Origin: Streptosporangium sandarakinum | GTDB lineage: Bacteria; Actinomycetota; Actinomycetes; Streptosporangiales; Streptosporangiaceae | Direction: 5' to 3' | NCBI RefSeq assembly: GCF_013409935.1 | Contig: NZ_JACCCO010000003.1 | Coordinates: 1,302,001-1,366,000, forward strand | DNA: 64,000 nt | Program-made: the position numbers and the translations under genes | The notes under the pieces: generated by a model | The model's input: the letters and a program-made list of their open reading frames with translations, nothing else | The model's database searches: none | What the model was told of the DNA's origin: nothing | Shown: piece by piece, positions 1 through 64,000 of the stretch | How positions within the stretch are numbered: position 1 is the stretch's first letter | Layout of the letters: each line of letters begins with the position of its first letter

Positions 1-205
1 GGGACGGCTCCCCGCCCGCGCCGGGACCGGAGGCGCCGAGGGCGCCCAGGGCGTCCGCGGTGGCGCGGATCTGGCCGAGGTAGCGCGCGCAGCCCTCGCA
101 CCCGGACAGGTGCTCGGCGAACAGGCACCGGGTGGTCTCGTCGAGGTCGCCCTCCAGGTAGGCGGTGACGAGTTCCACCACCTCGTCGCAGCTGAACCGC
201 TTCAC
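1..205 (-). CDS. Zinc-finger anti-sigma factor (zf-HC2), partial
   Basis: This is the N-terminal part of a gene that continues beyond the left edge; 68 codons are visible from a GTG start at 205. The product begins MKRFSCDEVVELVTAYLEGD and carries the zinc-binding pattern H-x3-C-x2-C (HLSGCEGC, residues 32-39), with an earlier Cys at residue 6, as in ZAS-type anti-sigma factors. In this family the zinc domain binds and blocks a cognate ECF sigma factor, often releasing it on a redox or envelope signal. It starts 41 bp after the stop of the ECF sigma gene at 247-897 and is very probably co-transcribed with it. The C-terminal half, including any membrane segment, is outside the window. Confidence 0.85.
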   Translation of the reverse strand, partial: MKRFSCDEVVELVTAYLEGDLDETTRCLFAEHLSGCEGCARYLGQIRATADALGALGASGPGAGGEPS

Positions 206-246
206 AGCGCCGACCGCCTCACCGTCTCGAACCTGAACCGTTTTCA

Positions 247-897
247 CTACGCCGACCGTCCCGCCGTCTCGAAATACTCCTCCAGCCGCCCGCGCACGGC
301 CGCCCGGGCGCGGTGCAGCAGGACCCGCTGGTTGGCGGGGGAGATCTCCAGGATCTCGCACACCTCCTCGGAGGTGCACCCCTCGACGTCACGAAGGGTG
401 ATCACGACCCGCTGCCGGGAAGGCAGCTCCGCCAGGGCCTTGGTGATCAGGCCGCGCACCTCGGCGGCCAGGACCTCGCCCTCGGGGGTGGGCCAGGCCG
501 CCGGGACGTCCTTCCAGAAGCCCGGGAAAGGGTCGTCGGCGCCCTGGAAACGCGCGGGCTCGACGGTCGGGCCCTCATGCTCGAACGCGCTGCTCCACGG
601 GACCACGCGGTTCTCCCGGACGCCGCGCTTCCTGGCCGTGTTGACCAGGATCCGGTAGACCCACGTCTTGACCGACGAGCGGCCCTCGAAGGCGTCGATG
701 CCCCGGATGACCGCCAGCCAGGTGTCCTGGACGACCTCCTGCGCCGAGTCGTTGGTGGACACGTGGGAGCGGGCCAGCCACAGCATCCCGCGCGACCAGG
801 TGTCCAGCAGCGTCGCGAACATCGCCTCGTCCCCGGCCCGCAGCGCCGCCACCACCACGTCGTCGGGAGGCAGCCCGCCGTCCGCGAAGGACTCCAC
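247..897 (-). CDS. ECF-family RNA polymerase sigma factor
   Basis: A 216-residue protein with sigma region 2 (the stretch around SAQEVVQDTWLAVIRGIDAF, then VKTWVYRILVNTARKR) and sigma region 4 (LPSRQRVVITLRDVEGCTSEEV, with its helix-turn-helix near the C-terminus). Such factors direct RNA polymerase to a small stress regulon. The open frame extends upstream to 1065, but GTG at 897 was chosen: it has a good ribosome site (GGGAGGAGAGG) and the upstream residues are Arg/Pro-rich and unlike the family. The gene is followed by a zinc-finger anti-sigma gene, the usual arrangement for autoregulated sigma/anti-sigma pairs. Confidence 0.9.
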   Translation of the reverse strand: MESFADGGLPPDDVVVAALRAGDEAMFATLLDTWSRGMLWLARSHVSTNDSAQEVVQDTWLAVIRGIDAFEGRSSVKTWVYRILVNTARKRGVRENRVVPWSSAFEHEGPTVEPARFQGADDPFPGFWKDVPAAWPTPEGEVLAAEVRGLITKALAELPSRQRVVITLRDVEGCTSEEVCEILEISPANQRVLLHRARAAVRGRLEEYFETAGRSA

Positions 898-1223
898 GAC
901 CCTCTCCTCCCGCTCCGGCGTCCGAGGCGTTCTCCCGGAGAGCGAACGACCCGGACAGGAGGATTCCCGTACCCGGCGGAACCGACACCTGACGGCGTCC
1001 GCCGGTGCCGCGGGGGCCGGGGACGGAGCCGCCGGATCCCGCCGGCTCCGCCGTGCCCCCCGCACCGGTACCGTCCCGCGACGGCGCCGTCCGTTACACG
1101 CCCGCGCGTCGCGCTCCGCGCGTCACGGGGCGGAGGCCCCGGGAACGGACGGTCCAGGGATGGACGGGCCGACGACGGGTAAGGGGCCGTTCGACGTTTC
1201 CGTGACAGGGAGTGACGATTGCG
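898..1223. other. Intergenic region between divergent genes
   Basis: About 325 bp separate the divergent sigma factor and SRPBCC genes. The sequence is very GC-rich and apparently non-coding. Both promoters must lie here, but I see no convincing -35/-10 pair or strong palindrome. Confidence 0.5.
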
Positions 1224-1637
1224 ATGAGTGAGTACGAGCGTTCCCGCACCATGCCCGCGACCGCGGAGATCGTGTTCGACGAGGTGAGCGACCTGGGCCG
1301 GCTCGACGACTGGCTGCCCCGCGAACTGCACGTGCGCGCCGAGGAGCCGCCGGCGGTGACCGTGCACGAGGACGACACCGGCCAGGACTCCCGCGGCCTG
1401 TTCCGGGCCGTCCCGGAGCAGCTCCGGCTGGAGTGGGGCACCCGCGACGACGCCAGCTACAGCGGCTGGCTCCAGGTCGCCGACAGCGGCGCCGGGGGGA
1501 GCGAGGTGACCATCCACCTGTCGTTCTTCGACGAGGAGCACGCCCCGCCCGCCGAGGAGGTCCACCGCTCCCTCGACGAGAGCCTGGAGAGGCTGGCCAC
1601 GCAGGTGGGCCGGCAGACCGACAGCCCGGCCGGCTGA
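1224..1637 (+). CDS. SRPBCC (START/Bet v1-like) family protein
   Basis: A 137-residue protein beginning MSEYERSRTMPATAEIVFDE. The start (SRTMPATAEIVFDEVSDLGRLDDWLP) and the later strands (LRLEWGTRDDASYSGWLQV, SEVTIHLSF) match the polyketide-cyclase/SRPBCC ligand-binding fold, with a final amphipathic helix (HRSLDESLERLATQV). There is no membrane segment or catalytic motif, so the ligand is unknown. ATG 1224 is preferred over an in-frame GTG at 1212 because AGGGAG at 1207-1212 can then act as the ribosome site. The gene stands alone ahead of a molybdenum hydroxylase gene 81 bp downstream. Confidence 0.8.
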   Translation: MSEYERSRTMPATAEIVFDEVSDLGRLDDWLPRELHVRAEEPPAVTVHEDDTGQDSRGLFRAVPEQLRLEWGTRDDASYSGWLQVADSGAGGSEVTIHLSFFDEEHAPPAEEVHRSLDESLERLATQVGRQTDSPAG

Positions 1638-1718
1638 CGGCCGGCGGTGCGGGCCGCCGCGCCGCCGTACGGCACGACGGTCTTGGCGAGGGGGCGGGCG
1701 GCGCTCAGAATCGGGTCC

Positions 1719-4028
1719 ATGGCTGATCATCACCCCTACGTCGGCGCGCGGGCCCTCCGCCGCGAGGACGGGCGGCTGCTCACCGGGCGCGGGAGATACG
1801 TCGGCGGCGTCGGGCCGCCGGACGCCGCGCACGCGGTGATCGTGCGCAGTCCCGTCGCCCACGGGCGGCTCACCGGATGCGACACCGAGGCCGCCCGCTC
1901 CGCCGCGGGGGTGCTCGGCGTCATCACCCCCGCCGACGCGGCGGGCGCGCGGCTGCCGTGCGTGGCGGTCGCGCCGGGGCAGCGCGAGTCCTCCTACCCG
2001 GTGCTGGACGAGGAGATCCGCTACGCCGGGCAGCCGCTCGCCGTCGTCGTGGCGCGGACCCCGGAGGCCGCCCGGGACGCCGCCGACCTGATCGGCCTAG
2101 CCGTCGAGGAACTGCCCGCCGTGGTCGGCGTGGAGAGCGCCGTCCGCGACGGCGCCCCACTGCTGTACCCCGCCTGGGGCACCAACCTGGTGACCGACTT
2201 CGAGGTCGGCGACACCGACTGCGAGGCGGCGATCGCCGCCGCCGACCACGTCGTGGAGATGACGTTCCGCCTGGGCCGGGCCGCGCCGAGCCCGGTCGAG
2301 CCGCGCGGGATCGCGGCCGACCCCTCCGACGGCACGCTCACGATCTGGGCCGCCGCCCAGGCCCCGCACCACGTGCGCGACCACGCGGCCGAGGCCCTGG
2401 GCCTGCCCCTCAACGCGGTGCGGGTGATCGGCTGCGACATCGGGGGAGGGTTCGGCGCGAAGGAGCACCTCTACCCCGACGAGGCGCTCGTCTGCCTGGC
2501 CGCCCTGCGGCTCGGCCGCCCGGTGCGCTGGTCGGAGACGCGCGCCGAGCACCTGTCCGCCACCCTGGCGGCCCGCGACGCCGTCCACCGGGGCCGCCTG
2601 GCGTTCACCGCCGACGGCGGGTTCGTCGCCCTGCACTGCGACATCCTCGGCGACCTGGGCGCCCATCCGTCGAACGTCGGGATCAGCCCGCTCGCCGTGT
2701 CGGCCATCATGCTGCCCGGCCCCTACCGGTTCGAGCGGGCCGGCGCGAGGGTGCGCGCCGCCGTCACCACCACCACCCCGACCGGCTCCTACCGGGGCTT
2801 CGGCCAGCCGGAGGTGACCTGGACCAGGGAGCGGCTGGTGGACGAGGCGGCGCGGCTGCTGGGGGCCGACCCCGTCGAGCTGCGGCTGCGCAACATGATC
2901 GGCCCTGACGATCTGCCCGCCGCCACCCGCACCCGGCAGTCCTACGACAGCGGCGACTACCCGGCCGCCCTGCGCCGGGTGCGGGAGCTGGCCCGGGTCG
3001 GGCCGCCGCGTGACGGGCGCAGGCGCGGCGTCGGGTTCTCCTGCCACGTGGAGGCCACCGGCATGGGGCCGTCCATGGGCCTCAAGGCCGCGGGCCAGGC
3101 CGCGGGCGGGTTCGAGACCGCGATCGTGCGGATGGAGCCCGACGCCTCGCTCGTCGTGCACGCCGGGGTGGCCGGGATGGGGCAGGGCATCGAGACGACG
3201 CTCGCCCAGCTCGCCGCGGACGGAGTGGGCGTGCCGCTGGACCGGGTCCAGGTGGTGCTCGGCGACACCGCGGCCACGCCGTACTCCTCGATCGGCTCCA
3301 TCGCCAGCCGCTCCCTCGTGGTCGGCGGCGGCGCCCTGAACCGCGCCGCCCGGCTGCTGCGCGACCGGATCGTCGCCATCGCCGCCCACCAGCTGGAGGT
3401 CTCCGGCGACGACCTGGAGATCGACGACGGGGCCGTCCGGGTGAAGGGCGACCCGGCCTCGTGCCGGACCCTGCGCGAGATCGCCCTGTCGGCCTGGCGC
3501 GGCTGGGATCTGCCCGAGGGCGTGCCGCCGGGGCTGGAGGAGCGCGTCACCCACGACCCCGCCGGCTACACCTACGCCTACGGGGCACACGCGGCGGCGG
3601 TGGCCGTAGACGTGGAGACCGGCGCGGTCGAGGTCGAGGGGTACTGGGTGGTCGGCGACTCCGGGACGCTCGTCAACCCGGCGATCGTCGAGGGCCAGCT
3701 GCGCGGCGCGATCGCCCAGGGGATCGGCATGGCACTGACCGAGGAGGTCGTCCACTCCGCCGACGGGCAGCCGGCCGCCGACTACTTCCCGCCGACGACG
3801 CGGGAGGTGCCGAACATCGAGGTCGTCCTGACCCAGACGCCCTCGCCCATCACTCCGGGCGGCATGAAGGGGGTGGGGGAGGCGGGCACGATCGGCCCGC
3901 CCGCGGCGATCGGCAACGCGGTGGCGGCGGCCGTGCCCGAGATCGCCGCCGGGGTCACCGCCACCCCGCTCACCTCCCAGGCGGTGTGGTCGCTCCTGCG
4001 CGGGGACGACCCGGCGGAGCCCGGCTGA
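1719..4028 (+). CDS. Molybdopterin-binding large subunit, xanthine dehydrogenase/CoxL-like
   Basis: A 769-residue protein matching the molybdenum hydroxylase large subunit (Ald_Xan_dh_C and C2 domains). Visible landmarks are the GGGFGAKEHLYPDEA loop, GSYRGFGQPEV, GMGQGIETTLAQL and a C-terminal GMKGVGEAGTIGPP, whose Glu (about residue 721) corresponds to the catalytic Glu of xanthine dehydrogenase. The active-site loop is not the AYRCSFR signature of true form-I CO dehydrogenase, so CO oxidation is not supported. Substrates may be purines, aldehydes or N-heterocycles. No FAD (medium) or 2Fe-2S (small) subunit gene lies next to it, which is unusual: these enzymes normally sit in a three-gene operon. 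ATG 1719 gives the usual family N-terminus. Confidence 0.85.
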   Translation: MADHHPYVGARALRREDGRLLTGRGRYVGGVGPPDAAHAVIVRSPVAHGRLTGCDTEAARSAAGVLGVITPADAAGARLPCVAVAPGQRESSYPVLDEEIRYAGQPLAVVVARTPEAARDAADLIGLAVEELPAVVGVESAVRDGAPLLYPAWGTNLVTDFEVGDTDCEAAIAAADHVVEMTFRLGRAAPSPVEPRGIAADPSDGTLTIWAAAQAPHHVRDHAAEALGLPLNAVRVIGCDIGGGFGAKEHLYPDEALVCLAALRLGRPVRWSETRAEHLSATLAARDAVHRGRLAFTADGGFVALHCDILGDLGAHPSNVGISPLAVSAIMLPGPYRFERAGARVRAAVTTTTPTGSYRGFGQPEVTWTRERLVDEAARLLGADPVELRLRNMIGPDDLPAATRTRQSYDSGDYPAALRRVRELARVGPPRDGRRRGVGFSCHVEATGMGPSMGLKAAGQAAGGFETAIVRMEPDASLVVHAGVAGMGQGIETTLAQLAADGVGVPLDRVQVVLGDTAATPYSSIGSIASRSLVVGGGALNRAARLLRDRIVAIAAHQLEVSGDDLEIDDGAVRVKGDPASCRTLREIALSAWRGWDLPEGVPPGLEERVTHDPAGYTYAYGAHAAAVAVDVETGAVEVEGYWVVGDSGTLVNPAIVEGQLRGAIAQGIGMALTEEVVHSADGQPAADYFPPTTREVPNIEVVLTQTPSPITPGGMKGVGEAGTIGPPAAIGNAVAAAVPEIAAGVTATPLTSQAVWSLLRGDDPAEPG

Positions 4029-4037
4029 GCGGCGCCG

Positions 4038-4060
4038 GAGGCCCCGCTCCCCGGGGCCTC
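4038..4060. terminator. Hairpin between convergent genes
   Basis: GAGGCCCC, a 7-nt loop, then GGGGCCTC forms an 8-bp GC stem just after the stop at 4028 and before the end of the opposing YihY gene. A factor-independent or bidirectional terminator is plausible, though there is no U-tract. Confidence 0.45.
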
Positions 4061-4179
4061 ACCCCCGGGACGCGCGCCGTTCGGGGCTCTCCGGGATCTC
4101 ACCCTCGGGACGCGCGCCGTTCGGGGTTCTCCGGGACCCGACCTCGGGACGCGCGCTGTTCAGGGCTCTCCGGGGTCTC
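4061..4179. repeat. Three tandem 40-bp repeats
   Basis: Units at 4061-4100, 4101-4140 and 4141-4179 share the core CGGGACGCGCGCCGTTCGGG followed by a CTCTCCGGG segment, with only a few substitutions. The array overlaps the 3' end of the YihY/BrkB gene and supplies its last residues (near-repeated PEQRASRG / PERRASRG). It looks like local slippage or duplication, not a CRISPR: there are no spacers. Confidence 0.8.
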
Positions 4180-5220
4180 CCGCAGGAGCCCGGTGACCCG
4201 CCGTACGGTGTCCGCCACGGCGGTCCCGGCGGCGCCCACCAGCGGCTCGCGTTCCTCCTCGGCCGTGGGCCCGGGGTCCGGCTCGGTCGGCCGGGCGTTC
4301 CCGGCCCGGCACGCCTCCATCTGCGCGGCGAAGGCCAGCCCGAGGAAGAGCGCCATCGAGCTGAGGAACGACCACAGCATCAGCGCCATGACGGCGGTGA
4401 GCGGGCCGTAGGTGGAGCCGAAGGTGCCGCTGCCCTCGATGTAGAGCGCCAGCAGCAGCGTGAACACCGTCCACAGGGCGATCGAGACCAGGGCACCGAA
4501 CGCGAGCCAGGTGTGGCCCGGCTGCCTGCGCCGCGGCGCGGCGCGGAACAGCACCGACGCCGACAGCACCGCCAGCAGGAACCCGACCGGCCAGCGCACC
4601 AGCGTGAACGCCCGCAGCTCGGCCCCACCCCAGTCGTAGACCTGGGCGAGCGCCCGGCCGATCGCGCCGCCGCCCACCATCACCACGAAGCCCGCGGTCA
4701 TGAACGCGCCCGCGGTCAGCGCCATCACCAGGGCCCTGCCGTACTTGCGGTGGAACGGGCGGTCGCGCTCCACGCCGTAGATGCGGTTGGCGCCCCGCTC
4801 CACCTGGGCCATGGCGCCGGTCAGCGAGACCAGCGCGGTGCACAGGCCGAGCCACAGCGCCACGGTGCCCCCGGCGTGGCCCGCCTGCCGGTGGCTTTCG
4901 GAGAGCACGTCCCGGACGGCGTCCGCCCCGGCCCCGGGTGCGATCCGGCTCAGGGTGAGCTCCAGCACCTCGCCCAGGTGCTCCTGGTTGACCACCGAGC
5001 TCAGCCCCACCAGCGCGATGGCGCCGGGGATGATCGACAGGCAGATCTGGAAGGCCAGCGCCCGCGAGTTGGTCATGCCCTCGCCGTACCTGAACCTGGC
5101 GAAGGAGTCACGCACGAGGTGCCAGCGGCCGTACCTGCGCAGGGTGACCCAGGCGTGGTCGGCCGACAGCTGCTCGCCGCTCATGCTCCGTGTCTGCGGC
5201 ACTTCCGTCGCGGTTCCCAT
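4099..5220 (-). CDS. YihY/BrkB family integral membrane protein
   Basis: A 373-residue membrane protein. The segment FGTYGPL-like GTFGSTYGPLTAVMALMLWSF and an N-terminal FRYGEGMTNSRALAFQICLSIIPG match the YihY/virulence factor BrkB family, which has about six membrane helices; hydrophobic stretches are visible near residues 60-80, 120-145, 165-190, 205-230, 245-270 and 280-305. The biochemical role of the family is not settled, and the older RNase BN name is wrong. The C-terminal cytoplasmic tail is encoded by 40-bp tandem repeats. ATG 5220 lacks a clear ribosome site; Met13 (5184) is an alternative. It stands alone between convergent and divergent neighbours. Confidence 0.85.
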   Translation of the reverse strand: MGTATEVPQTRSMSGEQLSADHAWVTLRRYGRWHLVRDSFARFRYGEGMTNSRALAFQICLSIIPGAIALVGLSSVVNQEHLGEVLELTLSRIAPGAGADAVRDVLSESHRQAGHAGGTVALWLGLCTALVSLTGAMAQVERGANRIYGVERDRPFHRKYGRALVMALTAGAFMTAGFVVMVGGGAIGRALAQVYDWGGAELRAFTLVRWPVGFLLAVLSASVLFRAAPRRRQPGHTWLAFGALVSIALWTVFTLLLALYIEGSGTFGSTYGPLTAVMALMLWSFLSSMALFLGLAFAAQMEACRAGNARPTEPDPGPTAEEEREPLVGAAGTAVADTVRRVTGLLRETPESPEQRASRGRVPENPERRASRG

Positions 5221-5421
5221 GGTCGTCTGCGACTACCCGGGGAGCCGTACGGCGAACCGGCCCGCCGGTAACGGTCCTGACACCGTCCGGGGAGCGTGGA
5301 GGGCTCTGCGTGGAGGGCTCCGCGGGGAGGGCCGGCGGCCGGGCAGCCGTTCCGGATCGGCGGCCTCCGGGAGAATGGCAAAAACCGGCATAAAAGGGGC
5401 GAGATGGGTTAGAGGGGGCAT

Positions 5422-5967
5422 ATGGCTGAATTTCTCACCGACATCAAGGAGATCCGCGCCCGGGCCCGCCAGGAGATCGGCAAGGGGCCGATCACGTCCG
5501 CCTACGGCGCCGACCTTCCGCGGGTGATCCAGGTGTGCAACGAGGCGCTGGCCACGGAACTGGTCTGCGTGCTCCGATACAAGCGGCACTACTACACCGC
5601 CACCGGGCTCTACGCGGAGCCGGTGGCCGCGGAGTTCCTGGAGCACGCGGCGGAGGAGCAGGAGCACGCCGACCGTCTCGCCCAGCGCATCGTGCAGCTC
5701 GGCGGCGAACCGGACTTCAACCCCGAGACGCTGACCCTGCGCTCGCACGCCGAGTACGACGAGAGCCTCGACCTCGTCGAAATGATCAAAGAGGACCTGG
5801 TGGCCGAGCGGGTCGCCATCGCCTCCTACACCGAGATCGTCCAGTGGCTCGGCGACCGGGACGTGACCACCCGGCGCGTCTTCGAGGATCTCCTCGCCCA
5901 GGAGGAGGAGCACGCCGACGACCTCAAGGGCCTGCTGGAGAGGCTTCCCGCCGCGCTCGGGAGCTGA
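5422..5967 (+). CDS. Ferritin-like (bacterioferritin/Dps-type) protein
   Basis: A 181-residue all-helical protein with a di-iron pattern: Glu46 (EALATELVCVLRYKRHYY), E79-x2-H82 (EEQEH), Glu129 (DLVAERVAIASY) and E161-x2-H164 (EEEHADD). This is the bacterioferritin-type arrangement of four helices. Members store iron or detoxify peroxide as oligomers in the cytoplasm. There is no C-terminal ferredoxin-like or encapsulin targeting tail. A strong ribosome site (GAGGGGG) precedes ATG 5422. The gene is monocistronic, divergent from yihY. Whether it binds haem cannot be told from sequence alone. Confidence 0.85.
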   Translation: MAEFLTDIKEIRARARQEIGKGPITSAYGADLPRVIQVCNEALATELVCVLRYKRHYYTATGLYAEPVAAEFLEHAAEEQEHADRLAQRIVQLGGEPDFNPETLTLRSHAEYDESLDLVEMIKEDLVAERVAIASYTEIVQWLGDRDVTTRRVFEDLLAQEEEHADDLKGLLERLPAALGS

Positions 5968-5997
5968 GCCGCCCCTCCCGCGTCCCACGCCGTTCCG

Positions 5998-6057
5998 GGC
6001 GGGCCGCTTCCGGCGCGTCGCGCGCTTGGGCGGGCCGCTTCCGGCGCGTTGCGCGGC
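5998..6057. repeat. Two tandem ~30-bp repeats
   Basis: Copies at about 5998-6027 and 6028-6057 share GGCGGGCCGCTTCCGGCGCG. They lie just downstream of the ferritin-like gene in non-coding DNA. The second copy leads into an AT-rich stretch (6080-6250). Confidence 0.7.
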
Positions 6058-6253
6058 CTTGGGCGTCGGAGGGCGACGACCACAACGCGGTATCGCCGTT
6101 GATTCCACCGGTAAATTTCCGGCTCCATCCATAAATCAAACGCCACGATTAACTATTTCTCGTTATCGCAGAAAGTGGCCGGGTATCTGGTGACCGGCGG
6201 TTTAGAAGATGTGTGGCGCATTAATAGGATGAAATGTCCGGAAAGGACTAATT

Positions 6254-7051
6254 ATGAGTTCTTCGGTGGGCACAATGGCGAAGCTGTCGCTCGCCGCCCT
6301 GGGCACCGCCCTCCTCGCCGTGCCGGGGGGCGTCTGCCGGGCGGACACCGCCGGGTTCACGGCCGGGGAACCGGTCGCCGGCGTCCGGGCCCCCGGCGCC
6401 CACGATCCCGGCGTCCACGGTCCCGGCGGCCGAGGGTCGAGCGCCCGGGGCCCCGGCGCGCACGGCTCCGGCGCCCGGCGGGACGACGCCGCGTTCCGGC
6501 AGGACAGGGCGGCCCCAGGACGGCAGGGCGGGAGGCTGTCCGAGCGGCGGGGCAGGGCCTCGGCCGAGCGGCAGGACGCGTCGCGGCGGCACGCCGCACC
6601 GAGGCGGCAGGCCGCCGCGCCCCAGCGGGACGAGGACGCGTCCACCTCCGAGGAGGCGACCGGCAAGGGACGGGGGCGGTTCGCCGGGCGGGAGGCCGTG
6701 GGCCGCAGCCGTCCGGGGAGGATGGGGGCGTCGAAGGAGCGCGGCGGGCAGGCTCCGTCCAGGCAGAGCCAGTCGCAGTCGGCCCCCTCCTCCGGGCAGG
6801 GGGGCGGCACGGCCGGGGCGGCCGGGCCGGACCGGGCCGAGGACCGCCCGGCGGTGCCCTTCGCCGACAGGTTCGGCACGCACGGCAAGTACGGCCCGGA
6901 CAGCGCCTTCAACCCCAGCGGGGGGGTCAACCGGCAGCTCAAGTACGGGCCGTTCCTCACCTGGCCGGTCCTCTGCGGCACGGCGGACGACCCCATGGGG
7001 TGCATGACCCAGTTCGTCCCCGACCTGGGCACCGGCACGCCGAAGCAGTGA
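6254..7051 (+). CDS. Low-complexity secreted protein of unknown function
   Basis: A 265-residue protein. Residues 1-30 look like a signal peptide (MAKLSLAALGTALLAVPGGV, cleavage near CRA/ADT). Residues 35-75 are a Gly/His/Pro-rich run with near-repeats of PGAHD/PGVHG/PGAHG, and 75-190 is Arg/Ala/Gln-rich and disordered. The last ~65 residues look folded, with Tyr/Phe/Trp and two Cys (WPVLCGTADDPMGCM) that could form a disulfide. I recognise no family. ATG 6254 follows GGAAAGGAC, a good ribosome site, and the ~170 bp upstream are AT-rich compared with the surroundings, consistent with a strong promoter. The C-terminal domain would be the part to search. Confidence 0.65.
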   Translation: MSSSVGTMAKLSLAALGTALLAVPGGVCRADTAGFTAGEPVAGVRAPGAHDPGVHGPGGRGSSARGPGAHGSGARRDDAAFRQDRAAPGRQGGRLSERRGRASAERQDASRRHAAPRRQAAAPQRDEDASTSEEATGKGRGRFAGREAVGRSRPGRMGASKERGGQAPSRQSQSQSAPSSGQGGGTAGAAGPDRAEDRPAVPFADRFGTHGKYGPDSAFNPSGGVNRQLKYGPFLTWPVLCGTADDPMGCMTQFVPDLGTGTPKQ

Positions 7052-7068
7052 GGGCCCGCCGGGCTTCC

Positions 7069-7102
7069 GGGGAGCGCACCGGGGTGGATCGGGGCGCTCC
7101 CC
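7069..7102. terminator. Hairpin between convergent genes
   Basis: GGGGAGCGC at 7069-7077 pairs with GCGCTCCCC at 7094-7102 around a 16-nt loop. It lies midway between the convergent secreted-protein gene and the racemase gene, so it may terminate both. Confidence 0.5.
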
Positions 7103-7108
7103 GCCGGG

Positions 7109-8209
7109 TCAGAGCGGGATCCACTCCGTGGAGACGGTGACCTCGTCCAGGACGCCGGGCAGCGGGTCGACGCCGATGCCGGGGCCGGCGGGGACGTCGA
7201 GGTGGCCGTCGCGCAGCTCGAACGGGGCGGTGACGTCGGTGGCGAAGTAACGGCGCGAGGCGGAGGTGTCGCCCGGCAGGGTGAAGCCGGGCAGCGCGGC
7301 CAGGGCGAGGTTGGCGGCGCGGCCGACGCCGGTCTCCAGCATCCCGCCGCACCACAGCGTCACCCCGTGGGCGCGGGCCAGGTCGTGGATGCGGCGGGCC
7401 TCCAGGTAGCCGCCCACCCGGCCGGGCTTGACGTTGATGATCGAGCACGCGCCCAGGGAGATCGCGGCGGCGGCGTGCCGGGCCGACTCGATCGACTCGT
7501 CCAGGCAGATCGGGGTGGCGATCCGCCGGGCGAGCCGGGCGTGCTGCACCAGGTCGTCGTCGGCCAGCGGCTGCTCGACGAGCAGCAGGCCGAAGGCGTC
7601 GAGCGCGGCCAGCCGGGGGGCGTCGCCGAGGGTGTAGGCGGCGTTGGCGTCGACCTGCAGGAGCAGGTCGGGGCCGAACCGCTCGCGCACGGCCCGCACC
7701 GGCTCCACGTCCCAGCCCGGCTGGATCTTCAGCTTGACCCGGACGTACCCCTCGTCCAGGTAGCCCGCCACGGTGTCGAGCAGCTCGGGGATCGAGTCCA
7801 TGATGCCGACCGACACGCCGCAGGGCACCCGGTCGCGGGAGGCGCCGAGGAACGAGCCGAGGGACCGCCCCGAGGCGCGGAGCGACGCGTCCAGCACGGC
7901 GGTCTCCAGGGCGGCCTTGGCCATGCGGTGGCCCTTGAACGGCTCCATCGCCCGGTTCACGGCCTCGGCGTCGGCGTGCGCGGGCAGGGCGGGGATCAGG
8001 AAGCGGCGCAGCGCGTCGGCGGCGCCGTCCACGTACTCGGAGGAGTACAGCGGCTCCGACATGGCCACGCACTCGCCCCAGCCCTCGGCGCCGGGGGTGA
8101 CGACCCGCACGAGCAGCACGTCGCGCTCGGTCTCCGTGCCGAACGAGGTGCGGAACGGCGCCACCAGCGGCATCGCGATCCGCCGCAGCTCGATTCCGGT
8201 GATCTTCAT
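7109..8209 (-). CDS. o-Succinylbenzoate synthase / N-succinylamino-acid racemase (enolase superfamily)
   Basis: A 366-residue enolase-superfamily protein of the MenC/NSAR group. The barrel residues are all present: the catalytic KxK (K159, K161 in RVKLKIQPG), metal ligands D187 (VDANAAY), E212 (LVEQPL) and D237 (CLDESI), and the second catalytic Lys K261 (NVKPGRVGG), followed by MLETGVGRA. The family dehydrates SHCHC in menaquinone synthesis or racemises N-succinylamino acids. Its partner here is a GNAT gene starting upstream on the same strand with a 31-bp gap and no other men gene. That matches the known succinyltransferase + NSAR route converting D- to L-amino acids, so NSAR activity is favoured, but OSBS activity cannot be excluded. 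Confidence 0.85.
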   Translation of the reverse strand: MKITGIELRRIAMPLVAPFRTSFGTETERDVLLVRVVTPGAEGWGECVAMSEPLYSSEYVDGAADALRRFLIPALPAHADAEAVNRAMEPFKGHRMAKAALETAVLDASLRASGRSLGSFLGASRDRVPCGVSVGIMDSIPELLDTVAGYLDEGYVRVKLKIQPGWDVEPVRAVRERFGPDLLLQVDANAAYTLGDAPRLAALDAFGLLLVEQPLADDDLVQHARLARRIATPICLDESIESARHAAAAISLGACSIINVKPGRVGGYLEARRIHDLARAHGVTLWCGGMLETGVGRAANLALAALPGFTLPGDTSASRRYFATDVTAPFELRDGHLDVPAGPGIGVDPLPGVLDEVTVSTEWIPL

Positions 8210-8240
8210 GGTGTGCGGCCCGCGCCGCCTCTCCTCTCAC

Positions 8241-9038
8241 TCATGATCCGGACCGTCCCGCCGGTCCGGGCCGTTCCACGACGTAGCCGGCCCGGCGGTC
8301 GAAGCCGGTGACCAGGGCGCCCTCCGTCAGCAGCCCGCCCAGCACCTCCCGTACGGCGTGCCGCCACGCCCGGGCCGCGTCCGGGTCGGCCCGGCGCAGC
8401 GCCTCGACGTCCTCGGGCACCGCCACCAGCACGGTACGGGCCCCGGCCCAGGCCCCGGCCGGGACCGGCGACGGCAGGCCGTCCAGGACGGTCAGGCCGG
8501 TCACCGCGTCCGCGGGCACCTCCGGGACGTACGGTTCGCCCCGCGCGGCGGCCAGCACGCGCGGCTCCGAAAGGTGCCATACGGCGAGCAGCCGGTCCGA
8601 CTCGTCCCCGGCGTTGATCGCGTCGTCCATGGCCCCGTAGAACGACGGGAGGTACTCCTCGGCGTGGGCGCCGAGCTTGGCGAGGTTGAAGTGGGCGTTG
8701 CGGCGCACCAGCGGGTCGTAGGTCCAGGTGACGCGGTCCAGGCCCCGCTCCAGCGCCCAGGCGCGCTGGTGCAGCTTCAGCGCGAGGCCGGCGCCGCGGC
8801 CGGGGAGGGCGCCGGTGACGTGGGAGTGCAGCGCACGGCCGATCGGGGCGGCCAGGAACGCCACCGACGCCCCCGTCAGCCGCCCGCCCTCGTAGGCGCC
8901 CGCGACGTAGTTGCCCGCGTGCGACAGCGCCCGCATCAGCTCCGCCGTGATCGGCCGGTTGCCCGGATCGGGGTGCCAGATCGCGTCGAACAGCCGCACG
9001 GCGTCCTCGAACTCCCCGACGTCGCGCAGCTCGCGCAC
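8241..9038 (-). CDS. GNAT-superfamily acyltransferase (COG3375-like), probable partner of NSAR
   Basis: About 265 residues beginning VRELRDVGEFEDAVRLFDAIW. Features typical of the COG3375 GNAT group are ISAELMRAL-like ITAELMRALSHAGNYVAGAY, SHVTGALPGRGAGLALKLHQRAWAL (acyl-CoA-binding loop) and RVTWTYDPLVRRNAHFNLAKLGA. In Geobacillus and relatives a GNAT protein next to NSAR is a succinyl-CoA:D-amino-acid succinyltransferase; that assignment here rests on context. The start is uncertain. GTG 9038 has GGAGG ten bases upstream and coincides with the domain start. GTG 9089 is possible but its GGGGAGG abuts the codon. The first gene of a two-gene unit with the racemase. Confidence 0.75.
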   Translation of the reverse strand: MRELRDVGEFEDAVRLFDAIWHPDPGNRPITAELMRALSHAGNYVAGAYEGGRLTGASVAFLAAPIGRALHSHVTGALPGRGAGLALKLHQRAWALERGLDRVTWTYDPLVRRNAHFNLAKLGAHAEEYLPSFYGAMDDAINAGDESDRLLAVWHLSEPRVLAAARGEPYVPEVPADAVTGLTVLDGLPSPVPAGAWAGARTVLVAVPEDVEALRRADPDAARAWRHAVREVLGGLLTEGALVTGFDRRAGYVVERPGPAGRSGS

Positions 9039-9130
9039 GTCGAGGCCGCCTCCATCACCCGTGCCGACCCCTGTGACCAGCTCGCTCACCTCCCCCAAGG
9101 GAGCGTAGCGCGGGTTCCCGGCGCGGGTTC

Positions 9131-9589
9131 CTACGCCGTCTCCGGCGCCTCGTCCCGCTCCGTCCGGGCCCGCCGTCCCGGCACCCCGGCCGCCCGCTCC
9201 GGCGCGTCCTCTCGATCCGGTGTGTCCTCCCGGTCCGGTACGGCGTCGGGGTGGGCGGCGAGGAACCGGTCGAGCACCTCCTCGGGGACGCGGCCCCGGA
9301 CCGGCACCTCCAGGCCCTGCTCGCGGGCCCACTCGCGGACGTCGGTGGTGGTGTGCCCGCGCAGGCGGACGGGGGAGTCGGCGGGCCGCCGCGCCCGCGA
9401 CGCCTGCCTGACCTCCCGGGAGCTCTCCAGGACCTTCTCGATCAGGCCGAGGGCCTCGCGCAGCCGCCGCTGGTTGTCGTCGGACAGGTCGATGGCGAAG
9501 GTCCGGTTCAGCAGGGAGAACTCCCGCCTCGCCACGTCGGTGCCCTCGGAGTGGTCGAGGTCGTCGACCAGGATCACCTTCTGCGCCAC
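9131..9589 (-). CDS. Lsr2-family nucleoid-associated protein
   Basis: A 152-residue protein. Residues 1-60 (MAQKVILVDDLDHSEGTDVA...FAIDLSDDNQRRLREAL) are the Lsr2 dimerisation domain. Residues 84-112 (VREWAREQGLEVPVRGRVPEEVLDRF) are the DNA-binding domain, with its AT-hook-like RGR at 98-100. Lsr2 bridges AT-rich DNA and silences acquired genes. Unlike typical ~110-residue Lsr2, this one has a ~40-residue charged tail with DRED repeats, suggesting a paralogue. GTG 9589 is chosen from homology and a GGAAAGGGG ribosome site. It stands alone, 95 bp upstream of and co-oriented with the GNAT/racemase pair. Confidence 0.9.
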   Translation of the reverse strand: MAQKVILVDDLDHSEGTDVARREFSLLNRTFAIDLSDDNQRRLREALGLIEKVLESSREVRQASRARRPADSPVRLRGHTTTDVREWAREQGLEVPVRGRVPEEVLDRFLAAHPDAVPDREDTPDREDAPERAAGVPGRRARTERDEAPETA

Positions 9590-9909
9590 GGCCGGCCCCT
9601 TTCCGGTGAGCTGCGTTCCGTCTCGGTCACGAGCGGGCATCATGCCGCGCCCCGCGGGGCCGTTCACGCACTTGACGGGCTCTTTGCCGCTTCCTGACCC
9701 GTTGGCGGGTAGCCTCCCTGGACGTCCCCCGCGCGGCCGGAGCGGGCGCGCCGTGCCAGAGAGAGGCTCTCCAGGGCCCCCGAGGGGCAATGAAGGAAAG
9801 TTACAGGATTCTCACAACGCCTGGAGATTATTGACGCCCCTCGTGGGGCGACCATAGGGTCCGGTCAACCCCGGCTATCCCGGCCACGTAAGCCCCAACG
9901 GAGTGGTTC
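9590..9909. other. Intergenic region upstream of ABC operon
   Basis: About 320 bp between divergent lsr2 and the first ABC operon. It holds a probable promoter for the operon (see 9831-9860) and the undefined lsr2 promoter. No gene or strong operator palindrome was seen. Confidence 0.5.
9831..9860 (+). promoter_or_regulatory. Probable sigma-70-type promoter of ABC operon 1
   Basis: TTGACG at 9831-9836 and TAGGGT at 9855-9860, spaced 18 bp, match actinobacterial housekeeping promoters. The predicted start would be about 40 bp before the ribosome site of the substrate-binding protein gene. It comes from inspection only. Confidence 0.5.
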
Positions 9910-11730
9910 ATGAAGCGACTAGCGGCCGTAGCGGCACTGCTCGGCCTCGCCGCCGTCACGGCGTGCAGCGGCAACACCGGAGACAAGTCCGCCGCCGGCG
10001 GCACCGGTGGGGGTGGTGGCCTCTACACCACGATCGACGGCAACAAGCCCGGCCTCGACGTCAACGGCCCGTTCAACCCGTGGAGCCCCAAGGGCAACGC
10101 GTTCGCCGGCTACAACGTCATGAAGCTCGCCTGGACGAAGAACCACCTGACCGACCCGAACCAGTTCTACCCGGGCATCGCGGCGAGCTGGGAGATCGCG
10201 CCGGACAACTCCTCGATCACCCTGCACCTGCAGCCGAACAACAAGTGGTCCGACGGCAAGCCGGTCACCGCCGAGGACGTCAAGTTCTCCATCGCCCTCG
10301 CCTACACCCAGGGCAGCACCGCCTTCGCCATCACCCCGGGCGCGGCCGGCGCGGCCTCCGAGGTCGAGGTGGTCGACGACAAGACCGTCAAGATCACCCA
10401 GGACATGAAGAACCCCAGCGTCACGTTCGTGCGCGGCGTCATGGACAGTGCGGTCGTGCCCAAGCACGTCTGGGAGAGCGTGCTGCCCGCCGACTTCTGG
10501 GACAAGCTCAAGGCCGCCCGCGGCGAGGGCGCCGACGCCGACAAGGCCCGCGAGGAGATCACCGCGCTGGCGGAGAAGGTCCTCGCCTTCGCCCCGCCCA
10601 AGGACGTCTCCGCCGGCCCCTACACGCTGGAGCGGATGAACCCCGGCGAGGCGCTGCTGGTCAAGAACAAGAACTTCTACAACGCCGCGAACGTCGGCCC
10701 CGACCAGGTCAAGCTGCTCAACTACACCGGCAACGAGCAGATCTGGAACTACCTCATCGCCGGCAAGCTCGACAGCGCGCCGTTCACCGCGGTGCCCACC
10801 GACGTGATGAAGCGCATCTCCGCCACGCCCGGCAACGGCGTCGTCAAGGGCTTCTCCCCGGTGGCGCTGGGCCTGGCGTTCAACCAGTCCAAGAAGCCCT
10901 ACGACAACGTCCACGTGCGGCGCGGCCTGGCCTACCTGATCAACCGCGACGAGATCACCAAGATCGCCTCTCCCGAGGGCGGCACCCCGGCCGTCACCAC
11001 CACCGGCATCCACCAGAAGCCCGCCGCCGACTGGCTCGGCGACGAGCTCGGCAAGCTGGAGCCCTACAAGCTGGACGTGGCCAAGGCCGAGGAGGAGTTC
11101 AAGGAGGCCGGCCTCAAGAAGGAGGGCGGCAAGTGGACGCTGCCCGACGGCAAGCCGTGGAAGTTCACCATCAACGTCCCGGCGCCGTTCTCCGACTGGG
11201 TCTCCGGCGCCAAGGCGATCACCAGCCAGCTCAACGCGGCCGGCATCGACGCCGAGGTCCTGAGCGTCGCCGACTACCCGATCTACCTGGAGGAGCTCGC
11301 GGCCGGCAAGTACGACGTCGGGTTCTGGCTGATCGCACTCGGGCCCGCGCCGTACAACATCTTCCAGCGCCTCTACGGTCCCTCCAACGGCTGGTCGATC
11401 CTCGGTGGCAAGGTCAAGCACGCCGAGGCCGGCAAGAGCGGCAACTGGATGGGCGGCCCCGAGACCATCGAGGTCGACGGCGAGAAGATCAATCCCGGTG
11501 AGCTGACCGCCCAGCTGAACACCGTCTCCGGTGACGAGCAGAAGGCCATCGTCGGCAAGCTCGCCAAGGCGGCCAACCAGGACCTGCCGGTGGTCCAGCT
11601 CTGGGACTACGTCAACACGCAGTTCGTCAACACCAACCGTTTCACCGGCTTCCCGGAGAACGAGAGTGACCTGCTCCGCCAGCCCGCCGGCGTGTGGATC
11701 CAGCTCGGCATGGTCAAGAAGAAGCAGTAA
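9910..11730 (+). CDS. ABC transporter substrate-binding lipoprotein (SBP_bac_5)
   Basis: A 606-residue lipoprotein. The signal peptide ends in a lipobox (LAAVTAC, Cys19). A long family-5 periplasmic-binding fold follows, with the hallmark SDGKPVTAEDVKFSI near residues 115-130 and GPYTLERMNPGEALLVKNKNF in the middle. Family 5 includes dipeptide, oligopeptide, nickel and beta-oligosaccharide binders. The N-terminal sequence (FNPWSPKGNAFAGYN) and the ATPases of this operon resemble oligosaccharide-type systems more than classical Dpp, but the ligand is not readable from sequence. First gene of a five-gene importer, preceded by a promoter at 9831-9860. Given the neighbouring namZ/murQ, muropeptides or amino-sugar oligomers are candidates. 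Confidence 0.9.
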   Translation: MKRLAAVAALLGLAAVTACSGNTGDKSAAGGTGGGGGLYTTIDGNKPGLDVNGPFNPWSPKGNAFAGYNVMKLAWTKNHLTDPNQFYPGIAASWEIAPDNSSITLHLQPNNKWSDGKPVTAEDVKFSIALAYTQGSTAFAITPGAAGAASEVEVVDDKTVKITQDMKNPSVTFVRGVMDSAVVPKHVWESVLPADFWDKLKAARGEGADADKAREEITALAEKVLAFAPPKDVSAGPYTLERMNPGEALLVKNKNFYNAANVGPDQVKLLNYTGNEQIWNYLIAGKLDSAPFTAVPTDVMKRISATPGNGVVKGFSPVALGLAFNQSKKPYDNVHVRRGLAYLINRDEITKIASPEGGTPAVTTTGIHQKPAADWLGDELGKLEPYKLDVAKAEEEFKEAGLKKEGGKWTLPDGKPWKFTINVPAPFSDWVSGAKAITSQLNAAGIDAEVLSVADYPIYLEELAAGKYDVGFWLIALGPAPYNIFQRLYGPSNGWSILGGKVKHAEAGKSGNWMGGPETIEVDGEKINPGELTAQLNTVSGDEQKAIVGKLAKAANQDLPVVQLWDYVNTQFVNTNRFTGFPENESDLLRQPAGVWIQLGMVKKKQ

Positions 11731-11733
11731 CGC

Positions 11734-12741
11734 ATGACGGTGCTCATTCGACGGCTCGCGGGTCACCTGGCCCGCGGGCTCGTCATGATCCTGATCGTCA
11801 CCACGGTCAGCTTCTTCGTCATCCGCAGCGTCCCCGGCGACCCCATGGCCGCCAAGTACGAGAAGCTGGTCGAGCAGGGCATGTCCCCCGAGGCCGCGCA
11901 GCGGGCCGTCGAGGTCCTCTACGGCTTCGCCCCGTCGGGCGGCCTGTGGCAGCAGTACGTGGACTACATGACCGGCCTGTTCCGCCTCGACCTGGGCCAG
12001 TCGCTCACCATCCCGGGCGTGGGCGTGTCCACCGTGCTGTTCTCCGCGGCGAAGTGGACGATCCTGCCCGTGCTGGCCGGCACGCTGCTGAGCTTCCTGA
12101 TCGGCGTCATCCTCGGCGTCTACGCCGCGGTCCGCCGCTCCGGCAGGCTCGGCGACGCCCTGGCGATCTCCGGGTCGCTGCTGCACGGCGTCCCGCAGTA
12201 CGTGCTCGCGCTGCTGCTGATGGCGGTCTTCACGACGCTGATCCCGATCCTGCCGGCGGGCGGCACCGCCGACATCATGTACGAGCCGGGCCTCAACGCC
12301 GGCTACATCGGCTCGCTGATCGAGTACGCCACGCTGCCGGTGCTGACCTACGCGCTGGCCTCCTACGGCGGCTGGATCCTGGCGATGAAGTCGAGCGTGG
12401 TCACCGTACTCGGCGACGACTTCATCCTCGCCGCCGAACTGCGCGGCATGAAGCGCGGCATCGTCTTCCGCTACATCGCGCGCAACGCGATCCTGCCGCT
12501 GTTCACGATCCTGGCCCTGTCGCTGGGCACGCTGTTCGGTGGCGCGATCTTCATCGAGCGGATCTTCAACTACCCCGGCCTGGGGCTGATGCTCATCGAC
12601 AGCATCACCAACCGTGACTACGCCCTGATGGGCGGGGCGTTCCTACTGATCACCGGGGCGATCATCGTCGCGAACATCATGGCCGACCTGTTCTACACCG
12701 TCATCGACCCGCGGGTGCGCGGCGGCGAGGGGGCCCCATGA
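11734..12741 (+). CDS. ABC transporter permease (DppB/OppB type)
   Basis: A 335-residue permease beginning MTVLIRRLAGHLARGLVMILIVTTVSFFVIRSVPGDP, the typical first helix and PGDP motif of DppB-type subunits. The EAA-type cytoplasmic loop that docks to the ATPase is visible as ELRGMKRGIVFRYIARNAILPLFT. About six membrane helices. It follows the binding protein by 3 bp and overlaps the next permease by 4 bp (ATGA), so translation is probably coupled. Confidence 0.92.
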   Translation: MTVLIRRLAGHLARGLVMILIVTTVSFFVIRSVPGDPMAAKYEKLVEQGMSPEAAQRAVEVLYGFAPSGGLWQQYVDYMTGLFRLDLGQSLTIPGVGVSTVLFSAAKWTILPVLAGTLLSFLIGVILGVYAAVRRSGRLGDALAISGSLLHGVPQYVLALLLMAVFTTLIPILPAGGTADIMYEPGLNAGYIGSLIEYATLPVLTYALASYGGWILAMKSSVVTVLGDDFILAAELRGMKRGIVFRYIARNAILPLFTILALSLGTLFGGAIFIERIFNYPGLGLMLIDSITNRDYALMGGAFLLITGAIIVANIMADLFYTVIDPRVRGGEGAP

Positions 12742-13670
12742 CAGCGCAGACCATCACGGCGGCCGGCGGCGCCGCGGGCGGCGCCGGTCCGGGCACCGGA
12801 CGCGCGGCCCTGCGCCGCAACTTCTGGCGCGGCGTCTGGCGGGTACTGCGGCGCAAGCCCAGCCGCATGCTCGGCGCGGTCATCGTGGCCGGGTTCGCCC
12901 TCATGGGCGTGTTCGGGCCGATGTTCTACCCCGACCACCTGCCCCGCGACACCGCCGCGCTGTACGCGCCGCCGAGCTGGGAGCACCCCTTCGGCACCGA
13001 CTTCGAGGGCACCGACGTGCTCGCGCTGCTCATCACCGGGTCGCGCTACGTCCTGCTGACCGCCCTGGTCACCGCGGTCATCACGGTGGTGCTCGGCGCG
13101 GCGATCGGGCTGTTCGCCGGGTTCCGGCGCGGCCGCTGGGACACCGTGCTCATGCGGATCACCGACATGAAGCTCACCATCCCCGGCCTGCCGCTGCTGC
13201 TGGTGCTGTCCACGGTGTGGAAGTTCACCAGCGCCCTCGAGATGGGCCTGGTGCTCGGCCTGCTCGGCTGGGGCGGCGTGGCGCGGGCGGTGCGCTCGCA
13301 GACCCTGTCGCTGCGCGAGCGCGGCTTCATCGAGGCCGCCCGCGGCCTCGGGCTGTCCACCACGCACATCATCGGCCGCGAGCTGCTGCCCAGCATGGCC
13401 CCCTTCATCGCGATGAACATGCTCATCTCCGTCACCGGCGCGGTGTACGCCCAGGTCGGCCTGTTCTTCCTGGGTGTGCTGCCGTTCGACGCCAACAACT
13501 GGGGCGTGATGCTCAACCTCGCGGTGTTCGGGGGAGGGGCGATGTCGTCGCCGGCCGCGCTGCCGTACCTCATGGCGCCGCTGCTGGCGATCCTGCTGCT
13601 CACCCTGGGCATCGTGCTCGTCGTCGACGCGATGGACGAGATCTTCAACCCCCGCCTGCGTGAGGAGTGA
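12738..13670 (+). CDS. ABC transporter permease (DppC/OppC type)
   Basis: A 310-residue permease. It has the DppC N-terminal cytoplasmic lead with RVLRRKPSRMLGAVIVAGFALMG, the HPFGTDFEGTDVLALLITGSRYVLL segment that marks DppC subunits, and the EAARGLGLSTTHIIGRELLPSM ATPase-docking loop. The C-terminus is the usual FNPRLREE. It pairs with the upstream DppB-type subunit to form the membrane pore. It overlaps the preceding gene by 4 bp and is followed 4 bp later by the ATPase gene. Confidence 0.92.
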   Translation: MTAQTITAAGGAAGGAGPGTGRAALRRNFWRGVWRVLRRKPSRMLGAVIVAGFALMGVFGPMFYPDHLPRDTAALYAPPSWEHPFGTDFEGTDVLALLITGSRYVLLTALVTAVITVVLGAAIGLFAGFRRGRWDTVLMRITDMKLTIPGLPLLLVLSTVWKFTSALEMGLVLGLLGWGGVARAVRSQTLSLRERGFIEAARGLGLSTTHIIGRELLPSMAPFIAMNMLISVTGAVYAQVGLFFLGVLPFDANNWGVMLNLAVFGGGAMSSPAALPYLMAPLLAILLLTLGIVLVVDAMDEIFNPRLREE

Positions 13671-13674
13671 CCGG

Positions 13675-14888
<1,214 letters not shown>

Positions 14889-14892
<4 letters not shown>

Positions 14893-15899
14893 TCACCGGG
14901 CAGAACATCACCAAGACCTTCAAACAGCGCGGCGGCGTGCTCGCCGGCCGCGAGGTGAGGGCGCTGCGCGGCGTCGACTTCACCATCCCCAAGGGCGGGG
15001 CGGTGTCGTTCATCGGCGAGTCCGGCTGCGGCAAGACGACGCTGGGCCGCATCATCGCCGGGCTGGAGACCTACGACTCCGGCGAGATCACCATCGACGG
15101 CACCCCGATGTCGTCGCTGCGGCCCCGGAAGCGCCAGCCGCACTTCCGGCGGATCCAGATGATCCACCAGGACCCGTACTCGGCGCTCAACCCGACCCGC
15201 ACCATCCACCAGACGCTGGACGCGCCGCTGTCGCTGCGCGCCGGGCAGACCGGACGGCCCCGCTCGTGGGTCGACGAGCGCGCCGAGGAGCTGCTGGCGC
15301 TGGTCGGGCTGGACCCGGGCTACGTGCTGCCGCGCTACCCGCACCAGCTGTCCGGCGGCATGCGGCAGCGCGTGGTCATCGCCCGCGCGCTGACCGTGGA
15401 CCCGGAGATGCTCGTCGCCGACGAGGCCGTCTCCATGATCGACGTCTCGCTCCGGCTGGGCATCCTCGCGCTGCTGAAGGACCTGCGCGAGCGGCTCGGC
15501 GTGAGCGTGCTGTTCATCACCCACGACGTGGCGACCGCCCGCTACATCGGCGACGACGGCGAGCTCTACGTCATCTACCGCGGGCAGGTCATCGAGCGGG
15601 GGAACGTGGACACGATCATCTCCGCGCCCGTCCACCCCTACACCCAGTCGCTGCTGTCGGCGATCCCGGTGCTGCACGGCCTGGAGCGGCCGGGCGAGCA
15701 GCCGGTGGTGCCGACCGAGGCGCTGAACGAGAGCCACCACGACGCGGGCTGCCTGTTCGCCCGGCGCTGCCCGTTCCGCACCGACCGCTGCGAGAGCGAG
15801 CCGCCGGTGCTGGGCCGGGACGAGGAGTTCCCGCAGGAGCACGCCTGCTTCCACCCTCGGCGCCGCGACGTCGTGGCCACACCGATCGAGCGAGGGTGA
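14889..15899 (+). CDS. ABC transporter ATP-binding protein (DppF/OppF type)
   Basis: A 336-residue ATPase starting at a GTG that overlaps the previous stop by 4 bp. Walker A is GESGCGKTT (43-51), the Q-loop MIHQDPYSALNP, the signature [15 protein letters not shown], and Walker B MLVADEAVSMIDVS, where the usual DEPV/T is replaced by DEAV. The C-terminal CLFARRCPFRTDRC Cys pattern is typical of OppF proteins. It is the second nucleotide-binding subunit of importer 1 and is followed 5 bp later by a GNAT gene. Confidence 0.92.
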
Positions 15900-15904
15900 G
15901 AGCG

Positions 15905-16906
15905 ATGGTGAGTCCCGTGGGAGGCGACGGCACGTTCGCCGTGCCCGGCACGTCCGGCGCGTCCGCGGCCGGGAACCCGGCGGGCGCCCCCGGGGTTCCG
16001 GGCGAGGCCCGGGGAGTCCCCGGGGCCGGGATCCGCGAGGCCGGCCCGGACGACGCGGCGGCGCTCGGCGAGCTGGCCGCCGCCGCGCTCACCCTGGACG
16101 CGGCCGAGGCCCCGGACCTGGTGGCGAGCCTGTCCGCGCCGCCGCCGGAACGCCGCTGGACCGCACTGGTCACCGGCGACCTCACCGGCGTCGTCTTCGC
16201 CTCCGTCTCCGGACGCGACCCGTCGGCCGGGCACATCGACCTGCTGGCCGTACACCCCCGCGCGCGGGGCGCCGGGCGGGGCCGCGCGCTGGTCGCCGCG
16301 GCCGAGGAGTGGCTGCGCGGACAGGGGGCGGCCGAGGCCCGCTTCGCGGGCAACCCGCCCTGCTACGCCTGGCCCGGGATCGACGTGCGCTACACCCCCG
16401 CGGCGGCCCTCGCCGAGAGGATGGGCTACGAGCGCTACGACGTCGCCTGGAACATGACCGCCGGTCTGGCCGCCGACGCCGACCTGTCCACCGACGCCGA
16501 CGCCGCCCGGCTGGCGGAGTCGGGCGTCGAGCTCCGCGAGGCCCGCACGGCCGGCCCCGATGACCGCGACGCGCTGCTCGCCTTCGTCCGCGAGCACTGG
16601 AACGACAACTGGGCCTGGGAGGCCGAGCACGCCGGCGGCTGCCACTACGCCGTGCGCGGTTCGGAGATCATCGGCTTCGCCGCCTGGGGCGCCAGGCCCG
16701 CCTGGTTCGGCCCGATGGGCACCGCCCCGGCCGCGCGCGGGCTGGGCGTCGGCCGGGTGCTGCTGCGCCGCTGCCTGGCCGAGCAGCGGGCGGCGGGCCA
16801 GGAGAGCGCGCAGATCGGCTGGGTGGGACCGCTGGGGTTCTACTCCCGGGCGGCGGGCGCGCGAGCCGAGCGGGTCTTCTGGCTCTACCGCCGCACCCTG
16901 CGGTGA
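15905..16906 (+). CDS. Two-domain GNAT N-acetyltransferase
   Basis: A 333-residue protein with two GNAT folds in tandem. The first spans about residues 40-180, with HIDLLAVHPRARGAGRGRALVAAAEEW as the acetyl-CoA loop. The second spans about 210-333, with FGPMGTAPAARGLGVGRVLLRRCL. The first ~40 residues are Gly/Ala/Pro low complexity. Substrate unknown. The gene starts 5 bp after the ATPase and ends the importer operon, so it may acetylate an imported amino compound or a derivative. The convergent neighbour is namZ, which suggests but does not prove an amino-sugar or muropeptide link. Confidence 0.85.
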   Translation: MVSPVGGDGTFAVPGTSGASAAGNPAGAPGVPGEARGVPGAGIREAGPDDAAALGELAAAALTLDAAEAPDLVASLSAPPPERRWTALVTGDLTGVVFASVSGRDPSAGHIDLLAVHPRARGAGRGRALVAAAEEWLRGQGAAEARFAGNPPCYAWPGIDVRYTPAAALAERMGYERYDVAWNMTAGLAADADLSTDADAARLAESGVELREARTAGPDDRDALLAFVREHWNDNWAWEAEHAGGCHYAVRGSEIIGFAAWGARPAWFGPMGTAPAARGLGVGRVLLRRCLAEQRAAGQESAQIGWVGPLGFYSRAAGARAERVFWLYRRTLR

Positions 16907-17048
16907 CGGCCGGATGTCAACGGCCCGAACACCGGCGGCCCGCGGACCGGAACGCCGAGGGGCGCCGGTCCGGGCCGGTGAGGGCGACGGGCCGGCGGGT
17001 CACGGGTCAGCGGGTCACGGGCCGGCGGGGCCGGTGCCCCGCCGGTTC

Positions 17049-17084
17049 GCGGAATCCGCGGAATCCGCGGAATCCGTGGAATCT
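17049..17084. repeat. Four tandem copies of a 9-bp unit
   Basis: GCGGAATCC repeated at 17049, 17058 and 17067, with a diverged fourth copy (GTGGAATCT) at 17076. It lies in the non-coding space between convergent genes, immediately before a terminator hairpin. Confidence 0.8.
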
Positions 17085-17086
17085 GC

Positions 17087-17113
17087 GGTCCGCGGGCCGG
17101 TGACCCGCGGACC
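17087..17113. terminator. Bidirectional terminator hairpin
   Basis: GGTCCGCGGG (17087-17096), a 7-nt loop and CCCGCGGACC (17104-17113) form a perfect 10-bp stem. It sits between the convergent GNAT and namZ genes, 8 bp from the end of namZ. Confidence 0.6.
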
Positions 17114-17120
17114 CGCGGGA

Positions 17121-18323
17121 TCAGCGGTAGAGGAGCGGGTCGCCGCCCGTCCAGACCTCCGGGTGGCACGGCGGCGGGCACAGCCCGCGCGGGTCGTCCC
17201 CGGCGTCCAGGACGCGGCGCAGCGAGTCCGACCCCCACAGCAGGTCGGTGAAGTACGGCCGGGCGTTCTCCCCGGCCGGCCCGGCGTTCCCCTCGCCCTG
17301 CCCGGTCTCCTCGCCCGGCCCGGCGTCACCGCGCCGCCAGGCGAACTCCTCCGGGTGCAGCGAGCGCGCCAGGTGCAGCATCGCGAGCCCCGTCAGCACC
17401 GGCCGGAACGCCCCGGCGTCGTGCACGTGGAGTTGCACGCCCCGCACGGCCACACCCGCGTGCTTGCGGAAGGCCGGGGTGAACCACGCGTCGCGGAACC
17501 GTACCCCCGGCAGGTCCAGGGCGTTCAGCCCGGCGGCGAACCGCTCGTCGAGGTAGGGCGCGCCGACCAGCTCGAAGGGGCGGGTCGTGCCGCGGCCCTC
17601 CGACAGGTTCGTGCCCTCGAACAGGCCGGTGCCGGGGTAGACCAGCGCGGTGTCCGGGGTCGGCATGTTCGCCGAGGGCATCACCCAGGGCAGGCCGGTG
17701 GCCGCGTGCGGCATGTCGCGCCGCCACCCCTCGGCCGCGACGACCAGCAGGTCCGCGCCGATGGAACGGTTGACGTGCCGCGCCAGCTCGCCCGCGGTCA
17801 GCCCGTGCCGCAGCGGGATCGCCGCGCGCCCCACGAAGCTGGCGAAGGCGGGGTCGAGGAGCGGCCCCTCCGCGACGGTCCCGCCGAGCGGGTTGGGCCG
17901 GTCCAGTACGGCGAAGCGCACCCCGAGCCGCGCGGCGGAGGCCATGAGGTCGTACATCGTCCAGACGTAGGTGTAGAACCGCGTCCCGATGTCGGCGATG
18001 TCGAAGACGAGGGTGTCGACCTTCGCCGCCTCCACCAGCTCGTCCAGGGCCGCGCTCCCGGCGCCGTAGGTGTCGAGGACCGGCAGGCCGGTGGCCGGGT
18101 CGGTGCCCGCCGCCTCGCCGTGACCGTCCTGGGCGGCGCCGCGCACCCCGTGCTCCGGGCTGAACAGCGCGGTCACCGGCACGCCCGCCGACAGCAGGGC
18201 GGTCACGCCCGGGGTGAGGTCGGGCAGCACCCCGGTGGGGTTGGTGACGAGGCCGATCCGCCCACCGCCGAGGAGGTCGGGGTCGTGAACAACTCGTTCG
18301 ATTCCGGTCCGCACGAGTGACAT
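17121..18323 (-). CDS. namZ: Exo-beta-N-acetylmuramidase NamZ (DUF1343)
   Basis: A ~400-residue cytoplasmic protein of the DUF1343 family. It has a Rossmann-like N-terminal domain with GRIGLVTNPTGV and the conserved ALFSPEHGVRG (Glu57, the putative catalytic position), then VFDIADIGTRFYTYVWTMY, LDRPNPLGG, and a C-terminal domain with ALVYPGTGLFEGTNLSEGRGTTRPFE. The B. subtilis homologue (YbbC/NamZ) releases MurNAc from the non-reducing end of peptidoglycan fragments. It is divergent from murQ, sharing a 68-bp promoter region with a putative operator. The start is uncertain: ATG 18323 and ATG 18335 both lack a proper ribosome site, so a leaderless transcript is possible. A Gly/Glu-rich insertion lies near residue 345. 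Confidence 0.9.
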   Translation of the reverse strand: MSLVRTGIERVVHDPDLLGGGRIGLVTNPTGVLPDLTPGVTALLSAGVPVTALFSPEHGVRGAAQDGHGEAAGTDPATGLPVLDTYGAGSAALDELVEAAKVDTLVFDIADIGTRFYTYVWTMYDLMASAARLGVRFAVLDRPNPLGGTVAEGPLLDPAFASFVGRAAIPLRHGLTAGELARHVNRSIGADLLVVAAEGWRRDMPHAATGLPWVMPSANMPTPDTALVYPGTGLFEGTNLSEGRGTTRPFELVGAPYLDERFAAGLNALDLPGVRFRDAWFTPAFRKHAGVAVRGVQLHVHDAGAFRPVLTGLAMLHLARSLHPEEFAWRRGDAGPGEETGQGEGNAGPAGENARPYFTDLLWGSDSLRRVLDAGDDPRGLCPPPCHPEVWTGGDPLLYR

Positions 18324-18341
18324 CGCTCCATTCATAGAAGA

Positions 18342-18375
18342 TAATTTGCAGAATAGAAGACTTTGGTGAAAATTA
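18342..18375. promoter_or_regulatory. Putative operator between namZ and murQ
   Basis: An AT-rich inverted repeat: TAATTTGCAG (18342-18351), 14 bp, then GTGAAAATTA (18366-18375). It lies in the 68-bp divergent promoter region. A similar element is found between the amino-sugar kinase and anmK genes (50339-50371). A nearby RpiR/MurR-like regulator is a candidate binder. Inferred from sequence likeness only. Confidence 0.45.
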
Positions 18376-18390
18376 GCGACATGGGGCGTC

Positions 18391-19335
18391 ATGATTGATC
18401 CACTCGCCGACCTGTCCACCGAGCAGAGCGATCCGCGCTACGGCCAGATCGACAGGCTCTCGACCGAGCAGGTGGCCCGGCTGATGAACGCGGCCGACGC
18501 CACGGTGCCCGCCGCCGTGGCCACCGCCGTACCGGCGATCTCGGCCGCCATCGACGCCGTCGCCGACCGGATGCGGCGGGGCGGACGTCTGATCTACGTG
18601 GGCGCGGGGACCTCCGGCCGGCTGGCCGTGCTGGACGCCTCCGAGTGCCCGCCGACCTTCGGCACCGACCCCGAGGTGGTGCAGGGCGTCATCGCCGGCG
18701 GCGAGCCCGCGCTGACCCGTTCGGTCGAGGGCGCCGAGGACGACGACGCCGCCGGCGTCGCCGCCATCACCCGCCTGGAGGTGGGCCCGCTCGACTCGGT
18801 GATGGGCGTCTCCGCCAGCGGCCGGGCGCCGTTCGTGATCGGCGCGCTCGGCGAGGCGGAACGCCGCGGCGCGCTGACCGTCGGCCTGTCCTGCAACGCC
18901 GCCACCCCTCTGTCCGCGGCCGCCGCGCACCCGATCGAGGTCGTCGTCGGCCCGGAGGTGGTGACCGGCTCGACCCGTCTCAAGGCCGGGACCGCGCAGA
19001 AGCTGGTGCTGAACATGGTGTCCACCATCACCATGGTCAAACTGGGCCGCACCTACGGGAACACCATGATCGAGGTGTCGGCGATGAACTCCAAGCTGGA
19101 GGGCCGGGCCACCCGCATGGTCTCCGGCCTCACCGGCGCCGACCTCACCGCGGCCCGCGCCGCGCTGGAGGAGGCGGAGTGGAACGTCAAGGTCGCGGTG
19201 CTGGTGATCGAACACGGGATCGGCGCAGACGCGGCCCGGGACCTGCTCGCCGCGCACGGTGACCGGCTGGAGGACGCCCGGTCGGACGGTGCGGCGGTGG
19301 GGGAGCGGGCCACCGAGGACGTGCGGCATGCCTGA
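18391..19335 (+). CDS. murQ: N-acetylmuramic acid 6-phosphate etherase
   Basis: A 314-residue SIS-domain enzyme. It has IYVGAGTSGRLAVLDASECPPTF (residues 68-90, with catalytic Glu85), RSVEGAEDD (second acidic site near 113-116), MGVSASGRAPFVIGAL, and the C-terminal NVKVAVLVIEHG helix of MurQ proteins. It cleaves the D-lactyl ether of MurNAc-6-phosphate to give GlcNAc-6-phosphate and D-lactate in the cytoplasm. Length and order match E. coli and Bacillus MurQ. It is divergent from namZ and overlaps the next gene (serine hydrolase) by 8 bp, so the two are co-translated. No MurP-type PTS permease was seen in the window, so its substrate must come from kinases. Confidence 0.95.
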   Translation: MIDPLADLSTEQSDPRYGQIDRLSTEQVARLMNAADATVPAAVATAVPAISAAIDAVADRMRRGGRLIYVGAGTSGRLAVLDASECPPTFGTDPEVVQGVIAGGEPALTRSVEGAEDDDAAGVAAITRLEVGPLDSVMGVSASGRAPFVIGALGEAERRGALTVGLSCNAATPLSAAAAHPIEVVVGPEVVTGSTRLKAGTAQKLVLNMVSTITMVKLGRTYGNTMIEVSAMNSKLEGRATRMVSGLTGADLTAARAALEEAEWNVKVAVLVIEHGIGADAARDLLAAHGDRLEDARSDGAAVGERATEDVRHA

Positions 19336-20398
19336 CCGGCTCGGCGGCATACTGGCGGCGGCCGTACCGGACGCCTGCTCGGCGGCGGTCGCCGTGATCG
19401 CCGTCGGCGGCGACGTGGTGGCAGCCGCGGCGGCCGGGGAACTGGTCCGCCACGCCGACGCCTCCGGGAAACTCGCCGACGACCGCCCGCCCGCCCGCCG
19501 CGACTCGATCTTCGACCTGGCGTCCGTCACCAAGCTCTTCACCACGGCCGTCATCCTGTCGCTCGCCGAGGACGGCCTGCTCGGCCTGGACGAGCCGGTC
19601 GCCGCCCGGCTGCCCGGCGCGCCCGCCGGCGTCACCATGCGCCACCTGCTCACCCACACCGCCGGACTGCCGCCCAGCCGCGCCCCCGGCCACGAGGCCG
19701 CCGGCGACGGCTCCCGCGCCGCGCACCTCGCGCACGTCCTGGCCACGCCGCCCGCGGGCCCGCTCGGCGGCGGCTACGTCTACTCCGACGTGGGCATGAT
19801 CACCGCGGGCCGGGTGGCGGAGATCGCCGGGGGAGCGCCCCTGGACGAGCTGCTGCGGGCCCGGGTCACCGGCCCGCTCGGCCTGGCCGACACCGGCTAC
19901 CGGCCCGCGGCGGAACTGCGCCACCGGATCGCCGCCACCGAGGACCAGCCCGGGCGACCCGGATCCGGGTGCGTGCGCGGCGAGGTCCACGACGAGACCG
20001 CCTACGACCTGGGCGGCGTCGCCGGGCACGCCGGGATCTTCGCCACCGCCGACGACGTGCTGCGGTTCGCCGAGACCCTGCGCACCGGCGGCGCCCCGAT
20101 CCTGCGGCCGGAGTCGGTCGCCGAGATGACCCGCGACCAGGGGGTGCGCGGCGCGGCCTTCCGCCACGGGCTCGGTGTGCGGATCGGAGACCCGGCCATC
20201 GTCGGCCCGCTCGCCGACGCCTACGGCCACTCCGGCTTCACCGGCACGTCGGTGGTGGTGGACCCCGGCCGGGCGCTGACGGCCGTACTGCTGACCAACA
20301 ACGTCCACCCGCTGCGGGGCCGCGCGGGCATCCGCGACCTGCGCCACGCCGTCGCCGCCGAGGCGCTGCGCCTGTCGGCGGCCGGTGGACGCGGGTAG
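19328..20398 (+). CDS. Serine hydrolase of the beta-lactamase/AmiE (YbbE) family
   Basis: A 356-residue protein with the class-C beta-lactamase/penicillin-binding fold. The nucleophile motif is SVTK (residues 66-69, in FDLASVTKLFTT), the Tyr motif YSD (152-154, GGYVYSDVGM), and a late HSGFTGTS in place of KTG. No signal peptide is evident, so a cytoplasmic location is likely. In B. subtilis the homologous YbbE (AmiE) in the murQ-murR-murP-amiE-nagZ-namZ cluster removes peptides from MurNAc. The 8-bp overlap with murQ strongly supports the same role here, though esterase or peptidase activity remains possible. Confidence 0.85.
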   Translation: MPDRLGGILAAAVPDACSAAVAVIAVGGDVVAAAAAGELVRHADASGKLADDRPPARRDSIFDLASVTKLFTTAVILSLAEDGLLGLDEPVAARLPGAPAGVTMRHLLTHTAGLPPSRAPGHEAAGDGSRAAHLAHVLATPPAGPLGGGYVYSDVGMITAGRVAEIAGGAPLDELLRARVTGPLGLADTGYRPAAELRHRIAATEDQPGRPGSGCVRGEVHDETAYDLGGVAGHAGIFATADDVLRFAETLRTGGAPILRPESVAEMTRDQGVRGAAFRHGLGVRIGDPAIVGPLADAYGHSGFTGTSVVVDPGRALTAVLLTNNVHPLRGRAGIRDLRHAVAAEALRLSAAGGRG

Positions 20399-20414
20399 GT
20401 GCGATCATGGCGGG

Positions 20415-21170
20415 ATGACCGAGAACCCCCTCAGTGATCCCTCCGGAGCCGATGACCTCTCCGGCCGTCCCGGGAAGCCGACCCGCAGGGAGATCTCCGA
20501 CGCCGTCGGCGACGCCGGCTGGCGTTACATCCTCGGCGCGCTCCGCACGTCGGTGCCCGTGCCGTCGCTGGCGCGCGGGACCGACGTCGCCGCCCGGGCC
20601 GCCGCCGCGGCCGGTGACCGGGCCGACGGGAGCCTCTGGATGGACGTGCGCGGCGACCGGGTGGTCCTCACGCTCCAGTCGCTCGCGACGGCCGCGGTGA
20701 CACAGCGGGAGATCGAGCTCGCCCACCGGATCTCCGCCGCCGTGGGCGAGCTGGGCCTGCGCACCGGCCCGGAGACCACCGGCCAGGAGGTCGCCGGCCG
20801 GGAAGCCCGATCGGACCAGATCCTCGAGATCGCCATCGACGCGCTCGACATCGCCGCGGTCCGCCCGTTCTGGAAGGCCGTCATGGGCTACACCGACGAG
20901 GCCGGCGCGACCGGCCCCGAGGACCCGCTCGTCGATCCGGTGGGCCAGGGCCCGGCGATCTGGTTCCAGCAGATGGACGCCCCGCGGCCCCAGCGCAACC
21001 GGATCCACTTCGACGTCTCCGTCCCCCACGACGAGGCGCCGCACCGCATCCGGGCCGCGCTGGCCGCCGGGGGAGTGCTGGTGTCCGACTCCGGGGCGCC
21101 CGCCTTCTGGGTCCTGGCCGACGCCGAGGGCAACGAGGCGTGCGTGACGACCTGGCAGGGCCGCGACTGA
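20415..21170 (+). CDS. Fusion of a PCD-like domain and a VOC domain
   Basis: A 251-residue protein. Residues ~25-125 resemble pterin-4a-carbinolamine dehydratase: WRYILGALRTSVPV and TQREIELAHRISAAVGELGL align with its LTERDIALA helix. The catalytic HHP triad is not visible, so dehydratase activity is unlikely. Residues ~135-250 are a glyoxalase/VOC-like domain (ILEIAIDALDIAAVRPFWKAVMGY ... HFDVSVPHDEAPHRIRAALAAGG ... DAEGNEACVTTW). This architecture recurs in actinobacteria; its function is unknown. ATG 20415 lies 17 bp after the serine hydrolase stop, possibly in the same transcript. Confidence 0.75.
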   Translation: MTENPLSDPSGADDLSGRPGKPTRREISDAVGDAGWRYILGALRTSVPVPSLARGTDVAARAAAAAGDRADGSLWMDVRGDRVVLTLQSLATAAVTQREIELAHRISAAVGELGLRTGPETTGQEVAGREARSDQILEIAIDALDIAAVRPFWKAVMGYTDEAGATGPEDPLVDPVGQGPAIWFQQMDAPRPQRNRIHFDVSVPHDEAPHRIRAALAAGGVLVSDSGAPAFWVLADAEGNEACVTTWQGRD

Positions 21171-21317
21171 CCCGCCGCTCAGGGGGCCCGCACGGAGGGC
21201 CGGAAATCTCTCCGGATTCCTCCGGCGGGCATGTCAAGAGGGCGGCCCCGGCTCCGACCCATGGGTGTACCGGCCGGATCGGGCGGAGCAGCGACACATG
21301 ATCCTTGGAGTGACGAC

Positions 21318-22187
21318 ATGAAGAACGCGAAGACGGACAGCCTGCCGGTGCCGGGCGCGAACCTCTACTACGAGGTCCGCGGCTCCGGCCCCGTCCTGCT
21401 GCTGATCTGCGGCGGTGTCTATGACGCCGCCGGGTACGCGGGCCTGGCCGACCGGCTCGCCGACCGGTACACGGTGGTCACCTACGACCGGCGCGGCAAC
21501 TCGCGCAGCCCCCTCGACGGGCCGCCGGAGCCGCAGAGCATCGCCGTCCACGCCGACGACGCCAACCGCCTGCTGACGGCCGTGGGCGTCACCGAGGACG
21601 AGCCGGCCTGCGTCTTCGGCAACAGCTCCGGTGCGGTGATCGGCCTGGAGCTGGCCGCCCGCCACCCCGGGCGGGTCCGCGCGATGGTCGCCCACGAGCC
21701 GCCCGTCTTCGAGCTGCTGCCCGACCGCGACCACTGGCGCGCCCTCATGCGGGACGTGGCGGACGCCTTCCGCGAGGGAGGCGCCGGGCAGGCGATGGGG
21801 GTCTTCGCCATGGGGATGGGGATGGGCGGCGAAGACGCCGGGGACGGGGACACCGGTCAGGGCGACGCCGCCGCACCGCAGGGGGAGCCGGACGCTGAGA
21901 CCGCCGCGATCATGGCCCGCACGGCGGCGAACATGGAGTTCTTCATCGGATACGAGGTGCCGCCGTTCTCCGGCCACACCCCCGACCTCGACGCGCTCCG
22001 GGCCTCCGGGGTTCGGGTGGTGACGGCGGTGGGGGAGGCGTCGGAGGGCGAGCCGCCGTACCGGGCGACCCTAGCCCTGGCCGAGCGGCTGGGCGGGCGG
22101 CCCGAGGTGTTCCCCGGCGACCACGGGGGCTTCGGCGCCGAGGCCGAGGCGTTCGCCGCCCGGCTGCGCGAGGTGCTCCCGGCCTGA
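21318..22187 (+). CDS. Alpha/beta hydrolase
   Basis: A 289-residue alpha/beta hydrolase. The nucleophile elbow is GNSSG (Ser103), the oxyanion region is LLLICGGVYDAAGY, the DRRGNSRS strand is visible, and a late FPGDHGGF supplies the probable catalytic His. A Met/Gly-rich insertion (GVFAMGMGMGGEDAGDGD) falls in the cap region. Substrate unknown. ATG 21318 follows TTGGAG. It appears monocistronic, with ~145 bp before it. Confidence 0.85.
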   Translation: MKNAKTDSLPVPGANLYYEVRGSGPVLLLICGGVYDAAGYAGLADRLADRYTVVTYDRRGNSRSPLDGPPEPQSIAVHADDANRLLTAVGVTEDEPACVFGNSSGAVIGLELAARHPGRVRAMVAHEPPVFELLPDRDHWRALMRDVADAFREGGAGQAMGVFAMGMGMGGEDAGDGDTGQGDAAAPQGEPDAETAAIMARTAANMEFFIGYEVPPFSGHTPDLDALRASGVRVVTAVGEASEGEPPYRATLALAERLGGRPEVFPGDHGGFGAEAEAFAARLREVLPA

Positions 22188-22368
22188 CGGCGATCCCTGC
22201 GGGCACGGGCGCCATCGGCCGGGAGGCGGGCGCCCGTCCGGAGCGTCCCCGTCGGCCGATGACGCGCACGGGACGCCCCCGGCCGGTGACGCGCGCGGGA
22301 CGCCCTCGCCCGGTGGCCCGGCCCGGGACGGCGAGACCTCCGGACCGATGACCCGCCCGGGGCGGATC

Positions 22369-23238
22369 TCAGACCGGCCACGCGCCGAGGAAGCGGCGCA
22401 GTTCGGCGGCCAGCTCGGCCGGGGCCTCCTCGGCCATGTGGTGGCCGGAGTCGATCGAGGCACCGCGGACGTCGCCGGCCCAGTCACGCCAGATCGCCGG
22501 CGGATCGCCGTAGAGGTCCTCCATGTCGTCCCGCTCGGACCACAGGAACAGGACCGGGCAGGTGATCTTTCGGTCCGCCCGGCGGTCGGCGTCGTCGGCG
22601 GCCCGGTCGACGCCGAGCCCCGCGCGGTAGTCCTCGCACATCGCGTGGACGGTGGCCGGGTCGTGGATCGCCCGCCGGTAGTCCTCGTACGCCTCGGCGC
22701 CCATCTGCTCCGGCGTCGCCCGGTACCAGGCGTCGGGATCGGCGCTGATCACCCGCTCGGCGGGCTTGTCGGTCTGCCCGAGGAAGAACCAGTGCCACCA
22801 CGCGGCGGCGAACCGGGCGTCGGCCCGGTCGAGCGCCTCGCCGATCGGCACCGCGTCCATCACGACGAGGCGGGCGGCGGCGTCCGGGTGGTCCATCGCC
22901 ACCCGCTGCGCCACGTAGGCGCCCCGGTCGTGGCCGGCGACGGCGAACCGCTCGTGGCCGAGCGCGCGCATCAGCGCCACGCAGTCGCGGGCCATCGCCC
23001 GCTTGGAGTAGGGCTCGTGATCGGGGGTGGTCGGCGGTTTCGACGAGCGGCCGTAGCCGCGCAGGTCCGGGCAGACCACGGTGAAGCCGTCCGTGAGCAG
23101 CGGCGCGACCCGATGCCAGGTCGCGTGGGTGCGGGGGTGGCCGTGCAGGAGCAGCAGCGGCGGCCCGGAGCCGCCGTGCCGGACGAACAGCTCCGCCTCG
23201 CCGGTGTCGACCCGCTCCTCGGCGAACCCCTCGAACAT
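22369..23238 (-). CDS. Alpha/beta hydrolase of the fluoroacetate dehalogenase/epoxide hydrolase type
   Basis: A 289-residue enzyme with an Asp nucleophile instead of Ser: AGHDRGAYVA (Asp104). It has HGHPRTHATW, DLRGYGRSSKP, the halide/cap pair His149-Trp150 in WWHWFF, and the C-terminal SGHHMAEEAP carrying the catalytic His. The HDRG motif and the HW pair match fluoroacetate dehalogenase-like proteins, which hydrolyse haloacids or epoxides; close relatives may act on other esters. ATG 23238 was chosen over an upstream ATG (23301) because the upstream part is not homologous. It is convergent with the previous hydrolase. Confidence 0.85.
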   Translation of the reverse strand: MFEGFAEERVDTGEAELFVRHGGSGPPLLLLHGHPRTHATWHRVAPLLTDGFTVVCPDLRGYGRSSKPPTTPDHEPYSKRAMARDCVALMRALGHERFAVAGHDRGAYVAQRVAMDHPDAAARLVVMDAVPIGEALDRADARFAAAWWHWFFLGQTDKPAERVISADPDAWYRATPEQMGAEAYEDYRRAIHDPATVHAMCEDYRAGLGVDRAADDADRRADRKITCPVLFLWSERDDMEDLYGDPPAIWRDWAGDVRGASIDSGHHMAEEAPAELAAELRRFLGAWPV

Positions 23239-23615
23239 CCCGTGTCTCCCTCCGGTCGCGGATCCGGTCGAAAGGCCCCTTCCAGCCGGCGCGAGATCCA
23301 AACCGCAGATCGCGCGGCGCCTTCCGCGACCGGCCGCGTCCCGCGCGCCGTCGTGACGCGCCCGTCCGCCTCCGCCCGTCCGCCTTTCCCCGTCCGCCTC
23401 GACCGTCCGCCTCCGCCCGTCGCTCGGTCATGGCCGCCGTTCCGCCGCGCCGCCGTTCTGTTGTGCGAGGACGCGTCATCACGGCGTCACGGGACCGTTC
23501 CAGGCGGTTTTCCTGCTCTTCGGCTCGAAGATCTTTATGTGCAATTTCACATATGACATCTTCTCTGTACGGGCGCTCGGCACGGGGCCGGGCCCCGTTC
23601 CATTGGAGGAATTCG
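23239..23615. other. Intergenic region with a palindromic site
   Basis: About 375 bp between two divergent genes. It becomes AT-rich from 23500 on and holds an 18-bp palindrome (23536-23553) about 65 bp before the secreted-protein start. No gene was seen. Confidence 0.5.
23536..23553. promoter_or_regulatory. 18-bp palindrome, possible operator
   Basis: TATGTG-N6-CACATA has perfect 6-bp arms and lies in an AT-rich patch upstream of the secreted-protein gene. It resembles Crp-type sites, but the spacer is 2 bp short of the TGTG-N8-CACA form, so the binder is unknown. Confidence 0.4.
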
Positions 23616-24098
23616 ATGAACCAGATCGCCAAGCGTGGTCTCGCGTTCCTGGCGGCGGGGACGGTCGTGGCCGGGGGGCTCGCCACGGCCGCCCCCGCGT
23701 CGGCCGCGACCCTCACGACGACGACCACGTGCAGCACCTCGGGACCGATCCAGGGCCTGAACGTCAAGGCGTGCGCGGACGTCACCGGCGACCGGGTACG
23801 CGTGTACGGGATCGTCGGCGCCCTCGGCATCTCCGAGCCGCCGGTCAACCCCCGCGACGTCGGCGCGGAGGTCTCCGGCGCGATCGTCGGCGGCCTCTTC
23901 CTCGGCTCCGGGCACCGGGCCCTGAGCATCTGGAACAACGTCTTCACCGTCGAGGGCGTCACCACGACCGTGGCCTCCGGGTCCACGGTCCGCGCCACGG
24001 TGACGATCACCCCCGGCCCCGCGGGCCCCGGAGGCGGAGGCGGCACGCCCCTGCCCGGCCCGACGTCCGTCTCCGTGGACGTGCCCGTCGTCTACTGA
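23616..24098 (+). CDS. Small secreted protein of unknown function
   Basis: A 160-residue protein with a clear signal peptide (MNQIAKRGLAFLAAGTVVAG, cleavage after AAPASA near residue 30). The mature part is Thr/Val-rich, has two Cys (TTCSTSG and VKACADV) that may form a disulfide, and ends in a Pro/Gly-rich linker and a short VSVDVPVVY strand. It looks like a small beta-sandwich exoprotein. GGAGG lies 6 bp before ATG 23616. No close family is recognised. A palindrome upstream suggests regulated expression. Confidence 0.75.
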   Translation: MNQIAKRGLAFLAAGTVVAGGLATAAPASAATLTTTTTCSTSGPIQGLNVKACADVTGDRVRVYGIVGALGISEPPVNPRDVGAEVSGAIVGGLFLGSGHRALSIWNNVFTVEGVTTTVASGSTVRATVTITPGPAGPGGGGGTPLPGPTSVSVDVPVVY

Positions 24099-24198
24099 CC
24101 GGCCCGGATGACCGGCTCGGATGGGCGACTCGGGTGACCGGCTCGGGGGACCGGCCGGGTCGTCGGGCCGGCGGGAGCGCGCGACCGCGGTCGCGCGC

Positions 24199-24243
24199 TT
24201 CCGCGCGTTCGGCTTCCGCGCGTTCGGCTTCCGCGCGGTTCCG
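24199..24243. repeat. Three tandem 15-bp repeats
   Basis: TTCCGCGCGTTCGGC occurs at 24199-24213 and 24214-24228, with a third partial copy. It lies in the non-coding space between convergent genes and is followed by related degenerate words up to 24290. Confidence 0.75.
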
Positions 24244-24288
24244 GACCCGGAGCTTCCACGCGTTCCGGGTCCGAAGCTCCCGCGTGTT

Positions 24289-24320
24289 CCGTGCGTCCGG
24301 CGGGTTCGCCGGACGCACGG
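24289..24320. terminator. Bidirectional terminator hairpin
   Basis: CCGTGCGTCCGGC (24289-24301), loop GGGTTC and GCCGGACGCACGG (24308-24320) form a perfect 13-bp stem between the convergent secreted-protein gene and ABC operon 2. It is close to the end of the last ATPase gene. Confidence 0.65.
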
Positions 24321-24335
24321 AGGCGAGCGACGCCG

Positions 24336-25343
24336 TCAGCCGGCGAAGTGGCAGGCCACCTCCCTCTCTCCCGGTCCGTGGATTTCGAGCGGAGGGGCCT
24401 CGGCCCGGCAGACGTCCCGGGCCATGGCGCAGCGCGGGTTGAAGGAGCAGCCCGGGGGCGGGTCGGCCGGGCTGGGAGGGTCGCCCGGCAGGACGATCCG
24501 CTCGCGGACGAGTTCCACCTCGGGGTCGGGGACCGGTACGGCCGACAGCAGGGCCCGGGTGTAGGGGTGTGCCGGGGCGGTGTAGACGGCGTCGCGGGAG
24601 CCGATCTCCACGACGCGGCCGAGATACATCACCGCGACCCGGTCGCACACGTGCCGCACCACCGACAGGTCGTGGGCGATGAACAGGTACGCCAGGTCCA
24701 ACTCCCGCTGAAGGTCGGCGAGCAGGTTGACGATCTGCGCCTGGATCGACACGTCCAGCGCCGAGACCGGTTCGTCGCAGACGATCAGCCTGGGTCGGGA
24801 CGCCAACGCGCGGGCGATGCCGATGCGCTGGGCCTGGCCGCCGGAGAACTCGTGCGGGTAGCGGTCGGCGTGCTCCGCGCCCAGGCCGACCATCTCCAGA
24901 AGCTCGATCACACCGCGCCGGTCCAGCAGCCGCGTCGGGCCGGAGACGATCCGCTCGACGGTCTGGCGGGGGTTCAGCGACGCGAACGGGTCCTGGAAGA
25001 TCATCTGTATGTCGCGGCGGAACGGGCGCATGTCGCGCGGGCCGAGCCGGGTGATGTCGCGGCCGTCGAAGACGACGGTGCCGCCGGTGGGCTCCAGCAG
25101 CCGGACGATCATCCGGCCGGTGGTGGACTTGCCGCAGCCGGACTCCCCGACCAGGCCGAGGGTCTCTCCCGGCCACACGTCGAAGGTGACGCCGTCCACG
25201 GCCCTGACCCCGTTCCGCTTCCCGAAGGTCATCCGCAGGTCCCGTACGGACAGCAACGGCGTGGACCGGCGCCCGGCGTCCGGCGCCGCGTCGGGTACGG
25301 TGCCCGGCGCGCCGTCCGGGCGGGTGGGCGGCGCTCCGGTCAT
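24336..25343 (-). CDS. ABC transporter ATP-binding protein (DppF type)
   Basis: A 335-residue ATPase. Walker [10 protein letters not shown] (65-73), Q-loop [12 protein letters not shown], signature FSGGQAQRIGIARAL, Walker B LIVCDEPVSALD, and the OppF C-terminal CSFNPRCAMARDVC. The first ~30 residues are Pro/Ala/Asp-rich. FQDP Q-loops and the DEPVSALD box are typical of dipeptide/oligopeptide importers. Last gene of operon 2; it overlaps the preceding ATPase gene by 4 bp and is followed by a strong hairpin. Confidence 0.92.
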   Translation of the reverse strand: MTGAPPTRPDGAPGTVPDAAPDAGRRSTPLLSVRDLRMTFGKRNGVRAVDGVTFDVWPGETLGLVGESGCGKSTTGRMIVRLLEPTGGTVVFDGRDITRLGPRDMRPFRRDIQMIFQDPFASLNPRQTVERIVSGPTRLLDRRGVIELLEMVGLGAEHADRYPHEFSGGQAQRIGIARALASRPRLIVCDEPVSALDVSIQAQIVNLLADLQRELDLAYLFIAHDLSVVRHVCDRVAVMYLGRVVEIGSRDAVYTAPAHPYTRALLSAVPVPDPEVELVRERIVLPGDPPSPADPPPGCSFNPRCAMARDVCRAEAPPLEIHGPGEREVACHFAG

Positions 25344-26446
25344 CGTGGGCCTCCGAGGGTTCCGGTCAGGTGGCAGGCCGTACGGTGGACCGGGCCAGCC
25401 GGAGCGCCTTCCGGGCCGACCGGACGGAGCGCGCGGCCCGTATGGATCTCCCGGATCTCGTGGATCTCAAGGGGCCCGCGGAACTCGCGAAGCTCAGGCG
25501 CCTCGGTGACGCAGGCGTCTTCGGGGGTCGCGGCGTAGCGGGCGCAGCGGGGGTGGAACCGGCAGCCGGGCGGCGGCGCGAGCAGCGACGGCGGGCTGCC
25601 GGGGATGGCCCGCAGCCGTCCCCCGGCGGCCGGGCCCGCCGCGCCCCCGGCGGCCGGATCCGGTGAGCCTTCCGCGCTTCCGGCCGTCAGGCGGGGGGCG
25701 GAGGCGAGCAGGCCCTGCGTGTAGGGGTGACGGGGAGCCCTGAAGATCTCCCGCACCGGGGCGTGCTCGACGGTGCGGCCGCCGTACATCACCAGGACCT
25801 CGTCGGCGACCCGCGCCACGACGCCCAGGTCATGGGTGATCAACATGACGGCGATGCCGCGGTCCTGCTGGATTCTCTTGATCAGTTCGAGGATCTGCGC
25901 CTGCACGGTCACGTCCAGGGCGGTGGTCGGCTCGTCGGCGATGAGCAGGTCCGGCTCGCAGGACAGGGCCATCGCGATCATCACGCGCTGCCGCATGCCG
26001 CCGGAGAAACGGTGGGGGTGCTCGCCCGCGCGCCGCCTCGGCTCGGGGATGCCCACCTCGGCCAGCATCTCCACCGCGCGTTCCCGCGCCACCCGGCGCG
26101 AGGCGCGCAGGTGCAGCCGGTACGCCTCGGCGATCTGCTCGCCGACGGTGTAGAAGGGGTGCAGCGACGACAGCGGATCCTGGAAGACCATCGCCATCCT
26201 GCGGCCGCGCAGTTCGCGGAGGCGTGAGGCGGGCGCGCCCACCAGTTCCTCGCCGTCGAAGACGATCGAGCCGGAGACGGCCGCCTCGCGGTGCAGGCCC
26301 ATGATCGCCAGCGACGACACCGACTTGCCGGAGCCGGACTCGCCGACGACGCCGAGCGTGCGGCCCCGGTCCAGGTCGAAGCCGATCCCGTCCACCGCGG
26401 TCCCGGCGGGGAACGCGACCCGCAGGTCTCTCACTCGCAGGATCAC
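25340..26446 (-). CDS. ABC transporter ATP-binding protein (DppD type)
   Basis: A 368-residue ATPase starting at a GTG that overlaps the permease stop by 4 bp (GTGA). Walker [10 protein letters not shown] (35-43), Q-loop MVFQDPLSSLHP, signature FSGGMRQRVMIAMAL, Walker [13 protein letters not shown], and the C-terminal CRFHPRCARYAATPEDAC motif. A Gly/Ala/Pro insert (residues ~285-310) and an unusual C-terminal extension rich in Glu/Ile/His (EFRGPLEIHEIREIHTG) set it apart from standard DppD. It forms the ATPase dimer with the downstream DppF-type subunit. Confidence 0.92.
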   Translation of the reverse strand: MILRVRDLRVAFPAGTAVDGIGFDLDRGRTLGVVGESGSGKSVSSLAIMGLHREAAVSGSIVFDGEELVGAPASRLRELRGRRMAMVFQDPLSSLHPFYTVGEQIAEAYRLHLRASRRVARERAVEMLAEVGIPEPRRRAGEHPHRFSGGMRQRVMIAMALSCEPDLLIADEPTTALDVTVQAQILELIKRIQQDRGIAVMLITHDLGVVARVADEVLVMYGGRTVEHAPVREIFRAPRHPYTQGLLASAPRLTAGSAEGSPDPAAGGAAGPAAGGRLRAIPGSPPSLLAPPPGCRFHPRCARYAATPEDACVTEAPELREFRGPLEIHEIREIHTGRALRPVGPEGAPAGPVHRTACHLTGTLGGPR

Positions 26447-27432
26447 GCGTACCTCACACGGGGGTCGATCACCGCGTAGACGAGGTCCACGCCGAGGTTG
26501 GCCAGGGTGATGAAGAATGCCGCCAGCAGGGTGACGCCGAGCACGACGGGCTGGTCGGCCTTGAAGATCGCGTCGTAGGTGAGCTGGCCGACGCCGGGCA
26601 GTCCGAAGACGTGCTCGGTGATGACGGCCCCGGCGAGCAGCCCGCCCAGGTCCATGCCGAAGATCGTCACGATGGGGGTGAGCGCCGAGCGCAGGCCGTG
26701 CTTGGTGACGACGGTCCGCTCGTACAGGCCCTTGGCGCGGGCCGTTCTGATGTACGGCTCCGCCATCGTCTCGATCATCGAGGCCCGGGTGAGCCGGGCG
26801 TACATGGCGGCGTACAGGCTGGCGAGCGTCATCCAGGGCAGCAGCAGGTTGCCAGCCCAGGCGGCCGGGCCCTCGGAGATCGGCCGGTAGTCGGGGTAGG
26901 GCAGCCATTCGAGTCGCTGGACCAGGACCAGCAGCAGCATCATCGCGGTGAAGTAGACCGGTGCCGAGGCGGAGGCCAGCGTGGCCGCCATGAGCGAGCG
27001 GTCGAGCGTGGTCCCCCGGCGCAGGGCGGCGACCAGCCCGACGGCCAGGCCGCCGGCCAGCCAGAGCACGGCCGCGCCGAGGGCCAGCGAGACGCTCACC
27101 GGCAGGCGGTCGGTCAGCAGGTCCCAGACGGGCAGCGCGTTCTGGTAGGAGTAGCCGAAACAGGGGACCGAGCACTCCAGCGCGGCCGGGCCGTCGCCCA
27201 GCGTGCGGCCGGTGAAGATGCCGGCCACGTAGCCGCCGAACTGCTCGTACACCGGCCTGTCCAGGCCCATCTGCGTGCGCACCAGCGCCACCTGCTCGGG
27301 GGTGCAGGTCTTGCCGCAGGCGTGGGCGGCCGGGTCCGAGGGGAGCACGTAGAAGACGGCGAAGGTCACCGCGCAGATGACGAGCAGCACGCCCGCCACC
27401 GCGGCGAGCCGCCGCAGCAGGTAGCGGGTCAT
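26443..27432 (-). CDS. ABC transporter permease (DppB type)
   Basis: A 329-residue permease. First helix MTRYLLRRLAAVAGVLLVICAVTFAVFYVLPSDP, then CGKTCTPEQVALVRTQMGLDRPVYEQF as the extracytoplasmic part (with Cys residues that may form disulfides), and the docking loop YIRTARAKGLYERTVVTKHGLRSALTP. The C-terminus is VIDPRVRYA. It overlaps the upstream permease by 4 bp and the downstream ATPase by 4 bp, so all genes of this operon are translationally linked. Confidence 0.92.
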   Translation of the reverse strand: MTRYLLRRLAAVAGVLLVICAVTFAVFYVLPSDPAAHACGKTCTPEQVALVRTQMGLDRPVYEQFGGYVAGIFTGRTLGDGPAALECSVPCFGYSYQNALPVWDLLTDRLPVSVSLALGAAVLWLAGGLAVGLVAALRRGTTLDRSLMAATLASASAPVYFTAMMLLLVLVQRLEWLPYPDYRPISEGPAAWAGNLLLPWMTLASLYAAMYARLTRASMIETMAEPYIRTARAKGLYERTVVTKHGLRSALTPIVTIFGMDLGGLLAGAVITEHVFGLPGVGQLTYDAIFKADQPVVLGVTLLAAFFITLANLGVDLVYAVIDPRVRYA

Positions 27433-28382
27433 CGGCCGCCTCCCTTCGGGTCGAGGGCGTCGCGCAGCGCGTCGCCCAGCAGGGTGAAGGCCAGCACGGT
27501 CAGGAACAGGCAGACGCAGGGGATCATGAAGTACGTCGGCGCGACCTGGTACCACAGCAGCCCGTTGTCGATCATCTGGCCCCACGAGGGGGTGGGGGGC
27601 CGCACGCCGACGCCGAGGAAGGACAGCGCGGCCTCGGTGCCGATGTTGGCCGGGATCGCCAGTGTCGTGTAGACGAGGATCGGCGCGGCGATGTTGGGCA
27701 GGATCTCCCTCAGCAGGATGTGCGGCCCCATCGCCCCGTTGACCCGCGCGGCGTCCACGAACTCCCGGTGCCGGACGCTCAGCGTCTGCCCGCGCACGAT
27801 GCGCCCGACGTACGGCCAGCTGAACATGCTCATGATCAGCACGAGCAGCAGCACGCGGTCGGTGCCCGGCGCGATGGACAGCAGGGCCAGCATGAAGATC
27901 AGGCTCGGGAAGGACATCACCAGGTCCATGATCCGGCTGAGCACGGTGTCGATCCTGCCGCCGAAGTACCCCGCGACCAGGCCGACCGCGGTGCCGGCGA
28001 GCACGGTGACGGCCGTGGCGGCGACCGCGATCAGCAACGACACCCGCGCGCCGTACACGATGCGGCTGAAGACGTCGCGGCCGTTGCCCGGCTCGACGCC
28101 GAGCCAGTGCTCGGCGCCGATGCCGCCGAAGTCGCCCTTCGGCACCCCGCCGAGCGCCTGGTCGATCGCGCTCTTGTCGAAGGTCTCGGGCCGCCAGCCG
28201 TTGAGCCCGGCCAGCAGCGGGGCGGCCAGCGCCGTCACGACGAAGACCGTCACGATGGCGAGGCCGAGGAGCGCGGCAGGGTCGCGGCGGAGCCGCTCGT
28301 AGGCGATCCGCCCGGGGGAGCGGCCCCGGACGGCGGGGGCCGCGACGGCCGCCGCGGCCTCCCGCGGCGCGGCGGTGGTCAC
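27429..28382 (-). CDS. ABC transporter permease (DppC type)
   Basis: A 317-residue permease starting at a GTG that overlaps the binding-protein stop by 4 bp. The ~30 N-terminal residues are Ala-rich, followed by YERLRRDPAALLGLAIVTVF, the EHWLGVEPGNGRDVFSRIVYGARVSLL signature of DppC proteins, and the docking loop EFVDAARVNGAMGPHILLREILPN. The C-terminus reads LGDALRDALDPK. It pairs with the DppB-type subunit encoded next. Confidence 0.92.
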   Translation of the reverse strand: MTTAAPREAAAAVAAPAVRGRSPGRIAYERLRRDPAALLGLAIVTVFVVTALAAPLLAGLNGWRPETFDKSAIDQALGGVPKGDFGGIGAEHWLGVEPGNGRDVFSRIVYGARVSLLIAVAATAVTVLAGTAVGLVAGYFGGRIDTVLSRIMDLVMSFPSLIFMLALLSIAPGTDRVLLLVLIMSMFSWPYVGRIVRGQTLSVRHREFVDAARVNGAMGPHILLREILPNIAAPILVYTTLAIPANIGTEAALSFLGVGVRPPTPSWGQMIDNGLLWYQVAPTYFMIPCVCLFLTVLAFTLLGDALRDALDPKGGGR

Positions 28383-30082
28383 TTCCCGACCCCGAGGGTG
28401 GCGTAGTCGAACTGGCCGGACCAGATCAGGTGGCCGAACGCGCCGCCGACCTTGGAGCCGGTGAGCAGCGGCTTGCGGAGCCAGAGCAGGGGGATCATCG
28501 GGGTCTTCCGCATGATCGCGGCGTCCAGGTCCACCCAGGCGCGGTCGGCCGCCTTCAGGTCGGTCATGGCCCGGATCCCGTCGATCCGGTCCATGGTCTC
28601 CCGGTCCCGGAACAGCGACACGTTGCCGCTGTTGCCCTTGTCGGTGATGGTGCGGCCGTCGAAGAGCATCGGGATGAAGGAGGACCCGGACGGGTAGTCC
28701 TGGCACCAGCCGTACAGGGCCAGCCCGTCGAACCTGGCGGTGTCGCCGATGGTGTCGTAGTAGACCGACGGGTCGAAGGTGCTGATCTCGGTCTCGACGC
28801 CGACGCGCTTGAGCGACTCCTGGATCGCGGTGGCGGCTCCCTTGTCGCCGGTGGAGGCGGACAGCGTGACCTTCACCGGCGTCGCCACGCCGGACTCGGC
28901 GATCAGCGCCTTGGCCTTCGCCACGTCACCGGTCGGCGGGATCTTCAGGGTGTCCTGCGGGACGCCGCCGGACAGCGACGGCGGCAGGTAGGCGGTGGCG
29001 ACCGTGCCGGAGGCCGGGCCGCCCTTGACGGTCTGGTACGCCTCCTTGTCGATCGCGTACTGCAGGGCCAGGCGGAACTTCGGGTTGTCGAAGGGCGCCT
29101 TGGCGGTGTTCATGGCCAGGGTGTCGGTGCAGCCCCGGATCTCGTTGTGGAAGCGCGCCCTGACCTTGGGATTGGTGAGGATCTTGGCGAAGCTCTCGCC
29201 GTTGACGTCGGCGTAGGTGACCGCGGTCCGGTCCTCGCCCTGGTCGGCGATGAGCCGGTCCACGATCACGCTCTGCCGCAGGCCCTGCTTGACGACGACC
29301 CTGTCCGGCAGCGCCTTGCGGACCGGGTCGGTGGCGGGGTCCCAGTGCTCGTTCCGGCTGAGCACGAGCTGCCTGCCCCGGTCGTAGGTGTCGATCTTGT
29401 ACGGTCCCGAGGAGAAGACGCGGTTGTCGTACTGCGCCTTGGTGTCCCTGGCCCGGGGTACCGGCGCGAAGGTCGGCAGGGTGGCGTAGTACGGGAACTC
29501 GGCGACGGGGCGGTCGAGGTGGAAGACGATCGTCTTCTCGTCGGGCGTCTCGATCGACTTCAGCGAGCCGTCCCGGTAGGGGCCCCGGTACTTCTCGCCG
29601 CCGGCCAGGACCAGGCGGGCGTAGTTGGGGCCGCCGGGCAGCTCGGGGGCGAAGGACCGCTCCACGTTGTACTTGACGTCGGCGGCCACGATCGGCGAGC
29701 CGTCCTCGTACTTGAGGCCCTCCTTGAGGGTGAAGGTCCAGGTCCTGCCGCCGTCGGACATCTCGCCGACGGTGGTGGCGAGGTCCGGGACGATCTGCAG
29801 GCTGGCCGGTCCCGGCTCGGCCTTGTAGGTGACGAGGGAACGGTAGAGGTAGCGCAGGCCGAAGTCCATCTCCGGCATCGTCCAGTTGCGGGTCGGGTCG
29901 AGGTGGGAGAAGTCCTGGTTGGACAGGATCGCGAGGGTCCCGCCCCTGGCGGCCTCACCCGCCGGGGGCCGGGGGCCGTTTCCGGACCGCTCGGCGGCGG
30001 GTGTCCCGCCGCCGCAGGCCGCCGTGCCGAACAGCACCGCCAGCGCGAGGAGGCAGGGGGCCGCCGTGGTCTTCACGGACAT
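28379..30082 (-). CDS. ABC transporter substrate-binding lipoprotein (SBP_bac_5)
   Basis: A 567-residue lipoprotein with a lipobox ending at Cys23 (LFGTAAC). The mature protein has DFSHLDPTRNW, EDGSPIVAADVKYNVERSF (family-5 signature), SSGPYKIDTYDRGRQLVLSRNEHWDP, and a C-terminal domain ending in PLLWLRKPLLTGSKVGG. This form resembles the peptide-binding proteins common in Streptomyces. The ligand is probably a peptide, but muropeptides cannot be excluded. First gene of operon 2. GGAG lies 6 bp before ATG 30082, and a good promoter with an embedded palindrome lies just upstream (30127-30155). Confidence 0.92.
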   Translation of the reverse strand: MSVKTTAAPCLLALAVLFGTAACGGGTPAAERSGNGPRPPAGEAARGGTLAILSNQDFSHLDPTRNWTMPEMDFGLRYLYRSLVTYKAEPGPASLQIVPDLATTVGEMSDGGRTWTFTLKEGLKYEDGSPIVAADVKYNVERSFAPELPGGPNYARLVLAGGEKYRGPYRDGSLKSIETPDEKTIVFHLDRPVAEFPYYATLPTFAPVPRARDTKAQYDNRVFSSGPYKIDTYDRGRQLVLSRNEHWDPATDPVRKALPDRVVVKQGLRQSVIVDRLIADQGEDRTAVTYADVNGESFAKILTNPKVRARFHNEIRGCTDTLAMNTAKAPFDNPKFRLALQYAIDKEAYQTVKGGPASGTVATAYLPPSLSGGVPQDTLKIPPTGDVAKAKALIAESGVATPVKVTLSASTGDKGAATAIQESLKRVGVETEISTFDPSVYYDTIGDTARFDGLALYGWCQDYPSGSSFIPMLFDGRTITDKGNSGNVSLFRDRETMDRIDGIRAMTDLKAADRAWVDLDAAIMRKTPMIPLLWLRKPLLTGSKVGGAFGHLIWSGQFDYATLGVGK

Positions 30083-30126
30083 GTGTCACTCCGCATCGTT
30101 GTGGGGGGAGAGCGAGAGTGACACGT

Positions 30127-30155
30127 AACATAGTAATGTGAAATATTACCGGCAA
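30127..30155 (-). promoter_or_regulatory. Promoter of ABC operon 2 with embedded operator
   Basis: Read on the minus strand: TTGCCG (-35, 30150-30155), exactly 17 bp, then TATGTT (-10, 30127-30132). The 17-bp spacer GTAATATTTCACATTAC is itself a palindrome with 5-bp perfect arms, so a repressor bound there would cover the promoter. A second flanking inverted repeat (GTAACA ... TGTTAC) encloses it. Confidence 0.6.
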
Positions 30156-30260
30156 TAGTGTGTTACCAATCCGTAATTAGTCCGATCCGGCATTCCCTCG
30201 TTTTCCCGGTCCCGGCCCGACGGATTTCCGGGGCCCGGCCCGGCGGCCCCGATCCGGTCG

Positions 30261-31214
30261 TCAGATGAGCGGATGCACCTCGGGATGGGCGTCCCACCAG
30301 CGCCGGAATAGCGGATTGTCGTCCAGGTGGTCGGTGTACGCGGCGGCGAGGCCGCGGTAGAGCTCCGCCGCCTGCTCGGTGCCCAGCCGGTCCCGGCGCC
30401 AGGCCACGGTCAGCTTGGCGGTCTGCGGCTGGCCGGCGAGCGGGCGGACGACCGTACCGGGTGCGGCGGGCCAGGTGGGATCGACCAGGCGGACCCCCAG
30501 GCCCGCCGCCACCAGCGGCCGGCCCGCGCCGCTCGGGGCGTCGTAGCGCACGTCGGGCTCGAACCCGGCCGCGCGGCAGGCGGCGCGCAGCGCGGCGAGC
30601 GAGCCGTCGTCGGCGCCCGGCGGGCTGATCCAGTGCTCGTCCCGCAGGTCGGAGAGCCGGACCTCCTCCCGTTCGGCCAGCCGGTGGCCCTCCGACAGGG
30701 CGACGAATATCGGATACCGGGGGACGAGGGTACGGCTGGCGACCGGCGCCGTCAGCGTGATGTCGAACCCCTCGACGACGCCCAGCAGTGCCACGTCGAG
30801 CTGTCCCTGCGCGAGCGCCGTGGCCAGCAGCGTCGCCGAGGGCTCGATGCGCAGCGAGATCTCGTGCCCGCGCAGCCTCTCACCGACCCGGTCGACGATG
30901 CTCCCCACGCAGGACAGGTGCACGCAGCCCAGCCGGAGGGTCTCCACCGCGGTGGGGACGCGCAGGTCGCCGAAGAGCGCGTCCACCTCCGTCAGGACGA
31001 TGCGGGCGCGGGCGATGACCTGCCGTCCCAGCGGGGTCGGCTGCACGCCGGAGTGGCTGCGCACGAACAGCGCCCCGCCGACGATCTCCTCGACCCGGCG
31101 CAGCTGGTTGGTCATGGCCGGCTGGGACAGGCCCAGCCGGGCGGCGGCGCGGGTGACGCTCCCCATCTCCGCTATCGCACAGATCGTACGGAGATGCCTG
31201 ATGTCGAGCTCCAT
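30261..31214 (-). CDS. LysR-family transcriptional regulator
   Basis: A ~317-residue regulator. The N-terminal winged helix-turn-helix is MELDIRHLRTICAIAEMGSVTRAAARLGLSQPAMTNQLRRVE and the rest is a periplasmic-binding-like effector domain. LysR proteins usually sense a small metabolite and regulate a divergent gene; here the divergent neighbour is the secreted collagenase, and operon 2 lies on the other side. ATG 31214 is preferred to an in-frame TTG (31220); neither has a strong ribosome site. The effector is unknown. Confidence 0.88.
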   Translation of the reverse strand: MELDIRHLRTICAIAEMGSVTRAAARLGLSQPAMTNQLRRVEEIVGGALFVRSHSGVQPTPLGRQVIARARIVLTEVDALFGDLRVPTAVETLRLGCVHLSCVGSIVDRVGERLRGHEISLRIEPSATLLATALAQGQLDVALLGVVEGFDITLTAPVASRTLVPRYPIFVALSEGHRLAEREEVRLSDLRDEHWISPPGADDGSLAALRAACRAAGFEPDVRYDAPSGAGRPLVAAGLGVRLVDPTWPAAPGTVVRPLAGQPQTAKLTVAWRRDRLGTEQAAELYRGLAAAYTDHLDDNPLFRRWWDAHPEVHPLI

Positions 31215-31521
31215 AGCCAAGAATTATGTGACGGCTGATGACCATCGCATGAACTTCCCGAGCAAACTGCGACATAAGCGCGCGAACCGGCAAAGGCGCC
31301 GGGTCGCGAAACCCATAGCGAGGGAGCCCGCGCCGCCCCACGGCGACGGCCCGCGCCCGGCCGTGAGGTCGCGGAAGACGTGCTCCCCGGTCCCTTCGGG
31401 GGCGGAGACCCCGAAAGGCCGGCGACCCCCCCGACCCCGTGGGCCGCCGGCCCCCACCCCCCTGACCCGGCTGACCGGACCGATCTCGCGCGCCGTCGTG
31501 AACACCCCCCCGGAGGTTCAG
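31215..31521. other. Divergent intergenic region, lysR / collagenase
   Basis: About 305 bp. The end near lysR is relatively AT-rich and probably holds both promoters and the LysR site. The rest is open in the collagenase frame but lies upstream of its likely TTG start. No further gene was seen. Confidence 0.5.
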
Positions 31522-34104
31522 TTGTCGATCAAACCGCCCCTCGGCGAACTCGGGAAGCGTCTGCGGTCGCTCCTCACACCCGTGTTCGCCCTGGGAATCG
31601 TCCTCCAGCCGCTGGCGGCGTCCCCCGCGGAGGCCGCCGTCCCCGCTCCCGCGGCCGCCGCTCCCGCGACCGCCCGCACCGCCGACAGGCCCCCGCCCGT
31701 CGGCGTGGGCGCGGCCGACGACGCCCGGCACGCGCAGGCGTCCCCGCTGAAGGTCGAGGCGCGCCCCCCGCTGCCGGCGTCGGACGACGCGCTGCGGCGC
31801 ACCGTCGACACGCCCGCCCGCACGTCGGAGCATCCCCGCCCCTCGGCGAAGTCGGCGAAGTCGGCCGCCGCGGCGGCGTGCAACGTGAGCGACTTCACCG
31901 GCAAGTCCGGCAGCGCCCTCGTCCAGCAGATCAAGTCCTCGACCACCGACTGCGTCAACACGCTGTTCAACCTGACCGGCGGTGACGCCTACTCCGCCTT
32001 CCGCGAGTCGCAGATGGCCGACGTCGCCTACGCGTTGCGCGACAACGCCGTCAGCTATCCCGGCGACAACAGCACAGGCACCGCCCAGCTCGTGCTGTAC
32101 CTGCGGGCCGGCTACTACGTGCAGTGGTACAACCCCGCCACCGTGGGTGCCTACGGGCCCGCCCTGCAGACCGCGATCCGCGCCGGCCTCGACGGCTTCT
32201 TCGGCAACTCCAGGGCCTTCACGGTCAGCGACGCCAACGGCGAGGTGCTCTCCGAGGCGGTCACCCTGATCGACAGCGCCCAGCAGAACGACCGCTACCT
32301 CGGAGTCGTCAAGCGCCTGCTCAACGGCTACGACAGCTCCTACGACGCCCACTGGTGGATGCTCAACGCGGTCAACAACGTCTACACGGTGCTCTTCCGC
32401 GGCCACCAGGTCCCGGCGTTCGTCACCGCGGTCCAGGCCGACCCGAGCGTCATCGACACCCTCGGCGCCTTCGCGACGAAGAACCTGTCGCTGCTCGGCA
32501 CCGGCCGCGGCTACCTGACCTCCAACGCCGGCCGCGAGCTCGGCCGCTTCCTGCAGCACACCGCCCTGCAGACCAAGGTCCGGCCGATGGCCAAGGACCT
32601 GCTCTCCCGCAGCCGGATCACCGGGCCCACCGCCCCGCTCTGGGTCGGCGTGGCCGAGATGACCGACGCCTACGACAAGGCGAACTGCTCCTCCTACGGC
32701 ACCTGCAACCTGCAGCAGACCCTGGCCGCCAGCATCCTGACCGTCAACCACACCTGCAGCCCCAGCATCAAGATCCGCGCCCAGGACATGACGCCGGCCC
32801 AGCTCGCCGACAGCTGCCGCAGCCTCACCAGCCAGGACGCCTACTTCCACAACCTCGTCAAGGACGGCAACCGCCCGGTCTCCGGCGACAACAACACCAC
32901 CATCGAGGTCTGCGTCTTCGACTCCAGCACCGACTACCAGACCTACGCCGGCGCGATGTTCGGCATCGACACCGACAACGGCGGCATGTACCTGGAGGGC
33001 GACCCGTCCGCCTCCGGCAACCAGCCGAGGTTCATCGCCTACGAGGCCGAATGGGTACGGCCGGCCTTCGAGATCTGGAACCTCAACCACGAGTACACCC
33101 ACTACCTCGACGGCCGGTTCGACATGTACGGCGACTTCAACGCCGGCGTCACCACGCCGACCATCTGGTGGATCGAGGGCTTCGCCGAGTACGTCTCCTA
33201 CTCCTACCGCGGGGTCGTCTACGACGCCGCGATCACCGAGGCGGCCAAGCGCACCTACGCGCTCAGCACGCTGTGGAACACCACCTACTCCCACGACACC
33301 ACCCGCATCTACCGCTGGGGCTACCTCGCCGCGCGGTACATGTTCGAAAGGCACCCCGCCGACGTCGCCACCGTCCTCGGCCACTACCGCACCGGCAACT
33401 GGAACGCCGCCCGCACCTTCCTGACCGGCACCATCGGCAGCCGCTACGACAGCGACTGGCAGACGTGGCTGGCGGCCTGCGCCTCCGGCGCCTGCGCGGG
33501 CGGCGGGAGCGGCAACCAGACGCCGAGCGCGAGCTTCACCTCCACCGCCACCGGCCTCGCCGTGACCTTCGCCGACACCTCATCCGACCCCGACGGGACG
33601 ATCGCCTCCCGCCGCTGGGAGTTCGGTGACGGGGCGACGTCGACCGCGGCCAACCCCTCGCACACCTACGCCGCCTCCGGCACCTACCCGGTGAAGCTCA
33701 CCGTCACCGACGACAAGGGCGCCACCGGGACGAGCACGCAGCAGGTCACGGTGTCCACCGGCGGAACCGGCACCCCCGAGTGCACCGCCCCCCGGACCGA
33801 CGAGCTGGGCAGGAACTGCCAGCGCGGCAACGTGTCGGCGACCTCGGGGAACTACGCCTACTTCTACCTCAACGTCCCCGCGGGCGCCCCGAAGCTGACC
33901 ATCACCGTCTCCGGGGGCACCGGGAACGCCGACCTCTACTACAGCCCCGCCTCCTGGGCCACCACCACGACCTACACCGCCCGGTCGGCCAACCCGGGCA
34001 ACGCCGAGACCCTGACCATCGACAACCCGCCGGCCGGCTACGTCTACATCAGCCTCCACGCGGCGCAGTCCTTCACCGGAGCCACCGTCAAGGTCGAGTA
34101 CTGA
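31522..34104 (+). CDS. Secreted microbial collagenase (peptidase M9) with PKD and PPC domains
   Basis: An 860-residue exported metalloprotease. The reading frame is open far upstream, but TTG 31522 is preferred: CGGAGG lies 4 bp before it and a signal peptide follows (LGKRLRSLLTPVFALGIVLQ, cleavage near SPAEAA). Residues ~115-370 are the M9 activator domain. The zinc site is HEYTH (523-527) with Glu552 in WWIEGFAEY. Residues ~668-750 are a PKD domain (RRWEFGDGATSTAANPSHTY). The C-terminal ~100 residues are a PPC collagen-binding-type domain ending YISLHAAQSFTGATVKVEY. The enzyme would digest collagen or similar proteins outside the cell. It is divergent from a lysR gene, next to a peptide-type importer, which fits peptide scavenging. 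Confidence 0.92.
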   Translation: MSIKPPLGELGKRLRSLLTPVFALGIVLQPLAASPAEAAVPAPAAAAPATARTADRPPPVGVGAADDARHAQASPLKVEARPPLPASDDALRRTVDTPARTSEHPRPSAKSAKSAAAAACNVSDFTGKSGSALVQQIKSSTTDCVNTLFNLTGGDAYSAFRESQMADVAYALRDNAVSYPGDNSTGTAQLVLYLRAGYYVQWYNPATVGAYGPALQTAIRAGLDGFFGNSRAFTVSDANGEVLSEAVTLIDSAQQNDRYLGVVKRLLNGYDSSYDAHWWMLNAVNNVYTVLFRGHQVPAFVTAVQADPSVIDTLGAFATKNLSLLGTGRGYLTSNAGRELGRFLQHTALQTKVRPMAKDLLSRSRITGPTAPLWVGVAEMTDAYDKANCSSYGTCNLQQTLAASILTVNHTCSPSIKIRAQDMTPAQLADSCRSLTSQDAYFHNLVKDGNRPVSGDNNTTIEVCVFDSSTDYQTYAGAMFGIDTDNGGMYLEGDPSASGNQPRFIAYEAEWVRPAFEIWNLNHEYTHYLDGRFDMYGDFNAGVTTPTIWWIEGFAEYVSYSYRGVVYDAAITEAAKRTYALSTLWNTTYSHDTTRIYRWGYLAARYMFERHPADVATVLGHYRTGNWNAARTFLTGTIGSRYDSDWQTWLAACASGACAGGGSGNQTPSASFTSTATGLAVTFADTSSDPDGTIASRRWEFGDGATSTAANPSHTYAASGTYPVKLTVTDDKGATGTSTQQVTVSTGGTGTPECTAPRTDELGRNCQRGNVSATSGNYAYFYLNVPAGAPKLTITVSGGTGNADLYYSPASWATTTTYTARSANPGNAETLTIDNPPAGYVYISLHAAQSFTGATVKVEY

Positions 34105-34166
34105 CGACGGCCTGAACCCCGCCGGGGCCGGCTCCGCACGTCCCGCCCCGGCGGCCCGGCCCATCC

Positions 34167-34199
34167 GGCCCGCACGTCCCCCGCCGGGACGTGCGGGCC
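34167..34199 (+). terminator. Terminator of the collagenase gene
   Basis: GGCCCGCACGTCCC (34167-34180), loop CCGCC and GGGACGTGCGGGCC (34186-34199) form a perfect 14-bp stem 62 bp after the collagenase stop. Confidence 0.7.
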
Positions 34200-34396
34200 A
34201 CGACGGTTCCCGACGCTCCGAGTCGAACGATTGTCTTTGCGGCCCGCACCGCTGGACGACGAGTCGACCGGAGTACACGCCGCTGGAAATGGGATGGTTT
34301 TTCTTGGGATGCAAAAGGTGGAAATTTAGATAAATGCCTTAATTTCCCGCAGGGCCATCATGGGGGGGCGTAAAGGGTGGAGTCTTTATCGTCTCG

Positions 34397-34675
34397 TTAT
34401 CGCTTCGGCGGTGGCTCCGAACGGTGGGACGGACGACCGCTCCGCGTGGGATCGGGCGGCTGAATGAGGGCTGGCACGTGGGCGGGCCGGACAACGCGGA
34501 AGTGCCGGCGGTCCAGTGTCGCGATGCCGACCGCGCGGAACTTCTCGGCGACGGCCACAACGAAGGCGTCAGCGGTGCCCGGTGGGAGATCCGCGTACCG
34601 CTCTACAGGACCGGCGGCGCGTGCGCCAAGGTCCGGATCACCATCGAAGATGGCGGTCGTACGGAGCCGCCGCCC
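34397..34675 (-). pseudogene. C-terminal remnant of a PIN-domain (VapC-like) toxin
   Basis: The minus-strand frame ending at TAA 34397-34399 reads ERYADLPPGTADAFVVAVAE followed by KFRAVGIATLDRRHFRVVRP. This is the C-terminal third of PIN-domain RNase toxins, with the acidic Asp of GTADA and the TLDRRHF motif. Upstream, the frame hits TGA at 34676-34678 and has no start codon, and I see no N-terminal PIN half (catalytic Asp, Glu) or antitoxin. It is therefore a truncated, probably frameshifted remnant. The last ~20 residues run past the normal end of the family. Confidence 0.55.
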
Positions 34676-34765
34676 TCATTCGCCACCGCCGACTGGCCGA
34701 ATGAGACGGCGTCTTGGTGCCGCGCCGTGTCGGCCATGAGCACCTGCCCGTTCTGGGGGATCGAG

Positions 34766-35074
34766 TCAACGGGCGGTCGGTTCTGTGACGTCAGCCGCGT
34801 TCACAAGCGCCTGCAACTCCGGCTCGAACCGGAGATCGAGCGGGTGCGGCTCCTTGGCGGCACCCTTCTGACCGATCATCACATTGTCGGCGGTGTCGTT
34901 GACCGCGGTGGCCGCGTTGGCGGCGTCCCATCGCACGCGGTCGAAGGAGCGCCGCTCGAAGCGTCCGGCGAGCATGCGGCTGAGCTGGGTGCGGCCGTAC
35001 GCGTCGACGCGATCGGCGCGCAGCACGACCGCCCGCGCTGCGGTGAGGCCAGGGGCCAGGTTCTCCACGAGCAC
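34766..35074 (-). CDS. Short open frame, unassigned
   Basis: A 102-codon frame beginning at GTG 35074 (VLVENLAPGLTAARAVVLRA), with an ordinary amino-acid composition and a helical look. I recognise no family, and no ribosome site is convincing. It lies upstream of the PIN-domain remnant on the same strand, in a decayed region, so it may be part of another dead gene or chance. Confidence 0.2.
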   Translation of the reverse strand: MLVENLAPGLTAARAVVLRADRVDAYGRTQLSRMLAGRFERRSFDRVRWDAANAATAVNDTADNVMIGQKGAAKEPHPLDLRFEPELQALVNAADVTEPTAR

Positions 35075-35258
35075 TCACATGCCGCTTGAGTCGCATGGAT
35101 GGAGTTTCCGGCAGGCGCGATGTCGGCGACCTGCCTGGACGAGGCGAGCGAGCTGGGCGCGGGGGCGGTGAGCAGGGCGGCACGGGGAACCGCGGCGTGG
35201 TGCGGTGTGGGGTCGGGCACACCTCGGGCAGGGGCGACCATCCATGGATACCGCAGGA

Positions 35259-35302
35259 GAAAACAATTTTCTAGATGTCCGGTTCGATGGAAAATTTCTT
35301 CC
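35259..35302. promoter_or_regulatory. Two AT-rich palindromes upstream of the GNAT/PIG-L/ABC operon
   Basis: GAAAACAATTTTC (35259-35271) and GGAAAATTTCTTCC (35289-35302) lie 75-120 bp before the first gene. Their GAAAA/TTTTC arms resemble the sites at namZ/murQ and at the kinase/anmK pair. They may form a shared operator, possibly for the RpiR-type regulator encoded at 42602. Confidence 0.4.
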
Positions 35303-35378
35303 GGAATCTTCTTGACCTGACCGGTTGACGGTGGGAAAGCTGTGAGGGAAGTGCCGAAAGGTGAAAGGACCGCTCCCC

Positions 35379-36314
35379 ATGGTCACAGTCCGCCCTTTCC
35401 GGTCCGGCGATGAGACCTCGCTGGTCAACGCCTGGAACCGCAGCATGTCCGCCGACCCGACGACGTCCGCCTGGTTCAGGGACTGCGTGCTGCTCGACCC
35501 CAACTTCGACCCCGAGGGCCTGCGCGTGGCCGTGGACGGGGACGACGTGGTGGGCTGCGCGTACGCCGTCCGCCGCCTGATCCCCCTGGCGCCCGGCACC
35601 GACCTGGAGCCGGACATCGGCTGGATCCCGTTTTTCTTCGTCGTCCCCGAGTGCCGCGGCGGCGGCCTGGGCCGGCGGCTGGTGGGCGAGGCGTTGGCGT
35701 TCCTGGAGGGCCTCGGCCGCACGAAGGTGGACTTCTCGTCGTACACCCCCAACTACGTGCTGCCGGGCGCGGACGCCGAACTCTATCCCGGCGGATACCG
35801 GCTGCTGGGCGAGCTCGGCTTCCAGACGCTCTACTCGCCGGTCGCCATGGACCGCACTCTCGTCGGCTACCAAGCCCCGCCCGAGGTGCACGAGCTGATC
35901 GGCGAGCGCGAGCGCGAGGGGTACGTCTTCCGCAGCCCCGCCGCCGGCGAGCTGCCTGAGCTGATCCGTTTCGCGGCCGATGCCTTCAACCCCGACTGGG
36001 GCGAAGCCATCCGGCAGCACCGCGATCCCGAACGCATCGTTATCGCGAAAAAAGATCACATAGTTGGCTTCGCCCTGTACGCGGCCTACCGGGGCATCCC
36101 CGAGCGCTTCGGCCCCTTCGGCGTCGACCCCGGCCTGCGCGGCACCGGCCTCGGCAAGATCCTCCTCCACCTCACCATGACCAGGATGCGCGCCGAAGGG
36201 CTGCATTCGTCCTGGTTCCTGTGGACCGGCGAGACCAGCCCGGCCGGCCACCTCTACACCAAGGCGGGCTACGAGATCACCAGAAGGTTCCACGTGATGA
36301 GGCGGTCCGCATGA
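35379..36314 (+). CDS. GNAT-family N-acetyltransferase
   Basis: A 311-residue protein with two GNAT-like halves. The first has VPECRGGGLGRRLVGEALAFLEG (acetyl-CoA loop near residue 90-110). The second has FGVDPGLRGTGLGKILLHLTMTRMRAEG and ends SPAGHLYTKAGYEITRRFHVM. Substrate unknown. ATG 35379 has AAAGGA 10 bp upstream; a GTG at 35361 is possible. First gene of a seven-gene unit, it overlaps the PIG-L deacetylase gene by 4 bp, so an acetylation/deacetylation pair acting on an imported amino-sugar compound is a reasonable inference. Confidence 0.85.
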   Translation: MVTVRPFRSGDETSLVNAWNRSMSADPTTSAWFRDCVLLDPNFDPEGLRVAVDGDDVVGCAYAVRRLIPLAPGTDLEPDIGWIPFFFVVPECRGGGLGRRLVGEALAFLEGLGRTKVDFSSYTPNYVLPGADAELYPGGYRLLGELGFQTLYSPVAMDRTLVGYQAPPEVHELIGEREREGYVFRSPAAGELPELIRFAADAFNPDWGEAIRQHRDPERIVIAKKDHIVGFALYAAYRGIPERFGPFGVDPGLRGTGLGKILLHLTMTRMRAEGLHSSWFLWTGETSPAGHLYTKAGYEITRRFHVMRRSA

Positions 36315-37021
36315 CACACGTTCTCGCCATCGGGGCCCACGCGGGCGACCTGGACCTGACCGCGGGCGCCGTGCTCGCCCAGCACGTGCTGCGCGGCGAT
36401 CGCGCGACGCTCCTTCACCTGACCCTCGGCGAACGCGGCCACCCGCGCATGACCGTCGCCGACTACGCCAAGCAGAAGCGCGAGGAGGCCGAGACCTTCG
36501 CGGACCGGATCGGCGCCGGCGTCAGGTTCCTCGACTACGAGGACGGCCTGCTGCCCGAGGACGACGAGACCAGGATGCGCGTCGGCGACATCATCAGGGA
36601 GCTGCGGCCGGACGTGATCCTGACGCACTGGGGCGCCTCCATCCACAAGGACCACGCCCGCACCCACCGGATCGTCGAGGACGCCCGCTTCTACGGCGGG
36701 CTGAAGACCCTGGAGCGCGAGCATCCGGCCTACTGGGCGAACGAGCTCTACTACGCCGACAACTGGGAGGACGCCGAGGGCTACGCGCCCGACGTGTTCG
36801 TCGAGCTGAGCGAGGAGGCGTACGAACTGTGGTCACAGGCGATCACCGGCTACGCCTACGCCAGGGGCGAGACCTACGGCTTCCCGTACGTCGACTACTA
36901 CCGCGCGCTGACGATCGTGCGCGGCGCGCCGGCCGGGTTCGGCCGCGCGCAGGCCTTCGCCGCCCCGAAGGGCTCGCGGCGGCTGCGCACGAAGTACTTC
37001 GGGAAGGGGGCCTCCGCATGA
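36311..37021 (+). CDS. PIG-L (LmbE) family N-deacetylase
   Basis: A 236-residue protein of the PIG-L/LmbE fold. The usual metal motif AHPDDxE appears as GAHAGDLDLTAGA (His10, Asp13), and the second part is IHKDH (112-115), so zinc binding is likely. Family members deacetylate GlcNAc-type groups (MshB, PIG-L, BshB) or hydrolyse related amides. Overlaps of 4 bp on both sides tie it to the GNAT and the binding-protein gene, so it probably acts in the cytoplasm on what the importer brings in. A mycothiol role is unlikely given this context. Confidence 0.85.
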   Translation: MTHVLAIGAHAGDLDLTAGAVLAQHVLRGDRATLLHLTLGERGHPRMTVADYAKQKREEAETFADRIGAGVRFLDYEDGLLPEDDETRMRVGDIIRELRPDVILTHWGASIHKDHARTHRIVEDARFYGGLKTLEREHPAYWANELYYADNWEDAEGYAPDVFVELSEEAYELWSQAITGYAYARGETYGFPYVDYYRALTIVRGAPAGFGRAQAFAAPKGSRRLRTKYFGKGASA

Positions 37022-38658
37022 GGCGGCCGATGAGCCGGCCGGCGAGCCGGATCGCGGCGGTGCTGGCCGCGCTGGCGCTGGCGGGATGTTCCGGTGGCGG
37101 TGCCGGCGGCGGCGGTGGCTCCGCCAGGAGCGGGGGCGCGCCGCCGCTGGTGATCCACGCCGTGGACGCGGGTACGTTCCAGGAGGACTTCAACCCGTAC
37201 CACCTCGAAGGCGTGAACTTCGGCACCAGCGGGATGATCCACGAGACCCTCATGTACTTCAACAAGCTCAAGCCGGGGGAGATCACGCCCTGGCTGGCGC
37301 TTGACCACAAGTGGTCGAACGAGGGCAGGTCGGTGACGTTCACGCTGCGGCCGGGCGTGAAGTGGTCCGACGGGCAGCCGTTCACCGCCGATGACGTGGC
37401 CTTCACGTTCCAGATGCTGAAGAAGCATCCGCAGCTCAACAGGAACGCGCTGGAGATCGAGGGGGCCGAGGCGCTCGCGCCCGACAAGGTGCGCCTCGAC
37501 TTCGGCGCCACCTCGTACGCCAAGCTCTTCAACATCGCCGGCAGCTCGCCCATCGTGCCCAAGCACGTGTGGGAGAAGGAGAAGGACCCGTCCACCTTCA
37601 CCAACCCCAAGCCGGTCGGGACGGGGCCGTACACGCTGTCGAAGTTCTCGGCGCAGCTGTACGAGCTGGTCAAGAACCCGTCCTACTGGCAGCCGGGCAA
37701 GCCGGAGGTGCCGGTGCTGCGGTTCCCGGCGTACACGGCCAACGCCCTCCAGACGGCGCTGCGGCAGGGTGAGGTGGACTGGGCGGGCGCGTTCGTGCCG
37801 GACATCCAGAAGATCTACGTGCAGGGCAAGCCGGAGCAGAACAAGTTCTACTTCCCGCCGGAGGGCGTGGTGACGCTGCTGCCGAACCTGACCAACCCCG
37901 TGCTGGCCAAGCCCGAGGTACGCGCCGCCATGAGCCTCGCCATCGACCGGGACAAGATCGTCCGGGTGGCCGAGCGGGGATACACCAAGGTCGCGCACCC
38001 GACCGGCGTACCGATGCCGGGCGGGGAGGCGTACGTGCCGCCCGAGTACCGCGACGCCGCCTACAAGGTCGACGTCGAGAAGGCCAAGGAGCTGCTCAAG
38101 GACGTCGATCCGGCGCAGCTGAAGTTCACCCTGCTGGTGCCGTCGCCGTTCACCGACTGGGTGAACGCCGCCCAGCTCATCCGCGAGGACCTGGCCAAGA
38201 TCGGGATCACGGTCGAGACCAGGGGAGTGGCGTTCCAGGACTGGGTGTCCAAGGTCGGCAAGGGCGACTACGACCTGTCGATCAGGGCCACCGCGTCCGG
38301 GCCGACCCCGTACTTCCAGATGCGCTCGATGCTCTTCGGCGGGCTGGCCAAGCCCGTGGGCGAGGCCGCCACCGGCAACTACGAGCGGTGGAAGGACGCC
38401 GAGACCGACAGGCTGATCGACGCGTACGCCGCCACCGAGGACGAGACCGAGCAGCAGAAGGCCACCCAGGGCTTGAGCAAGATCATGATGGAGAAGGCGC
38501 CCACGCTGCCGTTGTTCTACAGCCCGTCGTGGGCGCAGTACCGGACCGACAAGTACGTGGGCTGGCCCTCCGAGCAGGACCCGTACGCGATGCCGTCGCC
38601 CTATACCTCGCCCGACGCGGCCGTGGTGCTGCTGCGCCTGAAGCCGGCCGGCAGTTGA
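37018..38658 (+). CDS. ABC transporter substrate-binding lipoprotein (SBP_bac_5)
   Basis: A 546-residue lipoprotein. Lipobox LALAGC (Cys24), then a Gly/Ser linker, FNPYHLEGVNFGTSGMIHETLMYFN, SDGQPFTADDVAFTFQML (family signature), PIVPKHVWEKE and GTGPYTLSKFSAQLYELVKNPSYW. The N-terminal and central features resemble family-5 oligosaccharide binders (cellobiose-type) more than DppA. The ligand is not readable directly; amino-sugar oligomers fit the GNAT/PIG-L context. The ATG overlaps the deacetylase stop. Confidence 0.9.
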   Translation: MRRPMSRPASRIAAVLAALALAGCSGGGAGGGGGSARSGGAPPLVIHAVDAGTFQEDFNPYHLEGVNFGTSGMIHETLMYFNKLKPGEITPWLALDHKWSNEGRSVTFTLRPGVKWSDGQPFTADDVAFTFQMLKKHPQLNRNALEIEGAEALAPDKVRLDFGATSYAKLFNIAGSSPIVPKHVWEKEKDPSTFTNPKPVGTGPYTLSKFSAQLYELVKNPSYWQPGKPEVPVLRFPAYTANALQTALRQGEVDWAGAFVPDIQKIYVQGKPEQNKFYFPPEGVVTLLPNLTNPVLAKPEVRAAMSLAIDRDKIVRVAERGYTKVAHPTGVPMPGGEAYVPPEYRDAAYKVDVEKAKELLKDVDPAQLKFTLLVPSPFTDWVNAAQLIREDLAKIGITVETRGVAFQDWVSKVGKGDYDLSIRATASGPTPYFQMRSMLFGGLAKPVGEAATGNYERWKDAETDRLIDAYAATEDETEQQKATQGLSKIMMEKAPTLPLFYSPSWAQYRTDKYVGWPSEQDPYAMPSPYTSPDAAVVLLRLKPAGS

Positions 38659-39635
38659 GGTTCCTGGCCCGGCGGCTCGGTTTCTACCTCCTGACGGCCT
38701 GGGCCGCCATCACGCTGAACTTCCTGATCCCCCGGCTCATGCCGGGGGACCCGGTGGAGCTGCTGGTGGCCCGGATGAAGGGGAACGTCGACCCGGCCGC
38801 CATCGACGCGATGCGCAGGGCGTTCGGCATCAGTGACGCGAGCCCGTGGCGGCAGTACCTGGACTATCTGGGCAACCTCGCTCATGGCGAGCTGGGCCGC
38901 TCGATCACGTTCTTCCCCACCGAGGTCTCGACGGTGATCGCGGACAGCCTGCCGTGGACGGTCGGGCTCGTCGGCGTCGCCACGCTGATCAGCTACCTGA
39001 TCGGCACCTCCCTGGGCGTGATCATGGCGTGGAAGCGCGGCACCTGGCTGGACGGGGTGCTGCCGGGGGCCACGTTCATGCACGCGGTGCCGTACTTCTG
39101 GGTCGCGCTGGCGCTGGTGTTCGTCTTCGGGGTGACGTTGCAGTGGTTCCCGGTCAGCCGGGCGTACGGGCTGGACGTGATGCCGGGGCTGACCGGTGAG
39201 TTCGCGCGGAGCGTGCTCTACCACGCGACGCTGCCGGCGATCACGATCGTGCTGGCCTCCATGGCCGACCGGATCCTCGGCATGCGCAACGTCATGGTGA
39301 CCACGCTCGGCGAGGACTACGTGGTGATGGCCGAGGCCAAGGGGCTGACCTCGCGCCGGGTCATGTGGGCCTACGCCGCCCGCAACGCGATCCTGCCGAA
39401 CATCACCAGCTTCGCGCTCTCGCTCGGCTTCGTGGTGGGCGGCTCGGTGCTGACGGAGATCGTCTTCTCCTATCCCGGCATCGGCTCGATGCTGCTCAAG
39501 GGCGTGGAGAACGAGGACTTCCCGCTCATGCAGGGCATCTTCCTCGTCATCTCGCTGGCCGTGCTCGTCGCCAACTTCCTGGCCGACCTGGCGTACGTGG
39601 TGCTCGACCCCCGGACCAGGCAGGAGACGGAATGA
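38655..39635 (+). CDS. ABC transporter permease (DppB type)
   Basis: A 326-residue permease starting at TTG 38655 (TTGA overlap with the binding-protein stop). It begins LRFLARRLGFYLLTAWAAIT and has the PGDP motif (RLMPGDPVELLV). The docking loop is MAEAKGLTSRRVMWAYAARNAILPNIT and the C-terminus VVLDPRTRQETE. About six membrane helices. Typical DppB subunit of importer 3. Confidence 0.9.
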   Translation: MRFLARRLGFYLLTAWAAITLNFLIPRLMPGDPVELLVARMKGNVDPAAIDAMRRAFGISDASPWRQYLDYLGNLAHGELGRSITFFPTEVSTVIADSLPWTVGLVGVATLISYLIGTSLGVIMAWKRGTWLDGVLPGATFMHAVPYFWVALALVFVFGVTLQWFPVSRAYGLDVMPGLTGEFARSVLYHATLPAITIVLASMADRILGMRNVMVTTLGEDYVVMAEAKGLTSRRVMWAYAARNAILPNITSFALSLGFVVGGSVLTEIVFSYPGIGSMLLKGVENEDFPLMQGIFLVISLAVLVANFLADLAYVVLDPRTRQETE

Positions 39636-40462
39636 AGATCAAGATCGGGGCCGGGATCCTGGTCTTCTTCGCGCTGATGGCCGTCCTCGGGCCACTGCTC
39701 ATCGGCGCCGATCCCGCCGCCACCAGCGAGGACGGACTCCAGGGCCCGTCGGCGGAGCACTGGCTCGGCACCACGCAGACCGGGCAGGACATCCTCCTCC
39801 AGATCGTGTACGGCGCCCGCGTCTCGCTCGGCGTCGGCGTGCTGTCGGCGCTCATCGCCACGGTGCTGGCGGTCGCGGTCGGCCTGGTCGGCGGCTACGT
39901 CGGCGGCGCCGTGGACGAGGCACTGTCGGTGCTGACCAACATCTTCCTCGTGCTGCCCGCCCTCCCGCTGATCATCGTGCTGGCCGGCTATCTCCCGCAG
40001 CGCGGCGCGGCCTCGGTCGCCGTGGTGATCGCGGTGACCGGCTGGGCCTGGGGCGCGCGGGTGCTGCGCGCCCAGACCCTGTCGGTACGCCGGCGCGACT
40101 ACGTCCAGGCCGCCAGGGCGAGCGGCGAAGGGCCGCTGCGGATCGTCTTCTACGAGATCCTGCCGGTCCTGCTGCCCGTCATCGCCACCAGCTTCCTGGC
40201 CACCGTGGTCGCGGCGATCCTGGCCGAGGCCGGGCTGTCGTTCCTGGGCCTGGCCGACCTGTCCACGGTGAGCTGGGGCAGCATGCTGTACTTCGCGCAG
40301 AACGGGCAGGCGCTGCTCATCGGGGCCTGGTGGTGGTTCATCCCGCCCGGCCTGTGCATCGCGCTCATCGGCACCGGCCTGGCCCTGGTGAACTTCGGCA
40401 TCGACGAGATCGCCAACCCGCGGCTGCGCACGATCAAGGCCCCCCGGAAGGCACGCACATGA
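39632..40462 (+). CDS. ABC transporter permease (DppC type)
   Basis: A 276-residue permease, short at the N-terminus. It begins MKIKIGAGILVFFALMAVLG and has the AEHWLGTTQTGQDILLQIVYGARVSLG signature and the docking loop YVQAARASGEGPLRIVFYEILPV. C-terminus IDEIANPRLR. It overlaps both neighbours by 4 bp. Partner of the DppB-type subunit in importer 3. Confidence 0.9.
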   Translation: MKIKIGAGILVFFALMAVLGPLLIGADPAATSEDGLQGPSAEHWLGTTQTGQDILLQIVYGARVSLGVGVLSALIATVLAVAVGLVGGYVGGAVDEALSVLTNIFLVLPALPLIIVLAGYLPQRGAASVAVVIAVTGWAWGARVLRAQTLSVRRRDYVQAARASGEGPLRIVFYEILPVLLPVIATSFLATVVAAILAEAGLSFLGLADLSTVSWGSMLYFAQNGQALLIGAWWWFIPPGLCIALIGTGLALVNFGIDEIANPRLRTIKAPRKART

Positions 40463-41442
40463 ACGTCCTGGAGATCCGCGGCCTCGGCGTGGACTACCTG
40501 TCCGGCTCCGGAGCCGTGCACGCGGTGTCCGGCGTCTCGCTCGACCTGCGCCGCGGCGAGATCCTGGGCCTGGCGGGCGAGAGCGGGAGCGGCAAGTCCA
40601 CGCTGGCGAACGCGGTGGCCCGGCTGCTGCGCCCGCCCGCCTCGATCACGTCGGGGTCGGTCGTCTATCGCCGCCAGGACGGCTCGGCCGTGGACGTGCT
40701 CGCCCTGGGCGGGAACGAGCTGCGCGCCTTCCGCTGGAAGGAGCTGGCGGTCGTCTTCCAGAGCGCCATGAACTCCCTCAACCCGGTCATCACCGTGGGC
40801 GCCCAGATCGACGACGTGCTGCGCGTCCACGCGCCCCGCATGTCCCGCAACGAGCGCACCGAGCGGTCGGTGGAGCTGCTGCAGCGCGTCGGCATCAGCG
40901 CCGACCGCCGCCGCTCCTACCCGCACGAGCTGTCAGGGGGCATGCGCCAGCGTGCCGCCATCGCCATCGCGCTCGCGCTCAACCCCGAGATCATCATCAT
41001 GGACGAGCCGACGACCGCGCTCGACGTGGTGGTGCAGCGCGACATCCTCGCGGAGATCAGGGCGTTGCGGGAGGAGTACGGCTTCGCGGTCGTCTTCATC
41101 ACCCACGACCTGTCCCTGCTCATGGAGATCTCCGACAGGATCGCCATCATGTACGCGGGCCGGGTCGTGGAGACCGGGACGGCCGAGGCGCTGCACCGGG
41201 CGCCGCGGCATCCGTACACGCTGGGGCTGCTGCGCTCGTTCCCCCGCCTGCGAGGGCCGCGCGAGGAGCTGCTCGGCATTCCCGGAGTCCCGCCCGACCT
41301 GCGCTCGCCGCCACCGGGCTGCGCCTTCCACCCCAGGTGCGCGATGGCGGTGGCGGAGTGCTCCGAGAGCCTGCCCGTGCTCAGGGCGGAGGCGGACGGT
41401 GAGGTCGCGTGCCTGCTCGACGACGGGAGGGGAGTGTCATGA
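40459..41442 (+). CDS. ABC transporter ATP-binding protein (DppD type)
   Basis: A 327-residue ATPase. Walker [10 protein letters not shown] (40-48), Q-loop [19 protein letters not shown], signature [15 protein letters not shown], Walker [20 protein letters not shown] and a C-terminal [14 protein letters not shown] motif. The [11 protein letters not shown]-loop is shared with importer 1 and is typical of oligosaccharide-type family-5 importers. It overlaps both neighbours by 4 bp. Confidence 0.92.
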
Positions 41443-42428
41443 GCATCCTGGAGGGGCGCAACCTCACCAAGCACTTCACCGCCGCCCGCGGTCCCCGAGG
41501 CCGTTTCGGCAAGCGGCCGCCGGTGCGGGCGGTGGAGGACGTCTCGATCGCGCTGCGGGCCGGCTCGGTGACGGCGCTGGTCGGGGAGAGCGGCTGCGGT
41601 AAGAGCACGGTCGCGCGGCTGCTGGCCCAGGTCTATCCGGTCACGTCCGGCGAGGTGCTGCTGCGCGGCGAGCCGGTACGCGCCCACCGCGGCGCCGCCT
41701 TCAAGGAGTACCGGCGCCAGGTTCAGCTCATCTTTCAGGACCCCTTCGCCTCCTTGAACCCCTTCCACCGGGTCCGCTATCACCTGGCCAGGCCCCTGCG
41801 CCTGCACGGGCACGCCCGTTCCGACGCCGAGGAGCGCGAGCAGGTCGCCGAGCTGCTCGAACGCGTCAGCCTCACCCCGGTCGAGCAGTTCATGGACAAG
41901 ATGCCGCACGAGCTGTCCGGCGGTCAGCGGCAGCGGGTGGCGATCGCGCGGGCGCTGGCGGTGCGGCCCATCGCGCTGATCGCCGACGAGCCCGTGTCGA
42001 TGCTGGACGTCTCCATCAGGCTCGGCGTGCTGCGGCTGCTGGAAGGGCTGGCGCGGGAGAACGGGCTGGCGCTGCTCTACATCACGCACGACATCGCCAG
42101 CGCCCGTTACTTCGCCGAGGACATCACGGTCATGTACGCGGGACGGCTGATCGAGAGCGGGCCGAGCGAGGAGCTCACGCAGTCGCCGCGGCACCCGTAC
42201 ACGCGGCTGCTGCTGGAGTCGGCGCCGGATCCCGACCGGGTGGCACCACCCGCGGGCGAGCGGCACGGCGAGCCGCCCAGCCTGATCGACCCGCCGGGCG
42301 GCTGCCGGTTCCATCCGCGCTGCCCGGTGGCGTTGCCGGTGTGCTCGACCGAGGTGCCGGGGCGTACGGAACTGGGCGAGGGACGCTGGACGCACTGCTG
42401 GCAGGCCGGCGCGGCGCTCAGCCGCTAG
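41439..42428 (+). CDS. ABC transporter ATP-binding protein (DppF type)
   Basis: A 329-residue ATPase, last gene of the seven-gene unit. Walker [10 protein letters not shown] (49-57), Q-loop [19 protein letters not shown], signature [15 protein letters not shown], Walker [14 protein letters not shown], and C-terminal [14 protein letters not shown]. It is followed 45 bp later by a strong hairpin terminator. Confidence 0.92.
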
Positions 42429-42473
42429 ACCCGCCCACCATCCGGAGGCTCAGGACCTGGCCCACCCGGAGAT

Positions 42474-42499
42474 GCAAGCCCGTACTTTTACGGGCTTGC
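42474..42499 (+). terminator. Terminator of the seven-gene operon
   Basis: GCAAGCCCGTA (42474-42484), loop CTTT and TACGGGCTTGC (42489-42499): a perfect 11-bp stem with a 4-nt loop between the operon and the convergent rpiR gene. Confidence 0.7.
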
Positions 42500-42601
42500 C
42501 AGGTTTTCGGGTTCCGTGTGCCGACGGCTCCGTACGGCGAGCGGCCGACCCGGGCGGCCCAACCGTACCTGGAAGACGCGACCGGCCGGTGCCGCCCCGG
42601 C

Positions 42602-43495
42602 CTACCTGTTCCGGCGGCGGGTGTCGGCGACGTACTCGTCCACCACGTCCCGGGTGGCCCGCAGCGCCGCCTCCGAGGTCTCGAAGGTGCGCTGGGCGAT
42701 GCCGACGAAGATGCAGTCGACGATCAGCAGCTGGCTGATCCGGCTGGCCAGCGCGCCGGGCCGGAACGCGGTCTCCCGGCCCGCCGAGACCAGGACGTGG
42801 TCGGCCAGCTCCGCCAGCGACGAGCGCGGGTTGTTGGTGATCGCGACCGTGGCCGCGCCCGCCTTGCGCGCCACCCGCATCGGCGCCAGCACGTCCGGCG
42901 TCTCCCCGGAGGTGCTCACCCCCACCGCCACGTCCTGCGCCCGGAGCAGGGCCGCGCTGGTCAGCGCGAGGTGGGAGTCGGTGAACGCGTGGCCGGACAG
43001 GCCGATGCGCATCAGCTTCTGCTCCATGTCGACCGCGACGAGCCCGGAGGCGCCCACGCCGTAGACGTCCACCCGGCGGGCCGCGGCGACGGCCTCGATC
43101 ACCGCGCCCAGCCGGTCGGGGTTCAGCTGGGCCGAGGTGTCGGCCAGCGCCTCCGACTCGGCCCTGGCCACCTTCGCGATCACGTCGGTGAGCGGGTCGT
43201 CGGGCCCCAGATCGCCGGGGACGAGCCGCTCGGGCTCCTCCCTGGCCACCGCGGCGGCCAGGGCGAAGCGGAGCTGGGAGTAGCCGGCGAAGCCCAGGGC
43301 GCGGGCGGTGCGCACGATCGTGGCCTCGCTCGTCCCGGAGACCGCGCTGAACTCGGTGATCGTGCTGCGGGCCACCATTCCCGGGTCGTCGAGGATGAGG
43401 CGGGCGATGGCCTGGGCGGCCGGCGTCAGCGACGGCAGGACGGCCCGCACCGTGGCCACCAGGTTCCCCGGTGTGGGGTCGTCATGGTCGTTCAT
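42602..43495 (-). CDS. RpiR/MurR-family transcriptional regulator with SIS domain
   Basis: A 297-residue regulator. The N-terminal HTH_6 domain (residues ~10-80; AQAIARLILDDPGMVARSTITEFSAVSGTSEATIVRTARALGF) is followed by a SIS sugar-phosphate-binding domain (~120-260; RVDVYGVGASGLVAVDMEQKL ... VGVSTSGETPDVL). RpiR regulators of the MurR type respond to MurNAc-6-phosphate. GGAGG lies 6 bp before ATG 43495. It follows nagZ by 77 bp on the same strand and is probably co-transcribed, as murR is with cell-wall recycling genes in Bacillus. It is the best candidate to bind the GAAAA/TTTTC repeats noted near namZ/murQ, the kinase/anmK pair and the GNAT operon. Confidence 0.88.
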   Translation of the reverse strand: MNDHDDPTPGNLVATVRAVLPSLTPAAQAIARLILDDPGMVARSTITEFSAVSGTSEATIVRTARALGFAGYSQLRFALAAAVAREEPERLVPGDLGPDDPLTDVIAKVARAESEALADTSAQLNPDRLGAVIEAVAAARRVDVYGVGASGLVAVDMEQKLMRIGLSGHAFTDSHLALTSAALLRAQDVAVGVSTSGETPDVLAPMRVARKAGAATVAITNNPRSSLAELADHVLVSAGRETAFRPGALASRISQLLIVDCIFVGIAQRTFETSEAALRATRDVVDEYVADTRRRNR

Positions 43496-43572
43496 CAATT
43501 ACCTCCAGCGTGGAGACCCGGTCCTCAGGCCGGAGGTCGCCGCCCGGCTCGCCGCTCCTGCCGGGATCAAGC

Positions 43573-45159
43573 CTATTGTCCGCAGGTCAGGTGGAGAGCG
43601 ACGATCCGGGCGGAAACCCGAGAAATACCGTGGGTCGCGATGTGCACGGCGCCGGCGGGTTCGCCGGGCACGCCGGTCTCGACGACGATCGCGTCGGGGC
43701 GCAGCCGTACGGCGCGGGCCAGGATCTCGGCCGCCCACGGCTGGCGGTGGGCGTCGTGCGCCACCAGCACGAGCGGCCGGCCCGCCTCGCCGCCTTCGCC
43801 GAGGTCGGGCAGGCCGGGGGAGTCGGTGGTGACGGTGTGCCCGGTGGTGCCCGGCATCAGCTCGGTCATGGCGCCGAAGATGCCGGTGGGCGTGCCGGGG
43901 GCCACCGCGAGGTTGAGCCGCGGGGCGATGTCCACGACCAGCGGCGGGCGGGTGAGCGGGAGCGCGGGCGCGAGGCGGGCGTCCCGTACGGTGACCCGCA
44001 GGGCGGCGCGGGCGGCTTCCATCCCGAGTTCCCCGGAGCCCGTCCCGAGGTCACCGGAGGCCTCCTCGCGCTCCCCGGTCACCTTGGCGCGGGCGGCGGC
44101 GTTCGCGGTGTACCAGGCCGCCAGGTCCAGCACGCGCGCCGCGGCCTCCGCCAGCCGTTCCTCGGCCAGTTCGCCGCGGCGCACGGCCGCCACGATCGCG
44201 TCGCGCATCGCGAGGACGCTCTCCCCGCCGGGGGAGGAGGTGCCGACGCAGATCGCGTCGACCCCGGCGGCCAGCGCGCGGACGGCGAGCTCGCCGGGCG
44301 GGTGCAGGGCCGCCACGGCGCCCATCTCGATCGCGTCGGTGACCAGCATGCCGTCGAAGCCCAGCTCCTCGCGGAGCAGCCCGGTCAGGATCGGCCGGCT
44401 CAGCGTGGCGGGGTGGTCGGGGTCGAGGGCGGGCACCAGCAGGTGGCCGCACATGACGGCCCGGACACCGGTCTCGACGGCCGCCCGGAACGGCGGCAGG
44501 TCGCGCTCGCGCAGCAGGTCGAGGGAGGCGTGCACGGTGGGCAGCGCCAGGTGGGAGTCGGTGACGGTGTCGCCGTGGCCGGGGAAGTGCTTGGCGCAGG
44601 CGGCCACCCCCGCGCCCTGCATGCCCCTGACCCAGGCCGCGGTGTGCCGGGAGACCAGCGCGGGGTCGCTTCCGAAGGAGCGGATGCCGATCACCGGGTT
44701 GCGCGGGTCGGCGTTGACGTCGGCGGAGGGGGCGTAGTCCAGGGTGATCCCGGCCGCGGCGAGCATGCGGCCGATGCCCCGGGCGACCCGCTCGGTACGG
44801 CCGGCGTCGTCGGCCACGCCGAGCGCGAGGTTGCCCGGCCAGGAGCTGCCGGCCACCGCCTCCAGGCGGGTGACCGCGCCGCCCTCCTCGTCGACCGCGA
44901 CGATCACGTCCGGGTTCTCCCGCCGCAGCGCGGCGACCAGCTCCGCGGTCTGCGCCGGGCCGGTGAGGTTGCGGGCGAACAGCACGGCGCCGCCGAGGCC
45001 CTCACCGAGCGCCCGCCGCAGCCACTCGGGCGGCTCGGTGCCGTCGAAGCCGGGCTGGAGCACCGTCATGGCCATCCGGGCCAGACCGGGATCGCCGGAG
45101 GACCCGCCGGACCAGCCGGAACCGCCGGAGGACGTGCTGCCGGACATGTTGTCGCTCAT
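43573..45159 (-). CDS. nagZ: Beta-N-acetylglucosaminidase NagZ (GH3)
   Basis: A 528-residue glycoside hydrolase family 3 enzyme. It has VIVAVDEEGGAVTRL, the NagZ catalytic loop KHFPGHGDTVTDSH (190-203, giving the Asp-His dyad D201/H203), and LVTDAIEMGAV with nucleophile Asp275. A C-terminal domain of ~180 residues follows, so the layout resembles two-domain Gram-positive NagZ (YbbD), not the short E. coli form. No signal peptide is seen, so it probably acts in the cytoplasm on GlcNAc-MurNAc or GlcNAc-anhydroMurNAc fragments. ATG 45159 follows AAGGTG; an upstream start at 45183 is possible. It is divergent from the GHL10 gene and upstream of rpiR. Confidence 0.92.
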   Translation of the reverse strand: MSDNMSGSTSSGGSGWSGGSSGDPGLARMAMTVLQPGFDGTEPPEWLRRALGEGLGGAVLFARNLTGPAQTAELVAALRRENPDVIVAVDEEGGAVTRLEAVAGSSWPGNLALGVADDAGRTERVARGIGRMLAAAGITLDYAPSADVNADPRNPVIGIRSFGSDPALVSRHTAAWVRGMQGAGVAACAKHFPGHGDTVTDSHLALPTVHASLDLLRERDLPPFRAAVETGVRAVMCGHLLVPALDPDHPATLSRPILTGLLREELGFDGMLVTDAIEMGAVAALHPPGELAVRALAAGVDAICVGTSSPGGESVLAMRDAIVAAVRRGELAEERLAEAAARVLDLAAWYTANAAARAKVTGEREEASGDLGTGSGELGMEAARAALRVTVRDARLAPALPLTRPPLVVDIAPRLNLAVAPGTPTGIFGAMTELMPGTTGHTVTTDSPGLPDLGEGGEAGRPLVLVAHDAHRQPWAAEILARAVRLRPDAIVVETGVPGEPAGAVHIATHGISRVSARIVALHLTCGQ

Positions 45160-45405
45160 CGTCACCTTCTCACCGGGACTCACCGGACGTCCTGGGCAGG
45201 TTACACATCCATGACACTTTCTTTCATCTTCATTGCCTCAAAAGTAGATTTCTGCCATTCTCGCCGTCGAGACACCCGCGATCAACCTCGTGTTCGGCCG
45301 GGGGCGTCGGCGACGGCAGCGGACCCGTGATGTGCGGTTCCGCGGCCCGTCCGCCACGATCCGCGGCCGAAGCGGGTTACGGGCGAACACCCCCTTGGAG
45401 TCTGC

Positions 45406-46962
45406 ATGAGCTCACCCACCCGACGCACCGTCCTGCGCGGCCTCGCGCTCGCCGCCGCGGCGAGCGCCGCGCCGCTGCCCGCCTTCGCCTCCGCCACCTC
45501 CCCCTCCGCCGGCGGATACGTCCCGCCGCTGCGCCAGATGCGCGGCATGTGGATCGCCTCGGTGGTCAACATCAACTGGCCGTCCAAGCCCGGGCTGACC
45601 GTCGAGCAGCAGAAGGCCGAGTATCTCGCCTGGCTGGACCTGGCCCAGGCTCGCAGGCTCAACTCGGTGTTCGTGCAGATCCGGCCGACGGCCGACGCCT
45701 TCTGGCCCTCGCCGTACGAGCCGTGGTCGGAGTACCTGACCGGGACCCAGGGGCAGGACCCCGGCTACGACCCGCTGGCCTTCCTGGTGGAGGAGACCCA
45801 CCGGCGCGGCCTGACCTTCCACGCGTGGTTCAACCCCTACCGGGTGTCGATGCAGCCGGACCCGGCCAAGCTGCACCCCGACCACCCGGGCCGCAAGCAC
45901 CCCGACTGGATCATCCCCTACGGCGGCAAGATCTACTACAACCCCGGCCTGCCGGAGGTCCGCGCGTTCGTGCAGGACGCCATGATGGACGCGGTCACCC
46001 GCTACGACATCGACGGCCTGCACTTCGACGACTACTTCTACCCGGTGAACACCACCGCCTTCGACGACGCCGCCGCCTTCGCCAAGTACGGCCAGGGCTT
46101 CCCGGACCTGGCCGCCTGGCGGCGCAACAACGTCGACCTGCTGGTCTCGGAGATGCAGCAGCGCGTGCTGGCCGCCAAGCCCGAGGTCGCCTGGGGCATC
46201 AGCCCCTCGGGCATCTGGCGCAACAAGTCCACCGACCCGCTGGGCTCGGACACCGGCGGCAGCCAGTCCTACGACAACCTGCACGCCGACACCCGCGGCT
46301 GGGTCAAGAAGGGCTGGCTCGACTACATCGCCCCGCAGATCTACTGGTACATCGGCCAGTCGAACGCCGACTACGCCAAGCTGGTCCCCTGGTGGTCCGG
46401 CGTGGCCGCGGGCACCGGCACCGAGCTGTGGATCGGCCAGGCGGCCTACAAGGCGGGCGCCGCCGGCCAGCCCGCCGAGTGGTTCCGCCCCGACGAGCTC
46501 ACCAACCACCTGACCCTGAACCGCAGCCACCCCGAGGTGGGCGGCGACATCTGGTACAACTCCGCCGACGTCCGCGACGACCGGATCGGCTCGGTCACCC
46601 GGACCGTGGCCGCCCACTACACCCGCCCGGCGCTTCCCCCGCTGCTGCCCAGGCTCGCGCACGGCCGGGCCCCGGAGCGCCCGGTGCTCGTCTGGGCCAA
46701 GAGGGGGTCCGGCGGCGTCGAGCTGCGCATCCAGGCCAGGGGCCATGAGACGCCGTTCCAGTACGCGGTCTTCCGGCTCGACCGCCCGGCCCGGCCCGGG
46801 GACTTCGACGACGCCGGCAACCTGGTCGCGCTCGTCCCGGCCACCGGCAAGCAGGTGCGCTGGGTGGACTCCGACGGCGGCGGGAACTCCCACTACTACG
46901 TCACGGCCGTCGACCGGGTCAGCCGGCAGAGCGCGCCGAGCGACGTCCGCCGCGCGCACTGA
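45406..46962 (+). CDS. GHL10-family (DigH/YngK-like) glycoside hydrolase, Tat-exported
   Basis: A 518-residue secreted protein. The N-terminus carries a Tat-type signal (SSPTRRTVLRGLALAAAASA). The (beta/alpha)8 GHL10 core (formerly DUF187) has MRGMWIASVVNINWPSKPGL, NSVFVQIRPTADAFWPS, FHAWFNPYRVS and IDGLHFDDYFYP (206-213, likely catalytic acids), then APQIYWYIGQSNADYAKLV. The last ~90 residues form a fibronectin-like domain. The E. coli relative DigH cuts peptide-free glycan strands at the septum. Divergence from nagZ across a ~245-bp region suggests it works outside the cell to supply fragments for salvage. GGAG lies 9 bp before ATG 45406. Confidence 0.88.
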   Translation: MSSPTRRTVLRGLALAAAASAAPLPAFASATSPSAGGYVPPLRQMRGMWIASVVNINWPSKPGLTVEQQKAEYLAWLDLAQARRLNSVFVQIRPTADAFWPSPYEPWSEYLTGTQGQDPGYDPLAFLVEETHRRGLTFHAWFNPYRVSMQPDPAKLHPDHPGRKHPDWIIPYGGKIYYNPGLPEVRAFVQDAMMDAVTRYDIDGLHFDDYFYPVNTTAFDDAAAFAKYGQGFPDLAAWRRNNVDLLVSEMQQRVLAAKPEVAWGISPSGIWRNKSTDPLGSDTGGSQSYDNLHADTRGWVKKGWLDYIAPQIYWYIGQSNADYAKLVPWWSGVAAGTGTELWIGQAAYKAGAAGQPAEWFRPDELTNHLTLNRSHPEVGGDIWYNSADVRDDRIGSVTRTVAAHYTRPALPPLLPRLAHGRAPERPVLVWAKRGSGGVELRIQARGHETPFQYAVFRLDRPARPGDFDDAGNLVALVPATGKQVRWVDSDGGGNSHYYVTAVDRVSRQSAPSDVRRAH

Positions 46963-46970
46963 GCCCGGCC

Positions 46971-47007
46971 CGCCGGCCCGCGGGCACCTGAGCACCGCGG
47001 GCCGGCG
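46971..47007. terminator. Terminator after the GHL10 gene
   Basis: CGCCGGCCCGCGG (46971-46983), an 11-nt loop and CCGCGGGCCGGCG (46995-47007): a perfect 13-bp stem 8 bp after the stop codon. Confidence 0.65.
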
Positions 47008-47119
47008 CGCAGGCGCGGGGTAACGGTCCGCGCGCCGGCCGGGACGCGGTGACGGCTCCTGTGGCGGGCTCCGTCCCGCGTCCCGGCCCGGCGGAACCCG
47101 TACGGGACGCCGCAGGGCG

Positions 47120-47153
47120 CCTCCGTGCCCGTCGACGTGGCCGGGCACGGAGG
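47120..47153 (-). terminator. Terminator of the anchored secreted-protein gene
   Basis: CCTCCGTGCCCG (47120-47131), a 10-nt loop and CGGGCACGGAGG (47142-47153): a perfect 12-bp stem immediately after the stop of the minus-strand gene ending at 47155. Confidence 0.65.
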
Positions 47154-47154
47154 A

Positions 47155-47886
47155 TCAGCGCCGCCGCGCCCGACCGCGGCGGACCAGCACCGCGCCGCCG
47201 AGGATGACCAGCCCCGCCGCGGCGGCCGCCCCGTACGGCATCGGCCACCCGGATCCGGCCTCCGCGCCGGACTCGCCGGACGCGGTGGTCACCGCGGCGC
47301 CGGCGTCACCGTCGCCGGACGCACCCGCCGTCCGGCCGGGTGGCGCCGCGGGAGAGGCGGGGGCGGACGGGGTGGCGGGGCCGCCGGTTGAACGGGCCGG
47401 CGGGGCGATCCCGGACGGCGGGATCCCCGGCGGGCGGATGTCCCCCCAGTGGTCCTCCTGCGGACCCTGGGCGTCGATGGCCCGCCGGAGGTCGGCGGGA
47501 ACCGGATCGATCTCCAAGCTCCCCGGCACGGTGACGGTGCCGATCTCGTAGGGGGCGAACCAGCCCTGAACGGCCTCCACCTTCCAGGTGCCCCGGGGCA
47601 GGGACACGGCCGCCGCGTAGTGGGCCGGCTCCCGCAGCGCCACCCCGGGGAACTCGACGCTCTTCCTCCCCTGGACGAACCTCAGCCCGACCTCGCCCAG
47701 GTTCGCGCCGTCGTAGGGGTGGGTGCCGTGCTGGAGCAGCCAGAACCCGAGCACGTAAGGGGTCTGCGGGCGGATGTCCCTGGGGACCGGGTCCAGGTAG
47801 GTGACGGCCCAGCCGCCCGCGCGGGCGGGGGCCGCTAACGCCAGGACGGGCGCGAGGAGCGCCGCGATGAGCAGGATTCGCTTCAT
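47155..47886 (-). CDS. Secreted, C-terminally anchored Ig-like protein
   Basis: A 243-residue protein with a signal peptide (MKRILLIAALLAPVLALAAPARA). A ~110-residue beta-sandwich domain follows (GGWAVTYLDPVPRDIRPQTP ... SLPRGTWKVEAVQGWFAPYE), reminiscent of FixH/YtkA-like Ig domains. Next come a Pro/Ala/Gly-rich spacer and a C-terminal membrane helix (AAAAAGLVILGGAVLVRRGRARRR). It would be displayed outside the membrane. The function is unknown; the HGTHPYDG loop could bind a metal, but this is a guess. It is separated by 144 bp from the upstream murG-like gene. Confidence 0.75.
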   Translation of the reverse strand: MKRILLIAALLAPVLALAAPARAGGWAVTYLDPVPRDIRPQTPYVLGFWLLQHGTHPYDGANLGEVGLRFVQGRKSVEFPGVALREPAHYAAAVSLPRGTWKVEAVQGWFAPYEIGTVTVPGSLEIDPVPADLRRAIDAQGPQEDHWGDIRPPGIPPSGIAPPARSTGGPATPSAPASPAAPPGRTAGASGDGDAGAAVTTASGESGAEAGSGWPMPYGAAAAAGLVILGGAVLVRRGRARRR

Positions 47887-48030
47887 ACCATCGATACCGC
47901 CGCCGGCCCGCCGAGGTTCCCGAAAGGTCCGGCGGCGACGCTTTCGACGACCGCGCCCTCTCGTGCCCTGCCGATCGAAACGGGCGCGGCGTCCACACCG
48001 CCCGGCGCCCGCCGTGACCTCCCGCGAGGG

Positions 48031-49206
48031 TCAGACGGACGCGGCGGACAGGATCACGTCCACCAGCCGGTCCGCCGCGTCCGGCCTTCCGTGCGCCCTG
48101 GCCCGATGCGCCATCGCCGCCCGCCGGGCGGGGTCGGCCAGGAGCGGTTCCACCGCCTGCCACAGATCGGCCGCCGTGACCTCACCGGTCAGCGCCACCG
48201 CGGCTCCGGTGCTCTCCAGGTGGCGGGCGTTGTGCGCCTGCTCGTTCCCGGCCGACGTGGCGAGCGGGACGAACACCGCGGGCTTGCCGAGCGCGGTCAG
48301 TTCGGCCAGTGTCCCGGCGCCGCTGCGGGAGACCACCACGTCGGCCAGGGCCAGCACGTCCGGCAGCTCCGGCCCGACGAACCCGGTCAGGTGGTATCGG
48401 GCGGACGCCTCCGGCGGAAGGGCCGACGCGCTCCGCCGCAGCGCGTCGACGTGCGCGGGCCCGCACTGGTGGACCACGTTCGCCCGCTGCAGCAGCCACG
48501 GCAGCGTGTCACGGACCACATCGTTGATCTGCTGGGAGCCCTGGGCGCCGCCCGTGACGTACACGGTCGGCAGGCGCCGGTCGAAGCCCCACAGCCCCAG
48601 CGCCCCGACCGCCTTGTCCGCGTGTCCCGCCAGCACCTCGGGGCGGACCGGGTTGCCCGTGACGACCCCGAGGGCGCGCACCGACTCCGGCAGCAGCGGC
48701 AGCGACGACTCCGACGACACGGCGATGCGCGTCGCCCGGCGCGCGAGCCTGCGGTTGGCCAGCCCCAGCCGCACCGTCTGCTCGTGCAGCACCAGCGGCC
48801 GGCGGCATATGCGGGCCGCCAGGCCCGCCGGGACGGCGACGTAACCCCCGGTCGCCAGAACGACGTCCGGCCGGAAACCGGCGATCACCCTCCTGGCCTG
48901 CAACACCCCGAGCGGCACGCGCGCCATGTCCCGGATGTTCGCCGGAGACAGCATCTTCAGCGGATTGCTCGACCGGCGGATCTTGCCCGTGGCGACCGTC
49001 GTGAACGCGATCCCCTCGGCCGGCGCGACACGCGCCTCCAGCCCCTCCTCGGTGCCGATCCACAGGACGTCCAGCGATCCACCGCCCGCGGCGAGCCGGT
49101 CCCGCAGCGTGCGGATCGCGGTCAGGGCCGGATACGTGTGGCCGCCCGTACCTCCTCCCGAGACGATCAACCGGAAGGGGCGTGAGAGACGAGGAGCGTT
49201 GGTCAC
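48031..49206 (-). CDS. MurG-like UDP-GlcNAc glycosyltransferase (GT28), divergent paralogue
   Basis: A ~391-residue GT28 enzyme. Landmarks of MurG are present: LIVSGGGTGGHTYPA (glycine loop 17-23), VLATGGYVAVPAGLAA, VVTGNPVRPEV, VYVTGGAQGSQQIND and DVVVSRSGAGTLAELTA. The usual HEQNxxPGxxN loop reads HEQTVRLGLANRRLA, so Asn and Pro are changed. True MurG makes lipid II and sits in the dcw cluster. Here the gene is outside any division cluster, so a paralogous role (cell-wall variant, secondary glycosylation) is likely. The GTG start at 49206 has a weak ribosome site; GTG 49233 is possible. Confidence 0.85.
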   Translation of the reverse strand: MTNAPRLSRPFRLIVSGGGTGGHTYPALTAIRTLRDRLAAGGGSLDVLWIGTEEGLEARVAPAEGIAFTTVATGKIRRSSNPLKMLSPANIRDMARVPLGVLQARRVIAGFRPDVVLATGGYVAVPAGLAARICRRPLVLHEQTVRLGLANRRLARRATRIAVSSESSLPLLPESVRALGVVTGNPVRPEVLAGHADKAVGALGLWGFDRRLPTVYVTGGAQGSQQINDVVRDTLPWLLQRANVVHQCGPAHVDALRRSASALPPEASARYHLTGFVGPELPDVLALADVVVSRSGAGTLAELTALGKPAVFVPLATSAGNEQAHNARHLESTGAAVALTGEVTAADLWQAVEPLLADPARRAAMAHRARAHGRPDAADRLVDVILSAASV

Positions 49207-49290
49207 CGGATGAACCCTACTGGCTGCCCGCACCGCGGAGAGACGGCCCCGGGACGGCGGCGAGGCACGGAGCCCGGCCGCCGGAGGGGG

Positions 49291-50319
49291 TCAGCCGATC
49301 AGGCGGCGGTGGGCGGCGAGCGGGTCGGGGACGGCGCCCGCGCCGGCCGCGTGCAGCGCGAGGGCGGCGGCCCCGGCGGCGCTGTCGCGGGCGGTGACCA
49401 CGGTCCCGGCCAGCCCGGCGCGTACCTTCCCGGCGAGCAGCGTGGGTTCGGTGAGCAGCGATCCGGCCAGCACCAGCGGCCCCGAGACGGGACCCAGCGC
49501 TCCCACGGTGGCGGCCAGCCGCCGCGCGGCCTCATCCAGGATCGCCGTGGCCGCGGCGTCGCCGTCCCGGGCTGCGGCCTCCACGGCCGGCGCCAGCCGC
49601 GCGAGCCACGCCGGGCCGGACTCGGCGATCCCCGCGTGGACCAGCCGCACGATCTCCTGCGCCGACGGCGCCGATGGCGCCGACGGAGCCGATCCCGCCG
49701 ATCCCAGCGGTCCCGGTGCCGCCGGTCCCGGTCCCGCCTGCTCCGGCGACCGCGACGGTGCCGGCTCCGCCGCGTCGCCGAAGCAGCCCAGCAGCGCGGT
49801 GGGCGCCGCCCGTCCGTCGACCGAGGCCAGCACCGCCCGTACGGCGCGCCGCCCGATCCACGTCCCCGAGCCCTCGTCGCCGAGCAGCCAGCCGTACCCG
49901 TCGGCCCGGCCGGTGACGCGCCGGTCGTCGATCCGGGCGGCCACCGCGCCGGTCCCGGCGATCAGGACCGCGCCGGACGCCTCCGCGGTCGCCCCGGCGA
50001 AGGCGGCGAGCGCGTCGGAGACCACCGAGGGCCGTCCGGGCAGGCCGGCCGCCCGCCACGCCTCCGCGGCGACGGCCTCGGTCCGCTCGCGCGCCGAGTC
50101 CCCGCCCGCCAGGCCGAACACGCCGGCCGTCACCTCGCCGGGGTCGAGCCCCGCGAGCGCGGCCAGCAGCGCCCCGCGCAGGCTGCCGCCCGGGTCGGCG
50201 GACGACAGGATGTTGGAACCCCCGCCGTATCCCCGCCCGGCGACCTCCCCGGAGACGGTCGCCACCACGCACCGCGTGCTCGTCCCGCCGCCGTCAACGC
50301 CGATGACCAGTGCCGTCAC
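49291..50319 (-). CDS. BadF/BadG-type amino-sugar kinase (NagK/MurK-like)
   Basis: A 342-residue kinase of the ASKHA fold. Phosphate-1 motif LVIGVDGGGTSTRCVVA (7-14), adenosine and phosphate-2 regions VLIAGTGAVAA and GWLLGDEGSGTWIGRRAV, and a C-terminal PLVLAGSLLT. In this family are GlcNAc kinases and the Clostridium MurK, which phosphorylates both MurNAc and GlcNAc. A Gly/Ala/Pro/Ser insertion lies in the middle (encoded by a repetitive GCCGATGGCGCC stretch). GTG 50319 has GGAG 5 bp upstream. It is divergent from anmK across 68 bp, so the two probably share regulation. MurNAc kinase activity would explain how murQ is fed without a PTS. Confidence 0.88.
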   Translation of the reverse strand: MTALVIGVDGGGTSTRCVVATVSGEVAGRGYGGGSNILSSADPGGSLRGALLAALAGLDPGEVTAGVFGLAGGDSARERTEAVAAEAWRAAGLPGRPSVVSDALAAFAGATAEASGAVLIAGTGAVAARIDDRRVTGRADGYGWLLGDEGSGTWIGRRAVRAVLASVDGRAAPTALLGCFGDAAEPAPSRSPEQAGPGPAAPGPLGSAGSAPSAPSAPSAQEIVRLVHAGIAESGPAWLARLAPAVEAAARDGDAAATAILDEAARRLAATVGALGPVSGPLVLAGSLLTEPTLLAGKVRAGLAGTVVTARDSAAGAAALALHAAGAGAVPDPLAAHRRLIG

Positions 50320-50338
50320 GGAAGCTCCATCTGTAGCC

Positions 50339-50371
50339 AATTTTCCTGTGACTATATTGTCGTGAAAAAAT
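50339..50371. promoter_or_regulatory. Overlapping divergent promoters and putative operator, kinase/anmK
   Basis: AATTTTCCTG (50339-50348), 13 bp, then GTGAAAAAAT (50362-50371) form an AT-rich inverted repeat like that at namZ/murQ. On the minus strand TTGCAG and TATAGT, spaced 16 bp, form a good promoter for the kinase gene. A plus-strand TATATT overlaps the same place and could be the anmK -10. A repressor bound here would control both. Confidence 0.5.
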
Positions 50372-50387
50372 CCTGCAAGGAGAAGGT

Positions 50388-51530
50388 GTGCGGGTACTCG
50401 GTCTGATCTCGGGAACATCTCACGACGGCATCGACAGCGCGGTGGTGGACTGGTCGCTGGACGGCGACGTGCTCACCGGGGTGGTGGAGCACATCGGCGA
50501 GCGGCCCTACGACGCCGCGCTGCGTGCCCGGATCGTCGCCGCGCTGCCGCCCCGCCCGGCCGACATGGGGGAGGTCTGCCGCCTCGACACCCTGATCGGC
50601 CAGGCGTTCGCCGACGCCGCCGCCGGCTGCGGGCCGGTCGACCTCGTCTGCTCGCACGGCCAGACGCTCTACCACTGGGTCGAGGACGGGCGGGTGCGCG
50701 GCACCCTCCAGCTCGGCCAGGCCGCCTGGATCGCCGAGCGGACCGGCGTCCCCGTGGTCTCCGACCTGCGCTCGCGCGACGTGAGCGCGGGCGGGCAGGG
50801 CGCCCCGCTGGTCTCCTCCTTCGACCTGCCGCTGCTGGCCGGGCTGCCCGGCCGCAGCGGCGCCCTGAACCTCGGCGGCATCGCCAACCTGACCGTCCGG
50901 GAGCCCGGCCTCGCCTACGACACCGGCCCGGCGTCCGCACTGATCGACGCGGCCGTCGCGGCGGCCACGGGCCTGCCGTACGACGAGGACGGGCGGCTCG
51001 CCGCGGCCGGCACGGTGCACGAGGGGCTGCTCACCGAACTGCTGGCCGAGCCGTACTACCGGGCGGCGCCGCCCAAGAGCACCGGCAAGGAGCTGTTCCA
51101 CCCCGGCTACCTCGACGCCGTCGCCGGGCCGTACGGCCTGGCCCTGCCCGACCTGGTGGCGACGCTGACCGCGCTGACGGCCGAGACCGCCGCCGCGGAG
51201 ATCCGGCGGCACCGGCTCGGCACGGTCGTCGCCTCCGGCGGCGGGACGCGCAACCCGGTCATGATGGCCATGCTGCGCGAGCGCGCCGGGGAGGCGCGGA
51301 TCGTGCTCAGCGACGAGCTCGGCGTGCCGTCCGGAGCCAAGGAGGCGATCGCCTTCTCCTTCCTCGGCTGGCTGACCGCCCACGGCCTGCCCGGGACCGT
51401 CCCGGAGTGCACGGGCGCCTCGGGGCCGCGGGTGCTCGGCAGCGTCACCCCCGGCCGGGGGCCGCTGCGGCTGCCCGAACCGCCGCCCCGGGCACCCGCC
51501 CGGCTGCGTATGAGGACCGCTTCCACCTGA
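50388..51530 (+). CDS. anmK: Anhydro-N-acetylmuramic acid kinase
   Basis: A 380-residue AnmK. N-terminal [12 protein letters not shown] (the Streptomyces-like His form of GTSMDGID), [33 protein letters not shown] and [11 protein letters not shown] (177-187; Asp178 the likely catalytic base), with a late [11 protein letters not shown]. The enzyme opens and phosphorylates 1,6-anhydroMurNAc to MurNAc-6-phosphate, the substrate of MurQ. GTG 50388 follows AAGGAG. The last ~25 codons overlap the 3' end of the convergent exoprotein gene. Its presence implies that anhydro-muropeptides, made by lytic transglycosylases, are recycled. Confidence 0.95.
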
Positions 51531-52665
51531 CGGCCGCTCCGCCCGATGGAAGCCTGACGGCCGCTCCGCCCGATGGAGGACGGGCACCCGTACGAGCGGC
51601 GGCGGGGCAGTCCAGGACGGCGCCGAACGGAAGATCGCGGATCCTCCCGCCGTCGCTCCCCGGCCCGCCCTGGACGAGGGAGCCGACGATGACGTTGCCG
51701 TCGATGCCGGCCGGGTTCGTGTCGGTCAGGGTGGCGTCCGGCGCGTAGATCGTCCCCTTGACGGTCCCGCCCCGCCCGGGGGGCATGGTGATCGAGACGG
51801 CGTCCGGGAAGTCGAACAGGACGAAGCGCGCCTGTTTCCCGCCGATCCCGGTGACGGCGGGCGGTACCCAGGTGAGGACGCCGCCCTCGGCGGTGGTGTC
51901 CACGACGACCAGCAGGGGCGAGGCCGCCGTCGGCCCGCGGCCGAAGACCAGACGGGCGATGGCGGCCAGGTCCCGGCCGGTCGTCCGTACGACGTTGGTG
52001 ACGCCGCGGGTCAGGCCGATCCGCACGGTGGAGCCCGGAGGGACCGTCCCGCCGGGGAACGGCCGGCCGGCCGCGTCGCGCAGCACGACGTTGTTCCCGC
52101 ACTCCGCCAGCGCCGCCGCCCGTTCCCGGTAGGTGCCGAAGAGCCGCCGGAAGTCGAAGACGGTGGCCGGGCCCACCGAGGCGGCGGGCTGCCGGACGCT
52201 CAGCTCGACCCGCCTGGGGTCCTCGTAGTCCCCCGTGGCGTTCACCCGCGTGCGGGCCGGCACCCCGTTGTCGTCGGTGTCCATGACGACGGAGCCCGCC
52301 AGGGAACCGATCTTGGCGTGGCCGCGGGAGAGGACCGCGACGCGGCCGGTGGCGGCGCTCCGGCCGAAGGCCACCCGGCCGCCCACCACCAGCGCCGTCG
52401 GCCGGGTGTCGCCGCCGACGACGTGGGAGCCGGCCGTGGCGAGGGCGACCCGGTGGTCACCGGCCAGGACGAGGTCCCCGCCGATCGCCAGTGTGCCCTC
52501 GTTCCCGCCGCTCGCCAGCGTGGCGTCCCGCTCCACCATGACGGTGAAGCCGTTGTTCCCGCTGACCGGGTTGACCGGTTCCCGCGCCGGGACGGAGACC
52601 GGCGCGAAGACCCCCGCGCCGATGCCGCAGGCTCCCAGCCCCAGCCAGTGCCTCAGCGCGCGCAT
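51445..52665 (-). CDS. Choice-of-anchor-A domain exoprotein
   Basis: A 406-residue secreted protein starting at ATG 52665 ([20 protein letters not shown] as signal region; GGGGGA before it). The body is a choice-of-anchor-A beta-helix-like domain: [47 protein letters not shown], and [30 protein letters not shown]. Such domains occur in surface or collagen-binding-type proteins. No LPXTG or membrane helix is seen, and the C-terminal ~60 residues are repetitive (PSGGAAVR twice) from a 27-bp duplication. Its 3' end overlaps anmK by 86 bp. Confidence 0.8.
51526..51577. repeat. Two tandem 27-bp repeats at a convergent gene overlap
   Basis: CCTGACGGCCGCTCCGCCCG plus GATGGA occurs at 51526 and again at 51553. 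It contains the anmK stop codon and also encodes the duplicated PSGGAAVR of the opposing exoprotein. Confidence 0.8.
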
Positions 52666-53095
52666 GAGTCCCCCGTACCCGATCCGTCTCCCCGGCCGAG
52701 TCTGGGGAGCGGGGGCGCGTTCCCGGCCGCGCCGCGCCGCGCGCCGGATGTTCCTGGAGGGAATCTGGCGATCCTCTGTGAAAGATGTGATGTACGTCAT
52801 GTTCGGGACCCGTTTCCGGGGGCAGGGGCGAACGACGTGATGGAGCGCGAAGCCCGGTGACGTGTGTCGTGGCGGCACCCGGGAGAGGAGCACCCACCGG
52901 TCCGGTCCGGACGGGGGACGGAACCGCTCCCGGGCGGCCGCAGAGGGATCTTCCGTGGTGGGTCACCCCGCCTTCGTACAGCGGGTTTGCCGGACAGCCT
53001 GGGGACTCGCGCGCCGCCGGCCGCGTTCGCGTGACCGCGTCGGCGAGTTTTCCCTCGCTCATACGTCGCAGCGTGGCGACAGAATGGGGTCGGGG
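52666..53095. other. Divergent intergenic region
   Basis: About 430 bp between the exoprotein and FMN reductase genes. A slightly AT-richer patch at 52760-52805 holds TGATGTACGTCA, an imperfect palindrome that could be a regulator site. No gene is supported; frames open here are probably due to GC bias. Confidence 0.45.
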
Positions 53096-53818
53096 ATGAA
53101 GATCATTGGAATCGCGGGCAGCCTGCGCTCGGGAGCGTACGTCAGGAGGCTGCTGGAGGCGTCCGGGCACGAACTGCCGGCCTCGGCCGGATTCGGGATC
53201 TGGGAGGGGCTGGAGGAGGTCCCGCCGTTCGGGGACGGCCCGCTTCCGGGCCCGGTGGAGGAGCTGTGCCGGGCGCTGTCCGCCGCGGACGGCGTGCTGA
53301 TCGCCGCCCCGGCGTACAGCGTCCTGCCCCCGCAGCTCCGCCACGCCCTCGACTGGGCGTCCCGGCGCGGCGGCGCGGTCCTGGTGGACAAGCCGGTCGG
53401 CGTGGTGACCGCCTGCCTGCGCCCGTACGAGGCGATCTGGACGCAGATCGAGCTGCGCCGCGTCCTCGGCGTCGCCGGCGCCGTCGTGCACGGCGTGGAC
53501 CTGCCGGTGTCGCCGGCCGCGGGCCGGTTCGACGAGGCCGGGCGGATCGCCGACCCGGAGCTCCGCGACCGGCTCCGCCCGGTGCTGCGCCACCTGTGCG
53601 CGCCGCAGGGCGCCACGGTCCCGCCGTCCGCCACGCGTACGGTTCCCGCCCCCGCCCCGGGTTCGGCGGCGGTCCTGTCTCCGGCGTCCGTCAGGCTCCC
53701 GGCACCCGCCGCGCGTACGGTCCCCGCCCCGGGTTCGGCGCCCATCCCGTCCCCGGCGTCCGTCAGGCTCCCGGCGCCGGCCGCGCCGCAGGTGTTGGCC
53801 AGGACCCAGGCGGGGTAG
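53096..53818 (+). CDS. NADPH-dependent FMN reductase-like flavoprotein
   Basis: A 240-residue protein; residues 1-180 are a flavodoxin-like FMN reductase: MKIIGIAGSLRSGAYVRRLLEA (FMN phosphate loop), ADGVLIAAPAYSVLPPQLRHALDWASR and VDKPVGVVTACLRPYEAIWTQIELRRVL. The last ~60 residues are a Pro/Ala/Val-rich tail made of two near-copies of RTVPAPGS...SPASVRLPAPAA, encoded by a 70-78-bp duplication and unlike the family. It reduces flavins or quinones with NAD(P)H. It may be transcribed with the LLM gene 89 bp downstream, which would also use flavin-type chemistry. Confidence 0.85.
   Translation: MKIIGIAGSLRSGAYVRRLLEASGHELPASAGFGIWEGLEEVPPFGDGPLPGPVEELCRALSAADGVLIAAPAYSVLPPQLRHALDWASRRGGAVLVDKPVGVVTACLRPYEAIWTQIELRRVLGVAGAVVHGVDLPVSPAAGRFDEAGRIADPELRDRLRPVLRHLCAPQGATVPPSATRTVPAPAPGSAAVLSPASVRLPAPAARTVPAPGSAPIPSPASVRLPAPAAPQVLARTQAG
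53635..53782. repeat. Direct repeat pair in the 3' end of the FMN reductase gene
   Basis: Copies at 53635-53710 and 53713-53782 (about 76 and 70 bp) share GCGTACGGTYCCCGCC and GGCGTCCGTCAGGCTCCCGGC. They are in frame and encode 26- and 24-residue near-repeats, which indicates selection to keep the frame or recent duplication. Confidence 0.8.
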
Positions 53819-53907
53819 TCCCCGTGACGGGATGACGTTCCGCCGTCCGGGCGGAACGGGCGCGGGACCGGCCGGGCCGGTCCCGCGCGAGCTGACGGGG
53901 GGCGGCC

Positions 53908-54801
53908 ATGGGCTTGGGACAGATCGGCGTGTGGCACCCCCTTCTCACCCGCGCCCCCGTCGCTGACGCGCGACGGGCCGCGGCGGAGATCGAGGACCTC
54001 GGCTACGGCACGATCTGGTACGGCGAGGCGGCCGCCGGCCGGGAGGCGATGAGCACCGCGGGCATCCTGCTCGCCGCCACCCGCGAGGTCACGGTCGCCA
54101 CCGGCATCGCCAACATCTGGGTCCGCGACGCCACCGCCATGGCGGCCGGGGCCTGGACGTACGGCGAGGCGTACCCGGGCCGGTTCGTCCTCGGCATCGG
54201 CGTCAGCCACGCACCTCTGGTGACCTCCCGGGGCCACGACTACAGCCGCCCCCGCGCCGCGATGAGCGCCTACCTCGACGCGATGCGCCAGGCGCGGGAG
54301 GCGCTGCCGATGGAGGCCGTCCCGCCCCCGCCCGTGCTGCTGGCCGCGCTGCGCCCCCGCATGCTGGAGCTCGCCCGCGACAAGGCCGACGGCGCCCACC
54401 CCTACTTCGTGCCGCCCGAGCACACCAGGGCGGCCCGCGAGATCCTCGGATCCGCCCCGATCCTCGCCCCCGAGCAGGCCGTGCTCCTGGAACGCGACCC
54501 GGCCACCGCCCGGCGGATCGCCCGTGAGCACATGGGCCCCTACCTGAAGCTGCCGAACTACACCGGCAACCTCCGTCACCTCGGCTACGGCGACGACGAC
54601 TTCGCCGGTGGCGGCAGCGACCGGCTCGTGGACGCGATCGTCGCGTGGGGCGACGTCGAGGCCGTCGCCAGGCGCGTCGACGCCCACCTCGCCGCCGGGG
54701 CCGACCACGTCGCCCTCCAGCCGCTCCCTCCGGACCTGCGCCGCGGCGTCACCCAGCTCGCCGAGCTGGCGCCCGCCCTGGCCGTGCGGCCCCGGAACTG
54801 A
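53908..54801 (+). CDS. LLM-class F420-dependent oxidoreductase
   Basis: A 297-residue luciferase-like monooxygenase-fold protein (TIGR03620-type). It has IEDLGYGTIWYGEAAAGREAM, VTVATGIANIWVRDA, PGRFVLGIGVSHAPLV and AREHMGPYLKLPNYTGNLRHLGYGDDD. The family in actinomycetes uses F420 for hydride transfer to small organic substrates. The substrate is unknown. The gene stands on the plus strand 89 bp after the FMN reductase. Confidence 0.85.
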   Translation: MGLGQIGVWHPLLTRAPVADARRAAAEIEDLGYGTIWYGEAAAGREAMSTAGILLAATREVTVATGIANIWVRDATAMAAGAWTYGEAYPGRFVLGIGVSHAPLVTSRGHDYSRPRAAMSAYLDAMRQAREALPMEAVPPPPVLLAALRPRMLELARDKADGAHPYFVPPEHTRAAREILGSAPILAPEQAVLLERDPATARRIAREHMGPYLKLPNYTGNLRHLGYGDDDFAGGGSDRLVDAIVAWGDVEAVARRVDAHLAAGADHVALQPLPPDLRRGVTQLAELAPALAVRPRN

Positions 54802-54919
54802 GGGGCGGAAAGGCCGCCGAGGGGCCGCCGAGGAGCCGGTGGCCCGGGAACCCGGGGTCCGGCAACCGCTCCGCTTCGCCGTACGAAACCATGGACATAC
54901 GGGGGAGGGGGAGAGCGCC

Positions 54920-55423
54920 ATGGGCGACCTGATCGAGGAGCGGGCGCTGCGGGCGCTGAGCGCGGCGTTCGACGTCACCGCGCCCGTCATCCGGCACGAC
55001 CGCAGGGAGTTCCCCGAGGGCACCCCCTTCCTGTCGCTGCGCCTGCCCGGCTCCGCCGACGCGGCGGTCTTCCTGGACGGCAGCAGATGGATCTACCTGA
55101 GCGAGCCGGAACACGGCCGGATGCCCACCCAGTTCGCCGCCGGGCGGCTGGGCGACGACCCCGAGATCGTCGTCCGGCGGCTGGTGGCGGTCCTGGCGCC
55201 GCCCCGCCGGGACCGGCTGCCGGTCCGCCTGCTGAAGGCGTTCCTGCTCGCCCTGCTCACCGGGCTGGGCGTGGGCATGCTGAGCGTGGTGGTCATGGCG
55301 GTGCTGATCGTGGGCAACGGCTACCTGTCGGAGACGACGACCGCCTGGGCGTACGGCCTCGGCGGGCTGTTCGCCCTCGCCGCGGGGATCTGGACGGCGG
55401 CCCGCTGGTGGAGGGCGGGCTGA
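54920..55423 (+). CDS. Small membrane protein, unknown function
   Basis: A 167-residue protein. The first ~105 residues are soluble (LRALSAAFDVTAPVIRHDRREFPEGTPFLSLRLPG; HGRMPTQFAAGRLGDDPEIVVRRLVAVL) and the rest has two membrane helices (LLKAFLLALLTGLGVGMLSVVVMAVLIVG and AWAYGLGGLFALAAGIWTAARWW). Strong ribosome site GGGGAGGGGGAGAG. No family recognised. It lies between the LLM gene and a lipid kinase gene on the same strand and may belong to their transcript. Confidence 0.7.
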   Translation: MGDLIEERALRALSAAFDVTAPVIRHDRREFPEGTPFLSLRLPGSADAAVFLDGSRWIYLSEPEHGRMPTQFAAGRLGDDPEIVVRRLVAVLAPPRRDRLPVRLLKAFLLALLTGLGVGMLSVVVMAVLIVGNGYLSETTTAWAYGLGGLFALAAGIWTAARWWRAG

Positions 55424-55496
55424 CCGCGCGTGACCGCGCCCGTGGCGGGCAGTGACCGGGGAGGTGAGGCACGGCAGGGGAACCGGGAGGGACGGC

Positions 55497-56372
55497 ATGG
55501 CGGAGCTGCTGGCGGTCTGCAACGGGGGAGCGGGAAGCGCCGACGACGCCGCGCGGGACGCGGCGCTGAAGACGCTGCGCGCCGGGGCCGACGTCGTCGA
55601 GGTCACGACGGGCGAGGGGGAGAGGGATCTCGGCGAGGCGCTCGACGCCCACCCCCGCCGGGACGTGGTCGTGCTGGGCGGTGACGGATCGCTGCACGTG
55701 GCGGTCGCCGCCCTGCACCGGCGCGGCGAGCTGGGCTCCCGCGTCGTGGGGCTGATCCCCATGGGCACCGGCAACGACTTCGCCCGCGGGCTGGGCATCC
55801 CGCTGGATCCGGAGGAGGCCGCCCGCGTCGTGCTCGCCGGCCGGCCGCGCCCCCTGGACCTGCTGGTGGACGACGAGGGCGGGATCGTCGTCAACGCGGT
55901 GCACCTCGGCGTCGGGGCGGAGGCGTCCGAGCGGGCCACGCCGCTCAAGCCCGGCTTCGGAAAGCTCGCCTACGCCGTCGGCGCGCTGCTCGCGGGCGTG
56001 CGGAGCACCGGCTGGCGGCTGCGCGTGACCGTGGACGGCCGGACGCTCACCGACCGGCGGCTGCTCATGCTCGGCGTCGGCAACGGCGTCACCATCGGTG
56101 GCGGCACCCCGCTGACCCCCGAGGCCAGGCCCGACGACGGCATGGTGGACGTCGTCGCGGCGCTGACCACCGGGCCGGTGCGGCGGCTCGTCTACGCGCT
56201 GCGGCTGCGGGGCGGACGCCACCCGGAGCTGCGGGACGTCGTCACCGCCCGGGGCCGCGACGTGGCGGTCGAGGGCGAGCCCGTGCCGGCGAACGCCGAC
56301 GGCGAGCTGACCGGCCCGGCGGCCAGGCGGCACTGGAGGGTCGTCCCCGCCGCCTGGCGCATGTTCGCCTAG
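55497..56372 (+). CDS. Diacylglycerol/sphingosine kinase-like lipid kinase
   Basis: A 291-residue protein of the DgkB/YegS family. The nucleotide-binding loop is GGDGSLHVA (61-69) and PMGTGNDFARGLG (89-100) follows, then LDLLVDDEGGIVVNAVHLGVGAEASERATP and DGMVDVVAAL. It phosphorylates diacylglycerol or related lipids at the membrane face. GGGAGG lies before ATG 55497. It is convergent with pgm across a strong hairpin. Confidence 0.9.
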   Translation: MAELLAVCNGGAGSADDAARDAALKTLRAGADVVEVTTGEGERDLGEALDAHPRRDVVVLGGDGSLHVAVAALHRRGELGSRVVGLIPMGTGNDFARGLGIPLDPEEAARVVLAGRPRPLDLLVDDEGGIVVNAVHLGVGAEASERATPLKPGFGKLAYAVGALLAGVRSTGWRLRVTVDGRTLTDRRLLMLGVGNGVTIGGGTPLTPEARPDDGMVDVVAALTTGPVRRLVYALRLRGGRHPELRDVVTARGRDVAVEGEPVPANADGELTGPAARRHWRVVPAAWRMFA

Positions 56373-56441
56373 CGTCGTGACCTCGAGGTGTCCGGCCGGG
56401 CGGGCCGCCACCGGCCCTTCGGGTCATCGCCGCGGGCGCCG

Positions 56442-56483
56442 CCCCGCGGGTCCGGGCCGGTGTCCCGCCCCGGACCCGCGGGG
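56442..56483. terminator. Bidirectional terminator between lipid kinase and pgm
   Basis: CCCCGCGGGTCCGGG (56442-56456), a 12-nt loop and CCCGGACCCGCGGGG (56469-56483) form a perfect 15-bp stem between the two convergent genes. Confidence 0.7.
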
Positions 56484-56488
56484 TCCCC

Positions 56489-58126
<1,638 letters not shown>

Positions 58127-58238
58127 CAGATTCTCCTCACCTCACCGGGGCCACATCGCCAAGGCCAACGGTACTTACCCGCGAATCGGCGGCTCACCGC
58201 CCCCTTCGGCGTTCACCCCTTGCGGTTATTACTTGTCT

Positions 58239-58254
58239 GAGTTATTTATTACTC
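58239..58254. promoter_or_regulatory. 16-bp palindrome, possible operator
   Basis: GAGTTATTTATTACTC, palindromic apart from W/W positions, lies ~50 bp before the membrane protein gene in an AT-rich patch between pgm and that gene. It resembles TetR/MarR-type sites, but the binder is unknown. Confidence 0.4.
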
Positions 58255-58301
58255 ATGGGAGTAAAAACGGTGCGCGTGCCGAGCCGGCCCCGGGGGCCCC
58301 G

Positions 58302-58961
58302 ATGAACGGCCGCGCCCGCGCGGGGCTCCTCCTGCTGGTCGACCTGGTGGCGCCCGCCGGGCTCTACTACCTGCTGCGCGCGGCCGGCCTCGGCGAGACC
58401 GCCGCGCTGCTCACCTGCTCGCTGATGCCGGGCGCGGGCATGACCCTCACCTTCGTCAGGGAGCGCCGGCTCGACCCGGTGGGCCTCTTCATGACGGGTG
58501 TGACGCTGGCCGGGGCCGGCCTGACGCTGGTCACCGGGAGCCCCCGCCTCATCCTCCTCAAGGGAGCCCTGCTGATGGCGGCCTTCGGCGGGTGGTTCCT
58601 GTACTCGGCGCGCGGCGGCGACCCGGTCCACGGCCCCAGGCCGATGGCGATGCGGCTGTCCCGGCCGCTGCTGGAGGGGTGGGCCGTCGCCCGGTGGCGG
58701 CCGTGGGACGAACTGTGGGAGCACTCGCCGCTCTTCCGCCGCATCTGGCGGGTCTCCACGATCATCTGGGGGGCCGGGGCGCTGGCCGACGCGGCGGTCC
58801 GCGCGGTGATCGCCTTCGCCCTGCCCGTCGATCTCGCCGTGGGGCTGAACGGCGGGCTGTACGCGCTCTACTCGGTGCTCATGCTGGTGATCGTCAACGT
58901 CTACCAGGTGCGCGCGGGCCTGTTCGACCGCCGCGTCTACGCCTCCGCCGCGCCGGAGTGA
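58302..58961 (+). CDS. VC0807-like integral membrane protein
   Basis: A 219-residue membrane protein with the VC0807 look: LLLLVDLVAPAGLYYLLRAAG, LVTGSPRLILLKGALLMAAFGGWFL and SRPLLEGWAVARWRPWDELWEHSPLFRRIWRVSTIIWGAGAL. About six helices. Function unknown; the family is common in Streptomyces. ATG 58302 is chosen to fit the first membrane helix. The 3' end overlaps the convergent small gene by 25 bp. Confidence 0.8.
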   Translation: MNGRARAGLLLLVDLVAPAGLYYLLRAAGLGETAALLTCSLMPGAGMTLTFVRERRLDPVGLFMTGVTLAGAGLTLVTGSPRLILLKGALLMAAFGGWFLYSARGGDPVHGPRPMAMRLSRPLLEGWAVARWRPWDELWEHSPLFRRIWRVSTIIWGAGALADAAVRAVIAFALPVDLAVGLNGGLYALYSVLMLVIVNVYQVRAGLFDRRVYASAAPE

Positions 58962-59140
58962 CCGTCCGCGCCGGGTCCGGTCGCGGAGGTCTCCTCGATC
59001 TCCTCCAGGCGGGCCCGGAGCCGGGCCCGGATCTCCTCCGGCGTGTAGGAACGCCGCCGCCGCTCGGCCCGGACCACCACCGCCCCGGTCGCCGCGACGC
59101 CCGCCACCCCGGCCAGGCCGACTATCTTCCACCACCGCAT
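58937..59140 (-). CDS. Small single-helix membrane protein
   Basis: A 67-residue protein: one N-terminal membrane helix (IVGLAGVAGVAATGAVVV), a basic stretch (RAERRRRSYTPEEIRARL) and a charged helix. Similar short proteins with RRRR-YTPEEIR occur widely in actinomycetes, with unknown function. It is divergent from the YiiX-like gene and overlaps the end of the VC0807 gene. Confidence 0.65.
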   Translation of the reverse strand: MRWWKIVGLAGVAGVAATGAVVVRAERRRRSYTPEEIRARLRARLEEIEETSATGPGADGHSGAAEA

Positions 59141-59158
59141 GTGCCTAGGCTACTTCCC

Positions 59159-59794
59159 GTGATCGGCAAAAGCGTCAGCCTCGACGAGGCGGTCAACCTG
59201 ACCCGCACCGGCGACGTGTGGCTGTTCCGCGGCCGCAGCGTGCCCGACCGGGCCATCCAGACGGTGACGAACAGCCCCGTCAACCACGTCGGCATGTCCG
59301 TCGTCATCGAGGACATGCCTCCCCTGATGTGGCACGCCGAGCTGGGCCGGTCGCTGCCCGACCTGTGGTCCGGCACCCACCAGCGCGGCGTCCAGCTGCA
59401 CGACCTGCGCGACGCGGTCCGCGTCTGGGCCACCCGGTACGGCCAGCGCGGCTGGCTGCGCCAGCTCGAACCCGAGGTCACCGCCGAGATGGAGGACGCG
59501 GTGCTGCGCGTCATCTCCCGGCTGGACGGCACGCCGTTCCCCTCCACGGCCCGGCTCGCCGGGCGCTGGCTGCGCGGGCGGGTGCCGCGGGCCCTCCGGC
59601 GCGCCGCGACCGGCAACGCCCTGGAGAGCGCCTACTGCGCGGAGGTCGTCGCCGTCACCTACGAGGAGATGGGCCTGCTCCCGGCCGGGCGCCGGCCCCA
59701 CTGGTACGACCCCGGCCGCTTCTGGAGCGGCGACGACCTGGAGCTGACCGGCGGCTTCCAGCTCGGCGGGGAGATCACGGTACGGCTCGGATAG
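59159..59794 (+). CDS. YiiX/YebB-like permuted NlpC/P60 (papain-fold) protein
   Basis: A 211-residue protein. RTGDVWLFRGRSVPDRAIQT and SPVNHVGMSVVI (His43) resemble the N-terminal half of permuted NlpC/P60 enzymes; the nucleophile Cys is in ESAYCAEVVAVTYEEMGLL. The family includes lipid-active or amidase-like hydrolases, and the true substrate is unknown. No signal peptide. GTG 59159 is used because it begins the conserved part. Confidence 0.75.
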   Translation: MIGKSVSLDEAVNLTRTGDVWLFRGRSVPDRAIQTVTNSPVNHVGMSVVIEDMPPLMWHAELGRSLPDLWSGTHQRGVQLHDLRDAVRVWATRYGQRGWLRQLEPEVTAEMEDAVLRVISRLDGTPFPSTARLAGRWLRGRVPRALRRAATGNALESAYCAEVVAVTYEEMGLLPAGRRPHWYDPGRFWSGDDLELTGGFQLGGEITVRLG

Positions 59795-60099
59795 AGCCCG
59801 CGCGGGGCCGCCCGCGAGCCCCGCGAGCCCCGGCCGACGCCGTGCCGGCCGGCCTCGGGCCGCCGCCCGCTCTGAGCCGTGCCGGGCGTGGAGCGTCGGG
59901 ACCGTCCACCCCCCGGTACGGCGACACACCATGACCGCGCCCCCAACTGATCACTTAGGGAGATATGTGGTCAAGAGTCACCTTATGCGGTATTTATCGG
60001 CAAATTGTGGGGGAATCGATCAACGAAGAGAACGATGGGCACCTTCGGGTCCGCCCGACCGGATCCCGGAGGGCTCAACCGTCCGACAAGGAGATCACC
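59795..60099. other. Intergenic region upstream of the fasciclin gene
   Basis: About 305 bp. The last 150 bp are AT-richer (59950-60030) and should hold the fasciclin promoter. No gene or clear palindrome was seen. Confidence 0.5.
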
Positions 60100-60771
60100 G
60101 TGAAGAAGTCTCTTCTCGCCTCGGCACTGGCGGCCCTCACCCTGGCGGCGGCCCCGGCGGCGCAGGCCGTCACCGCGGCCTCCTTCCTCACCACGCCCAG
60201 CCCGGGGCCTACGGACATGACCTCCCCCGGACCCACCGAGATGTCCGGCTCGCCGTCGGCCGGTGAGGCGGGCCAGCCGTTCGGCCCCGGCTGCTCCCAG
60301 CTGCCGGCGGAGGGCAAGGGCAGCCCGGCCGAGCTGAAGAACGAGTCGCTCGACCAGGCCCTGCAGGACATTCCCCAGCTGTCCACGCTCAACAAGGCCG
60401 TCCACGCCGCCGGGCTGACCGACCAGCTGAAGTCCGCCCAGAACATCACGGTGTTCGCACCCGTCAACGAGGCCTTCACCAAGATCCCGAAGGAGGCCAT
60501 GGCCAAGGTCCTGCAGGACAAGGAACAGCTCACCAAGATCATCCACAACCACGTCGTCGAGGGCCGCAAGACCCAGGCCGACCTCGCCAGCGGGACGCTG
60601 ACCACAGTGGGCGGCGGCACGCTGAACGTCTCGGGCTCCGGTGAGGAGTACACCGTCAACGACGCCAAGATCCTCTGCGGCAACATCCAGACGTCCAACG
60701 CCACCATCTACCTCATCGACTCGGTCCTGATGCCCGAGGCCGGGGCGTCGGCCTCGGCGTCGCCGAGCTGA
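60100..60771 (+). CDS. Secreted fasciclin-domain protein
   Basis: A 223-residue exported protein starting at GTG 60100 (AAGGAG 7 bp before). Signal peptide VKKSLLASALAALTLAAAPAAQA, then a Ser/Thr/Pro linker, and a fasciclin (FAS1) domain over residues ~80-215 with TLNKAVHAAGLTDQLKSAQNITVFAPVNEAF, LTKIIHNHVVEG and NATIYLIDSVLMP. FAS1 domains mediate adhesion. Resembles the Mpt70/Mpb83-type proteins of actinobacteria, without a lipobox. A Ser-rich C-terminal tail is present. Confidence 0.9.
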   Translation: MKKSLLASALAALTLAAAPAAQAVTAASFLTTPSPGPTDMTSPGPTEMSGSPSAGEAGQPFGPGCSQLPAEGKGSPAELKNESLDQALQDIPQLSTLNKAVHAAGLTDQLKSAQNITVFAPVNEAFTKIPKEAMAKVLQDKEQLTKIIHNHVVEGRKTQADLASGTLTTVGGGTLNVSGSGEEYTVNDAKILCGNIQTSNATIYLIDSVLMPEAGASASASPS

Positions 60772-60902
60772 CCGGCCGGGCGGGGGCGCCCGCGGCGGAC
60801 GCCCCTGACCGCGCCTCCGACGGCGCTCCCGGCGGCGCCACTGACGGCGCCTCCGGCCGAGCTTCTGACGAGGCCTTTCTCCTTCGTCTCCTCGTCGAGG
60901 AC

Positions 60903-60934
60903 TACCCCGCCCGTCCGTGGGAACGGGCGGGGTA
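60903..60934 (+). terminator. Terminator between the fasciclin and recQ genes
   Basis: TACCCCGCCCGT (60903-60914), an 8-nt loop and ACGGGCGGGGTA (60923-60934) form a perfect 12-bp stem about 130 bp after the fasciclin stop and 25 bp before the helicase start. It could also regulate the helicase leader. Confidence 0.55.
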
Positions 60935-60959
60935 TTCGAGCAGGGACGGGGGAGTCGTT

Positions 60960-62594
60960 ATGAGCGAGGGCGGGTCCGGCCAGGTGGCGCGGCGGCTGCG
61001 GGAGACCGCCCGCGAGGCCTTCGGATGGGACGACCTGCGTCCCGGGCAGCCGGAGGCCATGCGCCACCTGATGGACGGCGGGGACACGCTGGTGGTCATG
61101 CCCACCGGGGCCGGCAAGTCGGCCGTCTACCAGATCCCCGCGCTGCTCATCGACGGGCCGACGGTGGTGGTGTCGCCGCTGATCGCCCTGCAGCGCGACC
61201 AGGTGGCCGGGCTGCGGGAGGCCGACGCCGGCGGGGCGGTCGCCGTCAACTCCGCGCAGTCCGACAGCGAGGCGTCCTTCGAGGCGATCCGCAAGGGCAC
61301 GGCGGAGTTCCTGTTCCTGTCCCCGGAGCAGCTCGCCAAGCACGAGACGATCGAGCGGCTCCGCGCGGCCCGCCCCTCGCTGATCGCCATCGACGAGGCC
61401 CACTGCGTGTCGGCGTGGGGACACGACTTCCGCCCCGATTACCTGGGCCTGGGGCGGGTGATCGAGGCCCTCGGCCATCCGCCGGTGGCGGCGCTGACCG
61501 CCACGGCCACCCCGTCGGTCCAGGAGGAGATCGTCCAGACGCTGGGCCTGAGGGACGTCCACCGGATCGTGCGGGGCTTCGACCGGCCCAACATCGACCT
61601 GGAGGTGCGCCGCTTCGTCACGGCCGAGGACCTGCGGCGGGCGCTGGTGGAGGACGCCGCCTCCCGCGAGGGCGTCGGACTGGTCTACGTCGCCACCCGG
61701 CGCGCCACCGAGGAGTACGCCGCCGAGCTGCGCGAGCGGGGCCGCCGGGTCGAGCCCTACCACGCGGGCATGAAGGCGGCCGAACGGCAGCGGGTGCACG
61801 AGCTGTTCCGCGACGGCGAGGTCGACGTCGTCGTGGCGACCTCGGCGTTCGGCATGGGGATCGACAAACCCGACGTGCGCTACGTGCTGCACGCCGCCCC
61901 GCCGGAGTCCCCCGACTCCTACTACCAGGAGATCGGCCGCGCCGGGCGGGACGGCGGCCCGGCCTCCGCCGTGCTGTTCTACCGGCCGGAGGACCTGGGC
62001 CTGCGCCGCTTCTTCGCCGGAGGCCGGGCCGACGAGGAGCTTCTGCTGCGGACCGCCACGTTGCTCGGCGAGCACGGCGGCGCCGTCCCGGCGGGCGAGC
62101 TGCGCGCCGTGCTGGACGTCGGCCCCACCCGGCTCACCCGGGTGGTGAACCTGCTGGAGAAGGTCGGCGCGGTCGAGATCACCACCGAGGGCGACGTGCG
62201 CGTCGTCCCCGGCGGGCCGGAGCCGAAGGAGGCGACGGCGCGGGCCGTCGAGATCGACGACACCCGCCGCCGCATCGACGAGTCCCGCATCGACATGATG
62301 CGCGGCTACGCCGAGACGACCGGCTGCCGCCGCCGGTTCCTGCTGGAGTACTTCGGCGAGCCGTACGAGCGCGCCTGCGGCGCGTGCGACACCTGCCGGG
62401 AGGGCGCGCCCGCCGGGTCCGAGCCCAGCGACTCCTTCGCCATGCACGCCAAGGTGCGCCACAGCTCCTGGGGCGACGGCATGGTGATGAGCAGGGAGAG
62501 CGACCGCATCACCGTGCTGTTCGACGAGGTCGGGTACAAGACCCTCCTCCTGGAGGCGGTCGAGCGCGAGGGCCTGCTGACGGCGGCCCGCTGA
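60960..62594 (+). CDS. RecQ-family ATP-dependent DNA helicase
   Basis: A 544-residue helicase: LRPGQPEAMRHLM (motif 0), PTGAGKS (48-54), IDEAHCVSAWGHDFRP (DEAH 145-148), ALTATATP, FDRPNIDLEV, YHAGMKAAERQ, ATSAFGMGIDKPDVRYVLH and YYQEIGRAGRDG. The zinc-binding Cys cluster is CGACDTC near residue 475. It unwinds DNA 3' to 5' in recombination and repair. An HRDC domain is lacking, so it is a short form of RecQ. It starts after a terminator and runs into the convergent methyltransferase gene with an 8-bp gap. Confidence 0.9.
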   Translation: MSEGGSGQVARRLRETAREAFGWDDLRPGQPEAMRHLMDGGDTLVVMPTGAGKSAVYQIPALLIDGPTVVVSPLIALQRDQVAGLREADAGGAVAVNSAQSDSEASFEAIRKGTAEFLFLSPEQLAKHETIERLRAARPSLIAIDEAHCVSAWGHDFRPDYLGLGRVIEALGHPPVAALTATATPSVQEEIVQTLGLRDVHRIVRGFDRPNIDLEVRRFVTAEDLRRALVEDAASREGVGLVYVATRRATEEYAAELRERGRRVEPYHAGMKAAERQRVHELFRDGEVDVVVATSAFGMGIDKPDVRYVLHAAPPESPDSYYQEIGRAGRDGGPASAVLFYRPEDLGLRRFFAGGRADEELLLRTATLLGEHGGAVPAGELRAVLDVGPTRLTRVVNLLEKVGAVEITTEGDVRVVPGGPEPKEATARAVEIDDTRRRIDESRIDMMRGYAETTGCRRRFLLEYFGEPYERACGACDTCREGAPAGSEPSDSFAMHAKVRHSSWGDGMVMSRESDRITVLFDEVGYKTLLLEAVEREGLLTAAR

Positions 62595-62602
62595 CGGGCG
62601 GG

Positions 62603-63421
62603 TCAGCCCGTCTTGCGGGCCACCCCGGCCATCGTCCAGGTCCTGGTGGGGCGCCGCGCGGCGAGCGGGTTGTCGGGACGCCAGTGGCGGGCGTACACGA
62701 AGCCCGGCTCCACCAGCTCCATGCCGTCGAAGAAGCGCAGCACCTCGCGGCGCGTGCGCGCGGCCCGCTCGCCGTAGCGGCTGAGGACCCTGCGGTAGAC
62801 CGCGGTGATCGGGTCGGCCACCTCGGGGTGGTCGTCGAAGACGGCGTGGGCGATGACGAGGTGACTGCCGACCGCCAGCGAGTCGCGCAGCAGCGCCACG
62901 CTCTTGTGCGGGTCGTCCTCGTCGGGGATGAACTGGAGCGCGTTGGTGATCAGGACGGCCGTCGGCCGGTCGGGGTCGATGAGCGCCCGCAGCTCCGGGT
63001 CGGCCATCAGCTCGTCCTGGTGGAGGACGTCGCCCCGGACGACGGCGGTGGCGTCGTCGGTGGCCAGCAGCGCCCTGCCGTGGGAGAGCGCGACCGGGTC
63101 GTCGGCGACGTAGACCACGCGGGCCCCGGGGGCGACCGAGCGGGCGACCTGGTGGACGTTCTCCCGGGTGGGCAGGCCCCAGCCGAGGGCGAGGAACTGG
63201 TCGATCCCCTCGTGGGCCAGGTGACGCACCACCCGGCCGAGGAACGCCTCGGTCTCCTCGACCATGTTCCTGATCTCCGGGGCGATCGCCAGGATCTGCT
63301 CGGCGGCCTCCCGGTCGGCCGCGAAGTTGTCCTTGCCGCCGAGGATGTAGTCCAGCATCCGGGCGACGTTGGGTGTGCTCGTGTCCAGCCGCGGTGGCGG
63401 ACGCCGGTCCGTGCCGTTCAT
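62603..63421 (-). CDS. DUF574 SAM-dependent methyltransferase
   Basis: A 272-residue protein of the actinomycete DUF574/Methyltransf_19 family: NVARMLDYILGGKDNFAADREAAE, LGWGLPTRENVHQVARSVAPGARVVYVADDPVALSHG, VLITNALQFIPDEDDP and YRRVLSRYGERAARTRREVLRFFDGMELVEPGF. The usual DIGSGLPT SAM loop is partly altered (LALGWGLPT). Substrates of the family are not known. GGGAGG lies 5 bp before ATG 63421; an in-frame start at 63457 is less likely. Confidence 0.88.
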   Translation of the reverse strand: MNGTDRRPPPRLDTSTPNVARMLDYILGGKDNFAADREAAEQILAIAPEIRNMVEETEAFLGRVVRHLAHEGIDQFLALGWGLPTRENVHQVARSVAPGARVVYVADDPVALSHGRALLATDDATAVVRGDVLHQDELMADPELRALIDPDRPTAVLITNALQFIPDEDDPHKSVALLRDSLAVGSHLVIAHAVFDDHPEVADPITAVYRRVLSRYGERAARTRREVLRFFDGMELVEPGFVYARHWRPDNPLAARRPTRTWTMAGVARKTG

Positions 63422-63523
63422 GTCACCTCCCTCGTCGCCTGTGAGGGTAGAGAACACCGGCGGAGAAGGATAGACATCGGCGAGTGGACAAAAAGAGAAA
63501 TATTCTTATTTTTCCGCCGCGGC

Positions 63524-64000
63524 TCAGCGGCACGCCTCCAGGCGCCGGGCGGTCCCGCCGGGAAGGGCGAACGACGCCCACACGGCCTTGCCGCTGGTCT
63601 CCAGCGGGGCCCATCCCCACGTCTCGCAGATCCCCTGCACGACCTGCAGGCCGCGGCCGCTCTCGGCCTCGTGGTCCGGCTCGCGCAGCCGGGGGCCCTC
63701 GTCGCGGGGGTCGGTGACCGCGCACAGCACCGCGCGCTCGGTGTGGCAGACGACGACCCGGACGTCGTGGAACGGCCGGGCGCGGGCATCTCCCCGCAGC
63801 CCGTGCCGCATCGCGTTGGTGACCAGCTCCGACACCACCACGGAGGCGTCGTCGACCAGGGGTTCGAGCTCCCAGGACACCAGCGCGGCCGCGGCGAACT
63901 CCCGCGCGGTGCGGGCCGCCCAGCGATCGTGGGACAGTCCGCGCGCGGCCAGGCGGAGCTGCCCGGCCGGGACCTCGGCGCCGGACCAGGGGGGTGGGCC
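63524..64000 (-). CDS. HATPase_c anti-sigma/regulatory ATP-binding protein, partial
   Basis: The last ~158 codons of a gene that enters from the right edge. DDASVVVSELVTNAMRHG is the N-box of SpoIIAB/RsbW-type HATPase proteins, followed by VVVCHTERAVLCAVTDPRDEGPR and GRGLQVVQGICETWGWAPLE (G-box), with VWASFAL at the end. Such proteins bind ATP and act as anti-sigma or regulatory kinase-like factors. The N-terminus is outside the window. It precedes the DUF574 gene by about 100 bp on the same strand, a pairing common in actinomycetes. Confidence 0.85.
   Translation of the reverse strand, partial: GPPPWSGAEVPAGQLRLAARGLSHDRWAARTAREFAAAALVSWELEPLVDDASVVVSELVTNAMRHGLRGDARARPFHDVRVVVCHTERAVLCAVTDPRDEGPRLREPDHEAESGRGLQVVQGICETWGWAPLETSGKAVWASFALPGGTARRLEACR

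Follow-up and report, generated by a model that had tools for sequence, protein, structure and literature searches.

Candidate MurR-type regulon for the salvage of peptidoglycan sugars, with an ABC importer linked to murQ, in Streptosporangium sandarakinum

In the 64-kb stretch of Streptosporangium sandarakinum DNA analyzed here (the window), Pfam and NCBIfam profile searches matched all genes that an initial annotation had named as a wall-salvage set, i.e., namZ, murQ, an AmiE-like gene, nagZ, rpiR, a GHL10 gene, badF and anmK. NamZ (17121..18323, − strand; PF07075 and PF20732) has both its NamZ_N (232.8 bits) and NamZ_C (150.2 bits) domains, from which exo-β-N-acetylmuramidase activity is predicted; we take it to be a GH171 member. 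The MurNAc-6-phosphate etherase MurQ (18391..19335, + strand) scored 344.7 bits with TIGR00274 (cut-off 302), and the murQ stop is overlapped by the start of an AmiE-like serine hydrolase gene (19328..20398, + strand; PF00144, β-lactamase fold, SVTK motif). The NagZ-like GH3 β-N-acetylglucosaminidase (43573..45159, − strand; PF00933) matched PDB entries 6k5j (E 2.6e-75) and B. subtilis NagZ 3bmx (E 4.4e-58) and stayed below the PRK05337 equivalog cut-off (190.7 bits vs 207). It features a KHFPGHG...DSH motif (KHFPGHGDTVTDSH), presumably a NagZ hallmark. The last gene of the nagZ-rpiR unit encodes an RpiR/MurR-type regulator (42602..43495, − strand; HTH and SIS domains, PF01418 and PF01380) that at 112 bits is below the E. 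coli MurR equivalog cut-off of 408 (NF012026).

Divergent from nagZ lies the gene of a GHL10 protein (45406..46962, + strand; PF02638, 5.8e-84). Cwp19, a GHL10 enzyme, has lytic transglycosylase activity with anhydroMurNAc products (PMC6016235), and by likeness the GHL10 of the window is a candidate for the same reaction, which agrees with the presence of the anhydro-MurNAc kinase AnmK in the set (50388..51530, + strand; NF007146, 575.8 bits, cut-off 440). NagA is also encoded. The BadF-family sugar kinase (49291..50319, − strand; PF01869) is MurK-like, its best PDB match of 11 being the MurNAc/GlcNAc kinase 8zo3 (E 6.2e-22). As a MurK criterion we used the lack of Asn before the catalytic Asp, where Tannerella MurK has Thr; the position is Ser, Pro or Ala in all 17 aligned sequences, and 8zo3 itself has Asn there. 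A NagK model also matched BadF (75.6 bits, under the cut-off of 370), and the protein could be a GlcNAc kinase. Located within the set, and unmentioned in the initial annotation, is a MurG-like paralogue (MurG2, 48031-49233); MurG2 and a collagenase were confined, among the loci examined, to the window and its sister genome.

The three family-5 ABC importers that had been assigned to the network are all real; one of them does not belong to the system, and another lies beyond the interval originally considered (17121-51530). The latter, importer A (9910-15899, + strand), comprises the substrate-binding protein SBP_A (9910..11730; PF00496, lipoprotein by eye), two permeases and two ATPases (11734-12741, 12738-13670, 13660-14892 and 14889-15899; PF00528 twice, PF00005 with PF08352 twice), and is followed by a tandem GNAT acetyltransferase gene, gnatA (15938..16906, + strand, start approximate; two Pfam GNAT stretches). 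The importer C operon (+ strand) opens with another tandem GNAT gene, gnatC (35379..36314; Pfam), and a PIG-L family de-N-acetylase (36311..37021; PF02585) that is BshB-like and only weakly matches diacetylchitobiose deacetylase. Then follow SBP_C (37018..38658), which resembles chitin-oligosaccharide-binding proteins over nearly its full length (PDB 6lzu, E 7.9e-74), and its permeases and ATPases (38652-39635, 39632-40462, 40459-41442 and about 41409-42428; Pfam). We rejected importer B (24336-30082; Pfam) as a member: a matrix scan of the window found no shared operator pair at its promoter, it was not seen alongside the salvage set in the relatives examined, and it most resembles OppA2 of the clavulanate cluster.

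By eye and hydropathy, NamZ, MurQ, AmiE and NagZ of the window have no recognisable signal peptide; the NamZ N-terminus is MSLVRTGIERVV, and a longer reading of its start likewise lacks a signal. We hence assume that the salvage pathway probably runs in the cytoplasm. GHL10, with a twin-arginine N-terminus by eye, is the only exported member of the set in the window, so that the extracellular part proposed earlier, in the Bacillus sense, could not be upheld; amidases and a second GHL10 are encoded elsewhere in the genome. Under the same reading, a signal peptide is seen on NamZ and AmiE from two loci of Planococcus type, and a few relatives have an alternative namZ start further upstream that would yield a hydrophobic stretch.

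Importer A and murQ are linked in Streptosporangiaceae by more than chance. Among 120 genomes of this family, murQ was found at most 7 kb from an importer A homologue in 41 of 43 copies, and the remaining two are 4.0 kb from namZ and 0.3 kb from rpiR. The clustering in related genomes that had been named as a check on the proposal is thus conserved, as is the gene order of importer A itself, and a GNAT relative occupies the gnatA slot in many relatives. namZ is near importer A in 22 of the 43 copies and absent at about half. In several genera badF-nagZ-rpiR joins the importer A-murQ cluster; a contiguous badF-nagZ-rpiR-importer A-(namZ)-murQ-amiE cluster exists in Planotetraspora and one Sphaerimonospora, and Microbispora has the same importer A cluster, usually without rpiR, which is present in M. 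corallina. Of the 40 genomes with importer A, 38 had an rpiR orthologue (at least 70% identity), vs 4 of the 80 without. The view that an ABC importer and cytoplasmic kinases replace MurP in the salvage set is supported, and this linkage, together with homology and shared operators, makes importer A a candidate importer of wall disaccharides.

SBP_A and SBP_C are both nearest to sugar binders. For SBP_A, the closest solved structures are mannan- and chitin-oligosaccharide-binding proteins by sequence, profile and fold, with best sequence matches that span part of the protein and a weak structure model (pLDDT 64). Alternatively, importer A might carry muropeptides or free peptides, as do Opp/MppA and YejBEF-YepA, with the sugar enzymes acting inside and the amidases being incidental. 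The permeases and ATPases of all three importers are of the Opp/Dpp type, and AmiE seems cytoplasmic, so that some peptide-bearing MurNAc probably enters. Moreover, in Agrobacterium an ABC transporter, YejBEF-YepA, mediates the recycling of wall fragments (PMC9790009); it carries muropeptides according to the available part of that source, whereas the substrate-binding proteins described here most closely resemble oligosaccharide binders and the importer is clustered with murQ. The murein-peptide binding protein, however, matched SBP_A far worse (E 3e-6), and the amidases carry the same operator as the salvage genes. We therefore consider peptide transport unlikely, yet it is the most serious competitor of sugar import.

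Five promoters in the window share a pair of 15-bp palindromes spaced by 30–31 bp. O1, upstream of importer A (9791-9805 and 9822-9836, 31 bp apart, pair 34.1 bits), is kept in relatives; with a relative-trained matrix, its site at 9791 ranked first in the 64 kb (22.4 bits) and that at 9822 was weaker (11.7 bits). O2, in the divergent promoter of namZ and murQ-amiE (18336-18350 and 18367-18381, 31 bp apart, 41.7 bits), is the top pair in the window and the best genome-wide match of the operator model R1 in G000 (E 3.2e-5). O3 precedes the GNAT-PIG-L-importer C operon (35258-35272 and 35288-35302, 30 bp apart, 37.9 bits) and was missed by R1, whose spacing is fixed at 31. O4 lies between nagZ-rpiR and GHL10 (45212-45226 and 45243-45257, 31 bp apart, 33.8 bits; R1 E 1.16 genome-wide, 0.0098 in the window) and O5 between badF and anmK (50332-50346 and 50363-50377, 31 bp apart, 35.1 bits; R1 E 0.505 and 0.0042). 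At each of the five promoters, none of 2000 Markov shuffles reached the observed pair. Our first operator counts were biased, since the starting pattern was picked after some promoters had been viewed. With a matrix from relatives only, the eight highest-scoring single sites of the window all fall in these promoters, and the five pairs are the top pairs. A matrix trained solely on SBP_A promoters (six distinct sites) ranked nagZ|GHL10 second, badF|anmK third, murQ fourth and fifth, and gnatC eighth and eleventh. The set is indeed spread over several units, as initially described, and these units prove to share one operator.

Scanning nine genomes with R1 (E up to 10) gave 52 rows corresponding to 32 distinct places, 30 at salvage promoters and two at one orthologous new place, the divergent promoter of the second GHL10 and an exported amidase. 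R1 necessarily recovers the sites it was trained on; this affects the relatives, not G000 or G005. Genome-wide, it gives weak E-values for O4, O5 and the new place (2.75 for the last). Upstream of amidase homologues, a pair of at least 22 bits was present in 15 of 25 regions, vs 0.35% of null windows, and missing in 10. The importer C operon has a pair in L221 (32.0 bits) and a weaker one in L222 (20.3 bits), with no murQ within the stretches fetched. In relatives, the second-best site is 27 bp away at seven of nine nagZ and 12 of 13 GHL10 promoters. G104 gave no R1 match, though badF sites are visible by eye (L136). gnatC, found in only 5 of 120 genomes, has homologues near namZ in L046, L049, L051 and L223; the Streptomyces and Phytoactinopolyspora loci with this arrangement showed no such operator. 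It might be argued that another regulator binds the paired palindromes and RpiR serves part of the set only, as RpiR paralogues are common among the genomes and G003, G064 and G106 have operator sites away from this rpiR orthologue. Against this, rpiR is inside the cluster, has a promoter with an operator upstream of it and tends to be present in genomes that have importer A. L223 has an RpiR paralogue next to murQ and namZ, together with an operator of this kind. We regard a different regulator as improbable.

The locus shares the MurQ, RpiR-type, AmiE-like, NagZ-like and NamZ families with the single murQRP-amiE-nagZ-namZ cluster of B. subtilis. It has no MurP (PTS EIIBC), instead featuring an ABC importer, BadF kinase and AnmK, and several units are joined by the shared operator. 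Bacillus NamZ acts extracellularly. So do Bacillus AmiE and NagZ (PMC5061867), in contrast to the proteins without recognisable signal peptides described here. The salvage locus was rightly called PTS-free; this does not apply to the genome, where a PTS_EIIC search hit two places on another contig, one GlcNAc-type and one mannitol-like, the latter named by eye. No 31-bp operator pair was found in the 14 kb around the GlcNAc-type gene. That the set mainly serves GlcNAc and chitin oligosaccharides, with MurNAc as a side product and BadF as GlcNAc kinase, would fit the NagK match and the closeness of SBP_C to Vibrio chitin-oligosaccharide-binding proteins, but seems the least probable alternative given that MurQ, NamZ, AnmK and the amidases belong to families acting on MurNAc or peptidoglycan, that importer A follows murQ in genomes and that the GlcNAc-type PTS gene lies elsewhere in such pair-free surroundings.

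As in E. coli-type recycling with its MurR divergon, NagZ, AnmK and MurQ would be cytoplasmic and the regulator is RpiR-type; here, ABC oligosaccharide importers, NamZ and the BadF kinase are added, and exported lytic enzymes are under the same operator. In Clostridium acetobutylicum and Tannerella, a MurK route feeds MurQ without a MurNAc PTS. Their MurK is a BadF-family MurNAc kinase (PMC10465942), in common with the kinase family found here; ABC import, a regulon with operator pairs and the actinomycete host set our locus apart. Streptomyces coelicolor SCO4307-SCO4308 likewise pairs an actinomycete murQ with a MurR-like regulator gene without MurP. This organism recycles MurNAc via MurQ, yet "an ortholog of MurP is missing", and the available part of the source names no importer (PMC5061867), whereas in our locus importer A is linked to murQ.

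We consider it probable, from sequence comparison, that the genes form a MurR-type regulon for the salvage of peptidoglycan sugars. Exported GHL10s and amidases would cut the wall to di- and oligosaccharides that are for the most part free of peptide and in some cases have a 1,6-anhydroMurNAc end. Importer A, in some species also importer C, may take these up via oligosaccharide-type family-5 binding proteins. Inside the cell, NagZ and NamZ would split disaccharides and AmiE would strip leftover L-Ala or peptide. AnmK would convert anhydroMurNAc, and the MurK-like BadF kinase free MurNAc, to MurNAc-6-phosphate, from which MurQ would yield GlcNAc-6-phosphate and D-lactate. RpiR would repress all units via two palindromes, which overlap the promoters and are separated by three turns of the helix. 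E. coli MurR represses when MurNAc-6-phosphate is absent (PMC5061867), and by analogy this sugar phosphate may free RpiR from its operators.

More broadly, and here we see the chances as evenly balanced, the set may be a peptidoglycan-utilisation regulon, like a polysaccharide utilisation locus for the bacterial wall. It would unite secreted enzymes (amidases and GHL10 lytic transglycosylases), two family-5 ABC importers dedicated to wall disaccharides, one tandem GNAT per importer (in one case with a PIG-L deacetylase) that may tune N-acetylation, and an all-cytoplasmic NamZ/NagZ/AnmK/BadF/MurQ pathway, with one MurR acting via operator pairs 31 bp apart. The parts are of known kinds; their combination, the importer assignment and the operator code look new in the literature searched. 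To our knowledge, no ABC importer has been assigned to MurNAc-containing disaccharides in actinomycetes, and importer A, if our proposal is true, would be the first. A mycobacterial preprint of 2026 still refers to "an unknown transporter" (PMC13041923, in the part available). In this soil actinomycete, genes with predicted roles in wall cutting outside the cell, sugar import and breakdown inside share a paired switch, which suggests a way of MurNAc uptake without the Bacillus transporter. The importer-murQ link provides named, testable candidate importers for one actinomycete family, the operator code allows the regulon to be sought in related genomes, and wall-related roles are predicted for uncharacterised GHL10, GNAT, PIG-L and amidase genes. 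Should the proposal be true, it would be relevant to the way in which soil actinomycetes use their own walls, or those of other bacteria, as food.

By Pfam and NCBIfam models, the genes named in the initial annotation are present, with corrected starts, in a genome of 7.65 Mb that is close to Streptosporangium pseudovulgare (NamZ identity 98%). The proposed clustering was also conserved in a gene-order comparison of relatives, where importer A (9910-15899), a family-5 ABC importer, lies at most 7 kb from murQ in 41 of 43 copies of its binding protein SBP_A. These copies were found at E 1e-100 or better in 40 of 120 family genomes; namZ is near at least 22 of them, and rpiR lies within 20 kb of at least 21. 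Among the best 80 of 164 namZ loci from one scan of named genomes, gene maps showed a block importer A-(GNAT)-namZ|murQ-amiE in Nonomuraea, Streptosporangium, Sinosporangium, Planotetraspora, Microbispora and Sphaerimonospora. This block is extended by badF-nagZ-rpiR preceding importer A in Planotetraspora and Sphaerimonospora mesophila, and by badF-nagZ, usually without rpiR, in Microbispora. A second module, rpiR-nagZ|GHL10-badF|anmK, occurs in many, not all, of 40 family-genome regions of 6.8-20 kb each. From this linkage it follows that the conserved cluster is split in the window, its halves lying about 22 kb apart and separated by importers B (24336-30082) and C (37018-42428) and a collagenase.

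Inspection of the relatives' promoters suggested the palindrome TGWAR-N5-YTWCA. With one mismatch allowed and near-duplicate upstream regions removed, it was found upstream of SBP_A in 30 of 45 regions (from 60; 1.35 in shuffles), murQ in 36 of 60 (from 78; 0.9), badF in 22 of 24 (from 31; 0.45), nagZ in 8 of 18 (from 22; 0.15), anmK in 7 of 8 (from 10; 0.2) and GHL10 in 13 of 13 (from 13; 0.6), counts that are biased since some of the same regions had served to choose the pattern. The zero-mismatch single 15-bp palindrome was not informative, with 44 places in the whole genome versus 41 for a reversed control; discrimination comes only from the matrix or from pairs. With a matrix built from relatives, window and sister genome excluded, the eight top single sites in the window (9791, 18336, 18367, 35258, 45212, 50363, 35288 and 50332) all fell within five promoters, those of importer A, namZ|murQ-amiE, gnatC-pigL-importer C, nagZ-rpiR|GHL10 and badF|anmK. 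Each was matched by a second site at a distance of 30 or 31 bp; those of 9791 and 45212 are weaker, at 11.7 and 13.3 bits. A matrix from SBP_A promoters only still ranked the other set promoters near the top.

As pairs, the five window operators reach 33.8-41.7 bits, and no pair of 15 bits or more was found elsewhere in the 64-kb window. In those promoters of relatives that have a good site, the second-best site lay at 31 bp for SBP_A (35/44, of 45 promoters), murQ (35/35, of 60), badF (19/21, of 24) and anmK (7/7, of 8), and mostly at 27 bp for nagZ (7/9) and GHL10 (12/13). Across 118 loci (2.26 Mb), which overlap and were selected around set genes, all 131 pairs of at least 28 bits lay near the beginning of a window-gene match. 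The 30-31 bp spacing amounts to three helical turns, suggestive of two dimers bound to the same helix face. E. coli MurR binds two inverted repeats; among the open-access papers listed for MurR operators, nothing relevant was found. In one relative most of importer A is seemingly lost, and an operator pair (L127:5821-5866) is kept before the remaining ATPase gene.

R1, a paired-operator model with fixed spacing 31 built by sequence only from 56 pairs of relatives, was run on nine genomes with E up to 10. Its 52 rows correspond to 32 distinct places, of which 30 belong to set promoters. The remaining two, weak at E 2.75 and 3.1, are one orthologous place in the window's genome and its sister, the divergent promoter between a second GHL10 gene (GHL10-2, 58% identical to the window GHL10) and an Amidase_2-family, AmpD-like amidase, judged by eye to be exported. 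Both proteins carry a golvesin-type C-terminal domain, and the promoter holds two pairs of 25.7 and 32.6 bits. Homologues of this amidase, not all of them orthologues, occur in 19 of 27 genomes, two of them near-identical, at 28 loci; in 25 of these a start could be read. A pair of at least 22 bits lies upstream in 15 of these 25 regions, versus 0.35% of 20,000 null stretches drawn from the window (operators masked), L185 and the loci of the whole-genome palindrome scan. The shuffle control (12%) was unusable because half of each region stayed unshuffled and can hold GHL10-2 operators. A second, distant amidase of the window's genome (C2:983134, 22.9 bits) is among the operator-bearing homologues. 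A sodium:solute symporter (L182:7724-9313, + strand) that follows the operator-bearing amidase may be a further uptake route.

The importer C operon is absent from most relatives, and its GNAT occurs in 5 of 120 genomes. Two loci (L221 and L222) contain the complete operon, with no murQ in the fetched stretch and pairs of 32.0 and 20.3 bits, respectively. In a third, L223, anmK-murQ|rpiR-namZ-gnatC form an alternative cluster that has two pairs (26.8 and 37.4 bits); a pigL homologue lies 3 kb further on. Two Streptomyces and one Phytoactinopolyspora have gnatC homologues near namZ as well, at loci where no shared operator was found. In the window, the tandem GNATs (15938-16906 and 35379-36314, both +) are related, one per regulon importer, and a PIG-L deacetylase accompanies one of them; together they perhaps serve re- and de-N-acetylation of wall sugars. 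In Phytoactinopolyspora, PIG-L, a tandem GNAT and an L-lactate permease follow namZ (L046:12426-16025), and the permease may be functionally linked because MurQ releases D-lactate.

Other neighbors were rejected as members. Importer B has no operator upstream (only -7.6 bits), and the best PDB match of its binding protein SBP_B is clavulanate OppA2 (3.1e-88); no SBP_B homologue above 38% identity was found in the loci examined, of which the sister locus L002 covers that operon only partly. Likewise, no operator precedes the M9 collagenase (30757-34104, +; -4.1 bits upstream), which carries PKD and PPC domains and is encoded between the two importers B and C. A second MurG-like glycosyltransferase between GHL10 and badF (48031-49233, -; 244 bits, just below the cut-off of 250.25) was excluded since, among the loci examined, it was not found beyond the window and the sister genome; the genome's other MurG (C1:997294) scores 250.7 bits. 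Convergent with anmK lies a putative ice-binding-like adhesive domain protein (PF20597; 51445-52893, -).

No signal peptide was found on the window NamZ (N-terminus MSLVRTGIERVV) or its longest reading, on the AmiE-like protein, whose ATG start overlaps the murQ stop, or on NagZ (N-terminus MSDNMSG). GHL10 (45406-46962) has a twin-arginine N-terminus, and classical signals were seen, by the same reading, on NamZ and AmiE from two Planococcus-type loci. An alternative namZ start further upstream, via the AT-rich operator region, would yield a hydrophobic stretch in a few relatives, so the evidence for a missing signal is strong in the window but weaker when extended to all relatives. Bacillus employs extracellular hydrolases and MurP (PMC5061867, in excerpt), whereas the window pathway, its hydrolases lacking signal peptides, looks intracellular. 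With neither MurP nor secretion found, the set hence does not belong to the Bacillus-type cluster. The description as PTS-free holds for the MurNAc route but not for the genome, which encodes GlcNAc-type and mannitol-like PTS IIC proteins; NagA is also present.

By sequence (E 1.3e-23, over part of its length) and profile (2.4e-28), the closest relatives of SBP_A are mannan- and chitin-oligosaccharide-binding proteins. Its top 15 fold matches are among the same sugar-binding proteins, with TM-scores near 0.5 from a weak AlphaFold model that served for ranking only. SBP_C matched the Vibrio chitin-oligosaccharide-binding protein at 7.9e-74. Cwp19, a GHL10 enzyme, is a lytic transglycosylase producing anhydroMurNAc ends (PMC6016235, in excerpt); activity of this kind would explain AnmK within the regulon. 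For Tannerella MurK, room for the lactyl ether was argued at the residue preceding the catalytic Asp (PMC10465942, in excerpt). In BadF, all 17 sequences have Ser, Pro or Ala here, which would be compatible with such room but is no proof of a MurNAc kinase, because the best solved match, the MurNAc/GlcNAc kinase 8zo3, has Asn at the aligned place.

Among titles and abstract openings of the open-access papers listed, we found no description of importer A, the paired operator or the regulon. MurK kinases and NamZ are already known. In S. coelicolor, recycling through MurQ without a MurP has likewise been described (PMC5061867), as has muropeptide recycling via an ABC transporter in Agrobacterium (PMC9790009). 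As far as we have seen, what is new is the link between importer A and murQ in Streptosporangiaceae and the apparently cytoplasmic NamZ, AmiE and NagZ there, together with a paired-operator code that also includes exported GHL10 proteins and amidases.
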